Below are positions 1 through 64,000 of a stretch of DNA of 64,000 nucleotides, one piece after another. Source of the DNA: Agrobacterium cucumeris (GTDB taxonomy: Bacteria > Pseudomonadota > Alphaproteobacteria > Rhizobiales > Rhizobiaceae); the NCBI RefSeq assembly GCF_030036535.1, contig NZ_CP080388.1, positions 62,001 through 126,000 on the forward strand, read 5' to 3'. Within the stretch, counting starts at the first letter, position 1; every line of letters starts with the position of its first letter. The notes below the pieces were generated by a model. That model saw nothing but the letters and a program-made list of their open reading frames with translations. It ran no database searches and was not told the origin of the DNA. Both the position numbers and the translations under genes were made by a program.

Positions 1-1839
1 GTCGGACGAAGAGACGGTGCGGACCGGAGCGGAAGCTTCACTGTAACCGCCTTCGGACAGCTTGAACTGGGCGATAAGTCCGTTGAGCGAAGACGCCTCG
101 CGTGCAAGACCGTGGCTTGCAGCCGTGCTTTCTTCCACCATGGCGGCGTTCTTCTGGGTATCCTGATCCATCTGGTTCACAGCCGTGTTGATCTGCTGGA
201 GGCCGGAGGACTGTTCCTGTGCCGATTCCGCGATCGCCGCGACGTGCCGGTTGATATCCTGCACTTCGGTGACGATCAGTTCCAGCGCCCTGCCGGTTTC
301 GCCAACCAGCTGCACGCCCTGCTCCACCTGACTGTTCGATGTCGTGATCAGGTTCTTGATTTCTTTGGCGGCACCGGCGGAACGCTGCGCCAGTTCACGA
401 ACCTCCTGCGCGACAACGGCAAAGCCCTTGCCCGCATCACCGGCACGCGCCGCTTCCACGCCGGCATTCAGCGCCAGAAGGTTGGTCTGGAAGGCGATCT
501 CGTCGATCACGCCGATGATGTTGGAAATCTGATTGGCGGATGTCGCGATCTGTTCCATCGCCGCGACGGCCTTCTGCACAACTTCGCCCGACTTTTCCGC
601 GCCGACCTTTGCGCGGCCGACGAGATGACCGGCTTCCTGTGCACGTTTGGTGGAGTCCTTCACCGTGATGGTGATTTCTTCCAGCGCCGCCGCAGTCTCT
701 TCCACGGCCGCCGCCTGCTGTTCGGTACGTCTCGCCAGATCATCTGCCGCAGACCGGATTTCGTTGGCGCCGGCATCGATGCCGCGGGCATTCTGTGCCA
801 CCTGGGTAAGGGTCGACTGCAACTGTTCTGCCGCCCGGTTGAAATCACCGCGAATACCGTCAAGGCCGGCAACGAACGGCTGAACGATCCGGTAGGTAAC
901 GTCGCCCTGAGCGATCTTCGAAAGCGCGGTGGCAAGATTGTCGACGGCAAACTGTACGTCGGCAGCCTCTTTCGCCTTCTGTTTCTCGCGTTCTATCCGG
1001 TCCTTTTCAGAAGTCGACCGGTTGGCCTCGGTTTCATTTTCAAGCCGCACACGCTCGATTGCGTTTTCACGGAAGGCCTGAACCGCAGCGGCCATCTGGC
1101 CAACTTCATCCTTCCGGTCCATTCCGTCGATTTCGCCTGCCGTATCACCGGCCGCCAGCGATCCCATGCGCTCACGAAGCCGCGCAATCGGGGTGGTGAT
1201 GCCACGCGACGAGACAAACAGGCCAAGTGCGATCAGGGCCAGGGAAACAAGCGCAATGCCGATCAGGCCCGTCCAGATCGTCGTATCGGTGCTTGCGCTG
1301 AGCTGCTGCCGGCCGTCATTCATGACTTGGATAAGCTGCTCGTTGCCGGCGCTGATCTTCGGCGACACTTCGCCGATTTTCCGAAGGACGTTCAGCGCCA
1401 TATGCTGCGCTTCGGCGGTTTTTCCCGCCTGCATCAGGGCGATGACCTGATTGCCGATCTCCTCGACTTCAACGACACCCTTCAGGATATCGCGGGCGGC
1501 ATCCGTGCGGGCCGGCACCAGTTCCATGATCTTGTTCTGGCGCTCTTCGAGCTGTTTGCGGTCTGCCCTGAACGTCTTGACCGCCGATTCGAAATCACTG
1601 CCGGCGGGATCATTCAGGCTGGCGCGAAGCATCTGCATGCCGAGCGCATTGAGATTGCCGCTGGTCCGGGCGTTCAGCACCGCCGCAAGAGCCTCGTTGG
1701 CGATGAAGTCGCTATAGACGCGGTCGGTATTGTTATATTGCAGGCTGACGTAGCTAATGCCGGAAAGCGACATCAAACTCATCAGCGAGATGACAAAAAC
1801 GACCTTCGTTTTTATCTTGGTATTCTTCAGGAAAGACAT
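1..1839 (-). CDS. Methyl-accepting chemotaxis protein, C-terminus cut by window edge
   Basis: Inner-membrane chemoreceptor that senses a periplasmic ligand and controls CheA. The minus-strand reading frame opens with ATG at 1839 (MSFLKNTKIK) and stays open to position 1, giving 613 visible residues and no stop, so the gene is partial. A first membrane segment lies at about residues 13-34, a mostly helical periplasmic region follows, and a second membrane segment lies at about 188-209. After that come HAMP-like sequence and the cytoplasmic signalling helices, with the hallmark FQTNLLALNAGVEAARAG hairpin tip. The periplasmic region is about 150 residues, compatible with a four-helix-bundle sensor. 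A GAGG sits seven bases before the start. The gene diverges from the ABC operon at 2301, and a functional link to it is only a guess. The ligand cannot be read from sequence. Confidence 0.93.
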   Translation of the reverse strand, partial: MSFLKNTKIKTKVVFVISLMSLMSLSGISYVSLQYNNTDRVYSDFIANEALAAVLNARTSGNLNALGMQMLRASLNDPAGSDFESAVKTFRADRKQLEERQNKIMELVPARTDAARDILKGVVEVEEIGNQVIALMQAGKTAEAQHMALNVLRKIGEVSPKISAGNEQLIQVMNDGRQQLSASTDTTIWTGLIGIALVSLALIALGLFVSSRGITTPIARLRERMGSLAAGDTAGEIDGMDRKDEVGQMAAAVQAFRENAIERVRLENETEANRSTSEKDRIEREKQKAKEAADVQFAVDNLATALSKIAQGDVTYRIVQPFVAGLDGIRGDFNRAAEQLQSTLTQVAQNARGIDAGANEIRSAADDLARRTEQQAAAVEETAAALEEITITVKDSTKRAQEAGHLVGRAKVGAEKSGEVVQKAVAAMEQIATSANQISNIIGVIDEIAFQTNLLALNAGVEAARAGDAGKGFAVVAQEVRELAQRSAGAAKEIKNLITTSNSQVEQGVQLVGETGRALELIVTEVQDINRHVAAIAESAQEQSSGLQQINTAVNQMDQDTQKNAAMVEESTAASHGLAREASSLNGLIAQFKLSEGGYSEASAPVRTVSSSD

Positions 1840-2300
1840 GAATGGCCTCGGGGCAAGCGCTCCGCCAGCCGTCCGCATGGGGTGGCCGGGGAGAGATATA
1901 AAGAAACATCGCGGGTAGCTGTGCCCTTCATAGGGCTACAAGCGGACATCAACTCAAAACCGCAAAGGCGTGGGTGAGATGGGGTCCGATTGCTCTACCG
2001 GCTCCGCCGATGAAACCTTGGAACCTGCGTATTTTAGATTTCACAAAACCACTGAATGAAGTGTTACCCGGCCCATGCAAGTCATGACAATTTGCGACAT
2101 TGCTAAATTATTTAGACGCTAATTTTCGTCAGCCGATCTGCGTCTCCGGGTGTCACGAAAGCGTTAAGGAAAGTCATTAGAAACGCCGCCGACCCGTTAA
2201 AAAATGCACGGCTGTGCAAAGGCGGGCCAGCGCCGTTCCGATCTTTCCAAAAAGGGTCAGCGCTCAACAATTCCACTCGCCGAGAGCACTGGAGACAGAG
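1840..2300. promoter_or_regulatory. Divergent intergenic region, chemoreceptor / phosphodiester-type ABC operon
   Basis: These 461 bases hold no convincing gene. They must carry promoters for the minus-strand chemoreceptor and the plus-strand transport operon. AT-rich sequence lies around 2095-2130. A degenerate direct-repeat array resembling a PhoB site lies at 2151-2177 and is listed separately. A purine-rich GGAGA at 2291-2295 is the ribosome-binding site of the binding-protein gene. Confidence 0.5.
2151..2177 (+). promoter_or_regulatory. Possible degenerate Pho box
   Basis: TGTCAC at 2151, GTTAA at 2163 and GTCAT at 2173 form roughly 10-11 base direct repeats, the spacing PhoB uses on TGTCA-type half-sites. 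Only the first and last copies match well. The site lies about 125-150 bases before the binding-protein start. Control by phosphate starvation would suit an operon with a phosphodiesterase and a sugar-phosphatase. The match is weak, so this is only a candidate. Confidence 0.25.
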
Positions 2301-3452
2301 ATGAAACGCCGCACCTTCATGATATCAGCAGCTGGCGCCGCCGCTGGCCTTGCCCTTGCGCCGCGCATGAGCTTCGCCGCCCCGGGCACGATCGACTGGT
2401 ATACTGGCGCCGACAGCAACATCCTCGATTTCTGGACCAACACGGTCAAGCCCGCTTTCGAGGCGGCCAATCCGGGTATCAAACTCAACCTCGTGGACGC
2501 CGGTGACAATGCCGGTATTATCGCCATCGGCGAACGCGCCATTGCAGCAAAGCAGACAGGCACCGACCCGCAGGCTGACTATTTCGAGCATTCCGATCCG
2601 CTGCTGCCCGCAGGCGCGATCGATGCCGGCATCTATGTGAACATGGCGAAGGCCGGTCTCTCCAACTATTCGCGCGTCAACCCGCTTGCCATCCGCAGCG
2701 AATACAGCCTGCCCTATCGCGGCAGCCAGGTTCTGCTCGCCTATGACACAGCCAAGCTGAAGCCCGCGGATGCCCCGAAGACCTGGGAGCAGCTGGTCAC
2801 CTGGATCAAGGCCAATCCCGGCCAGTTCGTCTATAACCGTCCCGACAAGGGCGGTTCCGGCGGCAATTTCGTTCGCCGCGCCATCCATCAGGCCAATGGT
2901 CTCGACCCCAAGGCTTTCACGGTCGACAACTACACCCAGGAATTCGGCGACAAGGCACTGGGCAAGGCGTGGGATCTGCTCACCGATATCGCCCCGTCGC
3001 TTTATGACAAGGGCGCCTATGCCTCCGGCAACACCCAGTCTCTGCAGCTGCTGTCGCAAGGCGTCGTGACAATGACGCCCGTCTGGTCCGATCAGGTTCT
3101 GAAGGCGATCGATCAGGGTGTGCTTCCTGCGGAAACGGGCCTCGTTCAGCTTCAGGATCTCGCGCTTTGCGGCGATTTCTCCCGGGCCGTGGTGCTGGCG
3201 AACGGCACCAATCGTGATGCCGCCCTCAAGCTGGCGAATTTCGTTCTCTCCGAAGAAATCCAGGGCGCCATCCTCACCGAACTCGGTGGTTTCCCCGGCG
3301 TTTCCTGGGACTATGTCCCAGCCGATCTGCGCAAGCGCTTCGCCGACATCATTCCGCAGACCATTCCGACCTTCCCGGCCGGCAAATGGGAAACCGCCAT
3401 CAATGACGGCTGGTACCGTCACGTTGCTCCGAACGTCGACCGCAAGTCGTGA
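2301..3452 (+). CDS. ABC transporter periplasmic binding protein (family 1, YnjB/AfuA-like), Tat-type signal
   Basis: Extracytoplasmic solute-binding protein of 383 residues that delivers substrate to the two permeases encoded directly downstream. The start at 2301 is chosen because GGAGA lies five bases upstream. The peptide then opens with KRRTFMISAAG followed by a hydrophobic stretch ending near SFA, a twin-arginine-like signal peptide. An upstream in-frame ATG at 2214 has no such support. The mature protein reads as a family 1 binding protein of the type also used for ferric iron, spermidine, thiamine and sugar phosphates, with the nearest impression being the YnjB group. Its stop overlaps the GTG start of the next gene by four bases. 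The neighbouring phosphodiesterase and phosphatase point to a phosphodiester or sugar phosphate rather than iron, but this is inference. Confidence 0.88.
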   Translation: MKRRTFMISAAGAAAGLALAPRMSFAAPGTIDWYTGADSNILDFWTNTVKPAFEAANPGIKLNLVDAGDNAGIIAIGERAIAAKQTGTDPQADYFEHSDPLLPAGAIDAGIYVNMAKAGLSNYSRVNPLAIRSEYSLPYRGSQVLLAYDTAKLKPADAPKTWEQLVTWIKANPGQFVYNRPDKGGSGGNFVRRAIHQANGLDPKAFTVDNYTQEFGDKALGKAWDLLTDIAPSLYDKGAYASGNTQSLQLLSQGVVTMTPVWSDQVLKAIDQGVLPAETGLVQLQDLALCGDFSRAVVLANGTNRDAALKLANFVLSEEIQGAILTELGGFPGVSWDYVPADLRKRFADIIPQTIPTFPAGKWETAINDGWYRHVAPNVDRKS

Positions 3453-4333
3453 CCGAGGCAGCAGAAGGAGCGGTCCGCCCGCTCATCGACAATATGGCAG
3501 GCAGGAGGCCAATCGGCCTCCTGCTCGTCGCCATTCCCGTTTTCCTGATGATCTGGCTGGTCATCTGGCCGGCCATCAACGCCATAGGGCGCACCGTCTG
3601 GCGTACCGGGACCAATGGAGAAACGACGTTCGATCTTTCGAGCTACGTCTTCTTCTTTTCGGATCGCTATAGCCTCGACAATCTTGCCGTCACGCTCTGG
3701 ACCACTCTGGTCTGCGCCATGCTGCTTCTGGTGATCTGCCTGCCGATCGCGCTTTATCTGCGCTTTTCCCAGGGCCGCCTTTCGGCCTATGTGCAGGCGC
3801 TGGCGATCTTTCCGATGTTCGTGCCTTCCATCATCCTCGCCTTCGCCTTCATCCGCGTGCTTGGGCCCAATGGCATGGTGGATATTCTGCTCAACGCGGT
3901 CGACCTGCCGAAAATCCGCACGCCTTATCTGACCCCCTGGGGGCCGGTCATCGGCCTTGTCTGGGACAATATCCCGCTGACGGTGCTGATTTTGCTGGCG
4001 GGCCTCGGCAGTGTCGCCAACCAGTCCGTGGAAGCGGCGCGGGATGTGGGCGCCAATGCGCTACAGGTCTTCTGGCACATCATCCTGCCGCGCATTTCCA
4101 ATTCCATTCTCGTGGCGCTTTCCTTTTCGGTGCTCGGCATCTTCTCCTCCTTCACCCTTCCTTATCTGCTTGGCCCCGCATCGCCGGAAATGATTGGTCC
4201 CTTCATGCAGCGCACCCTTCGCGATATGCAGGACCCCATCGGCGCCATGACCCAGGCCGTTATCGCCTTCGGCTTCTGCATTGCCTTCGGCCTCTTTTAT
4301 GTGCGCTCAGTCGCACGCAATCAGGGGAAGTAA
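3449..4333 (+). CDS. ABC transporter permease 1
   Basis: Inner-membrane permease of 294 residues of the binding-protein-dependent (MetI-like) family. It starts with GTG at 3449, overlapping the previous stop as GTGA, which implies translational coupling. A hydrophobic segment near residues 23-45 is followed by a core of about five more membrane helices. The EAA loop that docks on the ATPase is visible as EAARDVGANALQVFWHIILP near residue 190. It pairs with the permease encoded immediately downstream to form the membrane channel. Confidence 0.9.
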   Translation: MTEAAEGAVRPLIDNMAGRRPIGLLLVAIPVFLMIWLVIWPAINAIGRTVWRTGTNGETTFDLSSYVFFFSDRYSLDNLAVTLWTTLVCAMLLLVICLPIALYLRFSQGRLSAYVQALAIFPMFVPSIILAFAFIRVLGPNGMVDILLNAVDLPKIRTPYLTPWGPVIGLVWDNIPLTVLILLAGLGSVANQSVEAARDVGANALQVFWHIILPRISNSILVALSFSVLGIFSSFTLPYLLGPASPEMIGPFMQRTLRDMQDPIGAMTQAVIAFGFCIAFGLFYVRSVARNQGK

Positions 4334-4334
4334 C

Positions 4335-5159
4335 ATGGCCGCTTTTGCACCGGCGCGCAGGCGCCTCGACTGGCCCGGCATATTCTTCGCCGCCCTTCTG
4401 ACCGTTGCGATCGTCGGGCCGCTCATCGTCGTCGGCACCTGGGCTTTCACCGAAGTCTGGCGTTACCCCAACGTCGTGCCGCAACAGTTCGGCTTCCGTT
4501 TCTGGGGCCAGACACTCGGACGCCCCGATGTGTGGAACGCCCTGATGCTGAGCTTTCGGCTGACGACGGTGGTGACCCTGCTTTCGGCGCTGATCTGCCT
4601 TCCCGCCGCCTATGCCTTTGCCCGCATGAGCTTTCCCGGCCGCAACCTCTTGTTCTTCTCCTTCCTTGCCGGTCATGCCTTCCCGAAATTCGGGCTGCTG
4701 GTGGCAATTGCGGCGATCTTTCTGCAGCTCAACCTCATCGGCACCTTCTGGGGCGTCGTCCTGATCCAGCTCGTCGGCACGCTGATGTTCATGATCTGGA
4801 TACCCGTCGCCGCGTTTCAGGCCGTCGATCGCCGCATGGAAGAGGCGGCCCGCGATGTGGGGGCCAGTCCCCTGCGGGTCTTCTGGTCGATCACGCTGCC
4901 ACAGGCCGGGCCGACCATTGCCGCCGCCGTGCTCCTGAGCTTCGTCGGCACCTTCTATGAAACCGAAGGGGCATGGCTCATCGGCGCCCCCGGCATCCGC
5001 ACGATGCCGGTGCTGATGATCAGCTACATCAACAACCAGATGGTCATCCAGTATGGCGCGGTCCTGTCCGTCGTGCTCTGGGTGCCGTCATTCATTGCCC
5101 TCATGTTCGCCCGCCGCGTCATTGGCGGCGGCGCCTTCGCCCGCGGCTTCGGCGGTTAG
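4335..5159 (+). CDS. ABC transporter permease 2
   Basis: Second inner-membrane permease of the same importer, 274 residues. The ATG at 4335 sits one base after the previous stop and has a GGGGAAG ribosome-binding site inside the upstream gene. It has about six membrane helices and an EAA loop reading EEAARDVGASPLRVFWSITL near residue 175. The loop is close to that of permease 1, consistent with a heterodimer made from paralogous subunits. The ATPase gene starts eight bases after its stop. Confidence 0.9.
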   Translation: MAAFAPARRRLDWPGIFFAALLTVAIVGPLIVVGTWAFTEVWRYPNVVPQQFGFRFWGQTLGRPDVWNALMLSFRLTTVVTLLSALICLPAAYAFARMSFPGRNLLFFSFLAGHAFPKFGLLVAIAAIFLQLNLIGTFWGVVLIQLVGTLMFMIWIPVAAFQAVDRRMEEAARDVGASPLRVFWSITLPQAGPTIAAAVLLSFVGTFYETEGAWLIGAPGIRTMPVLMISYINNQMVIQYGAVLSVVLWVPSFIALMFARRVIGGGAFARGFGG

Positions 5160-5167
5160 GAATATTC

Positions 5168-6202
5168 ATGTCCGTACTTCATATCCGCGGGGTTACGAAA
5201 ACCTTCGCCGGTGGCACCAAGGCAGTCGACAACTTCTCGCTCGACGTCGCCGATGGTGAACTCGTCTGCCTTCTCGGCCCCTCCGGTTCCGGCAAATCAA
5301 CGCTGCTGCGCATGGTCGGTGGTTTCGAACAGCCGACCGGCGGACGGATCACCATCGACGGCGAAGACGTCACCCATCTGCCACCCGAGCGCCGGCCCAC
5401 CGGCATGGTGTTCCAGAGCCACGCGCTCTGGACCCATATGAACGTCTTCAAGAACCTCGCCTTCGGCCTCAAGCTGCGGCGCATGCCGGCCTCCGTCATC
5501 AACGAGAAGGTCGAAGCGGTACTCGAACTGGTCGGGCTTTCCGGTTATGGCGAACGCGCCACCAGCCAGCTCTCCGGTGGCCAGCAGCAACGCGTGGCGC
5601 TCGCCCGCTCACTGGTCCTGGAGCCGAAAATCCTGCTTCTGGATGAACCCTTCGCCAGCCTCGACCAGCATCTGCGCGAGCGCCTGCGGGAAGAGGTGCG
5701 CGATATCCAGCAGCGTCTCGGCATCACCACGCTGTTCGTCACGCATGGACAGGACGAAGCCCTTTCCATGGCCGACCGCATCGTCGTGATGGCCAATGGC
5801 AGGACCGAGCAGATCGACCGGCCGAACGTCATTTATCGCGAACCGCAGACCCCATTCGTCGCCGGCTTCATCGGCACCATGAACCTGATCGAAGGCGTGG
5901 TTTCGGGCGGAAACTTCACCCATGCCGGCCTGACCTTGCCGCTGCCCGTCTCCGACGGTCCCGCCATTCTCGCCATCCGCCCCGAGGCCGTTGATCTGAA
6001 GGCATCCGAGACGCCGCAGGCAAGCGTTCACCGGGTAACCGATTACGGCACCCATGGCCTTGTCGATCTCGATCTTCCCGATGGTGTCAGGATCAAATCG
6101 ATGGTCGCCCATCCCGATCTCTTCCGGGCCGGACAGGGGGTCGATATCCTGCCCCGCTCCGTCACGGCCTTTCGCGACAACCGGCAAATCTACCGGAGCT
6201 GA
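5168..6202 (+). CDS. ABC transporter ATPase with C-terminal TOBE-like domain
   Basis: Cytoplasmic ATPase of 344 residues that energises the importer. Walker A GPSGSGKST lies near residue 38, the signature LSGGQQQRVALARS near 138, Walker B ILLLDEPFASLD follows, and the switch histidine is in FVTHGQDEA. The C-terminal 110 residues look like the TOBE-type regulatory extension of the CysA/PotA/FbpC group. The start is the ATG at 5168, which has AGGAATA just upstream. Open sequence further upstream in the frame belongs to the permease gene in another phase. Confidence 0.92.
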   Translation: MSVLHIRGVTKTFAGGTKAVDNFSLDVADGELVCLLGPSGSGKSTLLRMVGGFEQPTGGRITIDGEDVTHLPPERRPTGMVFQSHALWTHMNVFKNLAFGLKLRRMPASVINEKVEAVLELVGLSGYGERATSQLSGGQQQRVALARSLVLEPKILLLDEPFASLDQHLRERLREEVRDIQQRLGITTLFVTHGQDEALSMADRIVVMANGRTEQIDRPNVIYREPQTPFVAGFIGTMNLIEGVVSGGNFTHAGLTLPLPVSDGPAILAIRPEAVDLKASETPQASVHRVTDYGTHGLVDLDLPDGVRIKSMVAHPDLFRAGQGVDILPRSVTAFRDNRQIYRS

Positions 6203-6204
6203 CC

Positions 6205-7041
6205 ATGAACATGCCCATCCTCCTCGAACGCGACGGCCACCGCACCTGGCTTAAATGGCATCGCGGCCGCCGCCGCGCCGCCGATCCCGCCTTCACCGGC
6301 GAGCGCATCATCGAGGCCATGTGCCTTGGCGCGAGCATCGAAGTCGATCTCGTCATTCACGCCGACCACGGCTGCGCCGTGCTGCATGATCTGACGCTGG
6401 AGCGGGAAACCACCGGCGCCGGAAGGGTGCGAGATGCCTCCGCCGCCAGCCTGCGCCAGCTGCATCTGCGCGATAATCAGGGTCAGCCCGTATCCTCAAG
6501 GGTGATGCTGCTCGAAGACCTCTGCGCCCTGCTCGCCCGCGAGATCATCCATCCCGATGCCCTGCTGCAGCTCGATTTCAAGGAGAACCGGCACGCCCTC
6601 ACCCCGCAGGTCATCGCCGGTTTCAGCGCAAGCATCGCGCCATTGGCGGGCTCCATGATCCTGTCCGGCGGGGATTTCGACGCCATCGCCGCGCTTGCTG
6701 CATCGGTCCCCGGTCTCAAGACGGGATATGACCCGTGTGAGGAAGACACACTCACCAGGCTGCAGAGGGGCGAAGACTTTTCCGGCTTCATCGAACAGGC
6801 GCTCGCTACGGCACCGGCTGCCGGAATGATCTATCTCGATTACCGGATCGTCCTCGCTGCCGAAGATGCCGGCATCGATATCATCGCCCCCGTCCACGCC
6901 GCAGGCCGCCGCGTCGATGCATGGACCATCAACAGCATCACGCCGCAATCGATCACCGATGTCGGGCGGCTGCTGCGGCTCAAGGTCGACCAGATCACCA
7001 CCGATGACCCGGAAGGGCTAACCGAGGCATTCAGCCGATGA
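6205..7041 (+). CDS. Glycerophosphodiester phosphodiesterase family protein
   Basis: Predicted cytoplasmic phosphodiesterase of 278 residues, with no signal peptide, that would split an imported glycerophosphodiester into glycerol 3-phosphate (or glycerol) and an alcohol (or its phosphate). Family catalytic and metal residues are visible: HRG near residue 19, IEVDL with Glu and Asp near 46-48, LHDLTLERETTG near 60, a lysine in LDFKENR, and a C-terminal DAWTINS. The start is ATG 6205, two bases after the ATPase stop, with CGGAG upstream; ATG 6211 is possible. It ends as ATGA with the next gene. Its place inside an ABC operon argues that its substrate is the transported compound. Confidence 0.85.
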   Translation: MNMPILLERDGHRTWLKWHRGRRRAADPAFTGERIIEAMCLGASIEVDLVIHADHGCAVLHDLTLERETTGAGRVRDASAASLRQLHLRDNQGQPVSSRVMLLEDLCALLAREIIHPDALLQLDFKENRHALTPQVIAGFSASIAPLAGSMILSGGDFDAIAALAASVPGLKTGYDPCEEDTLTRLQRGEDFSGFIEQALATAPAAGMIYLDYRIVLAAEDAGIDIIAPVHAAGRRVDAWTINSITPQSITDVGRLLRLKVDQITTDDPEGLTEAFSR

Positions 7042-7844
7042 CCGTCAATTACACCGCCATTCTGGAAGACATGATCGCCACCACCCGCGAGGCCGGCGCA
7101 TTGACGCTCGAGCATTTCAGGCGCTTCCGCGACATCGAGATCGGCGTCAAGGGACCGGGCGATTTCGTGTCCGATGCGGACCGGCAGTCCGAAACGCTGA
7201 TCCGCGAACGCCTCCTCGGCCGGTATCCCTGGGGGCTGACCGGCGAGGAATTCGCTCCGGTTGACGGGTCGGATGCCGAACATCGCTGGCTGGTCGATCC
7301 CATCGATGGCACCACCAATTTCATCTATGGCCAGCACTACACTATCACCATTGCACTGCGCCGCGGCAACGAGACGATCTGCGGGCTCGTCTATAATCCC
7401 GTCGCCGACGAGATGTTCACGACGATCAAGGGCGAAGGCGCATATCTCAACGGCGAACGCCTGCACGTCAATGCCAGCGGCGATATCGCGCTCATGTGCG
7501 TCGGCACAGGCCTGCCAACGCCCAATCTTTCGCTTTATCCCGGCGCCTACCAGCGTCTGGACGATATTCGGGCCCCAATCGGCGCGGTGCGGGTCGTCGG
7601 CAGCGCCGCCAATTCCTGCGCTTACGTGGCCTGCGGCCGGCTTACCGGTTATTACGAGGAGACAGGGTTTGTCGATACCGCAGCCGGTATCCTGCTCGTT
7701 GAGGAAGCCGGCGGCATCGTGACGGACTGGTGGGGGCGCGGGCCTGAAATCTATGAGCGGACCGGCACGCTGATCGTCGCCAATGCCGCAACCCACGCCT
7801 ATCTTCTCGAACGGCTTCGCGGCGTTCCGCCCAAGGACCCCTGA
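7038..7844 (+). CDS. Inositol monophosphatase family protein
   Basis: Magnesium-dependent phosphatase-family protein of 268 residues that would remove phosphate from inositol phosphate or a related polyol phosphate. The metal-binding motifs are present: GEEF near residue 71, WLVDPIDGTTNF near 90, and DTAAGILLVEEAGG near 215. The usual WD before AAG is VD here, a conservative departure. It overlaps the phosphodiesterase gene by four bases (ATGA) and closes the operon. Together the two enzymes form a plausible route from a glycerophospho-polyol to free polyol. Other members of the family act on 3'-phosphoadenosine 5'-phosphate or fructose 1,6-bisphosphate, so the substrate is uncertain. Confidence 0.85.
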   Translation: MTVNYTAILEDMIATTREAGALTLEHFRRFRDIEIGVKGPGDFVSDADRQSETLIRERLLGRYPWGLTGEEFAPVDGSDAEHRWLVDPIDGTTNFIYGQHYTITIALRRGNETICGLVYNPVADEMFTTIKGEGAYLNGERLHVNASGDIALMCVGTGLPTPNLSLYPGAYQRLDDIRAPIGAVRVVGSAANSCAYVACGRLTGYYEETGFVDTAAGILLVEEAGGIVTDWWGRGPEIYERTGTLIVANAATHAYLLERLRGVPPKDP

Positions 7845-7920
7845 GCGGCACAGCGCGCGTGGTCAGTACATCCGCCGGCACGTATCCGCCAATATGCGGG
7901 TCCTGCGAAGGATAGCGTGA

Positions 7921-8682
7921 TCAATAACCACCCGTCATCAGCACGGTTTCACCGGTCATGAAACTGCAGGCCTGCGACGACAGGAAGATGGCGGCACCCA
8001 CCATTTCTTCCGGCTGCCCGGCACGGCCCATCCAGTTCAGCGTCCGGACGTATTCCGCCCAGCCTTCGGGGTCCTCATCACGACGGTGGGCATTGCGGTC
8101 GGTGTCGATGAGGCCGGGCGCGAGTGTGTTGAGCAACACATTGTCGCGCGCATAATCCCGCGCCTGACTCTGGATCAGATTGTGCTGCGCAGCCTTGGTT
8201 GCGGCATAGGCGGTAACGATGCCCTTCGGACGCAGCTGATTGACCGAGCCGATGGAAACCACCCTGCCCCATTTACGGGCCGCCATGCGCGGCAGGGCCG
8301 CCTGCAGCATATCCACCGTCGAGCCCAGATTGACCGCCAGCTGAAACGCCAGATCGTCCGGTGTCAGTTCCGAAAGCGCGGCGTTGATCTGGGCGCTGGC
8401 ATTGATAACAAGAATATCGACCGGTGCTATCGCCTCGGCCCGTTCGATGAGGTCACGACCGGCACCGGGTTCGGAAAGATCGCCCGCCAGTTCCTGCGCC
8501 GTGCCGCCGCTTGCAACGATCCGGTGCTGCACGGGCGCGGCAGCGCCCGGCTTTACGCCATGCAGGATGACATGGGCGCCCGCGCCCGCCAGCCCCTCGG
8601 CAATGGCGGCGCCTATGCCACGGCTGGAACCGGTGACGAGCGCCGTGCGGCCCTTCAATCCAAAGACGCTTTCGAGACGCAT
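7921..8682 (-). CDS. Short-chain dehydrogenase/reductase (sugar-acid or polyol type)
   Basis: NAD(P)-dependent oxidoreductase of 253 residues. The dinucleotide motif TGSSRGIG lies near residue 17, the catalytic serine is in SIGSVN, and the YAATK pair follows near residue 158. The C-terminus has the classical SDR run through the PGLIDTD segment. It resembles gluconate 5-dehydrogenase / 2-deoxy-gluconate 3-dehydrogenase relatives. Its exact substrate cannot be assigned. It is the last gene of a nine-gene minus-strand operon, three bases after the IclR-lactonase fusion. It faces the phosphatase operon convergently across 76 bases in which I see no clear terminator. Confidence 0.85.
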   Translation of the reverse strand: MRLESVFGLKGRTALVTGSSRGIGAAIAEGLAGAGAHVILHGVKPGAAAPVQHRIVASGGTAQELAGDLSEPGAGRDLIERAEAIAPVDILVINASAQINAALSELTPDDLAFQLAVNLGSTVDMLQAALPRMAARKWGRVVSIGSVNQLRPKGIVTAYAATKAAQHNLIQSQARDYARDNVLLNTLAPGLIDTDRNAHRRDEDPEGWAEYVRTLNWMGRAGQPEEMVGAAIFLSSQACSFMTGETVLMTGGY

Positions 8683-8685
8683 CCT

Positions 8686-10368
8686 TTATCCTTCAAACAG
8701 CGAAATGCGCGCACCGGCAATTCCCGGGCGGCAGGAAAACAGGCCGCCGGAGAGCGGCGCGTCGGCGAGTGTGGAGGCAGGCAGGCGCGTGCGGGCGCTG
8801 GTGATGAACAGCGTCGACAGGTCCGGCCCGCCAAAGGCGATGCTGGAAGGGCGCGGCACCGGCATGTCGATCACCTGGTCCAGCTTGCCGTTCGGAAGAT
8901 AACGGCGCACGCACCAGCCATCCCAGATGGCGCACCAGACACCGCCTTCGGCATCCACGGCCAGACCATCCGGCCGGCCATCGGCCACCGGAATGCGGGC
9001 GAATTCGCGGCGCTGCGACAGCGCGCCCGTCGCCGGATCACAATCATAGGCATGGATGAGGCCGGGCACGGTATCGACGAAATAGAACGTCCTGCCATCC
9101 GGGCTCCAGCCGAGACCGTTGGAAACGATGATGCCGCCTTCCTTGCGCTCGGATGCGCCATTGGCATTGATGCGATAAAGCGCACCCGTGGGCTTGGAAG
9201 CATCGATGCGCATCGAGCCGACCCAGATCGCGCCATCCGGCCCGCATTTGGCATCGTTCAGGCGGTTATCGGCAATGCCCGCCTCCGGGCTGACAAAGGG
9301 TGTCAGCCGGCCGGAGGCAAAATCCAGCCATTCGACGCCATCCTGCGACGCCACCAGCAATCGCCCGCCGGTGACCGGAATGACGGCGCTGACCAGCTTG
9401 CCAGTCTCGCAGGTTTCGTTGCGGCCGGTGGCAGGATCGAAGCGGTGCACCGCCGGATGCAGGATATCCACCCAGTAGAGCGCGTTTTCCCCCTCGTGCC
9501 AGACCGGGCTTTCCCCCAGCTGCGCACCCCAAGGCAGAATGCAGCTGAGTTCGGCGCTGGGGCGGCCCGTTGCCGAACGCGGGCGTGGCCGCGAACTGAT
9601 CGCCACGGCCCCGGCTGCCCCGGTAATGCGGCGGGCTGCGGCAATCAATTCACGCCCGGCGGGATGGATATTGGAGGAATCCAGCCGCGACGACGGCCCG
9701 AGTGCAACGAGCACGCCCATCGGCGTATTGTCACGGCCCATGACAGGGGCGGCGACCGAATTCACGCCCGGCAGATGCTCCTCGTAGGAAATCGAATAAC
9801 CCCGCGCCCGCGTCAGCGTCAGATCGGCCTGCAGCGCATCGAGGCTGGTAATGGTTTTGGCTGTCTGCAGATCGAGCGTCAGGCGATCCAGCAGCGCACG
9901 GCCAACGGCGGGGTCCTGAAAGGCGAGCAGCGCCTTGCCCGGTGCGGTGCAATGCAGGGGCACGCGGCGTCCCACCTCGACGCGCACCGAAAGACCGTTC
10001 GGCGAACGTTCGGCGAGATATTGCGTCATGGTGCCGTCAAGCCGGCACAGCGCAACCGTCTCACCCAGTTCAGCCGCCAGCCGCTCCAGTTCCGGCGTCG
10101 CCGCCGAGACGAGATCGAAGCTCTCCCAGACCTTATGGGACATTTCCAGAAAACGCTGGCCCAGCACATAGGTGCCACGGGCCTCATCCTGACGGACGAG
10201 GCCATAAGCAATAAGGGTGCGCAGGATGCGCGCGAATGTCGGCTTCGGCAGACCGGAGGCGCGCAGCAGCTCAGCAAAACGCAACGGTTCCGGCGCATCG
10301 GCGACCATGTCGAGCAGGGTCAGGCCCTTGGCCAGCGCCGCCGTGCCGCCCGGCGTCTCCGGTTTCAT
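8686..10368 (-). CDS. IclR-type regulator fused to SMP-30/gluconolactonase-like domain
   Basis: A 560-residue fusion. Residues about 1-260 form an IclR regulator: a winged helix-turn-helix (LLRASGLPKPTFARILRTL) and an effector domain with HCTAPGKALLAF and RGYSISYEEHLPGVNSVAAP. Residues about 280-560 form a six-bladed SMP-30 lactonase: GESPVWHEGENALYWVDI, NRLNDAKCGPDGAIWVGSM, SNGLGWSPDG and PDGLAVDAEGGVW supply the Glu, Asn and Asp typical of the metal site. The ATG at 10368 overlaps the upstream stop as ATGA and follows GGAG, fixing the start. No stop or frame change lies between the halves, so this is a real fusion. It may sense and process the same sugar lactone and control its own operon. 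Confidence 0.88.
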   Translation of the reverse strand: MKPETPGGTAALAKGLTLLDMVADAPEPLRFAELLRASGLPKPTFARILRTLIAYGLVRQDEARGTYVLGQRFLEMSHKVWESFDLVSAATPELERLAAELGETVALCRLDGTMTQYLAERSPNGLSVRVEVGRRVPLHCTAPGKALLAFQDPAVGRALLDRLTLDLQTAKTITSLDALQADLTLTRARGYSISYEEHLPGVNSVAAPVMGRDNTPMGVLVALGPSSRLDSSNIHPAGRELIAAARRITGAAGAVAISSRPRPRSATGRPSAELSCILPWGAQLGESPVWHEGENALYWVDILHPAVHRFDPATGRNETCETGKLVSAVIPVTGGRLLVASQDGVEWLDFASGRLTPFVSPEAGIADNRLNDAKCGPDGAIWVGSMRIDASKPTGALYRINANGASERKEGGIIVSNGLGWSPDGRTFYFVDTVPGLIHAYDCDPATGALSQRREFARIPVADGRPDGLAVDAEGGVWCAIWDGWCVRRYLPNGKLDQVIDMPVPRPSSIAFGGPDLSTLFITSARTRLPASTLADAPLSGGLFSCRPGIAGARISLFEG

Positions 10369-11348
10369 TGCCTCTGCTCCTTCGCGAGTCGCTGCCGCCT
10401 TGCGGCCGCCGCGTCGTCCAGCATCCGGTCCATCGTCCATTCCGCTTCAAACCCCAAAGTGTTTCTGATCCGCTCGTTGGACGTATGGTAATAAACGCCG
10501 TCGCCGGGAAAATCGACTGTCACGATGGGCAGGCCGGTCAGCGCCGCAATTTTCGGCAGAAGCACGGCGAAATCGGCCGGTTCATCGGCACCGAGATTGA
10601 AGGTCCCGCCCGCCGCCTCTGGGTGATCGAGAGCAAGCAGAATGCCCGCCACCATGTCGCGCGTATCGGTTATATGCATACGGAACGGCCGGCCTTTTTC
10701 ATTGCGCGCCAGAATGTGCGACGGCTCAGCGATATCGCGGGACTGGAGCAATTCGGCGATGGCGGTGTTTCCGAAATTCTGCTGCTGGCGAATGCGCGGC
10801 CGCAGGAAAAAGCGGGGACCGGAAAAGAAACTCTCTTCATCCAGCAGTTCCGCCGCATCCTGCGTATGCGAAAACCGCAGGATCACCGTTTCCATGGTGC
10901 CGCTTCGCTGGTGAAAGCGCACCAGCTCTTCGCCCATAAGCTTGGTCACCCCATAGGGCGAATTGGGGCAGAGCGGATGGTCCTCGGTGACCGGCAGGAA
11001 CTCCGGCCGGTTTTCCGGATAGACCTCACCCGACGAAGCGAAGACGAACCGCCGCACGCCAACCGCCGAAGCCGCATCCAGAAGCCGGCGCGTGCCCTCG
11101 ACATTGACGGCGAACATGCGGTCGCGATCCGCCGGAGCCCATGACATGAAGGCGCCCAGATGCAGGACGGCACTCACGCCCCTGATAGCCTCGGATAATG
11201 CCTGCGCATCCTCCAGCGACCCGACGACTTCCTCGCCGCCGGTTGCCGATGGCCTCAAATCAAAACCGCGAACGGCGCGGCCCTGTGCGCGCAAGGCGGC
11301 GACAACGGCACGGCCGACACGGCCTGCCGATCCGGTAACGAGGATCAT
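10365..11348 (-). CDS. NAD-dependent epimerase/dehydratase family protein (extended SDR)
   Basis: Extended SDR of 327 residues. The cofactor motif is GSAGRVG near residue 6, followed by LHLGA, ASSGEVYPE and the SPYGVTK catalytic tyrosine-lysine pair near residue 131. Such enzymes oxidise or epimerise sugars, including uronate and aldose dehydrogenases. In this operon it may make the lactone that the SMP-30 domain opens, but a nucleotide-sugar substrate cannot be excluded. Both ends overlap neighbouring genes by four bases, indicating tight translational coupling with the ATPase upstream and the regulator-lactonase downstream. Confidence 0.83.
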   Translation of the reverse strand: MILVTGSAGRVGRAVVAALRAQGRAVRGFDLRPSATGGEEVVGSLEDAQALSEAIRGVSAVLHLGAFMSWAPADRDRMFAVNVEGTRRLLDAASAVGVRRFVFASSGEVYPENRPEFLPVTEDHPLCPNSPYGVTKLMGEELVRFHQRSGTMETVILRFSHTQDAAELLDEESFFSGPRFFLRPRIRQQQNFGNTAIAELLQSRDIAEPSHILARNEKGRPFRMHITDTRDMVAGILLALDHPEAAGGTFNLGADEPADFAVLLPKIAALTGLPIVTVDFPGDGVYYHTSNERIRNTLGFEAEWTMDRMLDDAAAARRQRLAKEQRQ

Positions 11349-12427
11349 AGCCGTGCTCCGGTCTTTGCATCGAAGAGATAAAGCTGGGCCGGATCGAAAC
11401 CGAGCCGGAGCGCCTCATTGCCGGGAAGGCTGCCGGTATGCGAGACGCGCGCGATCAGCCCCTTGGACTTGCCCTCCTCGCCATCCGCGACCCTTGCGCC
11501 TTCCGCATCGAAATAGACGTATTTTTCCGATCCGAGGCTTTCCACCAGCGTCGGACGGACATCGAAGGTAACAGGTGCATCGCCCAGAACGAGATGTTCC
11601 GGCCGCAGGCCGACAATCACGCCGCCCTGGCGGCCGACGGCACCCGGCAGGGAGACCTGTTGCCCAAACAGGGTAACAGTGCCGTCACGCAGTTCCGCAT
11701 TGAGGAAATTCATGCCCGGCGAGCCGATGAAACCGGCAACGAAAAGATTGGCCGGATTGTTGAAAAGCTCGTCGGGTGCGGCAATCTGCTGGATGATGCC
11801 GCCCTGCATGATGACGACGCGGTCCGCCATCGTCATCGCCTCGACCTGATCATGCGTCACATAAACGGTGGTGACACCGATGCGCTTGTGTAATGCGCCG
11901 ATTTCGGCACGCATGTGGACGCGCAGCTTTGCATCGAGATTGGACAGCGGCTCATCCATCAGGAAGGCCTGCGGCTGGCGCACGATGGCACGGCCGAGTG
12001 CCACGCGTTGGCGCTGGCCGCCCGAGAGATCCTTGGGTTTGCGATCGAGATAGGGTGTCACTTCCAGAATGCGCGCCGCATCATCAACCCGGCGGTCGAT
12101 CTCGGCCTTGTCGGTGCCGCGCATCTTCAGGCCGAAGCCGATATTCTGGCGAACGGTGAGGTGCGGATAAAGCGCATAGTTCTGGAAAACCATGGCGATG
12201 TCGCGGTCACCCGGCGCCAGATCCGTCACTTCGTTGTCGCCGATGAAGATCTGGCCTTCGCTTGCCGGTTCGAGGCCGGCGAGGATTTTCAGCATCGTCG
12301 ACTTGCCGCAGCCGGAAGGCCCGACCAGCACCACGAACTCGCCGTTCTCGATCTCAAGCGAAAACGGCCTGAGCACGTTGAGAGCGCCATAGGACTTGCT
12401 GACGTTGCGAATGGAAATATTGGCCAT
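11345..12427 (-). CDS. Sugar ABC transporter ATPase (MsmX/UgpC family)
   Basis: Cytoplasmic ATPase of 360 residues for a carbohydrate importer. Walker A is GPSGCGKST near residue 37, the signature is LSGGQRQRVALGRA near 134, Walker B is AFLMDEPLSNLDAKLR, and the C-terminal 120 residues are the OB-fold regulatory extension seen in MsmX, MalK and UgpC. The open frame extends far upstream, but the ATG at 12427 (MANISIRNVSKSYG) two bases after the permease stop is the true start. It serves the permeases at 12430-14197 and the binding protein at 14282-15553. Confidence 0.93.
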   Translation of the reverse strand: MANISIRNVSKSYGALNVLRPFSLEIENGEFVVLVGPSGCGKSTMLKILAGLEPASEGQIFIGDNEVTDLAPGDRDIAMVFQNYALYPHLTVRQNIGFGLKMRGTDKAEIDRRVDDAARILEVTPYLDRKPKDLSGGQRQRVALGRAIVRQPQAFLMDEPLSNLDAKLRVHMRAEIGALHKRIGVTTVYVTHDQVEAMTMADRVVIMQGGIIQQIAAPDELFNNPANLFVAGFIGSPGMNFLNAELRDGTVTLFGQQVSLPGAVGRQGGVIVGLRPEHLVLGDAPVTFDVRPTLVESLGSEKYVYFDAEGARVADGEEGKSKGLIARVSHTGSLPGNEALRLGFDPAQLYLFDAKTGARL

Positions 12428-12429
12428 GC

Positions 12430-13260
12430 TTATTTCTCCGCGCCAGCGGTAAGGCCGCCGACCAAATAACGTTCCAGGAACAGGTAGATTGCGATGATCG
12501 GCAGCGCGATGAACACGGATGCGGCGGAAATGTCGTTCCAGTAGGTGACATATTCGCCCTGCATCGTGGTGATGCCGAGATTGGCCGTCCAGTTGTCCGG
12601 CGAGTTGACGAGGAAGGTGCGCGCATAGGCATAGTCTGCCCAGCTGAGCACGAAGGCATAAAGTGCGGTGGCGGCAAGCCCCGGCGTGGCGATGGGAAGC
12701 ACGACGCGCACCATCGCGCCGATCGGCGAGCAGCCGTCGACCATGGCAGCCTGTTCCAGTTCCTTCGGAATGGTGTCGAAATAGCCTTTCAGCATCCATG
12801 TGGCGAAAGGAATGATCATCGTCGAATGCGCCAGAACCAGCGTCCACAGGCTGCCGATCAGGCCGAAGCTGGAAAAGATCGAAAACAGCGGAATGACCAG
12901 CAGCGTCGCGGGCAGCATCTTCGCCGTCAGGACGAAGAGGCCCATGGTCGCGCCACCCCGCATGGAATAACGCGACAGCGCGTAACCGGCGCTGACCGAG
13001 ACCAGCATTGACAGCGCCACCGAGCCGATGGCCGCCAGCATCGAATTCCAAAGCCACAGCAGGATCGGTTTTGCCGCCCAGACGCGGGCGAAGATGTCCC
13101 ATTGCGGATCGTCCGGCCAGAAGGTCGGCGGCAGGCGGTAAAGCTCATCGGTGGTGGAAAGTGCCGTGACCAGCAGCCAGTAGACCGGGAACAGGATCAT
13201 CACCAGCGTGAAGATCACAGTCGCGTAAAGGGCAAGGCTCTGTAAAAATGTCCGTTTCAT
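12430..13260 (-). CDS. Sugar ABC transporter permease (MalG-type)
   Basis: Inner-membrane permease of 276 residues with six predicted helices. The N-terminus MKRTFLQSLALYATVIFTL runs into the first helix, and the EAA-type loop reads EQAAMVDGCSPIGAMVRVVL near residue 187. The ATG at 13260 is preferred over the TTG one codon earlier because GGAGG lies five bases upstream. It is encoded ten bases after its MalF-type partner. Confidence 0.9.
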   Translation of the reverse strand: MKRTFLQSLALYATVIFTLVMILFPVYWLLVTALSTTDELYRLPPTFWPDDPQWDIFARVWAAKPILLWLWNSMLAAIGSVALSMLVSVSAGYALSRYSMRGGATMGLFVLTAKMLPATLLVIPLFSIFSSFGLIGSLWTLVLAHSTMIIPFATWMLKGYFDTIPKELEQAAMVDGCSPIGAMVRVVLPIATPGLAATALYAFVLSWADYAYARTFLVNSPDNWTANLGITTMQGEYVTYWNDISAASVFIALPIIAIYLFLERYLVGGLTAGAEK

Positions 13261-13270
13261 CAAAGCCTCC

Positions 13271-14197
13271 TCAATAGATCGATTTCGAACGCCGGCCGAG
13301 CATCAGGAGGCTCGCGACGATGCAGATCACCAGCGTCAGCACGCCGACGGCGGCGGCACGGCCGAAATTGTGATACTGGAAGGCCTGGTCATAGGTCATG
13401 ATCGACAGCGTCTGGGTTGAACGCAGCGGCCCGCCGCCGGTCAGAACCTTGATGATGGAAAAGTCGCGGAATACCCACAGCAGCGTCAGCACCAGCGTCA
13501 CGCCCAGCACCGGCATCAAAAGCGGCATGGTGATCCAGCGGAAACGCTGCCACACACTCGCGCCATCGACCTTGGCCGCCGCATAATAATCGGCGGGGAT
13601 GGACTGCAGGCCGGCCAGACACATGATCGAGACGAAAGGAAAACCCTTCCAAACCATGGTGATCGCCACGGCCCAGAATGCGGCCGTGGAACTGCTGATC
13701 CACGGGATCATCTGATCGGTGAAACCGAGCTTGATCGCCAGCCAGCCGAACAGGCCGAAGGAAGTGTCGAACATCCACGCAAAGATGACGACCGCGATGA
13801 TTTCCGGCACCGCCCAGGGCAGCGCCATTCCCAGCCGCGCGACGGTGCGGCCCTTGAAACGGTTATTGGCGAGAAGCGCCGTGCTGAGACCGACGGCGAC
13901 GCTGCCGGCGGTAACGACCACGACCAGTTTCAGCGTTACCCAGCAGGCCAGCCAGAATTCCGGCGACGAGAACAGCCAGGTGTAATTGCTCAGCGAAAAC
14001 GGCCGGCTGGCGCCGCCAAGCCTTGGTATCTTGACCTGCTGGAACGACAGGTCGATGGCCAGCACGAGCGGCCAGACGATGATGGCGGCAACCATCAGGA
14101 CCGCGGGCGCGATCAGAATATAGCCGAGGAGATGTTGCCGGCTGGGACGCGCAAGATCGAAGAACTTGCGACGCCCAGCCCGAACGGGTTCGGTCAT
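13271..14197 (-). CDS. Sugar ABC transporter permease (MalF-type)
   Basis: Inner-membrane permease of 308 residues of the MalF/UgpA group. The start at 14197 (MTEPVRAGRRK) has AGGAGGA seven bases upstream; the open frame extends 22 codons further without ribosome-binding signal. A first helix near residue 25 is followed by a periplasmic loop and the core helices. The ATPase-contact loop reads YYAAAKVDGASVWQRFRWIT near residue 205. A strong hairpin in the 84-base gap before this gene may set its level relative to the binding protein. Confidence 0.9.
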   Translation of the reverse strand: MTEPVRAGRRKFFDLARPSRQHLLGYILIAPAVLMVAAIIVWPLVLAIDLSFQQVKIPRLGGASRPFSLSNYTWLFSSPEFWLACWVTLKLVVVVTAGSVAVGLSTALLANNRFKGRTVARLGMALPWAVPEIIAVVIFAWMFDTSFGLFGWLAIKLGFTDQMIPWISSSTAAFWAVAITMVWKGFPFVSIMCLAGLQSIPADYYAAAKVDGASVWQRFRWITMPLLMPVLGVTLVLTLLWVFRDFSIIKVLTGGGPLRSTQTLSIMTYDQAFQYHNFGRAAAVGVLTLVICIVASLLMLGRRSKSIY

Positions 14198-14227
14198 GGA
14201 TGGTCCTCCTGCCGGATGCGAATGATG

Positions 14228-14253
14228 GCCATGGCCCTTTACGGGGCCATGGC
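14228..14253. promoter_or_regulatory. Intercistronic hairpin between binding protein and permease genes
   Basis: A perfect 10-base inverted repeat, GCCATGGCCC and GGGCCATGGC, is separated by six bases. It sits in the 84-base gap between the binding-protein stop and the permease start. There is no T-run on the minus strand, so it is not a simple terminator. Hairpins in this position commonly stabilise the upstream binding-protein mRNA and lower permease expression. Confidence 0.6.
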
Positions 14254-14281
14254 AGGACAACAAGATCAGGACAATGGGGGA

Positions 14282-15553
14282 TCAACCCTTGATGGCTTCG
14301 GCCTTTGCCTGCATGGTTTTCGCCACCTCCGCGGGATCGAGATCCTGAATGATCATCCGCTGGCTTTCTTCCATCACCATCTTGCTGAACTCGTTGTAGA
14401 AAAGCTCAAGCCCGGTCGGAATGCGGTCGATACCGGCTTCCGACGCGGCCTTCATTGTTTCGATCAGCACCGGAAAATGCGGGATGGTCTTTTCAACACC
14501 CGAGACATCCGCCTTCGGGCTTGGCGGGGTGTTGCCGCCAAGGGTGGCGTAACTGCGCTGGAATTCCGGCGTCATCGTCAGCTTGATGAAATCCCAGACC
14601 AATGCCTTCTGGTCGTCGGGAATATCGGCCGGCATGGCCAGCACGTTGGACGAGCCGCCAAGCGGCGGATGAAGCGGCGGCGCGACATAAACGATGTCAC
14701 TCTTGGCCGAACCCTTTTCAGTCGTGCCATAAAGCCACGGTCCATCGAGCCGCATGGCCATCTTGCCATCGGCAAACAGCTTGCGCACGTCGCTGGCGCT
14801 CATGTCGACCGGGCTGATGCCGCTCTTCATCACGGTTTTCCAGCGCGAAAGGCCCTCGACCATCTGGGGCGTGTCGATGGTGATGTTGCCATCCTTGTCA
14901 GTCCAGTAGGCGCCGGCATCGATGATGTAGTTCAGCATTTCCGTCAGATATTGCCCCGGACCACCCTTGGTTTCGTGGCCGGTGCCGAACTGGTCGATGA
15001 TGCCGTCGCCGTTCAGATCCTTGGTCGTGGCTTTTGCAGCGGCCAGAAACTCGTCATAGGTCTTCGGAACCGCGACGCCCGCTTCTTCCAGCAGCTTCTT
15101 GTTATAGGCCATGACGAAACCGAAATAGTTGGTCATGATACAGACGGTTTCGCCGTTCCATTCGCATTTCTGCTGGCCAGCCCAGCCGGTCATGTCGATG
15201 CCATCCTTCTTCAGCCACGGGTCGAGCGGTTCCAGCCAGCCGCTATCGGCAAACATCTGGAATTCGAAGGACGCCAGATGTACGATCTGCGGCGGCTGGT
15301 TGGCGGCGAAAAGCGTGGTCATCGTATCCGCGTAGGAACTGCGCTCCGCCTTGGTGAATTCAATCTTCACCCCCGGATGCTGTTTCTCGAAGGCGGCGAT
15401 GGCGGAATGCCACCATTCGCCCGTTCCGGCATCGTCGGTCTGCCAGGAAATGAACTTCAGCACGGTATCAGCCATGGCGGGCGCAACAGCGCCCATGGTC
15501 ATCAAGACGGCGGTCGCGGTGCTGAGCGCCAGCTTTTTCATTCTTTTGGTCAT
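14282..15553 (-). CDS. Sugar ABC transporter periplasmic binding protein (family 1)
   Basis: Extracellular sugar-binding protein of 423 residues. The start at 15553 (MTKRMKK) follows a GGAGGA ribosome-binding site and is better than the ATG five codons earlier. The first 34 residues form a Sec signal peptide ending APAMADT. The mature part has the family 1 layout: LKFISWQTD, EFQMFADSGWLEPLDPWL, ADGKMAMRLDGPWLYG, and a C-terminal helix near EAIKG. Co-transcription with a lactonase, dehydratase and keto-acid lyase suggests an aldose, uronate or aldonate ligand. Confidence 0.92.
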   Translation of the reverse strand: MTKRMKKLALSTATAVLMTMGAVAPAMADTVLKFISWQTDDAGTGEWWHSAIAAFEKQHPGVKIEFTKAERSSYADTMTTLFAANQPPQIVHLASFEFQMFADSGWLEPLDPWLKKDGIDMTGWAGQQKCEWNGETVCIMTNYFGFVMAYNKKLLEEAGVAVPKTYDEFLAAAKATTKDLNGDGIIDQFGTGHETKGGPGQYLTEMLNYIIDAGAYWTDKDGNITIDTPQMVEGLSRWKTVMKSGISPVDMSASDVRKLFADGKMAMRLDGPWLYGTTEKGSAKSDIVYVAPPLHPPLGGSSNVLAMPADIPDDQKALVWDFIKLTMTPEFQRSYATLGGNTPPSPKADVSGVEKTIPHFPVLIETMKAASEAGIDRIPTGLELFYNEFSKMVMEESQRMIIQDLDPAEVAKTMQAKAEAIKG

Positions 15554-15577
15554 GGTTTCCTCCTCCAAAAAACCAAA

Positions 15578-16744
15578 TCAGATACGTTCAATCAGACCGA
15601 GCGCCGCCTCCGACGGTCTTACCCCAAGTCCCGGTCCGGACGGCAGGTGATACCTGCCTTCGCGGCAATCCATGTCGCCTTCCAGCAGGCGGCGGTTCGG
15701 CTCGAAGATCGAGTGCTGGAATTCGTGTCCCTTCAGCATCGACAATGTCGACGACGCCTGCAGGCTGGCGGCAAGGAAGATACCGGCGCCAACGGTGGCG
15801 TGCGGGATCACGTCAATGCCGTGTTCGGCGGCAAGGGCACCGATGCGGATGAAATTGGTGATGCCCTTATGGCCCATTTCCGGCTGCACGATCGCGATGC
15901 GGCAGCGTTCGATGCGGGCGCGCATATCCCAATGGGTGCGCCATTCCTCACCGACGGCAATCGGCACGTCGGTATTCTTCGAAACCTTCTCCAGACCGGC
16001 AATGTCCTCCGTCCAGACGGGTGCTTCGGCGAACCACGGGTCGAAGGGCTGCATTTCGGCAATCAGCTCCAGCGCCCGTTCCGGCGTCTGGTTCCAGTGC
16101 ATGTCTGCGGCGATCTTCGCCTGGGGCCCAAGCACCTGCCGGAGATTGGCAATTTCCGCCGCCGGGCCGTCATCGGCCACCGGCGTTGCGAATTTGAAGG
16201 CGTTGAAACCGCGATCCTGCCAGTATTTCGCCAGTTCCCCGCGCGCCTTCAACGTCCTTTCAGGCAGGCCGGAAACATAGGCCGGAAACGTATCTACCCC
16301 GCCGCCGAGAAGGTCGCGAACCGATTTTCCGGCTTCCTGCCCGGCAATATCCCAGAGCGCAATATCGAGCGCGGCGAGCGCATCGACGTAAAAGCCGCCG
16401 GTATAACCGCGCACCCGCATCATGTCGTAGAGGTCGTCATAAACAGCCGAAGGATCGGACGCATTGCGGCCGATCACGAAACCGGCGAGAAGATCATTGA
16501 TGAGGGCGGCGACCGCGCCGGGGGCGACGATGCCATAGGTCTCGCCCCAGCCGACGGTGCCGGCCTCGGTCGTCATGCGCACCAGCACGCTGCGGTCGAA
16601 GGTGGGGTAGACCGTGCGATTACCCTTGCGCACGATGTAGCCGTTGGGATTGACCACCTCGCCTTCCCTGAGTGCGCCAAGATAGGGCACCATGCGCGGC
16701 TGGGTCAGCGTGAAGACTTCGACGGTTGCGATGGGGCTGTTCAT
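15578..16744 (-). CDS. Enolase-superfamily sugar-acid dehydratase (mandelate racemase/muconate lactonizing group)
   Basis: A 388-residue enzyme that by family abstracts a proton alpha to a carboxylate and, here, probably dehydrates an aldonate or aldarate to a 2-keto-3-deoxy acid. The metal ligands can be placed at DMHW (Asp), FAEAPV (Glu) and GEEW (Glu). A catalytic histidine is in IPHATVG and a lysine in FKFAT. The N-terminal capping domain occupies about residues 1-140. The arrangement is closest to the galactonate/glucarate dehydratase side of the superfamily. It overlaps the upstream lyase gene by four bases. The substrate is not determined by sequence alone. Confidence 0.85.
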   Translation of the reverse strand: MNSPIATVEVFTLTQPRMVPYLGALREGEVVNPNGYIVRKGNRTVYPTFDRSVLVRMTTEAGTVGWGETYGIVAPGAVAALINDLLAGFVIGRNASDPSAVYDDLYDMMRVRGYTGGFYVDALAALDIALWDIAGQEAGKSVRDLLGGGVDTFPAYVSGLPERTLKARGELAKYWQDRGFNAFKFATPVADDGPAAEIANLRQVLGPQAKIAADMHWNQTPERALELIAEMQPFDPWFAEAPVWTEDIAGLEKVSKNTDVPIAVGEEWRTHWDMRARIERCRIAIVQPEMGHKGITNFIRIGALAAEHGIDVIPHATVGAGIFLAASLQASSTLSMLKGHEFQHSIFEPNRRLLEGDMDCREGRYHLPSGPGLGVRPSEAALGLIERI

Positions 16745-17649
16745 GCGGCCTCCGCAGCAACAAGGCCGAGTTCGACCAGATTGGCGTCAATATCGGCAAT
16801 GGCCGCCGCATCAAGCTCGGGTGTCGGTGCACGCACACCGACACCTTCGATCACGCCGCGACGGGCGAGTACATATTTGGTCAGCCGCATGCGATAGACC
16901 GCCTGCAACACCAGAAGCGGCAGGGTGCGGACATAGATCCGGCGAGCCTCTTCCTGCCGCCCGGCAACAAGCGCCCGGTCGATGGCCACATGTTCTTCGG
17001 CGATCTCCAGCGCCGGCATGGCCGCCGTAGCACCCCGGGCATATTCGTCGAGAATGTAACGCGCGCCGCCGCCACCGATGACGCCCTTCAGTGTCGAAGG
17101 CGCATGGGCGATGATGTGGCTGATGGCCGGGCCGGCGGGAAGCGTTTCTTCCTTGACATAGGCCACCTGCGGCAAGGCGCGCACGATCTCCACGATTGCC
17201 TGCGGCGAAAGGTCGGAGCCGCGCGGCGCAGGCGCGTTCTGCAGGATGATTTCAACCTCGGGCAGCGCCTCGACGATCCGGCCGAGGAATTCGATCAGCG
17301 CCGGCGCATCCGTGCCGACCGATTTGGGCGGCTGCACCATCAGGTGGCGAATGCCGAGCGCCGATGCCGCCCGCCCGTGCTCGACCACCTCACGCCAGTC
17401 GGCCGCACTGGCGCCGGCCACAACAGGCACCCGACCGGCCACCGCATCCACGACGATCTTCAGCAGCGTTGCGCGCTCGGCGGCATTCAAAGCCTCCACC
17501 TCGCTGGCGAAACCGGGAAACACGACACCATCCACGCCCTTGTCGAGCGCAAAGACCACCAGCCGCTTCATACCCGCTTCGTCAACGCCACCATCAGCCA
17601 GAAACGGCGTGGGCAGAACAGGCAAAATCCCCTTGAGGCCAGCCACCAT
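16741..17649 (-). CDS. DHDPS-family aldolase/dehydratase
   Basis: A 302-residue (beta/alpha)8-barrel lyase that forms a Schiff base with a keto acid. The lysine is visible in YVKEETLP near residue 163, and the strand-1 motif GILPVLPTPF is at the N-terminus. In most members the strand-5 segment is YNxP with a catalytic tyrosine. Here it reads LQNAPAPRG, so that tyrosine is absent and the reaction may differ from plain dihydrodipicolinate synthase. In this operon it likely acts on the 2-keto-3-deoxy acid from the enolase-superfamily enzyme. It is the first gene of the nine-gene operon, opening at 17649 next to a palindromic site. Confidence 0.85.
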   Translation of the reverse strand: MVAGLKGILPVLPTPFLADGGVDEAGMKRLVVFALDKGVDGVVFPGFASEVEALNAAERATLLKIVVDAVAGRVPVVAGASAADWREVVEHGRAASALGIRHLMVQPPKSVGTDAPALIEFLGRIVEALPEVEIILQNAPAPRGSDLSPQAIVEIVRALPQVAYVKEETLPAGPAISHIIAHAPSTLKGVIGGGGARYILDEYARGATAAMPALEIAEEHVAIDRALVAGRQEEARRIYVRTLPLLVLQAVYRMRLTKYVLARRGVIEGVGVRAPTPELDAAAIADIDANLVELGLVAAEAA

Positions 17650-17667
17650 CTTTCTCCTCCCAATTAA

Positions 17668-17684
17668 GTATCATATTTTGATAC
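17668..17684. promoter_or_regulatory. Palindromic operator candidate in dgoK / sugar-acid operon divergent promoter
   Basis: GTATCATATTTTGATAC is a perfect six-base inverted repeat around five AT bases. It lies 19 bases before the lyase start and 81 bases before dgoK, within a 115-base divergent promoter. The size and symmetry fit a dimeric repressor site, and the IclR-lactonase fusion encoded in the same operon is the obvious candidate. GntR-family regulators use similar sites. Confidence 0.55.
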
Positions 17685-17764
17685 CTTGAACTCACTAATT
17701 GACACTACATAGACTCGCGCCCTATGACAAGCCCCAAGATGAAATGAACGAGGAGGTTCAAGAC

Positions 17765-18676
17765 ATGGCAGCAGCGGCGACATCGATCATCGTTGATTGG
17801 GGAACGACATCACTGAGGGCGGCGCTCGTTGGTGAAGGCGGCGAAGAACTCGCTCATCTGGAAACCGCCGACGGTATTTCGAGCCTTGGCAAGGGTGAGC
17901 ATGAGGCGGCGCTGATGGCTGCACTCGCACCCTGGTTCTCGCGCCACGGGGCCTTGCCCGTCGCCGCACTCGGCATGATCACCAGCCGCAACGGCTGGGT
18001 TGAAGTCGCTTACGTGCCGTGCCCGGCAGGCCCGGCGGAACTTGCCGCCGGCACGGTGCGCAGGACGCTGCCGAACGGCTCCGACCTCGTCTTCCTGCCG
18101 GGTCTCAACGACCCCGCCCGCCAGCCCTTTCCGGATGTGATGCGCGGCGAAGAAACCCAGATCGTCGGCCACGGCCTTGGCGAAGACGCCACCCTCATCA
18201 TTCCCGGAACCCACAGCAAATGGGCGCGGGTGAAGGCGGGGCGGATCGACGGTTTCCAGACATTCGTGACCGGTGAAATCTTCAACCTGCTCATCAATCA
18301 TTCCTTCATCGCGCGCGGTTCAACGCAGCCGCCGGTCGATGATCCCGAGGCCTATCGCTGGGGTCTGAAAGAGGCAAAACGATCCGCCGCCATGCTGTCG
18401 CTGCTGTTTTCAGCGCGAACCGGCGGGCTTGCCGGCCGGCTTTCGCCGGATCAGCTGCGCTCCTATGTGCGGGGACTGGTCATCGGCCAGGAGTTTCGGC
18501 AGGCCCGCGATGCCGGATGGTATGCGGAGGGAGACGAGGCAGCTATCGTCGGCAATGACGGGCTGAACGATCTCTATCTGGTTGCCGCAGATGTATTCGG
18601 GCTCAGGACATCGATCGGCGCGGACGACATCCTGACAAAAGGGGCGCTCGCCGTCCTCAAGCAGACGCTTTCCTGA
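17765..18676 (+). CDS. dgoK: 2-dehydro-3-deoxygalactonokinase
   Basis: Cytoplasmic kinase of 303 residues that phosphorylates 2-keto-3-deoxy-galactonate at the expense of ATP in galactonate catabolism. The N-terminal phosphate motif IIVDWGTTSLRAAL, the ALGMITSRNGW segment and MRGEETQIVG near residue 125 match this family, and the GTHSKWARVKAG segment follows. The start at 17765 follows AGGAGG with eight bases between; earlier ATG codons in the frame lack this. It diverges from the operon encoding the lyase and dehydratase that would make its substrate. No dgoA-type aldolase gene is seen nearby, so cleavage of the product must occur elsewhere or by the DHDPS-family protein. Confidence 0.88.
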   Translation: MAAAATSIIVDWGTTSLRAALVGEGGEELAHLETADGISSLGKGEHEAALMAALAPWFSRHGALPVAALGMITSRNGWVEVAYVPCPAGPAELAAGTVRRTLPNGSDLVFLPGLNDPARQPFPDVMRGEETQIVGHGLGEDATLIIPGTHSKWARVKAGRIDGFQTFVTGEIFNLLINHSFIARGSTQPPVDDPEAYRWGLKEAKRSAAMLSLLFSARTGGLAGRLSPDQLRSYVRGLVIGQEFRQARDAGWYAEGDEAAIVGNDGLNDLYLVAADVFGLRTSIGADDILTKGALAVLKQTLS

Positions 18677-18741
18677 GCGCCGACCATCGTCGGGTGCAAT
18701 TCCGACAGATCAGGGTTCAGGCAGAGCCTGTTCCTTTCATG

Positions 18742-18772
18742 AAACGAGGCGGCCCATAAGCCGCCTCGTTTT
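18742..18772 (+). terminator. Rho-independent terminator after dgoK
   Basis: A 12-base perfect stem (AAACGAGGCGGC pairing with GCCGCCTCGTTT) with a CCATAA loop is followed directly by T. It lies 66 bases after the dgoK stop. The AAA/TTT flanks make it likely to work in both directions. Confidence 0.8.
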
Positions 18773-18793
18773 GGTATCAGCACAAGCCAGACC

Positions 18794-18922
18794 TCAGGCA
18801 GGTCGTTCTTCACCCGCATTCGGCCGCCAGGTGATCAGCCTCTTCTCGGCAATATCGAGAATAAGGTCGATGATGAGACCGAAGACGGCGGGAATGCGGG
18901 CCACCAAAGTTTTCACCGCAAA
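18794..18922 (-). pseudogene. Remnant of an SsuC/TauC-type ABC permease C-terminus
   Basis: About 40 minus-strand codons ending at 18794 read like the last helix and tail of an aliphatic-sulfonate/nitrate-type permease: VFGLIIDLILDIAEKRLITW followed by RP. Upstream of this the frame turns into unrelated arginine-rich sequence and soon ends, so no complete permease is encoded. I interpret it as a decayed gene end left at the border between the catabolic genes and the biosynthetic cluster. The match is from family pattern only. Confidence 0.45.
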
Positions 18923-19093
18923 CCGCCCGCAACGCGGACGATCCGGTTGCTCGGAATTCCATCCGCCATTTCCCGATACCGCCCTCCGACGCAATATTTT
19001 TTTATGACAGGGTCCTAAAGAGCAAATCCTGCTCGTCTAAACAACGAGAGAGAATTTGAACGTCCTGTCTCTCGGTGTGAGGAGAACCATGTG
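18923..19093. promoter_or_regulatory. Upstream region of Rrf2-panD operon with inverted repeat
   Basis: This stretch holds the promoter of the regulator-panD pair. A seven-base inverted repeat, CGAGAGA at 19045-19051 and TCTCTCG at 19068-19074, flanks 16 bases that include TGAACGTCCT (19057-19066). The same ten bases occur at 20634-20643 before the second Rrf2 gene. The repeat ends five bases before the GAGGAG ribosome-binding site, so it could be an operator or an RNA hairpin controlling translation. Confidence 0.4.
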
Positions 19094-19582
19094 ATGTATC
19101 TGACCAGGGAATCTGAAATCGCCATCGGCATTCTGACGAACTTCGTACACGAAACAGAGGAAGCCCATACGACGCGAAAGCTTGCTCATCGGCTTGGGGT
19201 CACAAAAGATCACGCCGCAAGGGTGGTCGCAATTCTGGTCAGAAACGGGCTGCTGCAAAGCAGGCGCGGACGGACCGGCGGCATCGTTCTCAATGTGGAT
19301 CCCGAAAGTCTTTCCGTGGGCATGATCCTGCGGGCGACACAGCCGACGATTGTCAGGCGGCCGCGCACACGCAATGCCAATCCTTCCGGCACGGCAGGCA
19401 TTTTCCACATGCTGGCGGAGGCAACCTCCGACTATTTCATCGAACTGGCGGACACCTGCAAGATAACCGATGTCACCCCGACGAAGATCGGCAGTTCAAA
19501 GTGTCGCAGCCGACGAATGACGCTGCCAGCGCCATCTGCGGGAGAAACCGAAGCTGTAAGCCGGTTGAATGCGACAATCTGA
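19094..19582 (+). CDS. Rrf2-family transcriptional regulator, NsrR-like, without Fe-S cysteines
   Basis: Small DNA-binding protein of 162 residues. The Rrf2 winged helix is clear: MYLTRESEIAIGIL at the start, recognition helix GVTKDHAARVVAILVRNGLL and wing RGRTGGIVL. NsrR and RirA normally carry three cysteines for an iron-sulfur cluster at about residues 90-105. The equivalent segment here (TIVRRPRTRNANPSG) has none, and the only later cysteines are isolated. The protein may therefore sense something else or bind DNA constitutively. ATG 19094 is preferred (nine bases after GAGGAG) over GTG 19091. It lies 23 bases before panD and is probably co-transcribed with it. Confidence 0.82.
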   Translation: MYLTRESEIAIGILTNFVHETEEAHTTRKLAHRLGVTKDHAARVVAILVRNGLLQSRRGRTGGIVLNVDPESLSVGMILRATQPTIVRRPRTRNANPSGTAGIFHMLAEATSDYFIELADTCKITDVTPTKIGSSKCRSRRMTLPAPSAGETEAVSRLNATI

Positions 19583-19605
19583 AATCATGTTGAGGAGAGT
19601 TGCAT

Positions 19606-20073
19606 TTGATACGCATCGTCAGAGCCAAGTTACACGGCATCACCGTAACGGGAGCCGATCTTGATTATCACGGGTCGATCACTCTGGATCCCGAGCATTG
19701 CGACCTCGCAGGTATCAGGCCTCTTGAATTCGTTGATATCTGGAACAAGCAAAGCGGCGCCAGAATTTCGACATATGTGATTTTCGGCGAGGCAGGATCA
19801 AAATGCTGCATTCTGAATGGTGCGGCAGCACGCACCTGCCAGCGTGGCGATCAGGTCATCATATGCTCGTCGTCTTACGTTCAGGAGAGCGCGCTTTATG
19901 ACACCGCGCCCATGGTCCTCACATTCACGCCGAAAAACGACGTCAAGGATGTTCTGCGCTATCGCGTCAAGGAAACGGCACGTCGTCCCTTCGACTTCTT
20001 TATCGAAACCCTGCCCAATGGGCAAAACACCGATATGGAAGACGAGGACGTGGCAGATCGAGCCATAGCCTGA
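19606..20073 (+). CDS. panD: Aspartate 1-decarboxylase-like protein (PanD family)
   Basis: Pyruvoyl-dependent decarboxylase family, expected to convert L-aspartate to beta-alanine in the cytoplasm after self-cleavage. The start is TTG at 19606, eight bases after GAGGAG; it gives [11 protein letters not shown], matching the family N-terminus, whereas the TTG at 19600 adds two residues. The self-cleavage Gly-Ser is in YHGS (residues 21-24), the lysine in AKLHG, the Arg/Thr/Tyr in ARISTYV, and NGAAA follows. At 155 residues it is about 30 longer than typical PanD because of a C-terminal extension. It sits between two Rrf2 regulator genes and next to the NRPS/PKS cluster, suggesting supply of beta-alanine for the product or for carrier-protein pantetheine. 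Confidence 0.8.
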
Positions 20074-20103
20074 AAAAATGCGCCGGCCTTAACCGGCTGG
20101 CGC
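20073..20103 (-). terminator. Terminator for the minus-strand Rrf2 gene, overlapping panD end
   Basis: GCGCCGGCC and GGCTGGCGC pair over nine bases (one G-T pair) with a TTAACC loop at 20080-20103. On the minus strand the stem is followed by a run of six T (20078-20073), a classic rho-independent terminator three bases after the Rrf2 stop. On the plus strand it may also slow transcription leaving panD. Confidence 0.75.
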
Positions 20104-20105
20104 GA

Positions 20106-20627
20106 CTAGCTGCGATAGCCGGACTGTCTGGCGACCAGAGGCTGAGGCTGGTCATCATCTGTCATGGAGATCGTTGCCTGGTGGCGGGACGCCATCAGGC
20201 CGCAATCCAGACAACTGACACGGAGATTACTGTCAGGAGCAATCAGATCGGCAACCGTGAAGCGATCGAGAAGGCGGGCAAAAAAAGACGATGTCGTGGA
20301 GACGATACGGCCAAGCAATGCTTCGGCGTCCGACTGGGGCGATGAGAGGTTATCTGCGCCTTCCCCGAGCAATTCGGGCTGTATCAGCCGCAGCACCTCG
20401 GTCAGCTTCACTGCCTCCGGCTCCCTTGCCAGTTTAAGGCCGCCACCGGGGCCTCGTTCGCTCAGCAGCAGACCGTTTCGCGCCAGCAGGGCGACAACCT
20501 GATAGGTGTGGTCTTTCGTAGAACCGATTTCCTGCGAGACCTTTTGAACCGATACGATTTCGTTCCCCTGTCGCGCGCATACTGCAAGTATGCCAAAGGC
20601 GATTTCAGTCTGCCGTTTCAGATGCAT
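20106..20627 (-). CDS. Second Rrf2-family transcriptional regulator, lacking the Fe-S cysteine triad
   Basis: DNA-binding regulator of 173 residues and clear paralogue of the one at 19094. The start MHLKRQTEIAFGILAV, the helix GSTKDHTYQVVALLARNGLL and wing RGPGGGLKLA are Rrf2 hallmarks. Where NsrR carries its cysteines the sequence reads ELLGEGADNLSSPQS, again without cysteine. A CLDC pair occurs near residue 145 but not in the canonical pattern. It is convergent with panD and lies just past the MATE exporter gene on the same strand, 131 bases downstream of that gene's stop, so read-through from the biosynthetic operon is possible. It is the best local candidate for cluster control. Confidence 0.82.
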   Translation of the reverse strand: MHLKRQTEIAFGILAVCARQGNEIVSVQKVSQEIGSTKDHTYQVVALLARNGLLLSERGPGGGLKLAREPEAVKLTEVLRLIQPELLGEGADNLSSPQSDAEALLGRIVSTTSSFFARLLDRFTVADLIAPDSNLRVSCLDCGLMASRHQATISMTDDDQPQPLVARQSGYRS

Positions 20628-20758
20628 CGTTTATGAACGTCCTCATGACGAGTTGGGGATCGTCGATCCGGTTCTCACACTACCGTGTTATATCGCTCCG
20701 TTCAATTGTTCCAGGGATATAAGCCGGCCTCCGGCATGCCGTATGGATGATCCTGCCC
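20628..20758. promoter_or_regulatory. Promoter region of the second Rrf2 gene
   Basis: The 131 bases between exporter stop and regulator start hold TGAACGTCCT (20634-20643), shared with the other Rrf2 leader, and a seven-base inverted repeat TTATATC (20688-20694) / GATATAA (20716-20722). A small GCCGG-CTC-like stem at 20723-20735 could weakly terminate the exporter transcript. None of these is proven functional. Confidence 0.35.
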
Positions 20759-22111
20759 CTATTGCCTTACCTCGCGCGCGAGCCAGCGCTGCAGGAACAG
20801 GCCGCCCTTTATGGTTTCCTCGATAATCAGCGCCCACCATACGCCCGTCACTCCGAGATCGAGGAACGAGCAGAAAAACCAGGCCATAGGAAGGCCGAGC
20901 CCCCATGTCACGGTCAGGCTGACCAAAACCGGCCAGCGGACATCTCCGACAGCCCGCAGCGATTGAAACAGGATCGTGTTGAATGCAAATCCGGGCTGAA
21001 TGAATATCGTCAGAAACAGCAGGCTGCCGACCAATTCGATGATCGCCGGGTTGTCGGTAAACAACCGGGTATAGGGAACCGAGGCGAGCCAGATCAGCGT
21101 GGCAAGCCCGGTTGTTGCGGCTGCAGCGATGCTTGCCGACCTGAGAGCCTGACGGGTCGCCGCGTCAAGCTTGCGTTCGCCAAACCGGTAACCGATCAGA
21201 ACTTCGTTGCCCTGACTGATTGCCATGACGACAACGATCAGAAAAGCCATGGCAAGCATCGTGTAAGTGCGCCCCAGCACGGCCTCGACGCCGAATCTGG
21301 CGACCAGCCCCAGAAGAATGATCTGGTAAAAACTGTAGGCGATGTAATCGGTCACGCTCGGCAAAGCGATTGCGATCATCCGCCGGGCCATCGCCAGACG
21401 CGCAATCGTATCTGCAAGCGAAAAACGCAGCCCGAGCTTGCGCACCAGAACCGGTGTCAGAACGGCAGCGGTCAGCAGGCGAACGCTCAGGGTGCCGATT
21501 GCCGCGCCCGTCACGCCCATGCCCGGCAGAGGCCCGGCTCCCAGAATGAGAACCCATTCAGCAATGAGATAAAAGGCCGATACCCCCACCCCGAATGCCA
21601 GGATCAGCCTGCTGTGACCGAATGCGCGCAGGCAGGCCAGACCGGCAGCAATGAAGCCGTTAAAGATCATGGCAACCGCGACGATGTTTAGATAGAGGCC
21701 AGCTTCAGCACTCAGCGACGTCGAACCCGCCAGTTGCTCAAGCACGAGGGGTCCCGCAACGATCAATGACAGCCCAAGCGCAAGACCAACGATCGTGTTG
21801 GTCAAAAGCGCGACCGCAACCACCTGCCGCGCCGCCTCCACCTCACCCCGGCCAAGGTGCCGGGAAATGACGATGACGGCGCCGATGCCGATAAGTCCGG
21901 ATAATTCAAACGCTATCAGCAGAACCTGTTTGGCGACAGCAACGGCGGCTGCGGCTTCTGCGGAATAGGCACTTATGATCGCCGTATCGGCCAGATTGAC
22001 GAAGAAGCTCAGCAGCGAATGAAGCAGGAGCGGAAAGCTCAGCTGGAATAAGGTGTGCTTTCCATGCGTGTTGATGTCTTCTGTCCCGGCGGTTGCGGCG
22101 CCCTGTTCCAT
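20759..22111 (-). CDS. MATE-family efflux transporter
   Basis: Inner-membrane antiporter of 450 residues with about twelve hydrophobic helices arranged as two similar halves, typical of the multidrug and toxin extrusion family. Recognisable parts are FPLLLHSLLSFFVNLADTAIISAY in helix 1, ISRHLGRGEVEAARQVV after helix 3, and SQGNEVLIGYRFGERKLDAA in the second half. ATG 22111 (MEQGAATAG) has AGGA eight bases upstream and is preferred; ATG 22135 is possible and adds eight residues. It follows NRPS1 in the same transcription unit, so it most likely exports the cluster product and gives self-protection. Such proteins usually use a sodium or proton gradient. Confidence 0.88.
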   Translation of the reverse strand: MEQGAATAGTEDINTHGKHTLFQLSFPLLLHSLLSFFVNLADTAIISAYSAEAAAAVAVAKQVLLIAFELSGLIGIGAVIVISRHLGRGEVEAARQVVAVALLTNTIVGLALGLSLIVAGPLVLEQLAGSTSLSAEAGLYLNIVAVAMIFNGFIAAGLACLRAFGHSRLILAFGVGVSAFYLIAEWVLILGAGPLPGMGVTGAAIGTLSVRLLTAAVLTPVLVRKLGLRFSLADTIARLAMARRMIAIALPSVTDYIAYSFYQIILLGLVARFGVEAVLGRTYTMLAMAFLIVVVMAISQGNEVLIGYRFGERKLDAATRQALRSASIAAAATTGLATLIWLASVPYTRLFTDNPAIIELVGSLLFLTIFIQPGFAFNTILFQSLRAVGDVRWPVLVSLTVTWGLGLPMAWFFCSFLDLGVTGVWWALIIEETIKGGLFLQRWLAREVRQ

Positions 22112-22140
22112 GGCTGTTATCCTGATCGGCTTCATGGACA

Positions 22141-22162
22141 GGTCAGGCGAAATTGCCTGACC
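22141..22162. promoter_or_regulatory. Hairpin spanning the NRPS1 stop codon
   Basis: GGTCAGGC and GCCTGACC form a perfect eight-base stem around a six-base loop, and the minus-strand TGA of NRPS1 (22145-22143) lies within it. There is no T-run. It could stabilise the mRNA end or modulate ribosome transit into the exporter gene. Confidence 0.45.
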
Positions 22163-25100
22163 TGATGCGCCGCTGCAATTGCCGTTCACGCCCCTGTACC
22201 CTGGTGTCGCTTCGCCCCCGTCCACTCTCCGATGGCTCGGCTTTGCCGTGCTGCAGATCGATTATGTGGCCAGCGAGCGTTTGCAGTGTCGGAAAACGGA
22301 AGAAATCCGTGACTTCCAGCTCGATGCCAAGCGCATCGCGAACCCTCGCGGGCATGGCGACGATCAGCAGGGAATCGCCTCCCAGCTCGAAAAAATTGTC
22401 GCTGACGCCAATATCCTCGCGCTTCAGCATCTGCTGCCAGACGGCGTGCAATGCCTGTTCGACCCGGTTTCCCGGAGAACTGATTTCGGAAACCGCCCTT
22501 TCAGAGCGATCCGGCAGCGGCAGACGCTTGCGATCCACTTTGCCATTCGCATTCATGGGAAACTCTTCCAGAAGAATGAAATGCGACGGCACCATGTAAC
22601 GCGGCAACCGAGCCGAAAGCGCCCTGCTGAGCCGGATACCCATGGCACCCTTGTCGACCTTGCCGGAGCGATCCTCAAGGAGAACATAGGCCAGAAGCTG
22701 CTCCCTGTTCGCATCGAGCAGAACCAGAACCTGATCGACCCCCTCTTCTTCCTGAAGCAGGCTCTCGATTTCTCCAACCTCGATGCGATAGCCGCGCAAT
22801 TTGATCTGGAAGTCGGTTCGTCCGACGAATTCCAGATTGCCGTCCGGCCTGCGCACGACAAGGTCACCTGTTTTGTAAAGGCGGGAGCCCGGCGTCAATG
22901 TCCGGTCATAGGGATCGGGAACGAATTTTTCGGCCGCAAGCGCCGGCCGGTCCCAGTAGCCACGGCTGAGGCTTATGCCACCAATGTGCAGCTCTCCCGG
23001 CACGCCTTCGGGAACGGGATCCATATAGGCGTCGAGGACGAGGAAGGAGGTGTTATCCAGACGGCCACCGATCGGCACCTTGCCGCTTCTGGAATGTGCC
23101 TCCTCCACCAGCAATGCACCAGCCCAGATCGTCGTCTCGGTCGGGCCATAGACATTCCAGAGAGAACCGATCTTTTGGATGAGCCGGCCGGCAAGCTGGG
23201 CATCGAGAGCTTCGCCACCGCATAGTCCGGTGAGGGATTTTTTTCCTTCCCAGCCGCTGTCCAGCAGCATTCTCCATGTGGCGGGGGTCGCCTGAAAATG
23301 CGAAATATCATATTCGCCGATTGTCCTTCCCAGCTTCTCGGGTTGAAGCAAAAGGTCCGGTTCGCGCATGACGGCCGTGGCGCCGACGCTCAATGGCCAG
23401 AGCATTTCCAGAACGGAGATGTCGAATGCCGGCGTCGTCACCGAGAGCATCCGATCTCCAGCCCCTATACCGGGGTGGCGCGCCATGGACTGGAACTGAT
23501 TGAGCAGGCCCGTATGCGTAATCGGCACTCCCTTGGGTCGCCCCGTGCTGCCGCTTGTGTAGAGAATATAGATGTCACTGTTATCAGGCATCGCCGGAAG
23601 CCGGGCATCCGGCTGATCTTCAAGATGATGAACAGGATCGATGCAGGCAATGCCAGGGAAAAGCCCCGCATTGTCAGTCAGCACCAGAACCGCTGCGGCA
23701 TCCTCCAGCACGTAACCGATCCTGTCTGCCGGGTGGCGCGGATCGATCGGAACATAGACCGCGCCGGCCTTTATGATCGCAAGGAAAGATATGATGCAGC
23801 TCGCCTGCCCCGGCAGCGAAACCGCCACGCGCATTCCCGGTTTCACTGGCCGGTCCAGTGTCAGAAGCGCTCTTGCGAGATTATTCGACGCCTCTTCGAG
23901 CTGACTATATGTCCAGCTCCTGTCCAGGCATTCAATGGCAATCTTTTCGGGATGGAGACGTGCCGCACCGCTTATCATGTCGTGCACCCCCTTGACCGGG
24001 AGAGGCCGCGCCACGAGCGCGCCCGCCGACAGAAGACCCTCACGCTCGCCGACGGAGATATATTCGAAGGTCGGTAAAAGCGCGTCGGGGGAAGCAACGA
24101 CCGACCGCAGCAGGTTTTCAAAATGCTCCAGCTGCCGCTCCATTCGCACCGCCTCGAATCGGCCGGACCGATACTCGACGGTGACGAGCGCGCCCGATGC
24201 GCGCTCCATGATCATCCAGCTCATGTCGAGCTTTGCTTCCGCGACCGGTATCGCTTCCTGCCTCACCCGCAGGCTGGCATTGCCCAGATCGAAGCCCTGC
24301 GCATTCTGCTGCCTGTAGCCCTGGGTCTGGACCTGAAAGGAAATCTGGAATGGCGAATTTTCCACCCCTTCGCGGTTGCTGCCCAGCACATCCATCAACT
24401 CCGCAAAGGGATAGTCCTGATGTTCCAGCGCGTTGGCGAAATCTTCCTGTATGCGTCTCGCCCAGTCCCGGAATGACATGGCCGGGCTGAGATCATTGCG
24501 CAACACGATCGTATTGGTGAACAGGCCAATCAATCCTGCCAAATCGGGATCGCTCCGACCGGCAACGGGGACGCATACGGCAAGGTCACGGCGACCGGTA
24601 TAGCGATGGTGCAAAAGCTGGAAAACGGCGGCAAACACCACAAAGGTCGTCGTACCGAGCCTGGCGGCCAGAGCAGACACTTCCGCCATCAGATCCTGCG
24701 AAATCTCCTTCACCAGCGTTTCGCTGGCCATGTCAGCCGTTTCGTGGCGGGGATAGTCGGCCGGAAACTCCTGCGGCTCGAGATTTTGCAGCCGGTTGAC
24801 CCAGTATTGTTTTTGCCGCTCGTAATCCTTTGTGCCGGACCATTTTTGCCTCGCGCGGACAAAGTCGCCATAGGATTGCGGCAAGGGATCGAGGGCCGGT
24901 TCCTGACCGTTCGCCACAGCAGCGTAACACAACGAAAATTCACGCATGAGAATGCCGCGCGACCATCCGTCGGCAACCGTATGATGAAAGACGAACACAA
25001 GAATATGCTCGTTTTCTCCAAGCTGCAGCAGATGCGTGCGCATCAGCGGCGCCTTGGACAAATCGAAAGGGGTGCGGGCGATCCGGCCTATCGCATCGTC

Positions 25101-25526
25101 ACAATCGGAAGCAGACATGTTCCGGCAATCGGAAACGACCAGTTCGGGCGCCATACTGCCGTGAACCTGCTGCCACGGCCTTCCTTCTTCGAGCGGAAAC
25201 GCCGTGCGCAACGGCTCGTGCCGCGCGACGAGAATTTGAAGCGTGCGGATGATGGCGTCATGGTCCAGCGGGCCATCAATATGCCACCTGAACGGAATGA
25301 CATAGGCCGAACTATCAGGGTAGATCTTCTGCTGCAGCCAGAAATGCATCTGCGATGACGTCAGCGGCAATCGCCCGGCAGCCCCGGTAGCGCCGTCGTC
25401 GGGAGCAACATCCTGCCAGGACATGCCACGTGATTCAAGCTGCGAGCGCAGCCGTGCCCGCTGCTCCGGGTCAAGATTTGCGATGCGGTTACGCAATAGA
25501 GCAATCGTCTCGGCATTCGACATCAT
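22143..25526 (-). CDS. NRPS1: C-A(Gly predicted)-T
   Basis: Single-module nonribosomal peptide synthetase of 1127 residues. A short N-terminal docking helix (LDPEQRARLRSQLESRG) precedes the condensation domain, whose catalytic HHTVADGWS is at about residue 181. The adenylation domain has ILYTSGSTGRPKG and KTGDLVVRRPDG. Aligning FDISVLEM, HFQATPATW, GLCGGE and NVYGPTETTIW by eye to the GrsA positions gives the code DILQLGVIWK. That is one change from the glycine code I remember (DILQLGLIWK), so glycine is predicted. A carrier domain with LGGDSLL ends the protein. ATG 25526 is chosen for the AAGGA six bases upstream, ten bases after the monooxygenase stop. It would add glycine to the acyl chain from the upstream proteins. 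Confidence 0.9.
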   Translation of the reverse strand: MMSNAETIALLRNRIANLDPEQRARLRSQLESRGMSWQDVAPDDGATGAAGRLPLTSSQMHFWLQQKIYPDSSAYVIPFRWHIDGPLDHDAIIRTLQILVARHEPLRTAFPLEEGRPWQQVHGSMAPELVVSDCRNMSASDCDDAIGRIARTPFDLSKAPLMRTHLLQLGENEHILVFVFHHTVADGWSRGILMREFSLCYAAVANGQEPALDPLPQSYGDFVRARQKWSGTKDYERQKQYWVNRLQNLEPQEFPADYPRHETADMASETLVKEISQDLMAEVSALAARLGTTTFVVFAAVFQLLHHRYTGRRDLAVCVPVAGRSDPDLAGLIGLFTNTIVLRNDLSPAMSFRDWARRIQEDFANALEHQDYPFAELMDVLGSNREGVENSPFQISFQVQTQGYRQQNAQGFDLGNASLRVRQEAIPVAEAKLDMSWMIMERASGALVTVEYRSGRFEAVRMERQLEHFENLLRSVVASPDALLPTFEYISVGEREGLLSAGALVARPLPVKGVHDMISGAARLHPEKIAIECLDRSWTYSQLEEASNNLARALLTLDRPVKPGMRVAVSLPGQASCIISFLAIIKAGAVYVPIDPRHPADRIGYVLEDAAAVLVLTDNAGLFPGIACIDPVHHLEDQPDARLPAMPDNSDIYILYTSGSTGRPKGVPITHTGLLNQFQSMARHPGIGAGDRMLSVTTPAFDISVLEMLWPLSVGATAVMREPDLLLQPEKLGRTIGEYDISHFQATPATWRMLLDSGWEGKKSLTGLCGGEALDAQLAGRLIQKIGSLWNVYGPTETTIWAGALLVEEAHSRSGKVPIGGRLDNTSFLVLDAYMDPVPEGVPGELHIGGISLSRGYWDRPALAAEKFVPDPYDRTLTPGSRLYKTGDLVVRRPDGNLEFVGRTDFQIKLRGYRIEVGEIESLLQEEEGVDQVLVLLDANREQLLAYVLLEDRSGKVDKGAMGIRLSRALSARLPRYMVPSHFILLEEFPMNANGKVDRKRLPLPDRSERAVSEISSPGNRVEQALHAVWQQMLKREDIGVSDNFFELGGDSLLIVAMPARVRDALGIELEVTDFFRFPTLQTLAGHIIDLQHGKAEPSESGRGRSDTRVQGRERQLQRRIRSGNFA

Positions 25527-25536
25527 CGCAAATCCT

Positions 25537-26604
25537 TCAGACCGCTCTGGCAACACGAACCGGCGGGCGGTTCGCTTCCACGAGTTTCAGCAGAAATGGC
25601 AGGCTGCCCATGACGAGGTCGTAATCCTGAACGAAATCGATCAAGCAGGCGATTTCATCGACGCCCATTTCCGCCAATGTATCCACCGTCGACTGGCAGC
25701 TTTCCGGCGTGCCGATCAGCGACCTGCCTTTCATGAAACCCTCGATGCCGAACTCGATCAGGCTGTCGAGGTCGTCATCGCTGAAATTATCGAGCGTAAT
25801 GTCGACACCCATGCTCCGCCCAAGGCCTTCGAGAAGATGATAATGGGTGCGAAGATAATCTCCGAAAGGTTTGGAAACATTTGATTTTACCTTACCGGTA
25901 TCATCGCCCAAAAATGTGTGGACCATCATGCTGACGGTTCCCGCCGCCGGATCATGCCCATGTTTTTCCCGTGACTTGCGGTAGGCCTCGATCTTTGGCG
26001 CAAGCGACTCCGTCGTCTCACCAAGCAGGGCCGTCAGAACATTGAGGCCGCGGCGGCCTGCTTCGATGAAAGTCTCCGTGGACTGGCATGCAACCCAGAA
26101 GGGGATGCGCGACTGCACGGGCCGCGGCAGGGTTTTTGCGTCAACGATGTTACCGTCCGCATCCTCGAATGCGACCGCCTCACCGGCGAGAAGACGGCTG
26201 ATCTGCTCATAAGAGCGCCACATGGTGCTGCGGCGGTTCCCGTGCGGTTCCTTCGAGAAGACGAATTCGTCTTTCGTCCAGCCGGCCGCTATCGCGATGC
26301 CTGCCCTGCCGCCGGACAGATTGTCGACGACCGCCCATTCCTCCGCCACGCGGGCAGGATGATGCAGGGCGGCAACGACGCTGCCGGCCCTCAGCTGTAC
26401 CTTGCGCGTGACCATCGCCAATGCGGCACTGACGATCGAGGGATTGGGGTAGAGGCCCCCAAATGCGTGGAAATGCCGTTCCGGCACCCACAGTGCCTCC
26501 AGGTCATTCGCATCCGCAAACTGCGCGCTGTCCATCAACAGGCGGTAGTTTTCCTGACCCGGACGCGACCCGTCACCGTCAAAATAAAAAAGGCTGAATT
26601 TCAT
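25537..26604 (-). CDS. Free-standing luciferase-like flavin monooxygenase of PKS/NRPS clusters
   Basis: FMN-dependent oxygenase of 355 residues with the (beta/alpha)8 luciferase-like fold. It opens MKFSLFYFDGDG and contains ALWVPERHFHAFGG, ARVAEEWAVVDNLSGGRAGI and a C-terminal LIGTPESC. This set resembles the MupA/Atu3671-type oxygenases found in, or next to, megasynthases, where they oxidise carrier-bound intermediates. It is encoded between PKS1 and NRPS1, so hydroxylation or another oxidation of the PKS1 product before glycine is added is the simplest idea. A separate flavin reductase would be needed and is not seen here. Confidence 0.87.
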   Translation of the reverse strand: MKFSLFYFDGDGSRPGQENYRLLMDSAQFADANDLEALWVPERHFHAFGGLYPNPSIVSAALAMVTRKVQLRAGSVVAALHHPARVAEEWAVVDNLSGGRAGIAIAAGWTKDEFVFSKEPHGNRRSTMWRSYEQISRLLAGEAVAFEDADGNIVDAKTLPRPVQSRIPFWVACQSTETFIEAGRRGLNVLTALLGETTESLAPKIEAYRKSREKHGHDPAAGTVSMMVHTFLGDDTGKVKSNVSKPFGDYLRTHYHLLEGLGRSMGVDITLDNFSDDDLDSLIEFGIEGFMKGRSLIGTPESCQSTVDTLAEMGVDEIACLIDFVQDYDLVMGSLPFLLKLVEANRPPVRVARAV

Positions 26605-26643
26605 CAGAATGATCCCGATTGTGTGTGAGCGTTATCGGCGTCT

Positions 26644-29600
26644 TCAACGCCCGGCCTCGACGTCATCAAGCATCGAGGCAAGCATATCCGCCTCATGGTT
26701 GCGGGCGTCGAGACCCTCCTGAATGACCCTGGCGAGGCCGGCGGCCGTTGGTGCGTCGAAAAGCAGGGCCCGCATTGGGATTTCGACGTCGAAGCGCTTT
26801 CGAAGCCGGGCGACGACCTGGATGGCGAGCAGCGAATGCCCGCCGAGTTCGAAGAAATTATCGGCAACGCCGATACCATTTATCCCGAGGAGCTCCGCCA
26901 TGATGGCGACGACTTCTTCCTCAAGCGGCCCCTGCGGCGCGGCATAGGCGGCCGACACCCCGCTGCGGGCGGATTTCTGGCCGTTCACCGTGGCGTCGTC
27001 GGAACCCTGGACGTCCGCTGCCGGACGGTTTTCGAGATCATAGGGCGTGACGACGATTGACGCCGGCGAAGCCTGCGAAAGCACCAGCGCCGTGACCTGC
27101 CAGACCTCCTCAGGGGTTATTTCCCGATGGGCCGCATGGCCGGCCTCCGTCGCGTGAACCGATGCGCAGGCATCCCAGTTGACGGATTTCCAGAGCGGAC
27201 CGGACGCGTGCCCTTTTGCGGAGACGAAAGCATCCAGATAGGCATTTTCCGCGGCGTATCGGCCAAGGCCTTTGCCGCCAACGATTGATGATAGCGACGA
27301 CTGGACAAGCACGAAAATGTCGCTGCGCTGTCCAAGAACACGATCAAGGGCGTCAATGGTACCGGATTTTACGGTCTGAAGGCTTTTGGCGTCGAAACTT
27401 TCATTGCCGAGCAGCCCGAAATACTGGTCACCCATCGCGGCTGTGTGGAAAACACCCTTCACGGTGCCGAGGCTTTCTTCTCCCTCCTCCAGTACGGAGC
27501 GAAGCCATTTCGCCTCACTGACATCCCCCGAGAAGAGAAGATAGTCCTTGCCAGGGGTTCCGAGCGATCTGAGCGTCTGGATGAAAAGGCTGACCGGATG
27601 ACGGGGGCTGTGAGATGCAAGCCAGCGCTCCCAGTCCGGCACCAGCGGAATTCCCGCACGACCCGCCAGAATGACTTTTGCTCCAGCTTTGATGAGCGCG
27701 CGGGCATAGACCAGCCCCAGCCCTCCCAGAAGTTCGCCTATGACAAGATAGGTTTCACCGGGCTTTGCAAGGGAACCGGCTTCAACATCGCTGAGTTCGA
27801 CCCGCTCATGGGAGAGCGCAAACAAAATACCGTCGCGAAGGGCATAAATCTGCTCCCCTTCGACCAGAGGCGAAGAGACGACATCCCGAAGGCATCTTGC
27901 GGCATTTACGTCCGGCAGACCCTGAACATCGATACTGCGGCACGATAGTCCCAGCAGTTCCTGGCTCAGCATTCGCGCCAGACCGTTAATCCGGGCTTTG
28001 GCGGGCTGAACGCCATCGGCGGCAAAAATACCGTGCATGGACCTTCCGATGAATGTCACATCCGGACGCTGGTTGCCAGCGGCAAGCGTTCTGGCAAGAG
28101 CAAGCGCAAAATTCCACGCGGCGTCCGGCAGGTCCGTATCCGCCAAGCCGAAAGCGCTGATGATCTGATCCGGCGTCCAGTTCTTTTTGGCGAGATCGTC
28201 GAACAGGGCAAGGAGATGCTCGGCGCTTGCCGGATCGATCGTATAGGCTTTCTCCGCAGCGCTGAATGTCGCTCCCTCACCCACAAGAACCGCATCGATC
28301 CCGTGCGGAATTTCCGGAAGAGCCGCGCCGAAAACAAGCCAGCGACCTTTGGCGGCTGCCGATACGCCGATTTTCAACGGCCGCGTCTTCCACACCGGCT
28401 GATGGAACCATTCGGCCATCGGTCTGTGGGTTGCGGCAACAGCCGTTTCCCGCCCAACCGTGGGTGGCGCAATCCAGTATGATTGCCGCTCGAAATGATA
28501 ACCCGGCAAACCCACACGGCGGCGCGGCGATCCGTCGTCAAGCGCCTCCCAGCGGACATCGATGCCCGCCAGCCATAGCTGTCCGAACGCCAGCAACGCA
28601 TGGTCGGCAGCGTCGACCGTTCCGGCCGCATCCGGCAGGGATGTTACGATGCGGCAATCATCATTCGCCTGCTGGCGCGCCAGCCTTGACAGCGTCGAGC
28701 CGGGCCCGACCTCCAGCAGAACGGGAGCGGAAAGTTCGAGAAGGTGTTTCATCCCGTCGCTGAAATTGACCGCCCTGCGAAGATGTTCGGTCCAGTATGC
28801 CGGGCTGCGGGCCTCCTCAGCCCGCAGCCAGTTTCCGGAAAGATTGGACATCACATCGATTGCCGGTGCAGAGAGAGCGATGCCATCGAACAGGCCCGCA
28901 AACTCCTCGAGAATCGGCTCCATCGCCGCACTGTGAAACGCATGCGATGTCCTGAGCAGCCGGCAGCCGGCCCCGTCCTTCTCCAGTCGTTCGGCAAACC
29001 GGCGCAGAACCTCCGTGTCGCCAGCAACAACGCAGCTACCCGGGCCATTCACGGCAGCTATTTCCAGCCCCTCATCCAGCCGGGCGCGCAGATCAGCCTC
29101 GGTCAACATGACCGACAACATTCCGCCGGCGGCGCAACCCTGCATCAACCGCCCCCGTGCCAGCACGAGGAACATGGCATCCTTGAGGGAGAACACGCCG
29201 GCGAGGCAGGCGGCGACATATTCGCCAACGCTGTGGCCAATCATGGCCCGCGGCTGCAAACCCTTGTGCATCCACATTCTGGCCAGCGCATATTCGACGG
29301 CAAATAGCGCAGGCTGGGCACGGTCCGTGCGGTCCAGCCCGGTATTGGAGGCATCCGGCCCTGCAAGAAGCAACGCCCGGATTTGAAGATCGTCCGGTAT
29401 CAATGACAGGCATTCATCGAGTGCTGCCCGGAAATGCTCTTCGCGCTCATAGAGTGACCGGGCCATTCCCACATGCTGGCTGCCCTGCCCCGAGAACATG
29501 AATACCAGGCTTGGGTCATGCTGCGGGATCTGGCCTATGGCGTAACCGGGTCCGGAGGCGGCTTTCAGTCTCTCGGCGGCGTCGGATAATGTCGTCGCAA

Positions 29601-31203
29601 GCGTGATGGAACGGTGGTTGAAGGTCTCTCGTCCCGTCTGCAGTGTATGGGCAACATCGGCAAGGGACACCCCCTGATGTTTTCCGGTTTTCGAAAGCGC
29701 ATCCGAAAGGGAAGATTGCATTGCGGCGAGCGAAGCCGCCGAACGCGCCGAGAGCGGCAGCAGCAACGCGCCCGTCTCGCCTTCCGCCGATTCCTGTCGT
29801 GCGGGTGCTTCCTCTATGATCACATGGGCATTGCTGCCCCCCATGCCAAATGCACTGATGGCGGCGCGGCGTGGCCTGTCGGCATCGGCTTTCCAGTCGG
29901 ATTTGCCTGCCGCCACCCGGAAGGGGCTGCTTTCAAAATCGCAGGCGCCGCTGGGCGTCGTGAAGTTGCCGCTTGCCGGCAGGCATTCATGCCTCAGGGC
30001 AAGGACAGTCTTGATGAGCCCGCCAATGCCGGCCGCGGCATCCATATGCCCGACATTTCCCTTGAGCGAACCGAGGAGGCAAGTCCGGCCTTCGGCGCGA
30101 AGCGACGGCCCATAGATACGGTTCAGCGCGGTCAGTTCGATCGGATCGCCGATCGCGGTCGCGGTCGCGTGGGCCTCCACATAATCCACTGCCGAGGGAG
30201 CTATGCCCGCATTGGCCAGCGCCTTCTTGAGAACAGACGCCTGACCTTTGACGCTCGGAGCCGTCAATCCGACCTTGGAGCTGCCGTCGTTACCGATCGC
30301 CGACCCGGCAATAACGGCATAAACCGTATCGCCGGCCGCCCTCGCATCGCCAAGGCGCTTCAGGATCACGGCGCCAACACCGTTGGTGAATATGGTGCCG
30401 CTGGCAGCCGCATCGAAAGGCCGGCATTGGCCATCGGGGGCACCGATGCCCCCTGCCTCATAGAGATAACCAGCAGGCTTTGGCTGGCCAACGGAGACAG
30501 CACCTGCCACCGCCATCTCGCATTCGCCCGAAAGCAATGCCTGAACGGCGAGATGCACCGACACCAGACCGGTGGCACAGGTTGCCTGAACGCCCACACT
30601 CGGCCCCTCAAGATCGAGGTGGTAAGCCACGCGCGATGCGATCATGCCGGAAACATTGCCGAGCCCCGCCTGCAGCGGTGCCACGCTGTCGCGCAGGGAC
30701 GGGTCGGAATGAATATGGGTGAAGTGATAATTCAGCGAACCGCCGGCATAAACACCCGTGCGGCCCCGGCTTTTCCCGCTTCCATAACCGGCATGTTCCA
30801 GCGCGTTCCAGGCGCATTCCAGAAATACCCGTTGCTGCGGATCAAGCAGCTGGGCTTCCCTTGGCGCATAACCGAAAAACCCGGCATCGAAAGCGGTCGG
30901 ATCGCTGAACCCACCCCAGACCCTGACATAGTCGGGCTGCCCCGACAATTGCGGGTCGATACCGGCGCTTTCGAGATCCGCATCCGTGACCGCCGTTAAT
31001 CCTGAGCCGCCACCGGCAAGCAGCTGCCAGAAACCGTCAATATCATCGGCACCGGGAAAACGGCCTGCGAGGCCGATGATCGCGACGCGCTCATCATGGC
31101 GTTTCTGGAAAATCTCCAGACGCTCCCGCGCGTCGCGCAATATTCCGAGCAATGTCGCCTGATCGGGCTGACTGCCGGCCCCGGCCTGTTGTTTTACGTT
31201 CAT
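26644..31203 (-). CDS. PKS1: modular type I polyketide synthase KS-AT-KR-ACP
   Basis: Single polyketide extension module of 1519 residues. The ketosynthase (about 38-465) has its cysteine at 209 in QATCATGLV, which departs from the usual TACSSSL. Its histidine motif EAHATAT departs from EAHGTGT, while NVGHMDAAAG is normal. The acyltransferase (about 555-860) has GHSVGEY and HAFHS, which by family rules selects malonyl-CoA. A ketoreductase (about 1010-1390) keeps the serine, tyrosine and asparagine in SSLSSIVGG...YAAENAYLD, but its nucleotide loop (VIGELLGGLG) is altered. The carrier domain has LGGHSLL. Expected action is to extend the ligase-bound acyl chain by two carbons, giving a beta-hydroxy or beta-keto unit. 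The gene lies 41 bases after the ligase gene. Confidence 0.9.
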   Translation of the reverse strand: MNVKQQAGAGSQPDQATLLGILRDARERLEIFQKRHDERVAIIGLAGRFPGADDIDGFWQLLAGGGSGLTAVTDADLESAGIDPQLSGQPDYVRVWGGFSDPTAFDAGFFGYAPREAQLLDPQQRVFLECAWNALEHAGYGSGKSRGRTGVYAGGSLNYHFTHIHSDPSLRDSVAPLQAGLGNVSGMIASRVAYHLDLEGPSVGVQATCATGLVSVHLAVQALLSGECEMAVAGAVSVGQPKPAGYLYEAGGIGAPDGQCRPFDAAASGTIFTNGVGAVILKRLGDARAAGDTVYAVIAGSAIGNDGSSKVGLTAPSVKGQASVLKKALANAGIAPSAVDYVEAHATATAIGDPIELTALNRIYGPSLRAEGRTCLLGSLKGNVGHMDAAAGIGGLIKTVLALRHECLPASGNFTTPSGACDFESSPFRVAAGKSDWKADADRPRRAAISAFGMGGSNAHVIIEEAPARQESAEGETGALLLPLSARSAASLAAMQSSLSDALSKTGKHQGVSLADVAHTLQTGRETFNHRSITLATTLSDAAERLKAASGPGYAIGQIPQHDPSLVFMFSGQGSQHVGMARSLYEREEHFRAALDECLSLIPDDLQIRALLLAGPDASNTGLDRTDRAQPALFAVEYALARMWMHKGLQPRAMIGHSVGEYVAACLAGVFSLKDAMFLVLARGRLMQGCAAGGMLSVMLTEADLRARLDEGLEIAAVNGPGSCVVAGDTEVLRRFAERLEKDGAGCRLLRTSHAFHSAAMEPILEEFAGLFDGIALSAPAIDVMSNLSGNWLRAEEARSPAYWTEHLRRAVNFSDGMKHLLELSAPVLLEVGPGSTLSRLARQQANDDCRIVTSLPDAAGTVDAADHALLAFGQLWLAGIDVRWEALDDGSPRRRVGLPGYHFERQSYWIAPPTVGRETAVAATHRPMAEWFHQPVWKTRPLKIGVSAAAKGRWLVFGAALPEIPHGIDAVLVGEGATFSAAEKAYTIDPASAEHLLALFDDLAKKNWTPDQIISAFGLADTDLPDAAWNFALALARTLAAGNQRPDVTFIGRSMHGIFAADGVQPAKARINGLARMLSQELLGLSCRSIDVQGLPDVNAARCLRDVVSSPLVEGEQIYALRDGILFALSHERVELSDVEAGSLAKPGETYLVIGELLGGLGLVYARALIKAGAKVILAGRAGIPLVPDWERWLASHSPRHPVSLFIQTLRSLGTPGKDYLLFSGDVSEAKWLRSVLEEGEESLGTVKGVFHTAAMGDQYFGLLGNESFDAKSLQTVKSGTIDALDRVLGQRSDIFVLVQSSLSSIVGGKGLGRYAAENAYLDAFVSAKGHASGPLWKSVNWDACASVHATEAGHAAHREITPEEVWQVTALVLSQASPASIVVTPYDLENRPAADVQGSDDATVNGQKSARSGVSAAYAAPQGPLEEEVVAIMAELLGINGIGVADNFFELGGHSLLAIQVVARLRKRFDVEIPMRALLFDAPTAAGLARVIQEGLDARNHEADMLASMLDDVEAGR

Positions 31204-31244
31204 CGGCGATGGCTCCGATCATCGATTGCATGAAAAGCGTGAGA

Positions 31245-33497
31245 TTATTTTCGGCCTGTTCCAGCCTGCAGAAGTGATGACAGGGCAGCCAGCTCGGACG
31301 ACAGGTCGCTTTCTTCCCCCGCTTCGTCCGACCGGGAATTCTGCGCCGACCTCTCCTGCACTTGCGTCGTTACCTCGGGGGCGAGGAGATCGCTGCACAG
31401 ATGCTCCACCAGCGCATCGATCGTCGCATGCTCGAAAAACAGCGTCGGTTGCGTTCTGATACCCAATTCACGCTCCAGCGTTCCGGCAAGGCCGACAAGC
31501 GCCACGGAATCCAGTCCGAGATCAAAAAAACCGGCATTTGCAGCAGGCAGGGTTCCGGCAGGAAGACGGGAAAGCCATGAAACTTCCTCCCTGATCCACT
31601 GCCGAAGCAAAGCCGGATGCCGAGATCGGTCAACCCGAGACAATTGTTGCGCCCAGTCGACAACCGCACCCGGATCGGCAACCGGCGTGAAACTCGCCTG
31701 CGGGGCGGCCTCCCAACGCTCGACCACCTTGAGATTGCCGTTCAGCAGATCCTGGCGGCAGGCAAAACGCCGGACCTTACCGCTCGGCGTGCGCGGCAGG
31801 CTGCTGGGGCGGATGAGGACGATGGTGGCAAGCTTGAGCTTGTGAACACGGGAGATGGCCCCGCGAATGGCGTGCAGAACGGCTTCGGCATCCAGATTGC
31901 GCAGACCATCACGGGTAAGCTCGCAGACGAGACCGACCTGTTCCTCACCATCCACATCAAGCGCAAAAGCACCCGCCCGCCCCTGTGCGAGCGCGGCATG
32001 CGACGAGAAGGCGGTCTGCTCTATGTCCTCGGGGTGATGGTTCTGCCCCCTGATGATGATGAGATCCTTCAGGCGGCCGGTAATGAAATATTGCCCGTCA
32101 TGGCGAAAGCCAAGATCGCCCGTGCGGCGCCAGCCACCCTCGCCGGCAATTTTCTGGTCAAAGCTTTCCGCGCTTGCTTTTGCCCTCGCCCAGTAACCGG
32201 GCGTGACATTCGGACCACGGATCCACAATTCGCCGACCTGCCCATCGTCGAGCAGCCGGTTTTCCTCGGGCTCCATGACAACGATCTCGATATCCGCTCC
32301 GGGACGGCCGCAGGCCGCAAGTTCGATTGCATCATGCTCATCTGCACCAGCAGGGAGCGGCAGCGCCGTTCCCTGCTTTGCCAGCGTTTCACGCTCGAAG
32401 CTCCGCAATTGCGGCGGATCAGACGGGGCATTTCCGGTCAGAAAAAGCGTGGCTTCGGCCTGGCCATAGCAGCAATAAAAGGCTTCGTGCCGAAAGCCAT
32501 GGTCGGCAAACAGCGCGCTGAAGCGCCTCAGCGTATGCGGGCGCACCGGCTCCGCACCATTATAGGCGATCCGGACCGTGGAGAGATCAAGCTGCGCGGC
32601 CGCTTCTTCACTGTAGCGGTCGGCACAATGCTCATAAGCGAAATTCGGTCCGCCTATGATGGTCGCCCGGTTTTGCGTCGCCAGTTCAAGGAACCGCAGC
32701 GGCCGTCGCAGAAAGCTCGCAGGCGCCATGATCGACACCGGAAATCCGTTAAAGATGGGTGACAGGATGCCGTCGATCAGTCCCATATCGTGATAATGGG
32801 GCAACCATGTCGCGGACCGATCCTCCGGGCCATAATGAAACGCGAGGCTGATCTGCCGCAGATTGGCCATCAGATTGGCATGCGTGACCATGACGCCTTT
32901 CGGGTCACTGGTCGAACCGGATGTATATTGTAGAAATGCAATCCGGCTTCCGTCGAGGACCGCTGGAAGGCTCGAGGAAGGCGTAAGATCCTGCAGCGGA
33001 ATATTGGGATCGGCGCCTGAAGGCGCAAGGCAAAATCCATGGCCGACGGCCCTTTGAAGCGGTTCCAGCAGCTCCTTCAATTCGGCGGCGCACACTATTC
33101 CCGAGATGCCGGCGTCTTTCGCAATATGCAACCAACGGTGTATTCCCTCATTCCGCCGCGGCGCCGGGACAGGCACCGGAACGGCACCGGCATGCAGACA
33201 TCCGAGAAAGGCCGCGATGAAGGCGAGACCCGGCGAGTAAACGATGAGGACCCGGCCGCCCTGCCCGACAAGACCCGTTCTGGACACCTCGTCGGAAACA
33301 ATTTTAACGCGAGCGTTCAATTCCCCCCATGTCCAGCCATCACTGCGACTTTCGTCGATCGCACCTGGATCGTCAGGATAAAAACGGAAGGCCTCATCTG
33401 CTGGACGGTCGGCAGCGATGTCCTCAAGCCTATGTATTATTGTTATAAAACCTCTTTCCCCAGATGGCTTTCGAGCGAACATCGGTATGATCTGCAT
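31245..33497 (-). CDS. Fatty-acyl-AMP ligase fused to acyl carrier domain (starter loading)
   Basis: Loading protein of 750 residues. The ligase (about 1-590) has QYTSGSTSDPKGVMVTH near residue 190, WLPHYHDMGLIDGIL and NGAEPVRPHTL, which mark fatty-acyl-AMP ligases that pass the acyl group straight to a carrier instead of coenzyme A. A C-terminal carrier domain has LGLDSVALVG near residue 658. The start is ATG 33497, nine bases after AGGAG; the in-frame ATG ten codons upstream lacks a site. As first gene of the minus arm it probably starts the assembly line by activating a fatty or other carboxylic acid for PKS1. Chain length cannot be predicted by eye. Confidence 0.9.
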   Translation of the reverse strand: MQIIPMFARKPSGERGFITIIHRLEDIAADRPADEAFRFYPDDPGAIDESRSDGWTWGELNARVKIVSDEVSRTGLVGQGGRVLIVYSPGLAFIAAFLGCLHAGAVPVPVPAPRRNEGIHRWLHIAKDAGISGIVCAAELKELLEPLQRAVGHGFCLAPSGADPNIPLQDLTPSSSLPAVLDGSRIAFLQYTSGSTSDPKGVMVTHANLMANLRQISLAFHYGPEDRSATWLPHYHDMGLIDGILSPIFNGFPVSIMAPASFLRRPLRFLELATQNRATIIGGPNFAYEHCADRYSEEAAAQLDLSTVRIAYNGAEPVRPHTLRRFSALFADHGFRHEAFYCCYGQAEATLFLTGNAPSDPPQLRSFERETLAKQGTALPLPAGADEHDAIELAACGRPGADIEIVVMEPEENRLLDDGQVGELWIRGPNVTPGYWARAKASAESFDQKIAGEGGWRRTGDLGFRHDGQYFITGRLKDLIIIRGQNHHPEDIEQTAFSSHAALAQGRAGAFALDVDGEEQVGLVCELTRDGLRNLDAEAVLHAIRGAISRVHKLKLATIVLIRPSSLPRTPSGKVRRFACRQDLLNGNLKVVERWEAAPQASFTPVADPGAVVDWAQQLSRVDRSRHPALLRQWIREEVSWLSRLPAGTLPAANAGFFDLGLDSVALVGLAGTLERELGIRTQPTLFFEHATIDALVEHLCSDLLAPEVTTQVQERSAQNSRSDEAGEESDLSSELAALSSLLQAGTGRK

Positions 33498-33819
33498 CTG
33501 AAAAAGCTCCTGACGTCGGGACATCAATATTCGCGACGAGCAACCATAGGATGCTCACCGTTCCAATTGCCCATACTTATCCGCCAGCGGCAGTCGTCGC
33601 TGCTCGCCGCGTCTCGATGACAACAATTACCTCTTGCATATAATTCTTGAATCGCCTAGTCAAGAATAAGAAATTGAAATTGACGACCGGTTTCAGGCAG
33701 CTGAATATGCAATTAATAGTTGTTTTGCCGATGAGAACACTGCTGCTTGACGCCAGCCTGAAAGGGCTTGTCGCTGGTTCTCCGGATCGCGTGACGCCGA
33801 TACAGCCAAGGGACGGCTT
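33498..33819. promoter_or_regulatory. Divergent promoter of both biosynthetic arms with inverted repeat
   Basis: This 322-base region contains no gene I can support and must drive both the ligase-to-exporter arm and the NRPS-to-thioesterase arm. An AT-rich patch at about 33625-33720 differs from the GC-rich surroundings. Inside it a perfect eight-base inverted repeat, ATTCTTGA (33643-33650) and TCAAGAAT (33660-33667), is separated by nine bases. The 17-base centre spacing suits a dimeric regulator such as one of the two Rrf2 proteins. The plus-strand gene has an AAGGGA site before ATG 33820. Confidence 0.6.
33643..33667. promoter_or_regulatory. Candidate operator ATTCTTGA-N9-TCAAGAAT
   Basis: Perfect inverted repeat of eight bases per arm in the shared promoter region, in its most AT-rich part. 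Its position, about 146 bases from the ligase start and 153 from the NRPS start, is nearly central and could govern both directions. Which protein binds is unknown. Confidence 0.5.
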
Positions 33820-36800
33820 ATGAATTACATCGAGCCAGTCGAAACCCTCATAACCCGGCTTCATCAAAACAATATCCGTGTCTGGATCGACGCCGGCAGC
33901 CTGAAATGCTCGGACCCTGACGGTCGCCTGAACGATGCCGTGATGAGCGAAATCCGGACCAGAAAAAACGACATTCTGGCATTCCTCAACATGGCGCACG
34001 CGGAGGCCGGTGCACCCGGCCAGAACAATATTCCTGCCCGCCACGAGACCCGCCCGCCGCTTTCATTCGCCCAGGAAAGACTGTGGCTGATCGACCAGAT
34101 CTATCCGGGCTCTGCATTGCATCACATCTGCATTGCGCTCGACGTTCAAGGCACCCTCGACCTCGATGCGCTGAGGGCGGCGCTTGCCGCTGTCATGAAC
34201 CGCCACGCGGTGCTTCGCGCCCGCATATACAGCGACAAGGGCGTGCCCGGACAAACCATATCCGCAGATTGTGACACGCCTTTTTCCGTCGTCAGTATTT
34301 CACCTGCCGATGCGGCAATCGAAGATGTCATTCATGCGGAAACGAGCAGACCCTTCGATCTTGCCGCCGAACCGCCCATCCGCCTGCTCGTCGTCAAGTG
34401 CGGCGATGGCCGCCATGTCCTCGTTTTTACGCTGCACCACATATGCGCCGACGGCTGGTCCACTGAAATCCTGCTGAGAGACCTCGGCGCGTTTTACAGC
34501 GCGCAGGTGTTTGGCAGCGCGACGCCGGAAGCTGCGTTGCCGATACAATATGGCGACTTCGCCGCATGGCAGCGCCAGCGTCTGGCGGCGGAAACGGCAG
34601 GAGCACTCGAGGAATTCTGGAAGCAGCACCTTTCGCAGCCTTTGCAGACAACGCAGCTGGTAACGGACATGGCGCGCACTGCAGGCCATGGCCATGCAGG
34701 TGAACTGCATGACTTCTCGATCGACAAAGCGACGGCCGATGCGCTGCGCAAGATTGCCGCAGCGCATGGCACGACGCTGTTCACGGCGCTTTTTACCGCC
34801 TTTAACCTGCTGATCCACCGCTATACCGGGCAGACCGATCTGGTGATCGGCACGCCCGTCGCCAGCCGCCCGCATGTGGAGACGGAAGATCTGGTCGGGC
34901 TGTTCGTCAATCCTCTCCCCGTCAGATCGCGTGTCGATCCCTACGGCAATTTTGAAAAGGCCCTGCGGCAAACACATGAGACCCTGCAGCAGGTCATCAG
35001 CCATCAGGACATGCCGTTCGAGCGCATCGTCGATATGGTCGGCGTGCAACGCGACCCCGACAGCCACCCGCTGTTTCAGATAAAATTTCAGCTCGACGCA
35101 GCACCACGCGAGCGCATCCGGCTTCCCGGGCTGGAAATGCGCCGGCTGGCGCGCCAGGACAAGGTTTCGAGGCTCGACCTGTGCCTTGATCTACGCGAGA
35201 CGGAGGCCGGGCTTTCCGGCACGGTCGAATACAAGACCGCACTGTTCTACGCCGAGACGATCGGCCGGTTCGCCAGCCATTTCCAGCAACTGCTGAAATC
35301 CATCATCGCCAACCCCTCCCTGCCGATCGCAACCCTTGCGCTTTTGACACGGGAAGAACAACAGCAGCGGGTTTGCGACTTCAACAGCACGGCGCAGGAA
35401 AACGCTGGCCCGCACTACTTTCATGAGCTGTTCGAAGCGCATGTGGCGCGCGCGCCGGACGCCGTGGCACTCATCATGCCGTGCGCGGAAACTGATGGCA
35501 TCCTGACATATGGCGAACTCAACGCGCGCGCAAACAGGCTGGCGCGGCTGTTGCAGCGTAAAGGCGTTACGCCGGAAACCGTCGTCGCAATCTCGTTGCC
35601 GCGCGGTTTCGACATGATCGTCGCCTGGCTTGCGGTCTGGAAAGCAGGCGGTGCCTATCTGCCTCTCGATCCGGATTATCCCGCGGAGCGGATTGGCGCG
35701 ATGCTGTCGGATGCACGCGCCCGGCTTGTCGTCAGCCACAGCTCGATCGATCTCCCAGCGACAGCCGACCGGCTCAATCTGGATGAGGATTTCCCCCACG
35801 ACGAACGCGCCGACAATCTTGAAACGGTGACGCATCCGTCACAGCTGGCTTATGTGATCTACACGTCGGGATCGACAGGCAAGGCAAAGGGCGTCCTTGT
35901 CGATCATAGCGGGTTGATCAATCTGACGAGGGACAAGATCCGCGCCTGCGACATCAGGCCCGGCGATTGTGTGCTGCAATTCTTCAGCTTCAGTTTTGAT
36001 GCCTCCATTCCCGAACTCGTCATGAGTCTCGGCGCCGGCGCCAGACTTCTCCTTCTGCCCGGATATGCGACGCTTCCCGGCGCCGAACTGGCCGATATCC
36101 TGCACACGCGACAGGTAACGCACCTGACGATGACGCCATCCGCCCTGCTTTCCCTGCCGGTCGACGATCTGCCATCGCTGCGCACCGTTCTGGTCGGGGG
36201 AGAGGTTCCGATGCCGGAACTCATCGAAAGATGGGGAAAGAACCGTCGTTTCATCAATGCCTATGGCCCCACCGAAACCACCGTCAATGCCAGCATGGTC
36301 GACATGGGAGGCGGGCGTGCCGGCCTGCCGGTGCTGAGGCCTGCGGCAAACAAGCAGCTCTATGTGCTGGATGATAATCTCGAGCTGTTGCCCTTCGGCG
36401 TGCCGGGAGAACTTCATATCGGCGGTTGCGGCATTGCCCGCGGTTATCACGACCGGGCGGCGCTGACGGCCGAACGTTTCGTTCCCGATCCATTTGCCAC
36501 AAACGGGAGAGCGGGCGTGCTCTACCGCACCGGCGATCGCGCCATGCTGCTTGCCGATGGCCGGATACACGTGTCAGGGCGGCTGGACAGCCAGGTCAAG
36601 ATCCGTGGATACCGCATTGAGCCCGGGGAAATAGAGGCCGGCCTGCTTGCCCACCCGTTCATCGTTTCGGCGACTGTGGCGGTACGTGACGACGGACGCG
36701 GCGGCAAAAGGCTCGCCGCCTATGCGGTTCCCCAAACCGATCAAGACGTGGCAGTCAGACCCACGCCGTCGGAGATCCGCGCATGGCTGGCACACCGCCT

Positions 36801-38388
36801 GCCGAAATTCCTTGTGCCCGACACGTTCGACTGGCTTGACGCGTTGCCGCTCACCGTGAACGGCAAGATCGATCCCTCAAGGCTTCCCGCGCCGCGCGCC
36901 GAAACAAACCCCGATGGCCGGGCGCCGGAAGGCGAAATGGAAACCCGGATAGCCAGCGCATTCGGGCATGTTCTGAATATTGATCAGGTTGCCGCAACCG
37001 ATGACTTCTTCGCGCTTGGCGGCCACTCGCTGCTGGCCACGCGTTTCTGCGCCGTCGCGAAAGAAAAATTCGGACTCGATATCGGCGTTCTCGATCTTTT
37101 CAATGCCTCCACAGTGGAAGCGTTGGCGAACCGCCTGCGGACCAGAGACGCCGGCGATAGCGGCAGCGACGAAGAAACCCTGCTGCTGAAGCGCGACATA
37201 AAGCTGGATGACGCAATCCGCCCGAGTGCGACGGCAAGAGCGGAAAGCGGTACCGCCCACGTCTTCCTGACGGGCGCGACCGGCTTTCTCGGCACCTATC
37301 TGCTCCACGAGCTGCTTCGCGCCCCTGCGAGAAAAGTCACCTGCCTGGTGCGTGGCGATGACGGAATGAACCGCCTGCGGCAGGCCTTCCGGCAATATGA
37401 CCTGCCCCAATCCGTGCTGACGGAACGTGTGACGACTTTGACGGGCGAGCTTTCCAAACCAAATCTCGGGCTAGCCGCGGCAGACTACGACCATATTGTC
37501 CGGAATGCCGACTGCATTTTCCACAATGGCGCGGAAGTGCACCATCTGCATCGGTATGAGCGGTTGCGCGAGACCAATGTGCTTGGAACCCGCGAAGTTC
37601 TCAAACTGGCCTGCGCCGGGGCGGGGCGGCATGTTCATTACATCTCGACACTCAGTGCGCTGACGCCGCGCCGCGGTTCCGGCAGCGATGCCAGACCTGT
37701 CTGCGAACTGGAGAGCGTGGAAGGGTTTGCCCCACCCGCCGGCGGTTACAACCGGAGCAAATGGGTGGCGGAGCATCTCGTCAACGAAGCCGGAAAGCGG
37801 GGATTGCCGGTAACGATCTACCGGCCGGGAGCGATATCCGGCGACAGCGTTACCGGCGCCTTCAACGGCTCGGACATATTGTGCCGTCTGGTTCAGGCCT
37901 ATCTTTACACCGGCACAGCGCCAGAAGGCGAAAGACTGCTCGATATGCTGCCGGTCGACCATGTGGCCCGGGCGATTGTCCATCTTTCCGGCAAGCCGGC
38001 TTCGGCGGGACAAGTTTTCCATCTCATTCATTCCTCCCCCGTTTCAAGCGCCCGGCTCTTCGAGGCCTGCGAAATGGAGGGGATCGAGCTTGAGCGGGTT
38101 TCGCAGCGGGAATGGCAGGACATGCTGGGCGATGTGGCGCGTGGAACGCCAGACCACCCGCTTTATCCATTGCTGGGACTGCTGCGCTCGCCTTCCGCCG
38201 CCGGCAAGAGCGATGAAAAACAGACGCGCAACTTCGATTGCCACCTCACGCAGGCGGCAATGTCCGACGCACCATTCCGCGAACCGGCCCTGACATTCGA
38301 GCTTTTGCGAACATATCTGCGCGCATTTGCCAAGGCCAACTTTCTGAACGCGACGTCCGATGACGCGCGAAAGCAGGGTGAACGATGA
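33820..38388 (+). CDS. NRPS with TubC-type docking domain and reductive release: C-A-T-TD
   Basis: Terminating nonribosomal peptide synthetase of 1522 residues. Residues 1-58 match the TubC N-terminal docking fold (GRLNDAVMSEIRTRKNDILAFL), so it receives its substrate from another protein. The condensation domain has HHICADGWS near residue 207. The adenylation code read by eye from FDASIPEL, LTMTPSALL, VLVGGE and NAYGPTETTVN is DAPTLGAVNK. The Asp points to an alpha-amino acid, but I cannot name the residue. The carrier has LGGHSLLA near residue 1067. The C-terminal 370 residues form a thioester reductase with GATGFLG, NGAEVHHLH and YNRSK, releasing an aldehyde or alcohol with NADPH. Despite being the first plus-strand gene it probably acts last. 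It overlaps the methyltransferase gene as ATGA. Confidence 0.9.
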   Translation: MNYIEPVETLITRLHQNNIRVWIDAGSLKCSDPDGRLNDAVMSEIRTRKNDILAFLNMAHAEAGAPGQNNIPARHETRPPLSFAQERLWLIDQIYPGSALHHICIALDVQGTLDLDALRAALAAVMNRHAVLRARIYSDKGVPGQTISADCDTPFSVVSISPADAAIEDVIHAETSRPFDLAAEPPIRLLVVKCGDGRHVLVFTLHHICADGWSTEILLRDLGAFYSAQVFGSATPEAALPIQYGDFAAWQRQRLAAETAGALEEFWKQHLSQPLQTTQLVTDMARTAGHGHAGELHDFSIDKATADALRKIAAAHGTTLFTALFTAFNLLIHRYTGQTDLVIGTPVASRPHVETEDLVGLFVNPLPVRSRVDPYGNFEKALRQTHETLQQVISHQDMPFERIVDMVGVQRDPDSHPLFQIKFQLDAAPRERIRLPGLEMRRLARQDKVSRLDLCLDLRETEAGLSGTVEYKTALFYAETIGRFASHFQQLLKSIIANPSLPIATLALLTREEQQQRVCDFNSTAQENAGPHYFHELFEAHVARAPDAVALIMPCAETDGILTYGELNARANRLARLLQRKGVTPETVVAISLPRGFDMIVAWLAVWKAGGAYLPLDPDYPAERIGAMLSDARARLVVSHSSIDLPATADRLNLDEDFPHDERADNLETVTHPSQLAYVIYTSGSTGKAKGVLVDHSGLINLTRDKIRACDIRPGDCVLQFFSFSFDASIPELVMSLGAGARLLLLPGYATLPGAELADILHTRQVTHLTMTPSALLSLPVDDLPSLRTVLVGGEVPMPELIERWGKNRRFINAYGPTETTVNASMVDMGGGRAGLPVLRPAANKQLYVLDDNLELLPFGVPGELHIGGCGIARGYHDRAALTAERFVPDPFATNGRAGVLYRTGDRAMLLADGRIHVSGRLDSQVKIRGYRIEPGEIEAGLLAHPFIVSATVAVRDDGRGGKRLAAYAVPQTDQDVAVRPTPSEIRAWLAHRLPKFLVPDTFDWLDALPLTVNGKIDPSRLPAPRAETNPDGRAPEGEMETRIASAFGHVLNIDQVAATDDFFALGGHSLLATRFCAVAKEKFGLDIGVLDLFNASTVEALANRLRTRDAGDSGSDEETLLLKRDIKLDDAIRPSATARAESGTAHVFLTGATGFLGTYLLHELLRAPARKVTCLVRGDDGMNRLRQAFRQYDLPQSVLTERVTTLTGELSKPNLGLAAADYDHIVRNADCIFHNGAEVHHLHRYERLRETNVLGTREVLKLACAGAGRHVHYISTLSALTPRRGSGSDARPVCELESVEGFAPPAGGYNRSKWVAEHLVNEAGKRGLPVTIYRPGAISGDSVTGAFNGSDILCRLVQAYLYTGTAPEGERLLDMLPVDHVARAIVHLSGKPASAGQVFHLIHSSPVSSARLFEACEMEGIELERVSQREWQDMLGDVARGTPDHPLYPLLGLLRSPSAAGKSDEKQTRNFDCHLTQAAMSDAPFREPALTFELLRTYLRAFAKANFLNATSDDARKQGER

Positions 38389-39281
38389 GCACAGTCATAT
38401 CAAGCGAAGCCGGCAATTACGACCATTGGGCCTGGCTCTACAACCACACGCTTGGCCCGCGCTATAGCGAGCAGAAGATCGAGCCCCTGGCACGCGCGGT
38501 TCTTTCGCAACTGCCCGACGGCGCTTCGGTTCTCGATCTCTGCTGCGGAACGGGACATCTTGCAAAGCTGATGGCTGCGCGCGGATATGCCGTGACCGGG
38601 CTGGATGGTTCGCAGGACATGATAAACCATGCCCGCGGCAATGCGCCCGATCTTGAATTCGTTCTGGGGGACGCAAGGGATTTCACCTTTGAACACCCCT
38701 TTGACGGCGTGGTGTGCACCAGCGCATCGTTGAACCACATCCAGAATCCCGAAGACCTGCGGAAGGTTTTTTCAAGCGTTCGCCGTTGCCTGAAGGATGA
38801 CGGAATTTTTGCTTTCGACATAAACCATCCCGGCCAGATGGTGCGCTACTGGCGCGATGTGCCGGCTGAGGGTGAACTCACCGACGATTATGCCTGGCTG
38901 ATCACGCCTCGTTATAATTCACGGTCGAACGAGGGGTCCTTCACGGTTGAAATCCATACGAGGTCAAAAGAGGCGGGCTTCTCCCCGGTGGAGGCGGCAT
39001 ACAGGCTGGCGGCCCGGCTGCTTTCCAATCGCCGGCGGCTCGCTCTCATCGCCCGCTTCGGCATTCCCGGAAAGAACTGGCAGCGTCACTCCGTGACCAA
39101 CCCTGTCTGGGGGCACAATCTGGAAACCGTGACCGAACTTCTCCGGGCATCGGGCTTTTCGGTGAAAATGCGAAGCACCGATGGCGGTCCGGTGACCGAC
39201 GAGAGGGCGGTCTACTTCCTCTGCACGAAGATTGCCGGCGACGGCGCGGGGCAGGAAGTCACACAGGAGGCCGTCGAATGA
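38385..39281 (+). CDS. SAM-dependent methyltransferase
   Basis: Class I methyltransferase of 298 residues. The SAM loop is VLDLCCGTGHLAKLM near residue 45, followed by VTGLDGSQDMI and the FEHPFDGVVCT strand. It likely methylates the nascent or finished product on nitrogen or oxygen; the acceptor cannot be inferred. It overlaps both neighbours by four bases (ATGA at each end), placing it in a tightly coupled unit with the releasing NRPS and the aminotransferase. Confidence 0.85.
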   Translation: MSTVISSEAGNYDHWAWLYNHTLGPRYSEQKIEPLARAVLSQLPDGASVLDLCCGTGHLAKLMAARGYAVTGLDGSQDMINHARGNAPDLEFVLGDARDFTFEHPFDGVVCTSASLNHIQNPEDLRKVFSSVRRCLKDDGIFAFDINHPGQMVRYWRDVPAEGELTDDYAWLITPRYNSRSNEGSFTVEIHTRSKEAGFSPVEAAYRLAARLLSNRRRLALIARFGIPGKNWQRHSVTNPVWGHNLETVTELLRASGFSVKMRSTDGGPVTDERAVYFLCTKIAGDGAGQEVTQEAVE

Positions 39282-40753
39282 ATATTCACAACAATCCCGG
39301 CCCAGCGACTGCCCCCGCGACCGACCCTGTCACCACAATCGTTGCCAGCTTCAATCTCAAGACACCGGGTTCGAAGCGCGCCGCCGCCTATAACCGGGAT
39401 TTCCTTTCGGACAAGAGCTCGATCGGCCTTCCCTTCACGATGCAAACCAAAGAGGCCCTGTATCCCATCGTCGCCACCCACGCGGAAGGCGCCTATTTGC
39501 AGGACATCGACAACAACAGATATGTCGATATTCTCATGGGCCTCGGGACCAATCTCTTCGGCCATAATCCGTCCTTTATCCGCACGGCAATCGAAGCGCA
39601 GCTGGCCAAGGGCTTTGCACTTGGGCCGCAATCGGATCTGGCCGGCGAGACCGCGGAACTGTTTTGCCGCATCACCGGAAAAGACCGCGTCACATTCAGC
39701 AATACCGGCACCGAAGCCGTGCAGACGGCCATGCGCATCGCCCGTGCAGCAACGGGGCGCGACAAGATCGTGCTGTTTACAGGTTCGTATCACGGCCATT
39801 CCGACCCTGCCCTACATAAGGCGACCAAACTGGAATATATCCGCAGGGGCGCGTTGCTGCGGTCTCATCCGGCATGGCTGGTGGCGCTGAAGCCGCTCCT
39901 GAAACGCATGGTGCTGACGAAAGCAGTTCCCGGCTTTTCGGGCGTCGCCCCTTCCTCCGCTCGCGATATCGTGCTGCTGGAATACGGCAATCCCCGCTCC
40001 ATCGATTATATCAGGCGTCACGGCGAAAGCCTTGCCGGTGTGCTCGTCGAGCCCGTTCAGAGCCGGAACCCGGAACTGCAGCCGCGCGAGTTTCTGCATG
40101 AGTTGCGAAGCGTGACCCAAAAGACCGGAAGCGCGCTGATATTCGACGAGATGATCACCGGCTTCCGCGTCGCACCCGGCGGCGCGCAGTCCCATTTCGG
40201 CATAGATGCTGATATTGCCACCTATGGCAAAATCGCCGGCGGCGGGTTGCCGCTGTCGCTCATCGCCGGCAAGGGGCGGTTCATGGATTTCGTCGATGGC
40301 GGAGCATGGGCTTACGGCGACAGCTCCTTCCCGAAAGTGGCCCCGACATTTTTTGCCGGAACCTATTGCCGCCATCCGCTGGCGCTCGCAGCCGCAAAGG
40401 CGGTTGCGACGCGGTTGCTGGAAAACGGACCGGCCCTGCAAGAAAGCCTCAACGCCAGGACCCAGGCATTCGTGGAACGGCTGAACGGCACGCTCAGGGA
40501 TGCGGGGTTGCCCGTTGCGTTCATGAGCTTCGGTTCGTTCTTTGCCATATCCGCTGCCCGCAGCCGCATCTCGCCGCAGGCTGTCACCATGCTCTCCTTC
40601 CTTCTTCTGACCTCCGGCGTTCACCTTCGTGCCGGAGATCGCGGCGGTTTTCTCTCAACCGCCCACAGCGATGACGACATTACCTTTGTTCACGACGCTG
40701 TTCTGCAAGGCCTGACGGCTCTGGCGGACCATCGTCTTATCGACAGACATTGA
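39278..40753 (+). CDS. Class III aminotransferase (glutamate-1-semialdehyde aminotransferase-like), free-standing AMT
   Basis: PLP-dependent aminotransferase of 491 residues. The PLP lysine is in ATYGKIAGGGLPLS near residue 317, with LIFDEMITGFRVAPGGAQ before it, and FSNTGTEAVQTAMRIAR and GSYHGHSD nearer the N-terminus. This subgroup includes the AMT domains embedded in mycosubtilin-, iturin- and microcystin-type synthases, which turn a beta-ketoacyl carrier into a beta-amino acid. Here it is a separate protein in the same operon as PKS2, whose ketoreductase looks dead. That combination suggests beta-amination in trans. A role in making an unusual amino acid monomer is the alternative. Confidence 0.87.
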   Translation: MNIHNNPGPATAPATDPVTTIVASFNLKTPGSKRAAAYNRDFLSDKSSIGLPFTMQTKEALYPIVATHAEGAYLQDIDNNRYVDILMGLGTNLFGHNPSFIRTAIEAQLAKGFALGPQSDLAGETAELFCRITGKDRVTFSNTGTEAVQTAMRIARAATGRDKIVLFTGSYHGHSDPALHKATKLEYIRRGALLRSHPAWLVALKPLLKRMVLTKAVPGFSGVAPSSARDIVLLEYGNPRSIDYIRRHGESLAGVLVEPVQSRNPELQPREFLHELRSVTQKTGSALIFDEMITGFRVAPGGAQSHFGIDADIATYGKIAGGGLPLSLIAGKGRFMDFVDGGAWAYGDSSFPKVAPTFFAGTYCRHPLALAAAKAVATRLLENGPALQESLNARTQAFVERLNGTLRDAGLPVAFMSFGSFFAISAARSRISPQAVTMLSFLLLTSGVHLRAGDRGGFLSTAHSDDDITFVHDAVLQGLTALADHRLIDRH

Positions 40754-40767
40754 TCGGAGTGACCACC

Positions 40768-41007
40768 ATGAGTTCCCAGACCCCGGCTGAAGACCTGCAC
40801 TACAACGTCGTGATCAGCGACGAGGAGCGATATTCGATATGGCCGGTCTACAAGGCGGTCCCGACAGGGTGGCGACCGAGCGGCTTTTCCGGATCGAAGC
40901 AGGCGTGCCTCGATCATATCGAGGTGGAGTGGACCGACATGCGCCCCTTGAGTTTGCGGCGGCTGATGGACGGCGAGGCAGTAAACACAACCAGCGTGCA
41001 AGAATAG
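40768..41007 (+). CDS. MbtH-like protein
   Basis: A 79-residue chaperone-like protein that binds adenylation domains and helps them fold or work. The signature runs from EERYSIWP through PTGWRPSGF and KQACLDHI to WTDMRPLSLRR, all present and in order. The start at 40768 has GGAG eight bases upstream; six codons of upstream open frame are ignored. One copy probably serves several of the six adenylation domains of the cluster. Confidence 0.95.
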   Translation: MSSQTPAEDLHYNVVISDEERYSIWPVYKAVPTGWRPSGFSGSKQACLDHIEVEWTDMRPLSLRRLMDGEAVNTTSVQE

Positions 41008-41018
41008 GACGTGACCCC

Positions 41019-41537
41019 ATGGACGACCAACCATGGCCAAGCCCGGTGCCCCGCGAGGACGCCGGACCGGACAGGGACTGGCTTGCGCAGGATGCCATTC
41101 TTGATCTGCTCCTGCCGGAGGCACTGGCACCGGTAATGGTGCCGGAAGAACACGAAAGAGCCCGCCTGCAGCACATCATCTGCGAGGCGCTCGAAGCGTT
41201 CACGCTGCATCATCCCGAATGCCGCGCGCGCATCGCCGCGCTTCTGGGCAACATGGAAAAGCCGATGTCAGACCCCGGCGTCGTGGATATCAGCGGCCTG
41301 CCGCTGACGTCCTTTCACGCCAATGACTACGACCGGTATTTCCGCGTGAACCGCATTACCACTGCCCAGCCCGCCCATGTTCTGCTGCGCAGCTTCCTGC
41401 AGGTCGCGCTGTCGGTTACCGATCTTTTCTGCCGGGCGCCACACCTGTCGGAAAAGGCCGCTAAAGCCCAGTTTGATGGTTTTAAGGTTCATGCAAGGCT
41501 TCTTGCAAGGTGCTTTGGCGTGGAGTGTGCAAGATGA
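41019..41537 (+). CDS. Protein of unknown function, biosynthetic operon
   Basis: A 172-residue soluble protein I do not recognise. It starts with ATG 41019 (MDDQPWPSP), just after the MbtH gene, with AGGA upstream. The open frame extends further upstream but through the MbtH gene in another phase. The N-terminus is proline- and acid-rich, then come mostly helical stretches: ERARLQHIICEALEAFTLHH and HVLLRSFLQVALSVTDLFC. A DISGLPLTSFHANDYDRYFR segment has aromatic and charged residues. It overlaps the next unknown gene as ATGA, so the two products probably act together. Position between MbtH and PKS2 implies tailoring or monomer supply. Confidence 0.75.
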   Translation: MDDQPWPSPVPREDAGPDRDWLAQDAILDLLLPEALAPVMVPEEHERARLQHIICEALEAFTLHHPECRARIAALLGNMEKPMSDPGVVDISGLPLTSFHANDYDRYFRVNRITTAQPAHVLLRSFLQVALSVTDLFCRAPHLSEKAAKAQFDGFKVHARLLARCFGVECAR

Positions 41538-42097
41538 CCATTGCTTCCCCCTCGCCTTCCCGGATCTGGCGCGAATTCCACTGGGCGTTCTTCATGAACG
41601 TGCAGGGGCTGGTTCTGTGCCTTCGTCGTTTCAATATGCAGGTGCATGAGGGCAACCATGCCGAAGCGGACAGGGAATTGCGGGCCGCCGCGGTGCTTCT
41701 GCGCACATCTGCCAGCTCCATGGACCTCGCCGCAAGCTTCAGCAAGGCGGATTACGAAAATACCATCCGCGTGTCCATGACGCCGCCATCAGTCGAATCC
41801 GATGATTTCAGCGGGCTGATGTCGTTTGATCATGCCGTCCTCATTCAGGTCTGGCGTGAAATGAAGGACGTGTTCGCCACCCTGCCGGTCGAACTCCATG
41901 ACGCACACGCGGAATTCGTCGCAGCCTACAAATATCTGGCGGAAGGGCATGTCGGCGTCTGCTCACGTTTCGTCGGCTCCGACGCCGGAAGCCTGCGATA
42001 CGGCGACCGGAAGGCAATCGATACGCTCCAGCGTTTCGAACGCGGTCGCCTCGGCATGATCGATCCGCCCAAAAAAGGCTGCCCGTTCCACAAGTAA
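41534..42097 (+). CDS. Protein of unknown function paired with the preceding gene
   Basis: A 187-residue, largely helical protein without a recognised family. It opens MTIASPSPSRIWREFHWAFF. Notable segments are the helix EADRELRAAAVLLRTSASSM, YENTIRVSMTPP, LMSFDHAVLIQVWREMKDVF and GVCSRFVGSDAGSLRYGDRK, ending with KKGCPFHK. The histidines and the arrangement of helices faintly recall all-helical heme or metal oxygenases of the tryptophan-dioxygenase type, but this is only an impression. It overlaps the previous gene by ATGA and lies 37 bases before PKS2. It could make or modify a precursor together with its partner. Confidence 0.75.
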   Translation: MTIASPSPSRIWREFHWAFFMNVQGLVLCLRRFNMQVHEGNHAEADRELRAAAVLLRTSASSMDLAASFSKADYENTIRVSMTPPSVESDDFSGLMSFDHAVLIQVWREMKDVFATLPVELHDAHAEFVAAYKYLAEGHVGVCSRFVGSDAGSLRYGDRKAIDTLQRFERGRLGMIDPPKKGCPFHK

Positions 42098-42134
42098 CGT
42101 GCGTGTTCAATTTCTAATCCAGCGAGAACTGCAT

Positions 42135-45100
42135 ATGTCCGACTATACCAGCGCTTCAAACCAGGATCGGAATGCCTTTCGGGTCGCCGTCATCGGTATG
42201 GCAGGCCGCTTTCCGGGAGCCTCCGACATTGAGAGCTTCTGGGATAATCTGGTTCATGGCCGGGAGTCGGTCAAAGAATGGACCGACGAGGAACTCAGCG
42301 CGCTGGGTGTTCCGCCCGAGCAGCTCATCGATCCGGATTTCGTGCGGGCTTCAGCGCCGCTGGAGGGCGCCGACCAGTTTGACGCCGAATTTTTCGGCTA
42401 CAGCCCCAGCGAGGCGGAGATTCTCGATCCGCAGCAGCGCCTGTTTCTCGAATGCGCCTGGGCGGCGCTGGAGCGCGCCGGATATCAGGGCGACACTTTC
42501 GACGGTTCCATCGGCGTCTATGCCTCGAGCGGCTTCAACACCTATCTTCTGAACCTGCACGCCAATGCCGCGGTGCGCCAATCGATCAGCCCCTTTGAAC
42601 TGTTCGTCGCCAACGACAAGGATTTTCTGGCGACGCGCACGGCTTACAAGCTCAATCTGCGCGGACCGGCCATGACGGTGCAGACGGCCTGCTCTTCATC
42701 ACTTGTTTCCATCCATGTCGCGGCCCAGAGCCTCATTGCGGGCGAATGCGATATTGCGCTTGCGGGCGGCGTGACGGTTTCCCGTTCGCACGGATATGTA
42801 GCGCGCGAAGGCGGAATATTGTCTCCTGACGGGCATTGCCGGGCATTCGATGCGGATGCCGCCGGAACCGTTCCCGGCAGCGGCGTCGGCGTTGTCGTGC
42901 TCAAGCGCCTTGAAGATGCGCTTGCAGACGGCGACACGATCGATGCCGTCATCATCGGTTCGGCCATCAACAATGACGGCGCGCTGAAGGCGAGCTTTAC
43001 CGCGCCGCAGGTGGACAGCCAGGCCATGGTCATAAGCGAGGCCCACGCGGCTGCAGGAATATCGGCCGATTCCATCGGTTATATCGAAGCGCATGGCACG
43101 GGAACATCGCTGGGCGACCCCATCGAGATCGCGGCGCTGACGCAGGCCTTTCGCAAGACGACGACGCGCACCGGATATTGCGTCATCGGCTCCGTGAAGA
43201 CCAATATCGGCCACCTCGATACCGCCGCAGGCATTGCGGGTTTCATCAAGACCGTGCTTTGCCTCAAGCACGGCAAAATCCCCGCAAGCCTTCATTTCAA
43301 ACAGGCAAACTCAAAGATCGACTTCCCGGCAAGCCCCTTTGCGGTCAATACGGCCCTGCGAGACTGGGATGCTAAGGAAAGCCCCCGGAGAGCCGGCATC
43401 AGTTCTCTCGGTATCGGCGGAACGAATGCGCATCTGGTGCTGGAAGAGACACCAACCGACGCAGGCGCGCGCGCCAAGACGCAACCGGCATCGCCGCAGC
43501 TTCTGGTATTTTCGGCGCGCAACGATGCGGCGCTCTCGGCACTGCTTTCGGCACAGGCGAAAGCGTTCGAGGCGAACCCGGAACTTGCGATCAACGACGT
43601 TGCCTTCACGCTGCGTCATGGCCGGAAGGCTTTCAGCCATCGCCAGTCGCTGGTTGCGGATGATCTGGCGTCAGCCGCAACGGAACTGCACCGTCTTGCT
43701 GCGCAAAAACCATCCATTGCCGGCAGCACGCCGTCCGCGGTTTTCCTGTTTCCCGGACAGGGAAGCCAATATGCCGGAATGGGCAAGGATCTCTACGAGC
43801 GGGTGGAGCTTTTCCGTGCGCCTTTCGATGCCTGCGCGGATCGTCTTTCGAAGATCATGCAACGCGATTTCCGCGCTGATCTCTTTGCCGGACATGAGGA
43901 TATCCATGATACGGAATTTGCCCAGCCGGCGCTGTTTGCCGTGGAATATGCCCTTGCAAAGGCATGGATGGCGCAGGGTGTGATACCGCAGGCGCTCCAT
44001 GGCCACAGCATCGGCGAATATGTGGCGGCCTGCCTGGCGGGCGTCTTCGATCTGGATACGGCACTTTCGCTCGTGGTGGCGCGCGGCCGGTTGATGCAAC
44101 AGGCCGCCCCGGGCGCAATGCTTGCGGTCGTTCATCCCGACGCGCCGATCGACCGCTGGCTTAACGCGGACATCGCCCTGGCGGCCAGCAATGCGCCGGG
44201 CCTCAGCGTCGTTTCAGGCAGCACGGATGCCATCGCAAGGCTCGAAACGGAACTCAAACAGGCGCGTTACGTGACGCGGCGGCTGAAGACCGGACATGCG
44301 TTCCATTCGCCGATGATGGCGCAGGCCGCAGCGCGCTATCTGGAGGAACTGCGAAATGTCAGGCTTTCCCCGCCATCCATTGCAATGATCTCCAATGTGA
44401 CGGGAACGTGGCTGAGCGCCTCGCAGGCGACGGATCCGAATTACTGGGCCAGACATCTGGAACAGACCGTGCGTTTCGACGAGGGGATGCGAACCCTTCT
44501 CGGCATAGACAATACAGTCTTCATAGAGGCCGGACCCGGCTCGGCACTGTCGGGTCTCATCAGCGAACAGGCTATCGCGGAAGACCGGATCATACCCTGC
44601 CTTGGCCGTGCCAGCCCGGAAAACGAGACGGGCCAGTACCTTGCCGCACTGGGACGATACTGGCGGACCGGGGGGCATCTCGACTGGCAGGCCGTATCGG
44701 CTGAAGGCAGCCGCGTGCCACTCGCCACCTATCCTTTTCAGGGGCAGCGTTACTGGATTTCCGCCCAGACGGCAAAAAATCAGGCGCCCGTCTCCACCGC
44801 CGTCGACAGCGCCAGAATCTATCGTCCGACATGGCAGCGCCTGTCGCCGGCAACCCCGGCAGATAGCAGAAACCGCCGTGTCCTGATCCTTGATGAAGGA
44901 CGCATCGGCAAATCCCTCGCCTCACGGCTGGAAGGCGCCGGCGCTCAGGCCTATCGCGCCATTGAAGGCGACAGGTTCGACGAGTGCGATTTCCGCTGCT
45001 TCAGCCTTGCCGGACATTCCGCGGCGGATTTTGCCCGGCTGCTCGACACAATGGGCGAACGCGGGGCTCTGCCACAGGACATCCTATATCTCTGGCCGCT

Positions 45101-46568
45101 GAAGCCTGGCCGGCGGGACGAGGTTACGACCCTGCTCAATCTCGTGCGGGCGCTCACCGCACAGGGGCACAAAAGTAATCTGACGCTGGTGACCAATGGC
45201 GCAACGGATGTCACCGGTCTGGAAAATCTCGACGAGCTGCAGTCTCAGTTGTCGGGCGTCCTGAAGGTTGCGGGCCAGGAATATGAAGACCTGACCTGCA
45301 GGCACATCGATATCATGGTCGCGCAGGACATGGCGGATCAGGCGGTTGCGGATCGCCTCCTGGCGGAATTCAACGGAACCGGCCCGGCGGTCGCCATAAG
45401 GGGCCCGCATCGCTGGTCGCATGGATTTGCGCCGCTCGACCTGCCTGAACCGCAGGCAGCCGCCCGCCTGAAGAAAAACGGCATTTATGTCGTGATCGGC
45501 AATATCGCCGAAGGTGTCGGCACTGTCTGGCTGGATCATCTGGCGAAAATATCCGGCACACGCCTGTCCGTGCTGCACTCCATCAAGGATGCGGAGACCG
45601 CCATTCAGTTGGATGCAGCTATCGATACGCGCCGGATCGACTGCAATGATCCCGTTGCCATCGGCGCAGCACTCGATGAGGTGGTGTCGAAGCATGGCCG
45701 GATCGACGGGATTTTTCTGAGCATGCCTCAGGCAAACCGGCAGGCGGCAGCGCCGCTCTCAATGATGGACGACACGCATCTCAGCTACAATGAAGCGGTT
45801 CGCATCGCGCCGCTGCGGGCGCTCATAACGGCGATGGAGCAACGGCGGGCAGGTTTCTGCTGCATCCAGTCATCGCTCGCAACCGTCATCGGCGGCGTGG
45901 GATTGGCCGCCTATACATCGGGATATCAGGCGGTGGAGCTGCTTGTGGCTGCCCAGTCGCGCAGCGCGAGAATGCCCTGGTTCGCCATTGGTTATCCGCT
46001 CATCGATGTGCTGGCCGCCGGCAAACGTTCCTCGCTCGATACCAACGCCTATGCGGTTGCCTCTGATGATGCCTGGGACCTGACGAGAAGGATCATCGAG
46101 AACGGCATTACCGGCACAACGATGCTTTCGCGCAGCGACATCACCGTCGCCCCGACGGCGGTCAAGAAGGCGCAGCTGTCGAAGGCGCCTGTTTCGGGCC
46201 GTGCAAGGCCGGCGATGTCCACACCCTTCATCGCCCCGCGCACCCACACCGAAACCACAGTCGCGGGCATTTTCGAAGAACTGATCGGCGTGAGCGGGAT
46301 CGGCGTCGATGACGGATTTTATGAGCTGGGCGGCCACTCGCTTCTGGCCATCCGCGTTGTCGCCAAGCTCAGGGAAACATTCCCGGTCAAGATCGAAATG
46401 CGCGAACTCCTCTTCGAAAACCCGACGGTCGCCCGCGTGGCGAGCATGATTACCGCCCATATGCCTGATGAAGGCGACCTGGACGAGATGGCAGCGCTGT
46501 TGATGGAAATCGAAAGCCTTTCCGACAGTGAAGTCCAGAGCGCGCTTGGAGGAGCAGAAGCACGATGA
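42135..46568 (+). CDS. PKS2: KS-AT-(degenerate KR)-ACP
   Basis: Single polyketide module of 1477 residues. The ketosynthase (about 15-440) is canonical: VQTACSSSLVS with Cys186, EAHGTGTSLGDP and NIGHLDTAAG. The acyltransferase has GHSIGEY and HAFHSPMM, predicting malonyl-CoA. The ketoreductase region keeps the fold, but the glycine-rich loop reads VIGNIAEGVG and the catalytic stretch reads SSLATVIGGVGLAAYTSGYQ. The conserved asparagine is lost and the NADPH loop spoiled, so reduction is doubtful. The carrier has LGGHSLLA. The acidic tail LSDSEVQSALGGAE looks like a docking end for the N-terminus of NRPS2. ATG 42135 is preferred although its ribosome site is weak. A beta-keto product would suit the aminotransferase at 39278. 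Confidence 0.9.
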   Translation: MSDYTSASNQDRNAFRVAVIGMAGRFPGASDIESFWDNLVHGRESVKEWTDEELSALGVPPEQLIDPDFVRASAPLEGADQFDAEFFGYSPSEAEILDPQQRLFLECAWAALERAGYQGDTFDGSIGVYASSGFNTYLLNLHANAAVRQSISPFELFVANDKDFLATRTAYKLNLRGPAMTVQTACSSSLVSIHVAAQSLIAGECDIALAGGVTVSRSHGYVAREGGILSPDGHCRAFDADAAGTVPGSGVGVVVLKRLEDALADGDTIDAVIIGSAINNDGALKASFTAPQVDSQAMVISEAHAAAGISADSIGYIEAHGTGTSLGDPIEIAALTQAFRKTTTRTGYCVIGSVKTNIGHLDTAAGIAGFIKTVLCLKHGKIPASLHFKQANSKIDFPASPFAVNTALRDWDAKESPRRAGISSLGIGGTNAHLVLEETPTDAGARAKTQPASPQLLVFSARNDAALSALLSAQAKAFEANPELAINDVAFTLRHGRKAFSHRQSLVADDLASAATELHRLAAQKPSIAGSTPSAVFLFPGQGSQYAGMGKDLYERVELFRAPFDACADRLSKIMQRDFRADLFAGHEDIHDTEFAQPALFAVEYALAKAWMAQGVIPQALHGHSIGEYVAACLAGVFDLDTALSLVVARGRLMQQAAPGAMLAVVHPDAPIDRWLNADIALAASNAPGLSVVSGSTDAIARLETELKQARYVTRRLKTGHAFHSPMMAQAAARYLEELRNVRLSPPSIAMISNVTGTWLSASQATDPNYWARHLEQTVRFDEGMRTLLGIDNTVFIEAGPGSALSGLISEQAIAEDRIIPCLGRASPENETGQYLAALGRYWRTGGHLDWQAVSAEGSRVPLATYPFQGQRYWISAQTAKNQAPVSTAVDSARIYRPTWQRLSPATPADSRNRRVLILDEGRIGKSLASRLEGAGAQAYRAIEGDRFDECDFRCFSLAGHSAADFARLLDTMGERGALPQDILYLWPLKPGRRDEVTTLLNLVRALTAQGHKSNLTLVTNGATDVTGLENLDELQSQLSGVLKVAGQEYEDLTCRHIDIMVAQDMADQAVADRLLAEFNGTGPAVAIRGPHRWSHGFAPLDLPEPQAAARLKKNGIYVVIGNIAEGVGTVWLDHLAKISGTRLSVLHSIKDAETAIQLDAAIDTRRIDCNDPVAIGAALDEVVSKHGRIDGIFLSMPQANRQAAAPLSMMDDTHLSYNEAVRIAPLRALITAMEQRRAGFCCIQSSLATVIGGVGLAAYTSGYQAVELLVAAQSRSARMPWFAIGYPLIDVLAAGKRSSLDTNAYAVASDDAWDLTRRIIENGITGTTMLSRSDITVAPTAVKKAQLSKAPVSGRARPAMSTPFIAPRTHTETTVAGIFEELIGVSGIGVDDGFYELGGHSLLAIRVVAKLRETFPVKIEMRELLFENPTVARVASMITAHMPDEGDLDEMAALLMEIESLSDSEVQSALGGAEAR

Positions 46569-49500
46569 ACGAATTCTACGCCAAACTCGCGAACCTTTCG
46601 CCCGAGCGCCGTCGCCTCATAGAGCAGCGTCTTGCCGAGCGGGGATATCAGTCGGCTCTCGACTCCGCCATTCCGGGACGTGAGGAAGGCGATGGTGATC
46701 GGCCCCTGTCCTTTGCGCAGCAACGCCTGTGGTTCATGCAGCAGCTTGAACCTGACAACACGGCTTACAACATGCGCAGTATCCTGCGGTTTCGCGGAAA
46801 ACTCGACAGGACGGCGCTGGAAGAGGCGCTGGCGAAGGTCGTACAACGGCATGAGCCGCTGCGAACGCGCTTCATTCCCGGCGCCGACGGCTTTCCGGAA
46901 CAGGATATTCTTGCAGCCGGCGACGCGGCAATCGAATTCCTCGACCTCGCGCAGGACACCGATGCGGAAGCCACAGCCAAGCAGCACATCCTGCAACGGC
47001 TTTCCGAACCCTATGACCTGAGCCATCCGCAATTGCGCGCAATGCTGGTGCGCCTTTCGGCCGAAGATCATCTGCTGGCGGTCGGGCTGCATCACATCAC
47101 CGGCGACCGGTGGTCGATGACCGTGCTCGCCCGTGACCTCGCGGGCTTCTACAAGGAGATGACCGGCCAGTCACACCATCTGCCTGATATTCGCGTTCAA
47201 TATGCCGACTGGGCGATCTGGCAGGGAAAGATGCTGCGCGGCCCGGTGCTTGAAAACCAGCTCGCATACTGGAAAAAGGCGCTCGGAACGGATCTGCCGG
47301 TGCTGGACCTGCCATTCGACCGTCCGCGACCGGCCATCGCCACTTTCTTCGGCGCACAATTTGCGGTTTCCGTCGACCCTGCACTTTCAGGACAGCTGAG
47401 GGCGCTGGCACGGGCACATAATGTCAGCCTCTACGTTCTGCTTCTCTCCGCTTTCAAACTGGTGCTGCATCTCTATTGCGACAGCGACGACATCGTCGTG
47501 GGCAGCGAAGTCGCAAACCGCGACCGGCCGGAAACCCAGGCGATGATCGGCCCTCTGGTCAACACGCTGGTGCTGCGTACCGATCTTGCGGGCAATCCGG
47601 ATTTCTCCGGCCTGCTGCAGCGCGTCGGCGAGACCGTCCGCACCGGTCTGGCGAACCAGGACGTGCCTTATGAGCGGATCGTCGAGGCTCTCAATCCAAA
47701 ACGCTCCCTGTCCGAGATGACGCCGCTGTTTCAGGCAAAATTCGATCTTCAGCACAATCTGGCAAGATTGCCTGAACTCGACGGTCTTGCCATCGAGACA
47801 CTGCGCCTGCCCGATGGTGCTGCAAAAAACGAAATCCGCTTCAACCTCGAGGACAATGACCCCGACATCGGCGGCAAGATCGAATATGCAACCGATCTCT
47901 TCAATGAGGAGACGGTCGCCACGATCTGGCGGCGTTTCGAACATGTATTGCGCACGATCGCCGAGGACCCCGCCCGCCGGATATCGGAATTCTCCCTTCT
48001 TTGCGACGACGAGCATCAGGAGCAGATCCGCCGGTCTGCCGGTCAGGCTCTGGCACAGAGCGGGCTTTGCCTGCACGAGGTGCTGACGGCGCAGGCGGCG
48101 CGCACACCGGAAAAATCCGCAGTGGCTAGCGAACATGGCGGCCTCACCTATCGGGAGCTCGATCAACGAAGCAACGCGATTGCCGCTGCGCTCGCCGCCG
48201 GCGGGTTTGGCCGCGGCTCCATCGTCGGCGTCTGCATGCAGCGCACGCCGGATCTCATCGCGGCCCTGTTCGGCGTGTTGAAAGCCGGCGCGGCCTATGT
48301 GCCGCTCGACCCGGACTATCCGTCCGAGAGGCTCGCCTTCATTGCACGGGATGCGGCCATCAGGGTCGTCCTGACGGATAGCGATCGGCTGGCATTCGAC
48401 GCCACGGATGAACTGACCCTCCTTGAGGTCGGCAAACTTCCCGATGCGGTCTTTTCCGCCGCTCACGCCTGCGATCCGGCCGATCTCGCCTATATCATCT
48501 ATACATCAGGCTCGACGGGACGACCGAAGGGCGTGGCGATCACGCATGGCAATGCCGCCGCCCGCATGCAGTGGACCGGCAGCAATTTCACCGGTGACGA
48601 GCTGGCAGGCGTTCTGGCATCGACCTCAGTGTGCTTCGATCTCTCCATATTCGAGATTTTCGGCACGCTTTCCTGTGGCGGTCAGGTGGTTCTGGCCAAC
48701 ACGCTCTTCGATCTGCCGCGTTTGCAGCATGTCGCCGAGGTCAGCCTGATCAACACCGTTCCGAGTTTGCTGCGCGAATATCTGCGCCACGACACGCTTC
48801 CGACATCCGTTCGCACCATCAATCTCGCCGGGGAGCCGCTGCCGCCGGTCCTGCTTGAAGAACTGGCAAAGAAGGCACCACAGGCGCGCATACACAATCT
48901 CTACGGGCCTTCGGAAGATACGACTTACTCGACGGGCGCGATGGTTTGCGCCGTCAACGGGGAAAAAACGGTTTCCATCGGCGCACCCCTGCCGGGCACG
49001 GAAGCGTATGTCCTCGACCGGGCCGGACGTCTCCGGCCTGACGGTCTTGCGGGCGAACTATATCTCGGCGGAGCCGGTGTCACCCGCGGATATCTGCGAC
49101 GCCCGGGCCAGACGGCCGAGCGTTTCGTTCCGGACGCTTTTTCCGGCAGGTCGTCCGCCTATCTCTACCGCACCGGCGACCGGGTCAGACGCCGCGCGGA
49201 TGGCACGCTGGAATTCCACGGACGTCTCGATAATCAGGTCAAGATCAGGGGCCTGCGGATCGAGACCGGCGAGATCGAGCACCGGCTCGAGGATATCGAC
49301 GGCGTCAACGAGGCCGTCATTGCAGTCATAGGCGATGAAGCAAGCCCGGAACGCCAGCTGGCCGCCTATATTTCGCTCGATGCTGGGCGACAGCTGACAG
49401 TGGACGACATCCGCTCTGCACTGGCAAGGCAGCTGCCCTCCCACCTCGTCCCGGCCTTATGGACCATCCTGCCGGCCATGCCGCATCTGCCGAACGGCAA

Positions 49501-52500
49501 GATTGACCGGAGCGCCCTGCGCGCACTTGAAATAAAGACGCCAGAGGGAAGCGGTACCGCGCCGCGAAACCAAATCGAGGAACGGCTTGCAGCCATATGG
49601 CAGGACGTCCTTCAGACCAGCATGATCGATGTCGAGCGCAGCTTCTTCGAGATGGGCGGACATTCGCTGCTCGCCATCAGGATCATTGCCCGCATCAAGG
49701 CCGATTTCGGGGTTTCACTGCCGCTCAAGGCAATTTTCGAGACACCGACGATCGCCGGGCTGGCAAACCGGCTTGATAATGAGGCCGCGGACACCCTCAA
49801 CGTCGACGGCCTTGCAGTGGTCCATAATCCTGAAGATCGCCATGAGCCGTTTCCGCTGACGGATATCCAGCATGCATACTGGATCGGCCGCAACCAGGGT
49901 TTCGAACTCGGCAGCGTCGGTTCCCACGGCTATCGGGAATTCGATATCGACAATCTCGATACGGGTGCGCTGGAAAACGCCATAAACGGTCTTGTCGCGC
50001 GCCACGACATGCTGCGCGCGATCGTTGATGCCGACGGGCGGCAGCGCGTGCTGGCAGACGTTCCCCATTACGCGCTGCCGGTCGTGGACCTGCGTGATGC
50101 GGCCGATCGGGCCACGTGCCTGTTGGACATCAGAAACAGGCTGTCTCACAATATTTTCAAGGCGGACCGCTGGCCGCTGTTTCACATCGAAGCTGCCCGG
50201 CTCGATGAAAAAACGACGAGGCTGTTCGTCAGTTTCGATGTTCTCATCGGTGACGCCTGGTCGCTGAAATTGATGGGTACCGAGCTCGCGGCGCTCATGC
50301 AGAAACGCGCGCTTCCCGAAATCGGACTGACATTCCGGGATTATGTTCTGTTTGAGAAATCCGCGCATAACAGTGCAGCCTATGAGCGGGCGCGGGAGCA
50401 CTGGTCTGCCCGGATAGCCGCCCTGCCAGCCTCACCGGATCTGCCGCTGGCATGCAACCCATCGCAGATCGAGCATCCGCGCTTCACGCGTCGCCGGGGC
50501 CGGCTTGCCGCGAAAGAGTGGTCACGCTTCAAGGAACTGGCCCAGAGCGCCGGCCTCACCCCGACAGCCGCGATCATGACGATCTTTGCGGAGGTTCTGG
50601 CGCGCTGGAGCAGGCGTCAGGATTTCACCCTCAATCTCACCGTCTTCAATCGTGAGCCGGTTCATCAGGACGTGGAAAAGATCGTCGGCGATTTCACGGC
50701 GTCACTCCTGCTGGGGCTCGATTTTTCGGCCCGCGCCGACTTCACCACGCGTGCCCGTCAGGTTCAGTTGCGCCTGATGGAAGATCTGGAACACCGGCTT
50801 TTCAGCGGCGTTTCCGTGCTTCGTGAGCTGGCGAAACAGAACGGGCGCTCCGGCGGCGCCCTGATGCCCGTGGTTTTCACCAGCGTTCTAGGCCAATCCT
50901 CGAGAGACGACAATGCTCCGCGTCTCGATACACGACTGGTGGACAGCGTCAGCCAGACGCCGCAGGTCTATCTCGACCATCAGGTTTCCGAAGATCAGGG
51001 CGAGCTCGTCTATAACTGGGATGCGGTCGAGGAACTCTTTCCGCCTACCATGCTGGACATGATGTTTGCCGCCTATGAGACCCTGCTGCGGGCGCTGGCC
51101 AGCGACGACGCGGCATGGCAGACCGAGCCTGATATCGTTGATTGCCAGGCGTTCGAAACGCTGAACGACAGGGCGAAAATCGCGCTTCCCGACGACACGC
51201 AGCTCCTGCATGAGGCATTTTTCGAGAGAGCTGCGGAAAGCCCTGACAAGATCGCCGTCTGCGCAGGCGGCATCGAACTGACCTACGGACAGGTGGCCGA
51301 ACGGGCGCTGGCGCTGGCGGCTGATCTGCAGAAGGCCGGTGCAGGTCCGAACGACCGGGTTGCCGTTTCTCTGCCGAAGGGCGCAGGTCAGGTAATCGCC
51401 TGCCTCGGCATTCTGGCAAGCGGCGCGGCCTATGTGCCTGTTGACCCCGACCTGCCTGCACAGCGGCGTTTCGAGCTTGTGGAAGACACGGCGGCCGATC
51501 TCGTCATCGCCGAAGGAGGCGACTGGCCGCAGCGGGTAACCGTGATCGCGGTCCCCGAAGATGGCGGAGCCAGACCTTCTCCCTCGGCGACCAAACCATC
51601 GGATCTTGCCTATATCATCTTCACCTCGGGTTCGACCGGCAAACCGAAAGGTGTGATGATCGATCATCGCGGTGCGCTGAATACGATCCTCGACATCAAT
51701 CGCCGCTTTGGCGTTTCAACTGAGGACCGGGTTTTCGCGCTCTCGTCGCTGAGCTTCGATCTTTCTGTTTACGATATATTCGGTCCGCTTGCGGTTGGCG
51801 GCGCCATCGTCATTCCCGTGCGCGAGGAAGTGTCGGACAATGCCCGCTGGATGAAGCTTCTGCTGCAACATCGGGTGACTGTATGGAACTCGGTGCCGGC
51901 CCTTGCGCAATTGCTGCTGGCCGAGCTGCCGGCGCTCAGGGAAAAACCACCCCTGCGCCTGATCATGATGAGCGGAGACTGGATTCCCGTCAGCCTGCCT
52001 CCCTCCCTGAAAGCACAATTGCCAGATGCCGATCTCATCAGCCTCGGCGGGGCAACCGAAGCTTCCATCTGGTCGATTTTCCACCCGATCGGGGAAGCAC
52101 TGCGGGACTGGACGAGCATCCCCTACGGCCAGCCGCTGGCAAACCAGCGCTGGTATGTCCTCGATGATCAGGGGCGGCCCTGCCCGCCATGGGTCACGGG
52201 CCGGCTGTTTATCGGCGGCATCGGTGTTGCGCGTGGTTACTGGGGGCGGCCGCAGCTGACCGCCGATCGCTTCATTCCCGACAGTTTCGCGGACGAAGAA
52301 GAGGCTGGAAACGGCGCGCTGCTGCTTTACGAAACCGGCGATCTCGGGCGGCTGCGGCCGGAGGGACTGCTGGAGTTTCTGGGGCGCGAAGATTTCCAGG
52401 TGAAGGTCAACGGCTTCAGGATCGAACTCGGGGAAATCGAGACCGCGCTGCTGCAAAATGAAAATGTCGCCGAAGCCGTGGTGACGACGACAGGCCAGCC

Positions 52501-53779
52501 ACCTGCCCTCGTTGCCTATATCGTTCCGGATACCCAAGGCAGCCTCATCGGCAAACTGGAAGCGAAGTCGGGCCGGTCAGGTGATGGCGGCTTGGCCGAT
52601 GGCAGATTGGGCGATGCCGGAAGAACCATCGACTTGGCCACGCCGGACGGCCTGTTCCATGAAGCGATTGCCCGGCAAAGTCATCGCCGGTTTTTGACCG
52701 CCCCGGCCGAGCTTCAGAGCATCGGCCATCTGCTCGCCAGCATAAGGGCCTTCGATGTCCCCGGCACACCGCTGAAAAAGGCGCTTTACCCGTCAGCGGG
52801 CGGACTTTATCCGGTTCAGACCCATATTCTGGTCCAGGACGGCCGGATCGAGGGGCTGTCCGCCGGCTGGTATCGTCATCATCCCGCCGAACACCGGCTG
52901 GAATTTCTGGCGGCCGTTTCGCAGGAACAGATCGCGGCAATCGCCGGTAAAAGCGACGATATAGTCAGGCAAAGCGCTTTCCTCGTGGTTTTCACCGGCC
53001 TCAAGGCGGCCATGGCGCGCAGCTACGGGCAAAAGGCCAGAGACTTCTGCCTGCTGGAAGCCGGCCATATGGCGCAGGTGATGATGCTGCATGCGACGCG
53101 TCTCGATATCGGCCTGTGCGCGGCCGGCGGCGTCGATCTGACCGCCATCGCATCGGCACTGGCAACCGAAGAAGACGAGGAGCCGCTTTACGTACTGGCC
53201 GGCGGTTCCATCGATCCCGCATGGAGCACACAGTGGCAGGCATCCGCTCAAATCCGGGGTGAAACCCTCTCTGAGCGGATGCGCGCCTTTCTTGCCGCAA
53301 AACTTCCCGCCTATATGGTCCCGCGCGAATTCGTGATCATGGAGCGGCTGCCTCTCAGCGCCAATGGCAAGGTTGACCGAAAGGCCCTGCCCGCACCGGG
53401 CGCGAGGGCACGCCACAGCGTTGCTCCGGCAACCGAAAACGAGGCCGTATTGCTGGCGATCTGGCATGAGCTCCTGTCCGGTAACAGCGCAGGCGTGGAG
53501 GACAACTTCTTCGAAGCGGGCGGCGATTCCCTGACGATCATGCAGCTGCTGTCGCGCATAAGGCAGGAGTTTTCGGTGCACCTGACCCTCGCTCAGCTCT
53601 TCGGGGCCACCACCGTCAAAGCCCAGTCGGAATTGCTCGGCTCTCTTTCACCGTCCCTGCCGGGCGGCGTGGAAGCGGGAATTTCTCCGATCGCCGCGCA
53701 GACATCCGTAAGCGACCTTTCCGATGATGACGTGGATAAAATGCTGGAGCAGCTGCTCTCCGGCCAAAAGGACCAGTAG
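46565..53779 (+). CDS. NRPS2: C-A(Ala)-T-Cy-A(Cys)-Ox-T, thiazole-forming bimodule
   Basis: Two-module synthetase of 2404 residues. N-terminal docking helix LSPERRRLIEQRLAERG; condensation domain with HHITGDRWS near 175. First adenylation code read by eye: DLFNNALTYK, the alanine code I remember. Carrier MGGHSLL near 1029. Cyclization domain with FDVLIGDAWS near 1223 (DxxxxD in place of HHxxxDG) and FPLTDIQHAYWIGR. Second adenylation code DLYNMSLIWK, cysteine. An oxidase of the McbC/EpoB type is inserted between core motifs A8 and A10 (about 2037-2208: RQSHRRF, YPSAGGLYPVQTHI, LLEAGHMAQVMMLHA). Carrier EAGGDSL near 2316. The unit should make an Ala-derived thiazole. The start overlaps the PKS2 stop (ATGA). 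The tail LSDDDVDKMLEQLL is a docking end. Confidence 0.92.
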   Translation: MNEFYAKLANLSPERRRLIEQRLAERGYQSALDSAIPGREEGDGDRPLSFAQQRLWFMQQLEPDNTAYNMRSILRFRGKLDRTALEEALAKVVQRHEPLRTRFIPGADGFPEQDILAAGDAAIEFLDLAQDTDAEATAKQHILQRLSEPYDLSHPQLRAMLVRLSAEDHLLAVGLHHITGDRWSMTVLARDLAGFYKEMTGQSHHLPDIRVQYADWAIWQGKMLRGPVLENQLAYWKKALGTDLPVLDLPFDRPRPAIATFFGAQFAVSVDPALSGQLRALARAHNVSLYVLLLSAFKLVLHLYCDSDDIVVGSEVANRDRPETQAMIGPLVNTLVLRTDLAGNPDFSGLLQRVGETVRTGLANQDVPYERIVEALNPKRSLSEMTPLFQAKFDLQHNLARLPELDGLAIETLRLPDGAAKNEIRFNLEDNDPDIGGKIEYATDLFNEETVATIWRRFEHVLRTIAEDPARRISEFSLLCDDEHQEQIRRSAGQALAQSGLCLHEVLTAQAARTPEKSAVASEHGGLTYRELDQRSNAIAAALAAGGFGRGSIVGVCMQRTPDLIAALFGVLKAGAAYVPLDPDYPSERLAFIARDAAIRVVLTDSDRLAFDATDELTLLEVGKLPDAVFSAAHACDPADLAYIIYTSGSTGRPKGVAITHGNAAARMQWTGSNFTGDELAGVLASTSVCFDLSIFEIFGTLSCGGQVVLANTLFDLPRLQHVAEVSLINTVPSLLREYLRHDTLPTSVRTINLAGEPLPPVLLEELAKKAPQARIHNLYGPSEDTTYSTGAMVCAVNGEKTVSIGAPLPGTEAYVLDRAGRLRPDGLAGELYLGGAGVTRGYLRRPGQTAERFVPDAFSGRSSAYLYRTGDRVRRRADGTLEFHGRLDNQVKIRGLRIETGEIEHRLEDIDGVNEAVIAVIGDEASPERQLAAYISLDAGRQLTVDDIRSALARQLPSHLVPALWTILPAMPHLPNGKIDRSALRALEIKTPEGSGTAPRNQIEERLAAIWQDVLQTSMIDVERSFFEMGGHSLLAIRIIARIKADFGVSLPLKAIFETPTIAGLANRLDNEAADTLNVDGLAVVHNPEDRHEPFPLTDIQHAYWIGRNQGFELGSVGSHGYREFDIDNLDTGALENAINGLVARHDMLRAIVDADGRQRVLADVPHYALPVVDLRDAADRATCLLDIRNRLSHNIFKADRWPLFHIEAARLDEKTTRLFVSFDVLIGDAWSLKLMGTELAALMQKRALPEIGLTFRDYVLFEKSAHNSAAYERAREHWSARIAALPASPDLPLACNPSQIEHPRFTRRRGRLAAKEWSRFKELAQSAGLTPTAAIMTIFAEVLARWSRRQDFTLNLTVFNREPVHQDVEKIVGDFTASLLLGLDFSARADFTTRARQVQLRLMEDLEHRLFSGVSVLRELAKQNGRSGGALMPVVFTSVLGQSSRDDNAPRLDTRLVDSVSQTPQVYLDHQVSEDQGELVYNWDAVEELFPPTMLDMMFAAYETLLRALASDDAAWQTEPDIVDCQAFETLNDRAKIALPDDTQLLHEAFFERAAESPDKIAVCAGGIELTYGQVAERALALAADLQKAGAGPNDRVAVSLPKGAGQVIACLGILASGAAYVPVDPDLPAQRRFELVEDTAADLVIAEGGDWPQRVTVIAVPEDGGARPSPSATKPSDLAYIIFTSGSTGKPKGVMIDHRGALNTILDINRRFGVSTEDRVFALSSLSFDLSVYDIFGPLAVGGAIVIPVREEVSDNARWMKLLLQHRVTVWNSVPALAQLLLAELPALREKPPLRLIMMSGDWIPVSLPPSLKAQLPDADLISLGGATEASIWSIFHPIGEALRDWTSIPYGQPLANQRWYVLDDQGRPCPPWVTGRLFIGGIGVARGYWGRPQLTADRFIPDSFADEEEAGNGALLLYETGDLGRLRPEGLLEFLGREDFQVKVNGFRIELGEIETALLQNENVAEAVVTTTGQPPALVAYIVPDTQGSLIGKLEAKSGRSGDGGLADGRLGDAGRTIDLATPDGLFHEAIARQSHRRFLTAPAELQSIGHLLASIRAFDVPGTPLKKALYPSAGGLYPVQTHILVQDGRIEGLSAGWYRHHPAEHRLEFLAAVSQEQIAAIAGKSDDIVRQSAFLVVFTGLKAAMARSYGQKARDFCLLEAGHMAQVMMLHATRLDIGLCAAGGVDLTAIASALATEEDEEPLYVLAGGSIDPAWSTQWQASAQIRGETLSERMRAFLAAKLPAYMVPREFVIMERLPLSANGKVDRKALPAPGARARHSVAPATENEAVLLAIWHELLSGNSAGVEDNFFEAGGDSLTIMQLLSRIRQEFSVHLTLAQLFGATTVKAQSELLGSLSPSLPGGVEAGISPIAAQTSVSDLSDDDVDKMLEQLLSGQKDQ

Positions 53780-53781
53780 AC

Positions 53782-56700
53782 GTGAACACGATGGATATTT
53801 CCCGACTGACCGCAGATGAAAAGCGCCAGCTTCTGCAGCGCATGATGGCCGGACAGCAGGCATCCGAAAAAAAGAACTTCCGCCTGAGCCATGCTCAGGA
53901 ACGTATCTGGTTCGTCGAGCAGATGCAGCCCGGCTCAGGCGCATATTCGATACCTCTGGCCATCAGGCTGAAAGGTCCGCTCGACCGGGACAGGCTGAAG
54001 ACCTGCTTCGATATCGTCGTAGAGCGCCATGAAAGCCTGCGGACGGTTTTTAAGGTGCTTGACGGAGAGCCGTTCCAGGTCATTTCCCCCCGGTCAACGG
54101 CAGACTTCAGTTTTCACCAACCGGGCGATGACGAGACCGCACGCGATGCCGCCATAAGCCGCTTCGCGCGGGAGCCGTTCGAGCTCTCGCAAGGTCCGCT
54201 GTTTCGCGTTGGCCTGTTTTCCGTTGCACCTGACGAGCATATCCTCGTCATGGTCATCCATCACATCATTTCCGACTACGCCTCGTTGCAGATCCTCATC
54301 GACGAGGTCCACAGGCTCTATAGCGCGTCCGGATCTCCTGCCACCGGCCAGCTTCCGGCACTCGATATCCAGTATCGCGACTATGCCGAATGGCAGCGCA
54401 ACGGCACTGCGGAGCTTTCCGGCCAGGTCGATTACTGGCGCGAACAGCTTCGTGATGCACCGCTGCTGCTTCAACTTCCGTTCGATTTCGCCCGGCCGGT
54501 GACGCAGGCGTTTCGCGGCGCCCGGCACAAGTTCCACCTTGGGCCGGAACTCTCCGCCGCCATCAAGGATCTGGCGAAAAGCCGGAAACTGACGGCATTC
54601 ATGGTGCTGCTGGCGGCCTATCAAATTCTGCTCGCCCGCCTTTCGAGATCCGACGACATCTGCATCGGCACGACGGCATCGAACCGCAACAGGGCGCAGA
54701 CCCGCAACCTCATCGGGCTGTTCGTCAACAATCTCGTCATGCGGACGCGTCTGCAACCGAATGACACTTTCGATGCGCTGCTCGAACGGGTTCGGGAGAC
54801 GACGCTTGAAGCCCTTTCGAACCAGGATGTCCCCTTTGAGCAGGTGGTGGATGCGCTGAATGTCGAGCGTGACATCGGCCATAACGCCCTCTTCCAGTCG
54901 ACTTTCGTGCTTCACAACGCCTCGGGTGGAACTTTCGACCTCGGCGATATCAAGGTCACGCCGATCGCGCTCGATTCAGGCGCCTCGCGTTTCGATCTCA
55001 GCCTCGACATGCATGAGGGACGAGGGAGCGAAGGTTTCAGCGGCATTTTCGAGTTCAATACCGAACTTTTCCTGCCTGAGACGGTGGCACGCTTCTCAGA
55101 CTATTTCATGAGACTGCTCGGCGGGCTCGTGTCGAATCCCGGCGGTCGCATTGCCGAAATCGACCTGCTGGACGAGACAGAGCATGCGGCTATAGCGGCT
55201 GCCAACCGGACGACCACCGCCTTTCCATTGAGAGATGTCGCAGCGCTGCTGGAAGATACGGCGAAGGCGCGCGGCTCGTTTGCGGCCGTGCGCTGCGGCG
55301 ACCGGCAATACTCCCATAGTGATATCAATGATGCCGCCAACCGCGTGGCGTCCGGTTTGCGTGATCGCATCGGCAACGGCAAAACCCATCCCCGCATCGC
55401 CATTTGCCTGCCTCGTTTTGAAAACCTCATCATCGCCATCCTCGCGGTGCTGAAACTCGGTGGCCATTATGTGCCTCTCGACCCCGGTCAGCCGGCGGAA
55501 CGGCGCGCGCTCATTCTCGAGGACTGCAGGCCTGACATCATTCTCGTCAGCGAGGCTGACGATGACGCTACGAAAGCGGCATATCCATGCGATTGCATGG
55601 CGATTGAACCTCTGCTGCGCGCAACCGGCTCCTTCAGCAATCCGCACCGAGAGACGTTGCCTGACGATCTGGCCTATATCATCTACACATCGGGTTCGAC
55701 GGGCAGGCCGAAAGGCGTGCCGATCCGACAGAAAAGCCTGGTCAATCTTCTGACCAGCATGGCGAGACGGCCGGGCATGTCTGCGGAAGACCGGTTCCTC
55801 GCCGTCACCACACCGGCCTTCGACATTGCCACCCTCGAGCTTTTGATGCCGCTCATGGTCGGCGGCCTGCTGATCATCGCCGAAGCCGATGATGTCTATG
55901 ACGATATGGCCCTTTCGGAGCTTATCCGGAACCATGACGCGACGATGATGCAGGCAACCCCCGCGACATGGCGACTGATGGCAGATGCCGACTGGAAGGC
56001 TCCGGCGGGTTTCAGGATGCTTTGCGGCGGCGAGGCGCTCGAGCCGGGCCTTGCCCGCCGCCTGCTGGAGACCGGTGGCGAATTGTGGAACCTCTACGGC
56101 CCGACCGAAACGACGATCTGGTCCACCTGCACTCGCATAACCCCCGAACATCTGGAACTCCCTGCCCTGCCGATCGGCGAGCCGATCGCCAACACGCAGC
56201 TGCATTTGCTCGATGACGCGCTTATGCCGGTGCCCGCAGGCGTTGTCGGAGAACTGTATATCGGTGGCGAAGGTCTGAGCCCAGGCTATTTCAACCGGGA
56301 CGATCTGACGTCGCGCGCATTCGTTCAAGGCCCAGCCGCAGGCCCGAACGGTCGGCCTGAAACGTCAAGGCTATACCGAACCGGTGACCTGATGCGGCGT
56401 TCCGCCGCCGGGCACCTTCTTTATGTCGGCCGCGCCGATTTTCAGGTCAAGCTTCGCGGTTTCCGCATCGAACTCAGCGAGATCGAGGCGATCCTTGCCT
56501 CGCAGCCATCCATCGAGCAGGCCGTCGTTACCCTTTGGCAGGATGAGGAAGGCTCGGGCACCCTCGTCGCCTATTGCCGCCGTGGGACTGGCGTGGTGGA
56601 CGAGGAAGCGATCCGCACAGCGCTCGCGTCACAGCTTCCCTCCTACATGCTTCCCTCAGCCTATGTCTGGATGGACAGTTTTCCATTAAACGCCAATGGC

Positions 56701-59700
56701 AAGATCGATCGCAAGCGACTTGAGCGACCGAAACAGATAATCTCGTCAGCCGCCTATGCCGCTCCGCGCGACGGCACCGAGCAGATGGTTGCGGCCATAT
56801 GGCGTGAATTGCTCGGCGCCGAAAAGATCGGCCGCGACGACAATTTTTTCACGGTTGGCGGCCATTCCCTGCTGGCGACGCGGATGCTGGCGCGTTTGCG
56901 GACGTCATTTGCCGTTGACCTGCCGCTGCGCACCATTTTTGAGAAACCCAGACTTGCGGAATTTGCCGGTGCCATCGATGCGCTGGTGGCCATCACCGGA
57001 CGCGGATCGGAAGCGAGTTCATCCGGACTGGCAAAGCGGAACCATACCGGCCGAACACCGCTATCGCATGCACAGAACAGGCAATGGGCGCTGGCGCAGC
57101 TTGAACCGGACAGCCCGCTTTATAATATTCCGTTTGCCCTGAAGATCAGGGGACCGCTCGATTTCGCAATTCTCTCGCATGCGCTGGAACTGACGGCGCA
57201 GAGACAGGATATCCTGCGCGGCCGGTTCGTCTCCGTCGATGGCAAGCCATTCGTCGAGACTGACCCCGAGATGATATTCCGGATCATGCCGGAAGAGATC
57301 GGCGAGAGGGAACTCGAGGCTGCCCTGCTCGATTGCGCGCGCCGGCCATTCGATCTTGCCGTTGCGCCGCTGCTGCGCATTCACGCCTTCCGCACCGGCC
57401 CGCAGGACCATGTTCTGCTTTTCATATTGCACCACATCATCGGTGACGCCCTTTCAGCGGAAATTCTGCTCAACGACGTTGCCGAGTTTTACGGGTCCCT
57501 CTTAAAGAAAACCGCACCGCCAAGCGGGGCGCTGCCGCTGCAATATGCGGATTTTGCAATCTGGCAGCGGGAACAGGACACGAAGGACGAGGTCGATTAC
57601 TGGCATAAAACGCTTGCCGGCGCTCCGCCGCTGCTGGAGTTGCCGACGGATTTTGTGCGGCCCGCCATACAGGGCTTCTCAGGTGACAGCATTCGCTTTT
57701 CGCTCGACGCAGTTTTGCTCGCAGGATTGCGAAAACTCTGCGACCGCGAAGGCGCTACCCTATTCATGGGAATGCTGACGGCGTTCTCGACGCTGCTCCA
57801 GCGCGCCAGCGGCATGCGCGATATCGTCATCGGGACACCGGTATCCGAGCGGTTCCACCCCGATCTGGAAAACATCATCGGGATGTTTGCCAATACGCTG
57901 GCGATCCGATTGCAGACCCAGGGCGGTGAGAGCTTCAATAACGCACTGAAGGCAACCCGCGACACGGCATTAAGCGCTTTCGCCAACCAGGCCGCGCCGT
58001 TTGAGAAAGTGGTTGATGCGCTCTCACTACCCCGGACATGGAGCCACAACCCGCTGTTCCAGGCCATGCTCGTCTCGACCGTCGAAACCCGGCGTGAAGC
58101 CATTTCGCTTGCCGGCATGGATTGGGAAAGACTGGTGCTTCCCGATACGTCGTCGCGTGTGGACCTGACATTGTTCATCCATGAAACGGCGCACGAACTT
58201 TCATGCCGTCTGGAATATCGCAGCGATCTTTTCCGCCGCTCAACCATGGAATCTCTTGGTGATGCGCTGGTCGCCCTGCTTGAAAAGATTGTCGAACATC
58301 CTGATGTGCCACTCGACAGGCTCTCCCTGCTGTCGGGCAGCCAGCAGAAAAGGCTGCGGCAATGGAACGAGACGGAGGCGGCATTTCAGCCGCAGCGGCG
58401 CTGCCTGCACGACTTCGTGAAAGCGAGTGCTGACGCCAATCCGCAGGCAATAGCAGTCACTGATCAGGACCAGAGCCTGTCCTATGCCGAACTTGACCGA
58501 AGAGCCGACCGGCTCGCCAGCGGGCTCACCGCAGCCGGCATAAGCAGTGGGAAACGCGTCGGCATTCGCCTTGAAAGAAGCGTGGGGCTGGTGGTCGCCA
58601 TATTGGCCGTTCTTCGCACCGGCGCGGCCTATGTTCCGCTCGACCCGCGTTACCCCGCCGACCGCATAGAATTCATCGCCGCGGACGCCGATCTGGCACT
58701 CATTCTGATCACGACAGAGGATGATATTTCGGCTGCCGGACAGAATTTCCGCTGCATGACGCCGGGTATGGTGGAAAGTCTGGCAGGCGGCGCCGTGCCG
58801 ACGCCAGCGACGTCAGGCTCCGATCTTGCCTATATCATCTATACATCAGGTTCGACCGGCAGGCCGAAGGGTGTGGCCATCGAACATCGCAACGCCGTTG
58901 CTTTCGTGCAATGGTGCCTGCACAGCTTCACCGGCGACCAGCTGTCCGGCGTGCTCGCCTCCACCTCGATCTGCTTCGACCTTTCAATCTTCGAAATATT
59001 TGCGACGCTTGCAGCAGGCGGGCGTATCTTCATGGTGGACGACCTCTTCGCCTTCCCGAGCGCACCGTTTTCAGGTGAAGTGACGCTGGTGAATACGGTT
59101 CCGACGCCGATGTCCGAACTGCTCAAACTCGGGCCCCTGCCGGAGAGCGTGAAAACGGTTTGCCTGGCGGGAGAGCCGCTGCCACGTGAACTTGTCGCGC
59201 GGATATACGCCAACGACCATGTCGAAGGCCTCTATAACCTGTACGGCCCCTCGGAAGACACGACGTATTCGACGGTGGCGCCGGTGCCCAAATCGGGAGA
59301 ATGGTTCGGCATCGGCGTGCCGATTGCCAATACCCGCGCCTATGTGCTCGACGGCGAGTTAAACGAGGTGCCGGTTGGAGTTCCCGGTGAATTGTTCCTG
59401 TCCGGCAGCGGGCTGGCGCGTGGCTACTGGAACCGGCCCGGCCAGACGGCCGAGCGTTTTCTGCCCAACCCTTTTGCCGATTGCGGCGAACACCGCGTCA
59501 TGTATCAGACCGGCGATATCGTGCGCAGACGTGATGATGGTGGCCTCGATTACATGGGGCGCGGCGACCGGCAATTGAAGCTCAACGGTTTTCGTATCGA
59601 ACCGGGTGAAATTGAGGCCGTATTACTTCAGCAGGACGGGGTGCACGAGGCCGTGGCCGGGCTCTGGCGCGACGCTTCCAATCATCCGCGCCTGGCAATG

Positions 59701-61494
59701 TGGATTGCCGGTGATCCTGCCCTCGAAATCGCCAAACTTGTCGCAATTCTCCGGCAACGCCTGCCCGAGCATTTCATTCCCGTGCTTGCGACCAGGCTCG
59801 ACGCGCTTCCACGCCTGCCGAATGGCAAGCTGGATAGATCCGCGCTGCCGGACCCGGCAGCCCATGGCGAGCGCTCCGGTGAAATTGCAAGTCCGCTCAA
59901 TGATCAGGAAGACGTGCTGGCGCAGATATGGCAAGGCTTGCTCGGCTGCGGAGACATCCGGCGAAACGACAATTTCTTCTCGCTCGGCGGCGATTCCATC
60001 CTTGCCATCCAGCTGGTTTCACAGGCCCGCCAGAAGGGGTTGAAGATGACCCCGCGTGACGTGTTCCTCCACCCCACGCTCGCATCGCTCGCAGAAGCGA
60101 CATGCACGGAAAGCACTGCGACGGCCGAAAAGGGTGATGCCGATGGCGAAGCTACGCTCGGCGCGATTCAGCGCTGGCTTCTGGATCAGGACCTGCCCGA
60201 TCTCTCCCACTGGAACCAGGGACTGATCCTGAAACCCACCCGATCTCTCGATCTCGACCGGCTGGAAAAGGCGATCGCCAGAGTTCTCAACGAACATCAG
60301 TCGCTTCGCGCCCGATTTTTGCGTGAAAACGGGCAATGGCAACAGAAATTCGCCCCCATTTCGGCGATGCTCCTCATGCAACGACTGGCCGCCACGGATG
60401 AGAACGACGTCACGGATTTTGCCAGAAAGCTCCACGCCGGCTTCGACCTTGGTGCCGGGCCTCTTTTCGGCGCGATTTTCGCGACATTGCCCGATGGTTC
60501 CGGGCGCCTCATCCTCGCGGCCCATCACCTCATCGTCGATGGCGTGTCCTGGCGAATGATCGTCGCGGATATCGAGCGGCATTATCTGGAAACGGGCACC
60601 ATCCGCTCCGGCGCGGTCGCGGCGGGCAGCTGGAACAGCCGGCTTTCACGGTCGGTGCTTTTCGATGGAGAGGAGGCATATTGGCGCGGCATCTGCGAAG
60701 AAGACGTGCAGGCGCTGCCGCTCGACAACCAGAGTGGCAGCAATACTCAATCGGATGCGGTGACGTACCGCCAGACGATCGATGCCGAAACAACAAGGCA
60801 ACTGCTTCGGGATGTGCCGGAATGCTTCAGCATCGCCTCGAACGAAGTTCTGGTCGCAGCCCTTTATCTGGCGCTGCGGCAATGGAGCGGAAAGCCACGC
60901 CTGCGCCTCGAAATGGAAAGCCATGGCAGACCGCACCTGTTCGAGGATATCGACGTTTCCGAAACGGTGGGGTGGCTGACCGCGCTTTATCCCGTGTTGT
61001 TCGATACGCCCGATGACGCTACGCCAGACCGCCTGCTTCTCGACGTCAAGGACACCCTGCGGCGAATTCCCAATAATGGCGTGGGTTTCGGTGTTCTGAA
61101 ATATCTTCGCAACAGGGGTGAGCATTTGGACTACGGCCAACCGCAGGTCCGCTTCAACTATCTCGGCCAGATGGATGCCATGTTCGGGGCCGACAGCCTG
61201 TTTGCTCCCTCCGGCATAACCTCCGGTCCAATGTACGGCCCCGGCAACCCGCGCGATACGATCCTCGAGATCAATGCCATGGTGGTGCGCGGCGAATTGC
61301 AATTGCAATGGGTCTATGGCGCGCAGCTGCATTCCGGGGACACCATCAAGATGCTGGCCGGCCATTTCCGGGACAATCTCGAAACGCTGATCCAGCATTG
61401 CCTTGATGGTTCAGGTGCTGGTTACAGCATTTCTGATTTCCCGTTGATGGATCTCGGCCAGGACGAACTCGACAATCTGCTAAAGAGCTTGTGA
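53782..61494 (+). CDS. NRPS3: C-A(Gly)-T-C-A(Ala)-T-E
   Basis: Two-module synthetase of 2570 residues. GTG 53782 is chosen because AAGGA lies nine bases upstream; the ATG at 53791 would be too far. First condensation domain HHIISDYAS near 159; adenylation code DILQLGLIWK, glycine; carrier VGGHSLL near 1025. Second condensation domain HHIIGDALS near 1216; code DLFNCALTYK, alanine-like; carrier LGGDSIL near 2068, the form usual before epimerases. Epimerization domain has HHLIVDGVSWRM near 2248, ESHGRPHLF and NYLGQMD, so the second residue should become D. The last residues (LGQDELDNLLKSL) resemble a communication-mediating donor helix for the next protein. In both condensation domains the glycine of HHxxxDG is replaced while the Asp is kept. 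Confidence 0.92.
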   Translation: MNTMDISRLTADEKRQLLQRMMAGQQASEKKNFRLSHAQERIWFVEQMQPGSGAYSIPLAIRLKGPLDRDRLKTCFDIVVERHESLRTVFKVLDGEPFQVISPRSTADFSFHQPGDDETARDAAISRFAREPFELSQGPLFRVGLFSVAPDEHILVMVIHHIISDYASLQILIDEVHRLYSASGSPATGQLPALDIQYRDYAEWQRNGTAELSGQVDYWREQLRDAPLLLQLPFDFARPVTQAFRGARHKFHLGPELSAAIKDLAKSRKLTAFMVLLAAYQILLARLSRSDDICIGTTASNRNRAQTRNLIGLFVNNLVMRTRLQPNDTFDALLERVRETTLEALSNQDVPFEQVVDALNVERDIGHNALFQSTFVLHNASGGTFDLGDIKVTPIALDSGASRFDLSLDMHEGRGSEGFSGIFEFNTELFLPETVARFSDYFMRLLGGLVSNPGGRIAEIDLLDETEHAAIAAANRTTTAFPLRDVAALLEDTAKARGSFAAVRCGDRQYSHSDINDAANRVASGLRDRIGNGKTHPRIAICLPRFENLIIAILAVLKLGGHYVPLDPGQPAERRALILEDCRPDIILVSEADDDATKAAYPCDCMAIEPLLRATGSFSNPHRETLPDDLAYIIYTSGSTGRPKGVPIRQKSLVNLLTSMARRPGMSAEDRFLAVTTPAFDIATLELLMPLMVGGLLIIAEADDVYDDMALSELIRNHDATMMQATPATWRLMADADWKAPAGFRMLCGGEALEPGLARRLLETGGELWNLYGPTETTIWSTCTRITPEHLELPALPIGEPIANTQLHLLDDALMPVPAGVVGELYIGGEGLSPGYFNRDDLTSRAFVQGPAAGPNGRPETSRLYRTGDLMRRSAAGHLLYVGRADFQVKLRGFRIELSEIEAILASQPSIEQAVVTLWQDEEGSGTLVAYCRRGTGVVDEEAIRTALASQLPSYMLPSAYVWMDSFPLNANGKIDRKRLERPKQIISSAAYAAPRDGTEQMVAAIWRELLGAEKIGRDDNFFTVGGHSLLATRMLARLRTSFAVDLPLRTIFEKPRLAEFAGAIDALVAITGRGSEASSSGLAKRNHTGRTPLSHAQNRQWALAQLEPDSPLYNIPFALKIRGPLDFAILSHALELTAQRQDILRGRFVSVDGKPFVETDPEMIFRIMPEEIGERELEAALLDCARRPFDLAVAPLLRIHAFRTGPQDHVLLFILHHIIGDALSAEILLNDVAEFYGSLLKKTAPPSGALPLQYADFAIWQREQDTKDEVDYWHKTLAGAPPLLELPTDFVRPAIQGFSGDSIRFSLDAVLLAGLRKLCDREGATLFMGMLTAFSTLLQRASGMRDIVIGTPVSERFHPDLENIIGMFANTLAIRLQTQGGESFNNALKATRDTALSAFANQAAPFEKVVDALSLPRTWSHNPLFQAMLVSTVETRREAISLAGMDWERLVLPDTSSRVDLTLFIHETAHELSCRLEYRSDLFRRSTMESLGDALVALLEKIVEHPDVPLDRLSLLSGSQQKRLRQWNETEAAFQPQRRCLHDFVKASADANPQAIAVTDQDQSLSYAELDRRADRLASGLTAAGISSGKRVGIRLERSVGLVVAILAVLRTGAAYVPLDPRYPADRIEFIAADADLALILITTEDDISAAGQNFRCMTPGMVESLAGGAVPTPATSGSDLAYIIYTSGSTGRPKGVAIEHRNAVAFVQWCLHSFTGDQLSGVLASTSICFDLSIFEIFATLAAGGRIFMVDDLFAFPSAPFSGEVTLVNTVPTPMSELLKLGPLPESVKTVCLAGEPLPRELVARIYANDHVEGLYNLYGPSEDTTYSTVAPVPKSGEWFGIGVPIANTRAYVLDGELNEVPVGVPGELFLSGSGLARGYWNRPGQTAERFLPNPFADCGEHRVMYQTGDIVRRRDDGGLDYMGRGDRQLKLNGFRIEPGEIEAVLLQQDGVHEAVAGLWRDASNHPRLAMWIAGDPALEIAKLVAILRQRLPEHFIPVLATRLDALPRLPNGKLDRSALPDPAAHGERSGEIASPLNDQEDVLAQIWQGLLGCGDIRRNDNFFSLGGDSILAIQLVSQARQKGLKMTPRDVFLHPTLASLAEATCTESTATAEKGDADGEATLGAIQRWLLDQDLPDLSHWNQGLILKPTRSLDLDRLEKAIARVLNEHQSLRARFLRENGQWQQKFAPISAMLLMQRLAATDENDVTDFARKLHAGFDLGAGPLFGAIFATLPDGSGRLILAAHHLIVDGVSWRMIVADIERHYLETGTIRSGAVAAGSWNSRLSRSVLFDGEEAYWRGICEEDVQALPLDNQSGSNTQSDAVTYRQTIDAETTRQLLRDVPECFSIASNEVLVAALYLALRQWSGKPRLRLEMESHGRPHLFEDIDVSETVGWLTALYPVLFDTPDDATPDRLLLDVKDTLRRIPNNGVGFGVLKYLRNRGEHLDYGQPQVRFNYLGQMDAMFGADSLFAPSGITSGPMYGPGNPRDTILEINAMVVRGELQLQWVYGAQLHSGDTIKMLAGHFRDNLETLIQHCLDGSGAGYSISDFPLMDLGQDELDNLLKSL

Positions 61495-61498
61495 CACA

Positions 61499-63163
61499 AT
61501 GGACAATCGCCCGCTTGAAAGCCGCCGCCGCCCGGCTATCGAAAACATCTATCCGCTGTCACCGATGCAGGAAGGATTGCTGTTCCACTCCATCGCCACG
61601 CCTGACGAAGGCGTCTACGTGCCGCAGATCGTCCTGCAACTGAGAGGCGCGATCGATCCGCAAATCATGCATGATTGCTGGAGCGAGATGGTGTCGCGCC
61701 ATGCCGTTTTGCGCACTACATTTCACTGGGAAGAAAGAGACGAACCCTTTCAGGTGGTCCACAGCGATGCCAGCCTTGCCTTGTCGCAACTGGATTGGTC
61801 CAGTCTTGATGTAGAGGAGCAGCAAAGACGCCTCGGCGCGCTTCTGTCCACCAACCGGCGGCAGGCTTTCGATCTGAAGACCGCTCCGCTGGTCCGCCTG
61901 CAATGGATCGACTATGGCGGGGAAAATTCGCGGCTGGTACTTCAGTATCATCACATTATTCTCGACGGATGGTCGGCGGGCCGCATCGTCGAAGACGCCT
62001 TCAGGACCTATCAGAGACGGTGCGGCTCATCACGTCCGCCGCTACCCGCACCACGGCCCTATGTGGATTATATTGCCTGGCTGAAAAGCAGGAAACGTGA
62101 AGCGACGCGTGCTTTCTGGACGGACTACACTGCCAGGATCGACGGACCGTGCAGGATTACCCGCGACGCTACCGGCGGCGAGGCGGATTTCTCCAGTCAT
62201 AACCTCACCTGCGATCCCGCAGTCTCCACGCAGGCGGCAAAACTGTGCAGGGACATGGGGATTACCCCCAATACCCTGCTGCAGGCCGCACTTGCCATCG
62301 TCATGGCCCGAAAAACCGGCAACAGACATGTCGTCTTCGGTGCGACAACGGCCGGGCGTCCACCAGAACTACAGGGTGTGGAACACATGGTCGGCCTGTT
62401 CATCAACACGTTGCCGGTGTGCATCGACGTTGAAAATGGCAACCTTGCCCCATGGCTGCAGACATTGCAGAAACGCCAGTCCGCCTGTGCGGAGCATGAC
62501 TATCTGCCGTTGCGCGAGATACAGGCCGGGCGGGGCGATCTTTTCGACTGCCTGCTGGTCTTTGAAAACTATCCCGTGCCCCGAGACATATCGGCGGAAG
62601 CGACATTCGCCGTGACCGGCGTCGACGTCGATGAATGGACCCATTATCCCCTCACCCTGTTTGCCGCTGCCGACGCCACGAAGATCGCGATTTCCGCCCG
62701 ATACGACAGGCGCAGCATTGCCGTGCAGGAGGTAGAGGCTTTCCTGAATGAGCTGGGGGCGACAATCGGCGAGATGGCCAGCGGCACTCCAACGGTTCCG
62801 CACGTATCCGATACGGATGCAAGGCCGGTGCGTATCGACAGGCCTGCGCAGCCTTCGGCGGAAACACGCAATGATCAACCCCCTTCCGCTACCGCCTGGA
62901 CGGAAACGGAAGAAAGGATCGCCCGGATATGGGCAGAGGTTCTCAAAGTCGAGGCCGAGCGCAATAGCGATAATTTCTTCGACCTCGGTGGCCATTCGCT
63001 TCTGGCTGCCCGGGTCGTCAACCGGGTGCGGCGAGAATTTGCGATCAATTTTCCCGTAAAAGTCCTGTTCGACCGTCCGGTCCTTGCGGCATTTGCAGCA
63101 TTCATCGACGCGCTGAAAGCAACCGCCGCGCCCGTGGGCGAACACAATGCGATTGAAATATGA
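61499..63163 (+). CDS. NRPS-like C-T protein without adenylation domain
   Basis: A 554-residue protein with one condensation domain (about 15-440, HHIILDGWS near 151) and one carrier domain (LGGHSLLAARVV near 496), joined by a linker of about 45 residues. There is no adenylation domain. The opening IYPLSPMQEGLLFHS marks the DCL type that accepts a D-residue donor, matching the epimerase that ends NRPS3, and the first 15 residues resemble a docking acceptor. Its carrier must be loaded in trans, by the adenylation domain of another cluster protein or an enzyme outside the window, or it takes an unactivated partner. It lies four bases after NRPS3. Confidence 0.9.
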   Translation: MDNRPLESRRRPAIENIYPLSPMQEGLLFHSIATPDEGVYVPQIVLQLRGAIDPQIMHDCWSEMVSRHAVLRTTFHWEERDEPFQVVHSDASLALSQLDWSSLDVEEQQRRLGALLSTNRRQAFDLKTAPLVRLQWIDYGGENSRLVLQYHHIILDGWSAGRIVEDAFRTYQRRCGSSRPPLPAPRPYVDYIAWLKSRKREATRAFWTDYTARIDGPCRITRDATGGEADFSSHNLTCDPAVSTQAAKLCRDMGITPNTLLQAALAIVMARKTGNRHVVFGATTAGRPPELQGVEHMVGLFINTLPVCIDVENGNLAPWLQTLQKRQSACAEHDYLPLREIQAGRGDLFDCLLVFENYPVPRDISAEATFAVTGVDVDEWTHYPLTLFAAADATKIAISARYDRRSIAVQEVEAFLNELGATIGEMASGTPTVPHVSDTDARPVRIDRPAQPSAETRNDQPPSATAWTETEERIARIWAEVLKVEAERNSDNFFDLGGHSLLAARVVNRVRREFAINFPVKVLFDRPVLAAFAAFIDALKATAAPVGEHNAIEI

Positions 63164-63177
63164 TACAAGGACACACA

Positions 63178-63921
63178 ATGACAGTTCGTCCCAGGTTGAT
63201 CTGCCTTCCGCCAGCCGGTGCCGGCCCGAGCCTGTTCCGGTCATGGGTTCATTCTGAGAGCGTTTTTAACGTCACCCCAGTCGCCCTGCCGGGTCGCGAA
63301 GCGCATTTCACCAAGCCGCTGCCGCGCGATATCCAGAGCCTTGCGGAACATGTGGGACACGAAATCTCCGGGCTGCTTCATGCTCCCTATGCCCTGTTCG
63401 GTTACTCCATGGGCGCTGTGGTGGCCTATGAGCTGCTCCGGCACCTCTCCATCCGGGGCCTGCCGCTCCCGGAAGCACTCTACGTTCTGGGCTCGAACGC
63501 GCCCGACCGTGTTCTCGAAGGGCGTGAGCCCATTCACGTCATGACGCGCGAGGATTTTCACCAGTCGCTGGTCGAAATCGGCGGTACGCCGGACGAGATA
63601 TTACGCGACACCGAGGCGATGGCTCTGTTCGAACCCGTTCTGCGCAACGATTTTCGTATTTGCGAGACTTATGAATTTACGCCCCCGCATGTCCCTGTTA
63701 CGCTTCCGGTACATGTATTCGTGGCCGATGCCGACCATCTGGTCAGCTGGAATGCGGCGCGTGCGTGGGAAAGCTGTATCGGTCAGGATGTCACCATGCA
63801 TCGGATCGAAGGGTCGCATATGCTTGCTCCGCAAGCGTTTGCGCACTTCATCGGCAGACTGGGCCAGCTGTGGCAAACCGATGTGATGCAGGCAGGGGCT
63901 GTTTCAGCGAGAGAGGCATGA
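63178..63921 (+). CDS. Type II thioesterase
   Basis: Alpha/beta-hydrolase of 247 residues that typically clears wrong or stalled groups from carrier domains. The nucleophile is Ser77 in GYSMG, the acid is in VADADHL and the histidine in EGSHMLAP; LPPAGAGPSLFRSW is the oxyanion segment. ATG 63178 has AAGGA six bases upstream, giving MTVRPRLICLPPAG; an ATG at 63160 that overlaps the previous stop would add six residues. Because the last synthetase has its own reductase, this enzyme is more likely an editor than the release enzyme. Confidence 0.9.
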   Translation: MTVRPRLICLPPAGAGPSLFRSWVHSESVFNVTPVALPGREAHFTKPLPRDIQSLAEHVGHEISGLLHAPYALFGYSMGAVVAYELLRHLSIRGLPLPEALYVLGSNAPDRVLEGREPIHVMTREDFHQSLVEIGGTPDEILRDTEAMALFEPVLRNDFRICETYEFTPPHVPVTLPVHVFVADADHLVSWNAARAWESCIGQDVTMHRIEGSHMLAPQAFAHFIGRLGQLWQTDVMQAGAVSAREA

Positions 63922-64000
63922 GCCTGATTTGAGATGCGAATCTGACGGATGCGGCAGACAATGAGACATCATGAAACTGCCGGCGTCCCCGAAGCCAGCG
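63922..64000. other. Right edge, no gene established
   Basis: Seventy-nine bases follow the thioesterase stop. No terminator hairpin is evident. An ATG at 63971 opens a frame to the edge (MKLPASPKPA) without a strong ribosome-binding site, so whether the biosynthetic operon continues cannot be decided from this window. Confidence 0.4.

Follow-up and report, generated by a model that had tools for sequence, protein, structure and literature searches.

Gene content of the locus

Within the window (i.e., the whole stretch of 64,000 nucleotides that was analysed), a collinearity comparison placed the left end of a conserved gene block at 18979–18985, and the block as a whole runs from position 18985 to 73121, with its right end located 9 kb beyond the window. 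The initial annotation had drawn a cluster from 20759 to 63921, which is correct for the genes listed there, but the gene unit exceeds this span by starting around 18985 with an Rrf2-family regulator gene, panD, and a second Rrf2-family regulator gene. Next to these three genes, that list also missed the two ORFs immediately upstream of PKS2 and the thioesterase gene, all described below.

Pfam scans of the block confirmed the domain inventory and counts that had been proposed, with six AMP-binding domains plus one fatty-acyl-AMP ligase (FAAL), ten PP-binding domains, and two KS-AT-KR-ACP modules. The reverse strand encodes an NRPS of C-A-PCP make-up (22143–25556; A code DILQLGVIWK, Gly-like), PKS1 (KS-AT-KR-ACP via Pfam; 26644–31203), and an ACP-bearing FAAL of the FbnG type (31245–33527; 93.5% identical to the copy in the C58-like locus discussed below). 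The AT domain of PKS1 carries an HAFH motif, which we take to be the malonyl-type motif, and the residue names attached to the A codes throughout this text (Gly, Ala, Cys) are likewise those that we presume the codes to specify.

On the forward strand, the terminal NRPS (33820–38388) combines a TubC docking domain with a C-A-PCP-reductase module that ends in an NAD_binding_4 reductase domain, and its A code (DAPTLGAVNK) is proposed to specify Tyr or DOPA. PKS2 (KS-AT-KR-ACP via Pfam; 42099–46568) has a weak KR domain (32 bits vs. 73 bits for that of PKS1), and is followed by a 2404-aa NRPS (46565–53779; C-A(Ala)-PCP-Cy-A(Cys)/Ox-PCP; codes DLFNNALTYK and DLYNMSLIWK). In the latter protein, a nitroreductase-type Ox domain is inserted in the second A domain, and the condensation-type domain preceding this Ox-bearing A domain shows a Cy-like D-4-D motif. 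The adjacent 2570-aa NRPS (53782–61494; C-A(Gly)-PCP-C-A(Ala)-PCP-E; codes DILQLGLIWK and DLFNCALTYK) contains three condensation-type domains, the last of which is situated behind the second carrier, at the epimerase position, and was labelled E by this position and by a motif that we take to be of the E type. An A-less C-PCP module (61499–63163; via Pfam) and a thioesterase (63160–63921; PF00975, E = 2.1e-37), assigned to type II by its free-standing form, complete this series. Domains and A codes together support the previously suggested succession of a FAAL starter, PKS1, Gly, PKS2, Ala, and Cys with Cy/Ox, as well as its continuation with Gly, Ala and an E-type domain, the A-less C-PCP, and a reductively released last residue.

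Tailoring genes and the FbnL/FbnM-like pair

The reverse strand also carries a luciferase-like monooxygenase gene of the FbnE type (25537–26604), the product of which belongs to the TIGR04020 MupA/Atu3671 family (477 bits vs. a cut-off of 244) and is 98% identical to the C58-like copy. FbnE has been proposed to form two alpha-hydroxycarboxylates (PMC12971057), while FbnG is described as having C10:0 activity in vitro (PMC11837247).

Downstream of the terminal NRPS, the forward strand encodes a SAM methyltransferase (38385–39281; PF13649, E = 6.6e-22), with a proposed role in N,N-dimethylation in Dmaq, and a class III aminotransferase (39278–40753; PF00202, E = 1e-44), with a proposed role in amination of the released aldehyde. 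Since the genes for these free-standing enzymes lie beside those for the reductase and the FbnL/FbnM-like proteins, the beta-amination at PKS2 put forward in the initial annotation is unlikely, and the aminotransferase would serve Dmaq formation instead. The last residue is most likely Tyr or DOPA, which would reach Dmaq through reduction, amination, methylation, and cyclisation.

The two ORFs that follow (41019–41537 and 41534–42097, both on the forward strand) correspond to FbnL and FbnM, respectively, as identified through collinearity with the C58-like genome, and are predicted to encode the two halves of a split heme tyrosine hydroxylase. PF27188 was present in 57/57 relatives, and a Pfam scan of the two window ORFs themselves gave no such match. 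A profile of the FbnM half matched residues 185–355 of SfmD (3-methyl-L-tyrosine peroxygenase, PDB 6VDP) with an E-value of 3.8e-19, i.e., the C-terminal half of this enzyme including its heme ligands. Specifically, H99, H138, and C142 of the FbnM half (the start Met being left out of the count) align with H274, H313, and C317 of SfmD, which we take to be the ligand positions, and are invariant in all 28 rows of the underlying alignment (A1), so that both the bis-His set and the HxxxC thioether motif are found. The structure model of FbnL aligned to SfmD residues 17–165 in a match that is weak and by fold only; FbnL may constitute the other half. FbnL and FbnM seem to tile SfmD, although the latter is one chain and two genes are involved here. 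SfmD was absent among the 50 matches listed for the FbnM structure model, the top ones being MarE and TDO. The bis-His set of SfmD has been described (PMC11791213), and FbnL together with FbnM is reported to make DOPA and to be a marker of a Dmaq chelator (PMC12971057).

Regulators and panD

The left flank of the block contains the two Rrf2-family regulator genes (19091–19582, forward strand, PF02082, E = 2.2e-19; and 20106–20627, reverse strand, PF02082, E = 1.5e-22), the second of which scored only 42 bits against the RirA model (cut-off of 193). The divergent promoter region between the FAAL and the terminal NRPS (33528–33819) harbors two TGA-N9-TCA boxes (33648–33662 and 33681–33695) that are conserved in four loci and correspond to the motif proposed for RirA (PMC8822346).

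Between both regulator genes lies panD (19600–20073, forward strand; PF02261, E = 1.2e-38; start codon uncertain), predicted to encode a pyruvoyl-type aspartate 1-decarboxylase (Asp to beta-alanine). Its product carries an HGS motif that, on visual inspection, was taken for the processing site, and the PanD processing site is described as Gly24-Ser25 (PMC7142369). Within the genus, panD tracks the fabrubactin genes, being inside the block in 6/6 fbn-bearing genomes. Only tentatively, and with more doubt than conviction, can panD be considered a siderophore gene providing beta-alanine as a fabrubactin building block (e.g., for the A-less C-PCP module) instead of serving pantothenate supply. A block carrying its own panD is an addition for specialists.

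Export, uptake, and identity of the block

A MATE exporter gene (20759–22225, reverse strand; PF01554, E = 2.9e-34), the true start of which is probably further in, lies on the left side of the block, and a FhuF-like ferric reductase gene starts at the window edge (63949–64000, forward strand) and continues past it. Outside the window, up to 73121, it is followed by genes for a TonB receptor, a periplasmic binding protein, two FecCD permeases, an ATPase, an ECF sigma factor (presumably FecI-like, given its position before FecR), and FecR. The block thus has a dedicated TonB receptor and ABC importer, as expected of a siderophore system. The initial annotation had argued against a standard siderophore from a lack of TonB receptor and iron uptake genes, but this argument arose because the window edge cut off an uptake operon located directly downstream.

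The block aligns collinearly with one block of genome G006 (replicon G006:C2), where 88.6% of the nucleotides are identical across 54,172 alignment positions, and also with genome G027 (92.9%). The matching block in G006 sits on a 2,075,577-base replicon, which we take to be the linear chromosome of A. fabrum C58, the producer of fabrubactins A and B, an assumption that is also consistent with its position and with the gene family name (TIGR04020 being named after Atu3671). The product can thereby no longer be regarded as nameless. The preceding interpretation as a non-siderophore thiazole lipopeptide, released as an aldehyde or alcohol and beta-aminated at PKS2, could draw on the domain set and terminal reductase, which are real; however, it does not fit the FbnL/FbnM-like pair and is contradicted by the downstream uptake operon and the 54-kb collinearity with the C58-like locus, making it highly improbable.

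On the basis of these sequence comparisons, the region is almost certainly the fbn locus as carried by a species of the genus Agrobacterium that is distinct from A. fabrum, and it would make, export, and re-import the lipopeptide siderophore fabrubactin. The fabrubactin system is already known, and the window block is, as judged from its gene content, a further copy of it. What was claimed to be an orphan cluster becomes a known siderophore system, the decisive genes of which were hidden by the window edge.

Proposed pathway

In the pathway that we propose for fabrubactin, gene content, orthology, codes, uptake genes, and the FbnM-SfmD relationship come directly from our comparisons, while the roles of FbnE (proposed), FbnG, FbnL, and FbnM are from the literature. 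The FAAL would activate a fatty acid (C10 in C58), after which PKS1, Gly, PKS2, Ala, Cys, Gly, D-Ala, the residue of the A-less C-PCP, and Tyr or DOPA as the last unit would be joined in this order, with Cy/Ox presumably converting Cys into a thiazole. FbnE would oxidise two beta-keto units, leading to rearrangement to alpha-hydroxycarboxylate chelators. The KR of PKS1 appears intact, which this beta-keto route leaves unexplained. FbnL and FbnM, as a split SfmD-type heme tyrosine hydroxylase, would supply DOPA. The terminal reductase would then free an aldehyde that the aminotransferase turns into an amine, and dimethylation by the methyltransferase and oxidative cyclisation would yield Dmaq, these last steps being putative for this strain. 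The MATE protein would provide export. Uptake and reduction would involve the TonB receptor, the binding protein, the FecCD permeases with their ATPase, and FhuF, and regulation may be exerted through operators of the RirA type and by the sigma factor together with FecR.

Comparison with known systems

Taking G006 as C58, the compared genes, their order, strand, and domain make-up, the A codes, and the uptake and regulatory genes of the fabrubactin cluster equal those of the window, although there is 11% nucleotide divergence and the genomic place of the window block differs. The fbn cluster appears as a patchy block on different replicons, i.e., plasmids of 0.8–1.0 Mb and the 2.1-Mb replicon that we equate with the linear chromosome of C58. 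A fragment of C58 that spans Atu3639 to Atu3693 and includes the siderophore cluster has been cloned, and the HPLC reported for it in E. coli was without detectable siderophore, with only improved growth under iron limitation (PMC4929569).

Fbn-like clusters also occur in Methylobrevis (L108–L110), A. vitis (L111–L114), and Shinella (L115–L118), with 72–74% identity for the luciferase-like monooxygenase and 58–70% for FbnM, and share the two PKSs, terminal module, methyltransferase, aminotransferase, C-PCP, receptor, and permeases. The Methylobrevis cluster retains the Ox domain (44%), whereas a search for this domain in the A. vitis and Shinella clusters gave no match (best E-values of 0.24 and 1.7), and the latter two have an additional NRPS module beside the first one. 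Such differences among more distant relatives, and the fact that the 24 window proteins compared are 82–98% identical to their G006 counterparts rather than identical, could hint at a new fabrubactin congener with an altered residue or starter. Nevertheless, six out of six A codes and the compared KS, AT, Cy, and C motifs are the same in the window, G006, and G027, and the FAAL is closely conserved as well (see above), so that we consider a congener improbable and fabrubactin itself the probable product.

Finally, anachelin is built from a salicylate starter and Thr-Ser-Ser, in contrast to the FAAL and Gly/Ala/Cys-type codes of the window block, and no salicylate starter genes were found among the block genes scanned. 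An anachelin-type siderophore is hence barely conceivable as the product. In the gene-level model for anachelin, genes 11–15 are assigned to Dmaq, with symbols including Red, MT, AmT, and TyrH (PMC4247773). Its genes for reduction, methylation, amination, and tyrosine hydroxylation in the making of Dmaq are shared with the block, as would be a D-residue and one further residue preceding Dmaq.

The cluster corresponds to the fabrubactin locus

The block from 18985 to 73121, i.e., the fabrubactin (fbn) locus, was collinear over its whole length with loci in two congeneric genomes. Nucleotide identity was 88.6% to G006 (taken as A. fabrum C58; 54,172 alignment positions) and 92.9% to G027 (54,176 alignment positions). 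Across the 24 proteins compared, identity to G006 was 82–98%, the 82% value belonging to the second permease, an over-long ORF overlapping the first permease. Moreover, the six ten-letter adenylation codes were identical in the window, G006, and G027, and the monooxygenase (FbnE) is a member of the NCBI family named for MupA and Atu3671. Judged from this sequence agreement, the cluster is a sister species' version of an already described siderophore cluster, and the initial annotation's claim of an unidentified product was not borne out. An FbnM-like gene occurred in 6 of 39 genomes of the genus (own genome counted), with the G006 copy on a replicon of 2,075,577 bases that we take to be the A. 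fabrum C58 linear chromosome. One report describes that the cloned C58 cluster improved growth of E. coli under iron limitation, yet HPLC detected no siderophore (PMC4929569).

The gene inventory of the initial annotation was recovered by ORF and Pfam analysis, i.e., six adenylation domains plus a fatty-acyl-AMP ligase, ten carrier domains, two PKS modules, the Cy/Ox pair, the terminal reductase, the tailoring genes, and a last condensation-type domain in the epimerase position (the Cy and E labels stem from position and characteristic motifs). Its argument that missing iron genes spoke against a siderophore did not stand. Within the 5.70 Mb, five-contig genome (window at G000:C2:62001–126000), the thioesterase gene ends 79 bases before the window end, and the next genes (within C2:125001–145000) encode an FhuF-like reductase, a TonB-dependent receptor, a periplasmic binding protein, two FecCD permeases, an ABC ATPase, an ECF-type sigma factor, and FecR. 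Since receptor and importer genes directly follow, the argument was an effect of the edge.

Proposed assembly and the FbnL/FbnM pair

The adenylation codes presumably specify Gly, a Tyr/DOPA-type residue, Ala, Cys, Gly, and Ala, the Tyr/DOPA assignment being a proposal from context. Tyr or DOPA would be loaded by the last module, the aldehyde freed by the terminal reductase, the dimethylamine made by the aminotransferase and methyltransferase, and the chelator unit Dmaq closed by oxidation; these Dmaq steps follow the gene-level anachelin model, as outlined in PMC4247773. The KR of PKS2 was weak in Pfam (32 bits vs. 73 in PKS1), in line with a beta-keto unit remaining for FbnE to act on. That route does not account for the apparently intact KR of PKS1.

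Two unnamed ORFs, at 41019–41537 (+; FbnL-like) and 41534–42097 (+; FbnM-like), gave no Pfam or NCBIfam match in scans of the window proteins. For the second (as a 186-aa piece), 57 relatives were found at E ≤ 0.001; every one of them carries PF27188, and the name siderophore biosynthesis protein is attached to several. An FbnM profile of 28 rows (the window and 27 of the 57 relatives) matched residues 185–355 of the tyrosine peroxygenase SfmD (E 3.8e-19), with H99, H138, and C142 (numbered without the start Met) aligned to SfmD H274, H313, and C317. FbnM thus firmly covers its part of SfmD, while the best structural rows of its model were MarE and TDO, not SfmD. A 16-row FbnL profile (the window and 15 of 20 relatives) found no sequence match to SfmD. 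For the predicted FbnL model (pLDDT 80.7), the three best Foldseek rows were all SfmD, with weak E-values (0.06–0.13), and the model aligned to SfmD residues 17–165 in the longest alignment among the best 50 rows, but ion-channel helix bundles gave a higher Z than SfmD. Based on this model, FbnL may tentatively cover the remaining part, so that the pair seems to tile SfmD. No paper joining SfmD with FbnL, FbnM, or Dmaq was found in the literature search, and the original fabrubactin paper may do so.

Assemblies bearing the names Pedosphaera, Verrucomicrobiales, and Planctomycetaceae (loci L042, L050, L064, and L069) likewise contain FbnM-like genes, as do many cyanobacteria.

Regulation

The divergent promoter carries two TGA-N9-TCA boxes (33648 and 33681), positionally conserved in the window, G006, G027, and strain FY34. 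PMC8822346 gives this as the proposed RirA motif, present in 5 of 10 RirA binding peaks of Sinorhizobium fredii. The motif is common by itself (23 in the window vs. 13.2 expected, with 23 reached in 1 of 100 shuffles); the extended TTGA-N9-TCAAG occurred at one place (two strand hits vs. 0.35 expected, with two reached in 3 of 100 shuffles).

The block as a unit

In G003, the two flanks of the window lie 154 bases apart, i.e., a spot without the cluster (empty spots, L092–L094), and in G015 and G032 other sequence lies between them (~7.0 kb and ~4.7 kb, respectively), with G015 retaining short matches to 18937–19089 and 63913–63967. The left flank falls on a different replicon in G006. Among 72,556 plasmid records, five, all Agrobacterium, carry both query stretches covering 20700–64000 in full (~91%), as well as the left end from ~18996, annotated in four as two Rrf2 genes and aspartate 1-decarboxylase (the fifth lacks annotation). 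The empty spots, the flank on another replicon, and the plasmid copies show that the block stays together as one unit while its location differs.

Just left of the block, a stretch of ~100 bases at 18787–18896 is found again at other sites in 13 of the genus's 39 genomes (74–88% identity) and is thus a dispersed repeat. No Rfam match was found within the window.

panD inside the siderophore block

The block contains panD (19600–20073), whose product, aspartate decarboxylase, is rare in the genus (7 of 39 genomes). It lies inside the block in all six fbn-bearing genomes, while only one of the 33 genomes without fbn (G015) has panD, as a different copy on another contig that is also the second copy in G000 (own genome) and G005. 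Among 18 genomes taken from 67 FbnM-like loci, four have panD: three coincide by their coordinates with G005, G016, and G037, and the fourth is Methylobrevis, where panD sits between the MATE exporter and a receptor gene. Another 13 of these 18 carry FbnM- and FbnE-type genes but no panD at all. FY34 has lost panD from between the two Rrf2 genes (L104 9826–9949), where a little of the 3′ end of panD seems to persist, with the other compared genes kept. These 13 genomes and FY34 count against a strict need for panD.

The only PF02261 match in G006 is the in-block one. PMC7142369 gives one ADC each for C58 and A. vitis S4 (S4 being outside the genomes searched here), lists a C58 panD insertion mutant in its strain table, and states, as data not shown, that the C58 single and double mutants made for beta-alanine auxotrophy all stayed prototrophic. 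Given these mutants, there is no evident requirement for panD to supply pantothenate, and, as the single G006 match lies inside the block, we hypothesise that the panD product serves the siderophore. Among the literature matches listed (titles and abstract starts), none linked aspartate decarboxylase to a siderophore in Agrobacterium; one of them, PMC12305651, reports beta-alanine-containing siderophores from Streptomyces. As a lead, panD is modest but can be tested.

Comparison with related siderophore loci

A second siderophore locus (C2:1745046–1754139; L011 10046–19139) carries DHB-AMP ligase, isochorismate synthase, and EntA-type (2,3-dihydroxybenzoate) genes beside a 1510-aa NRPS, and we presume it is perhaps agrobactin-like. 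Among fbn-like clusters, the A. vitis and Shinella versions (L111–L118) contain an additional NRPS module next to the first and show no Ox match, which suggests from sequence that their product probably lacks the thiazole, whereas the Methylobrevis cluster keeps the Ox domain (44%).
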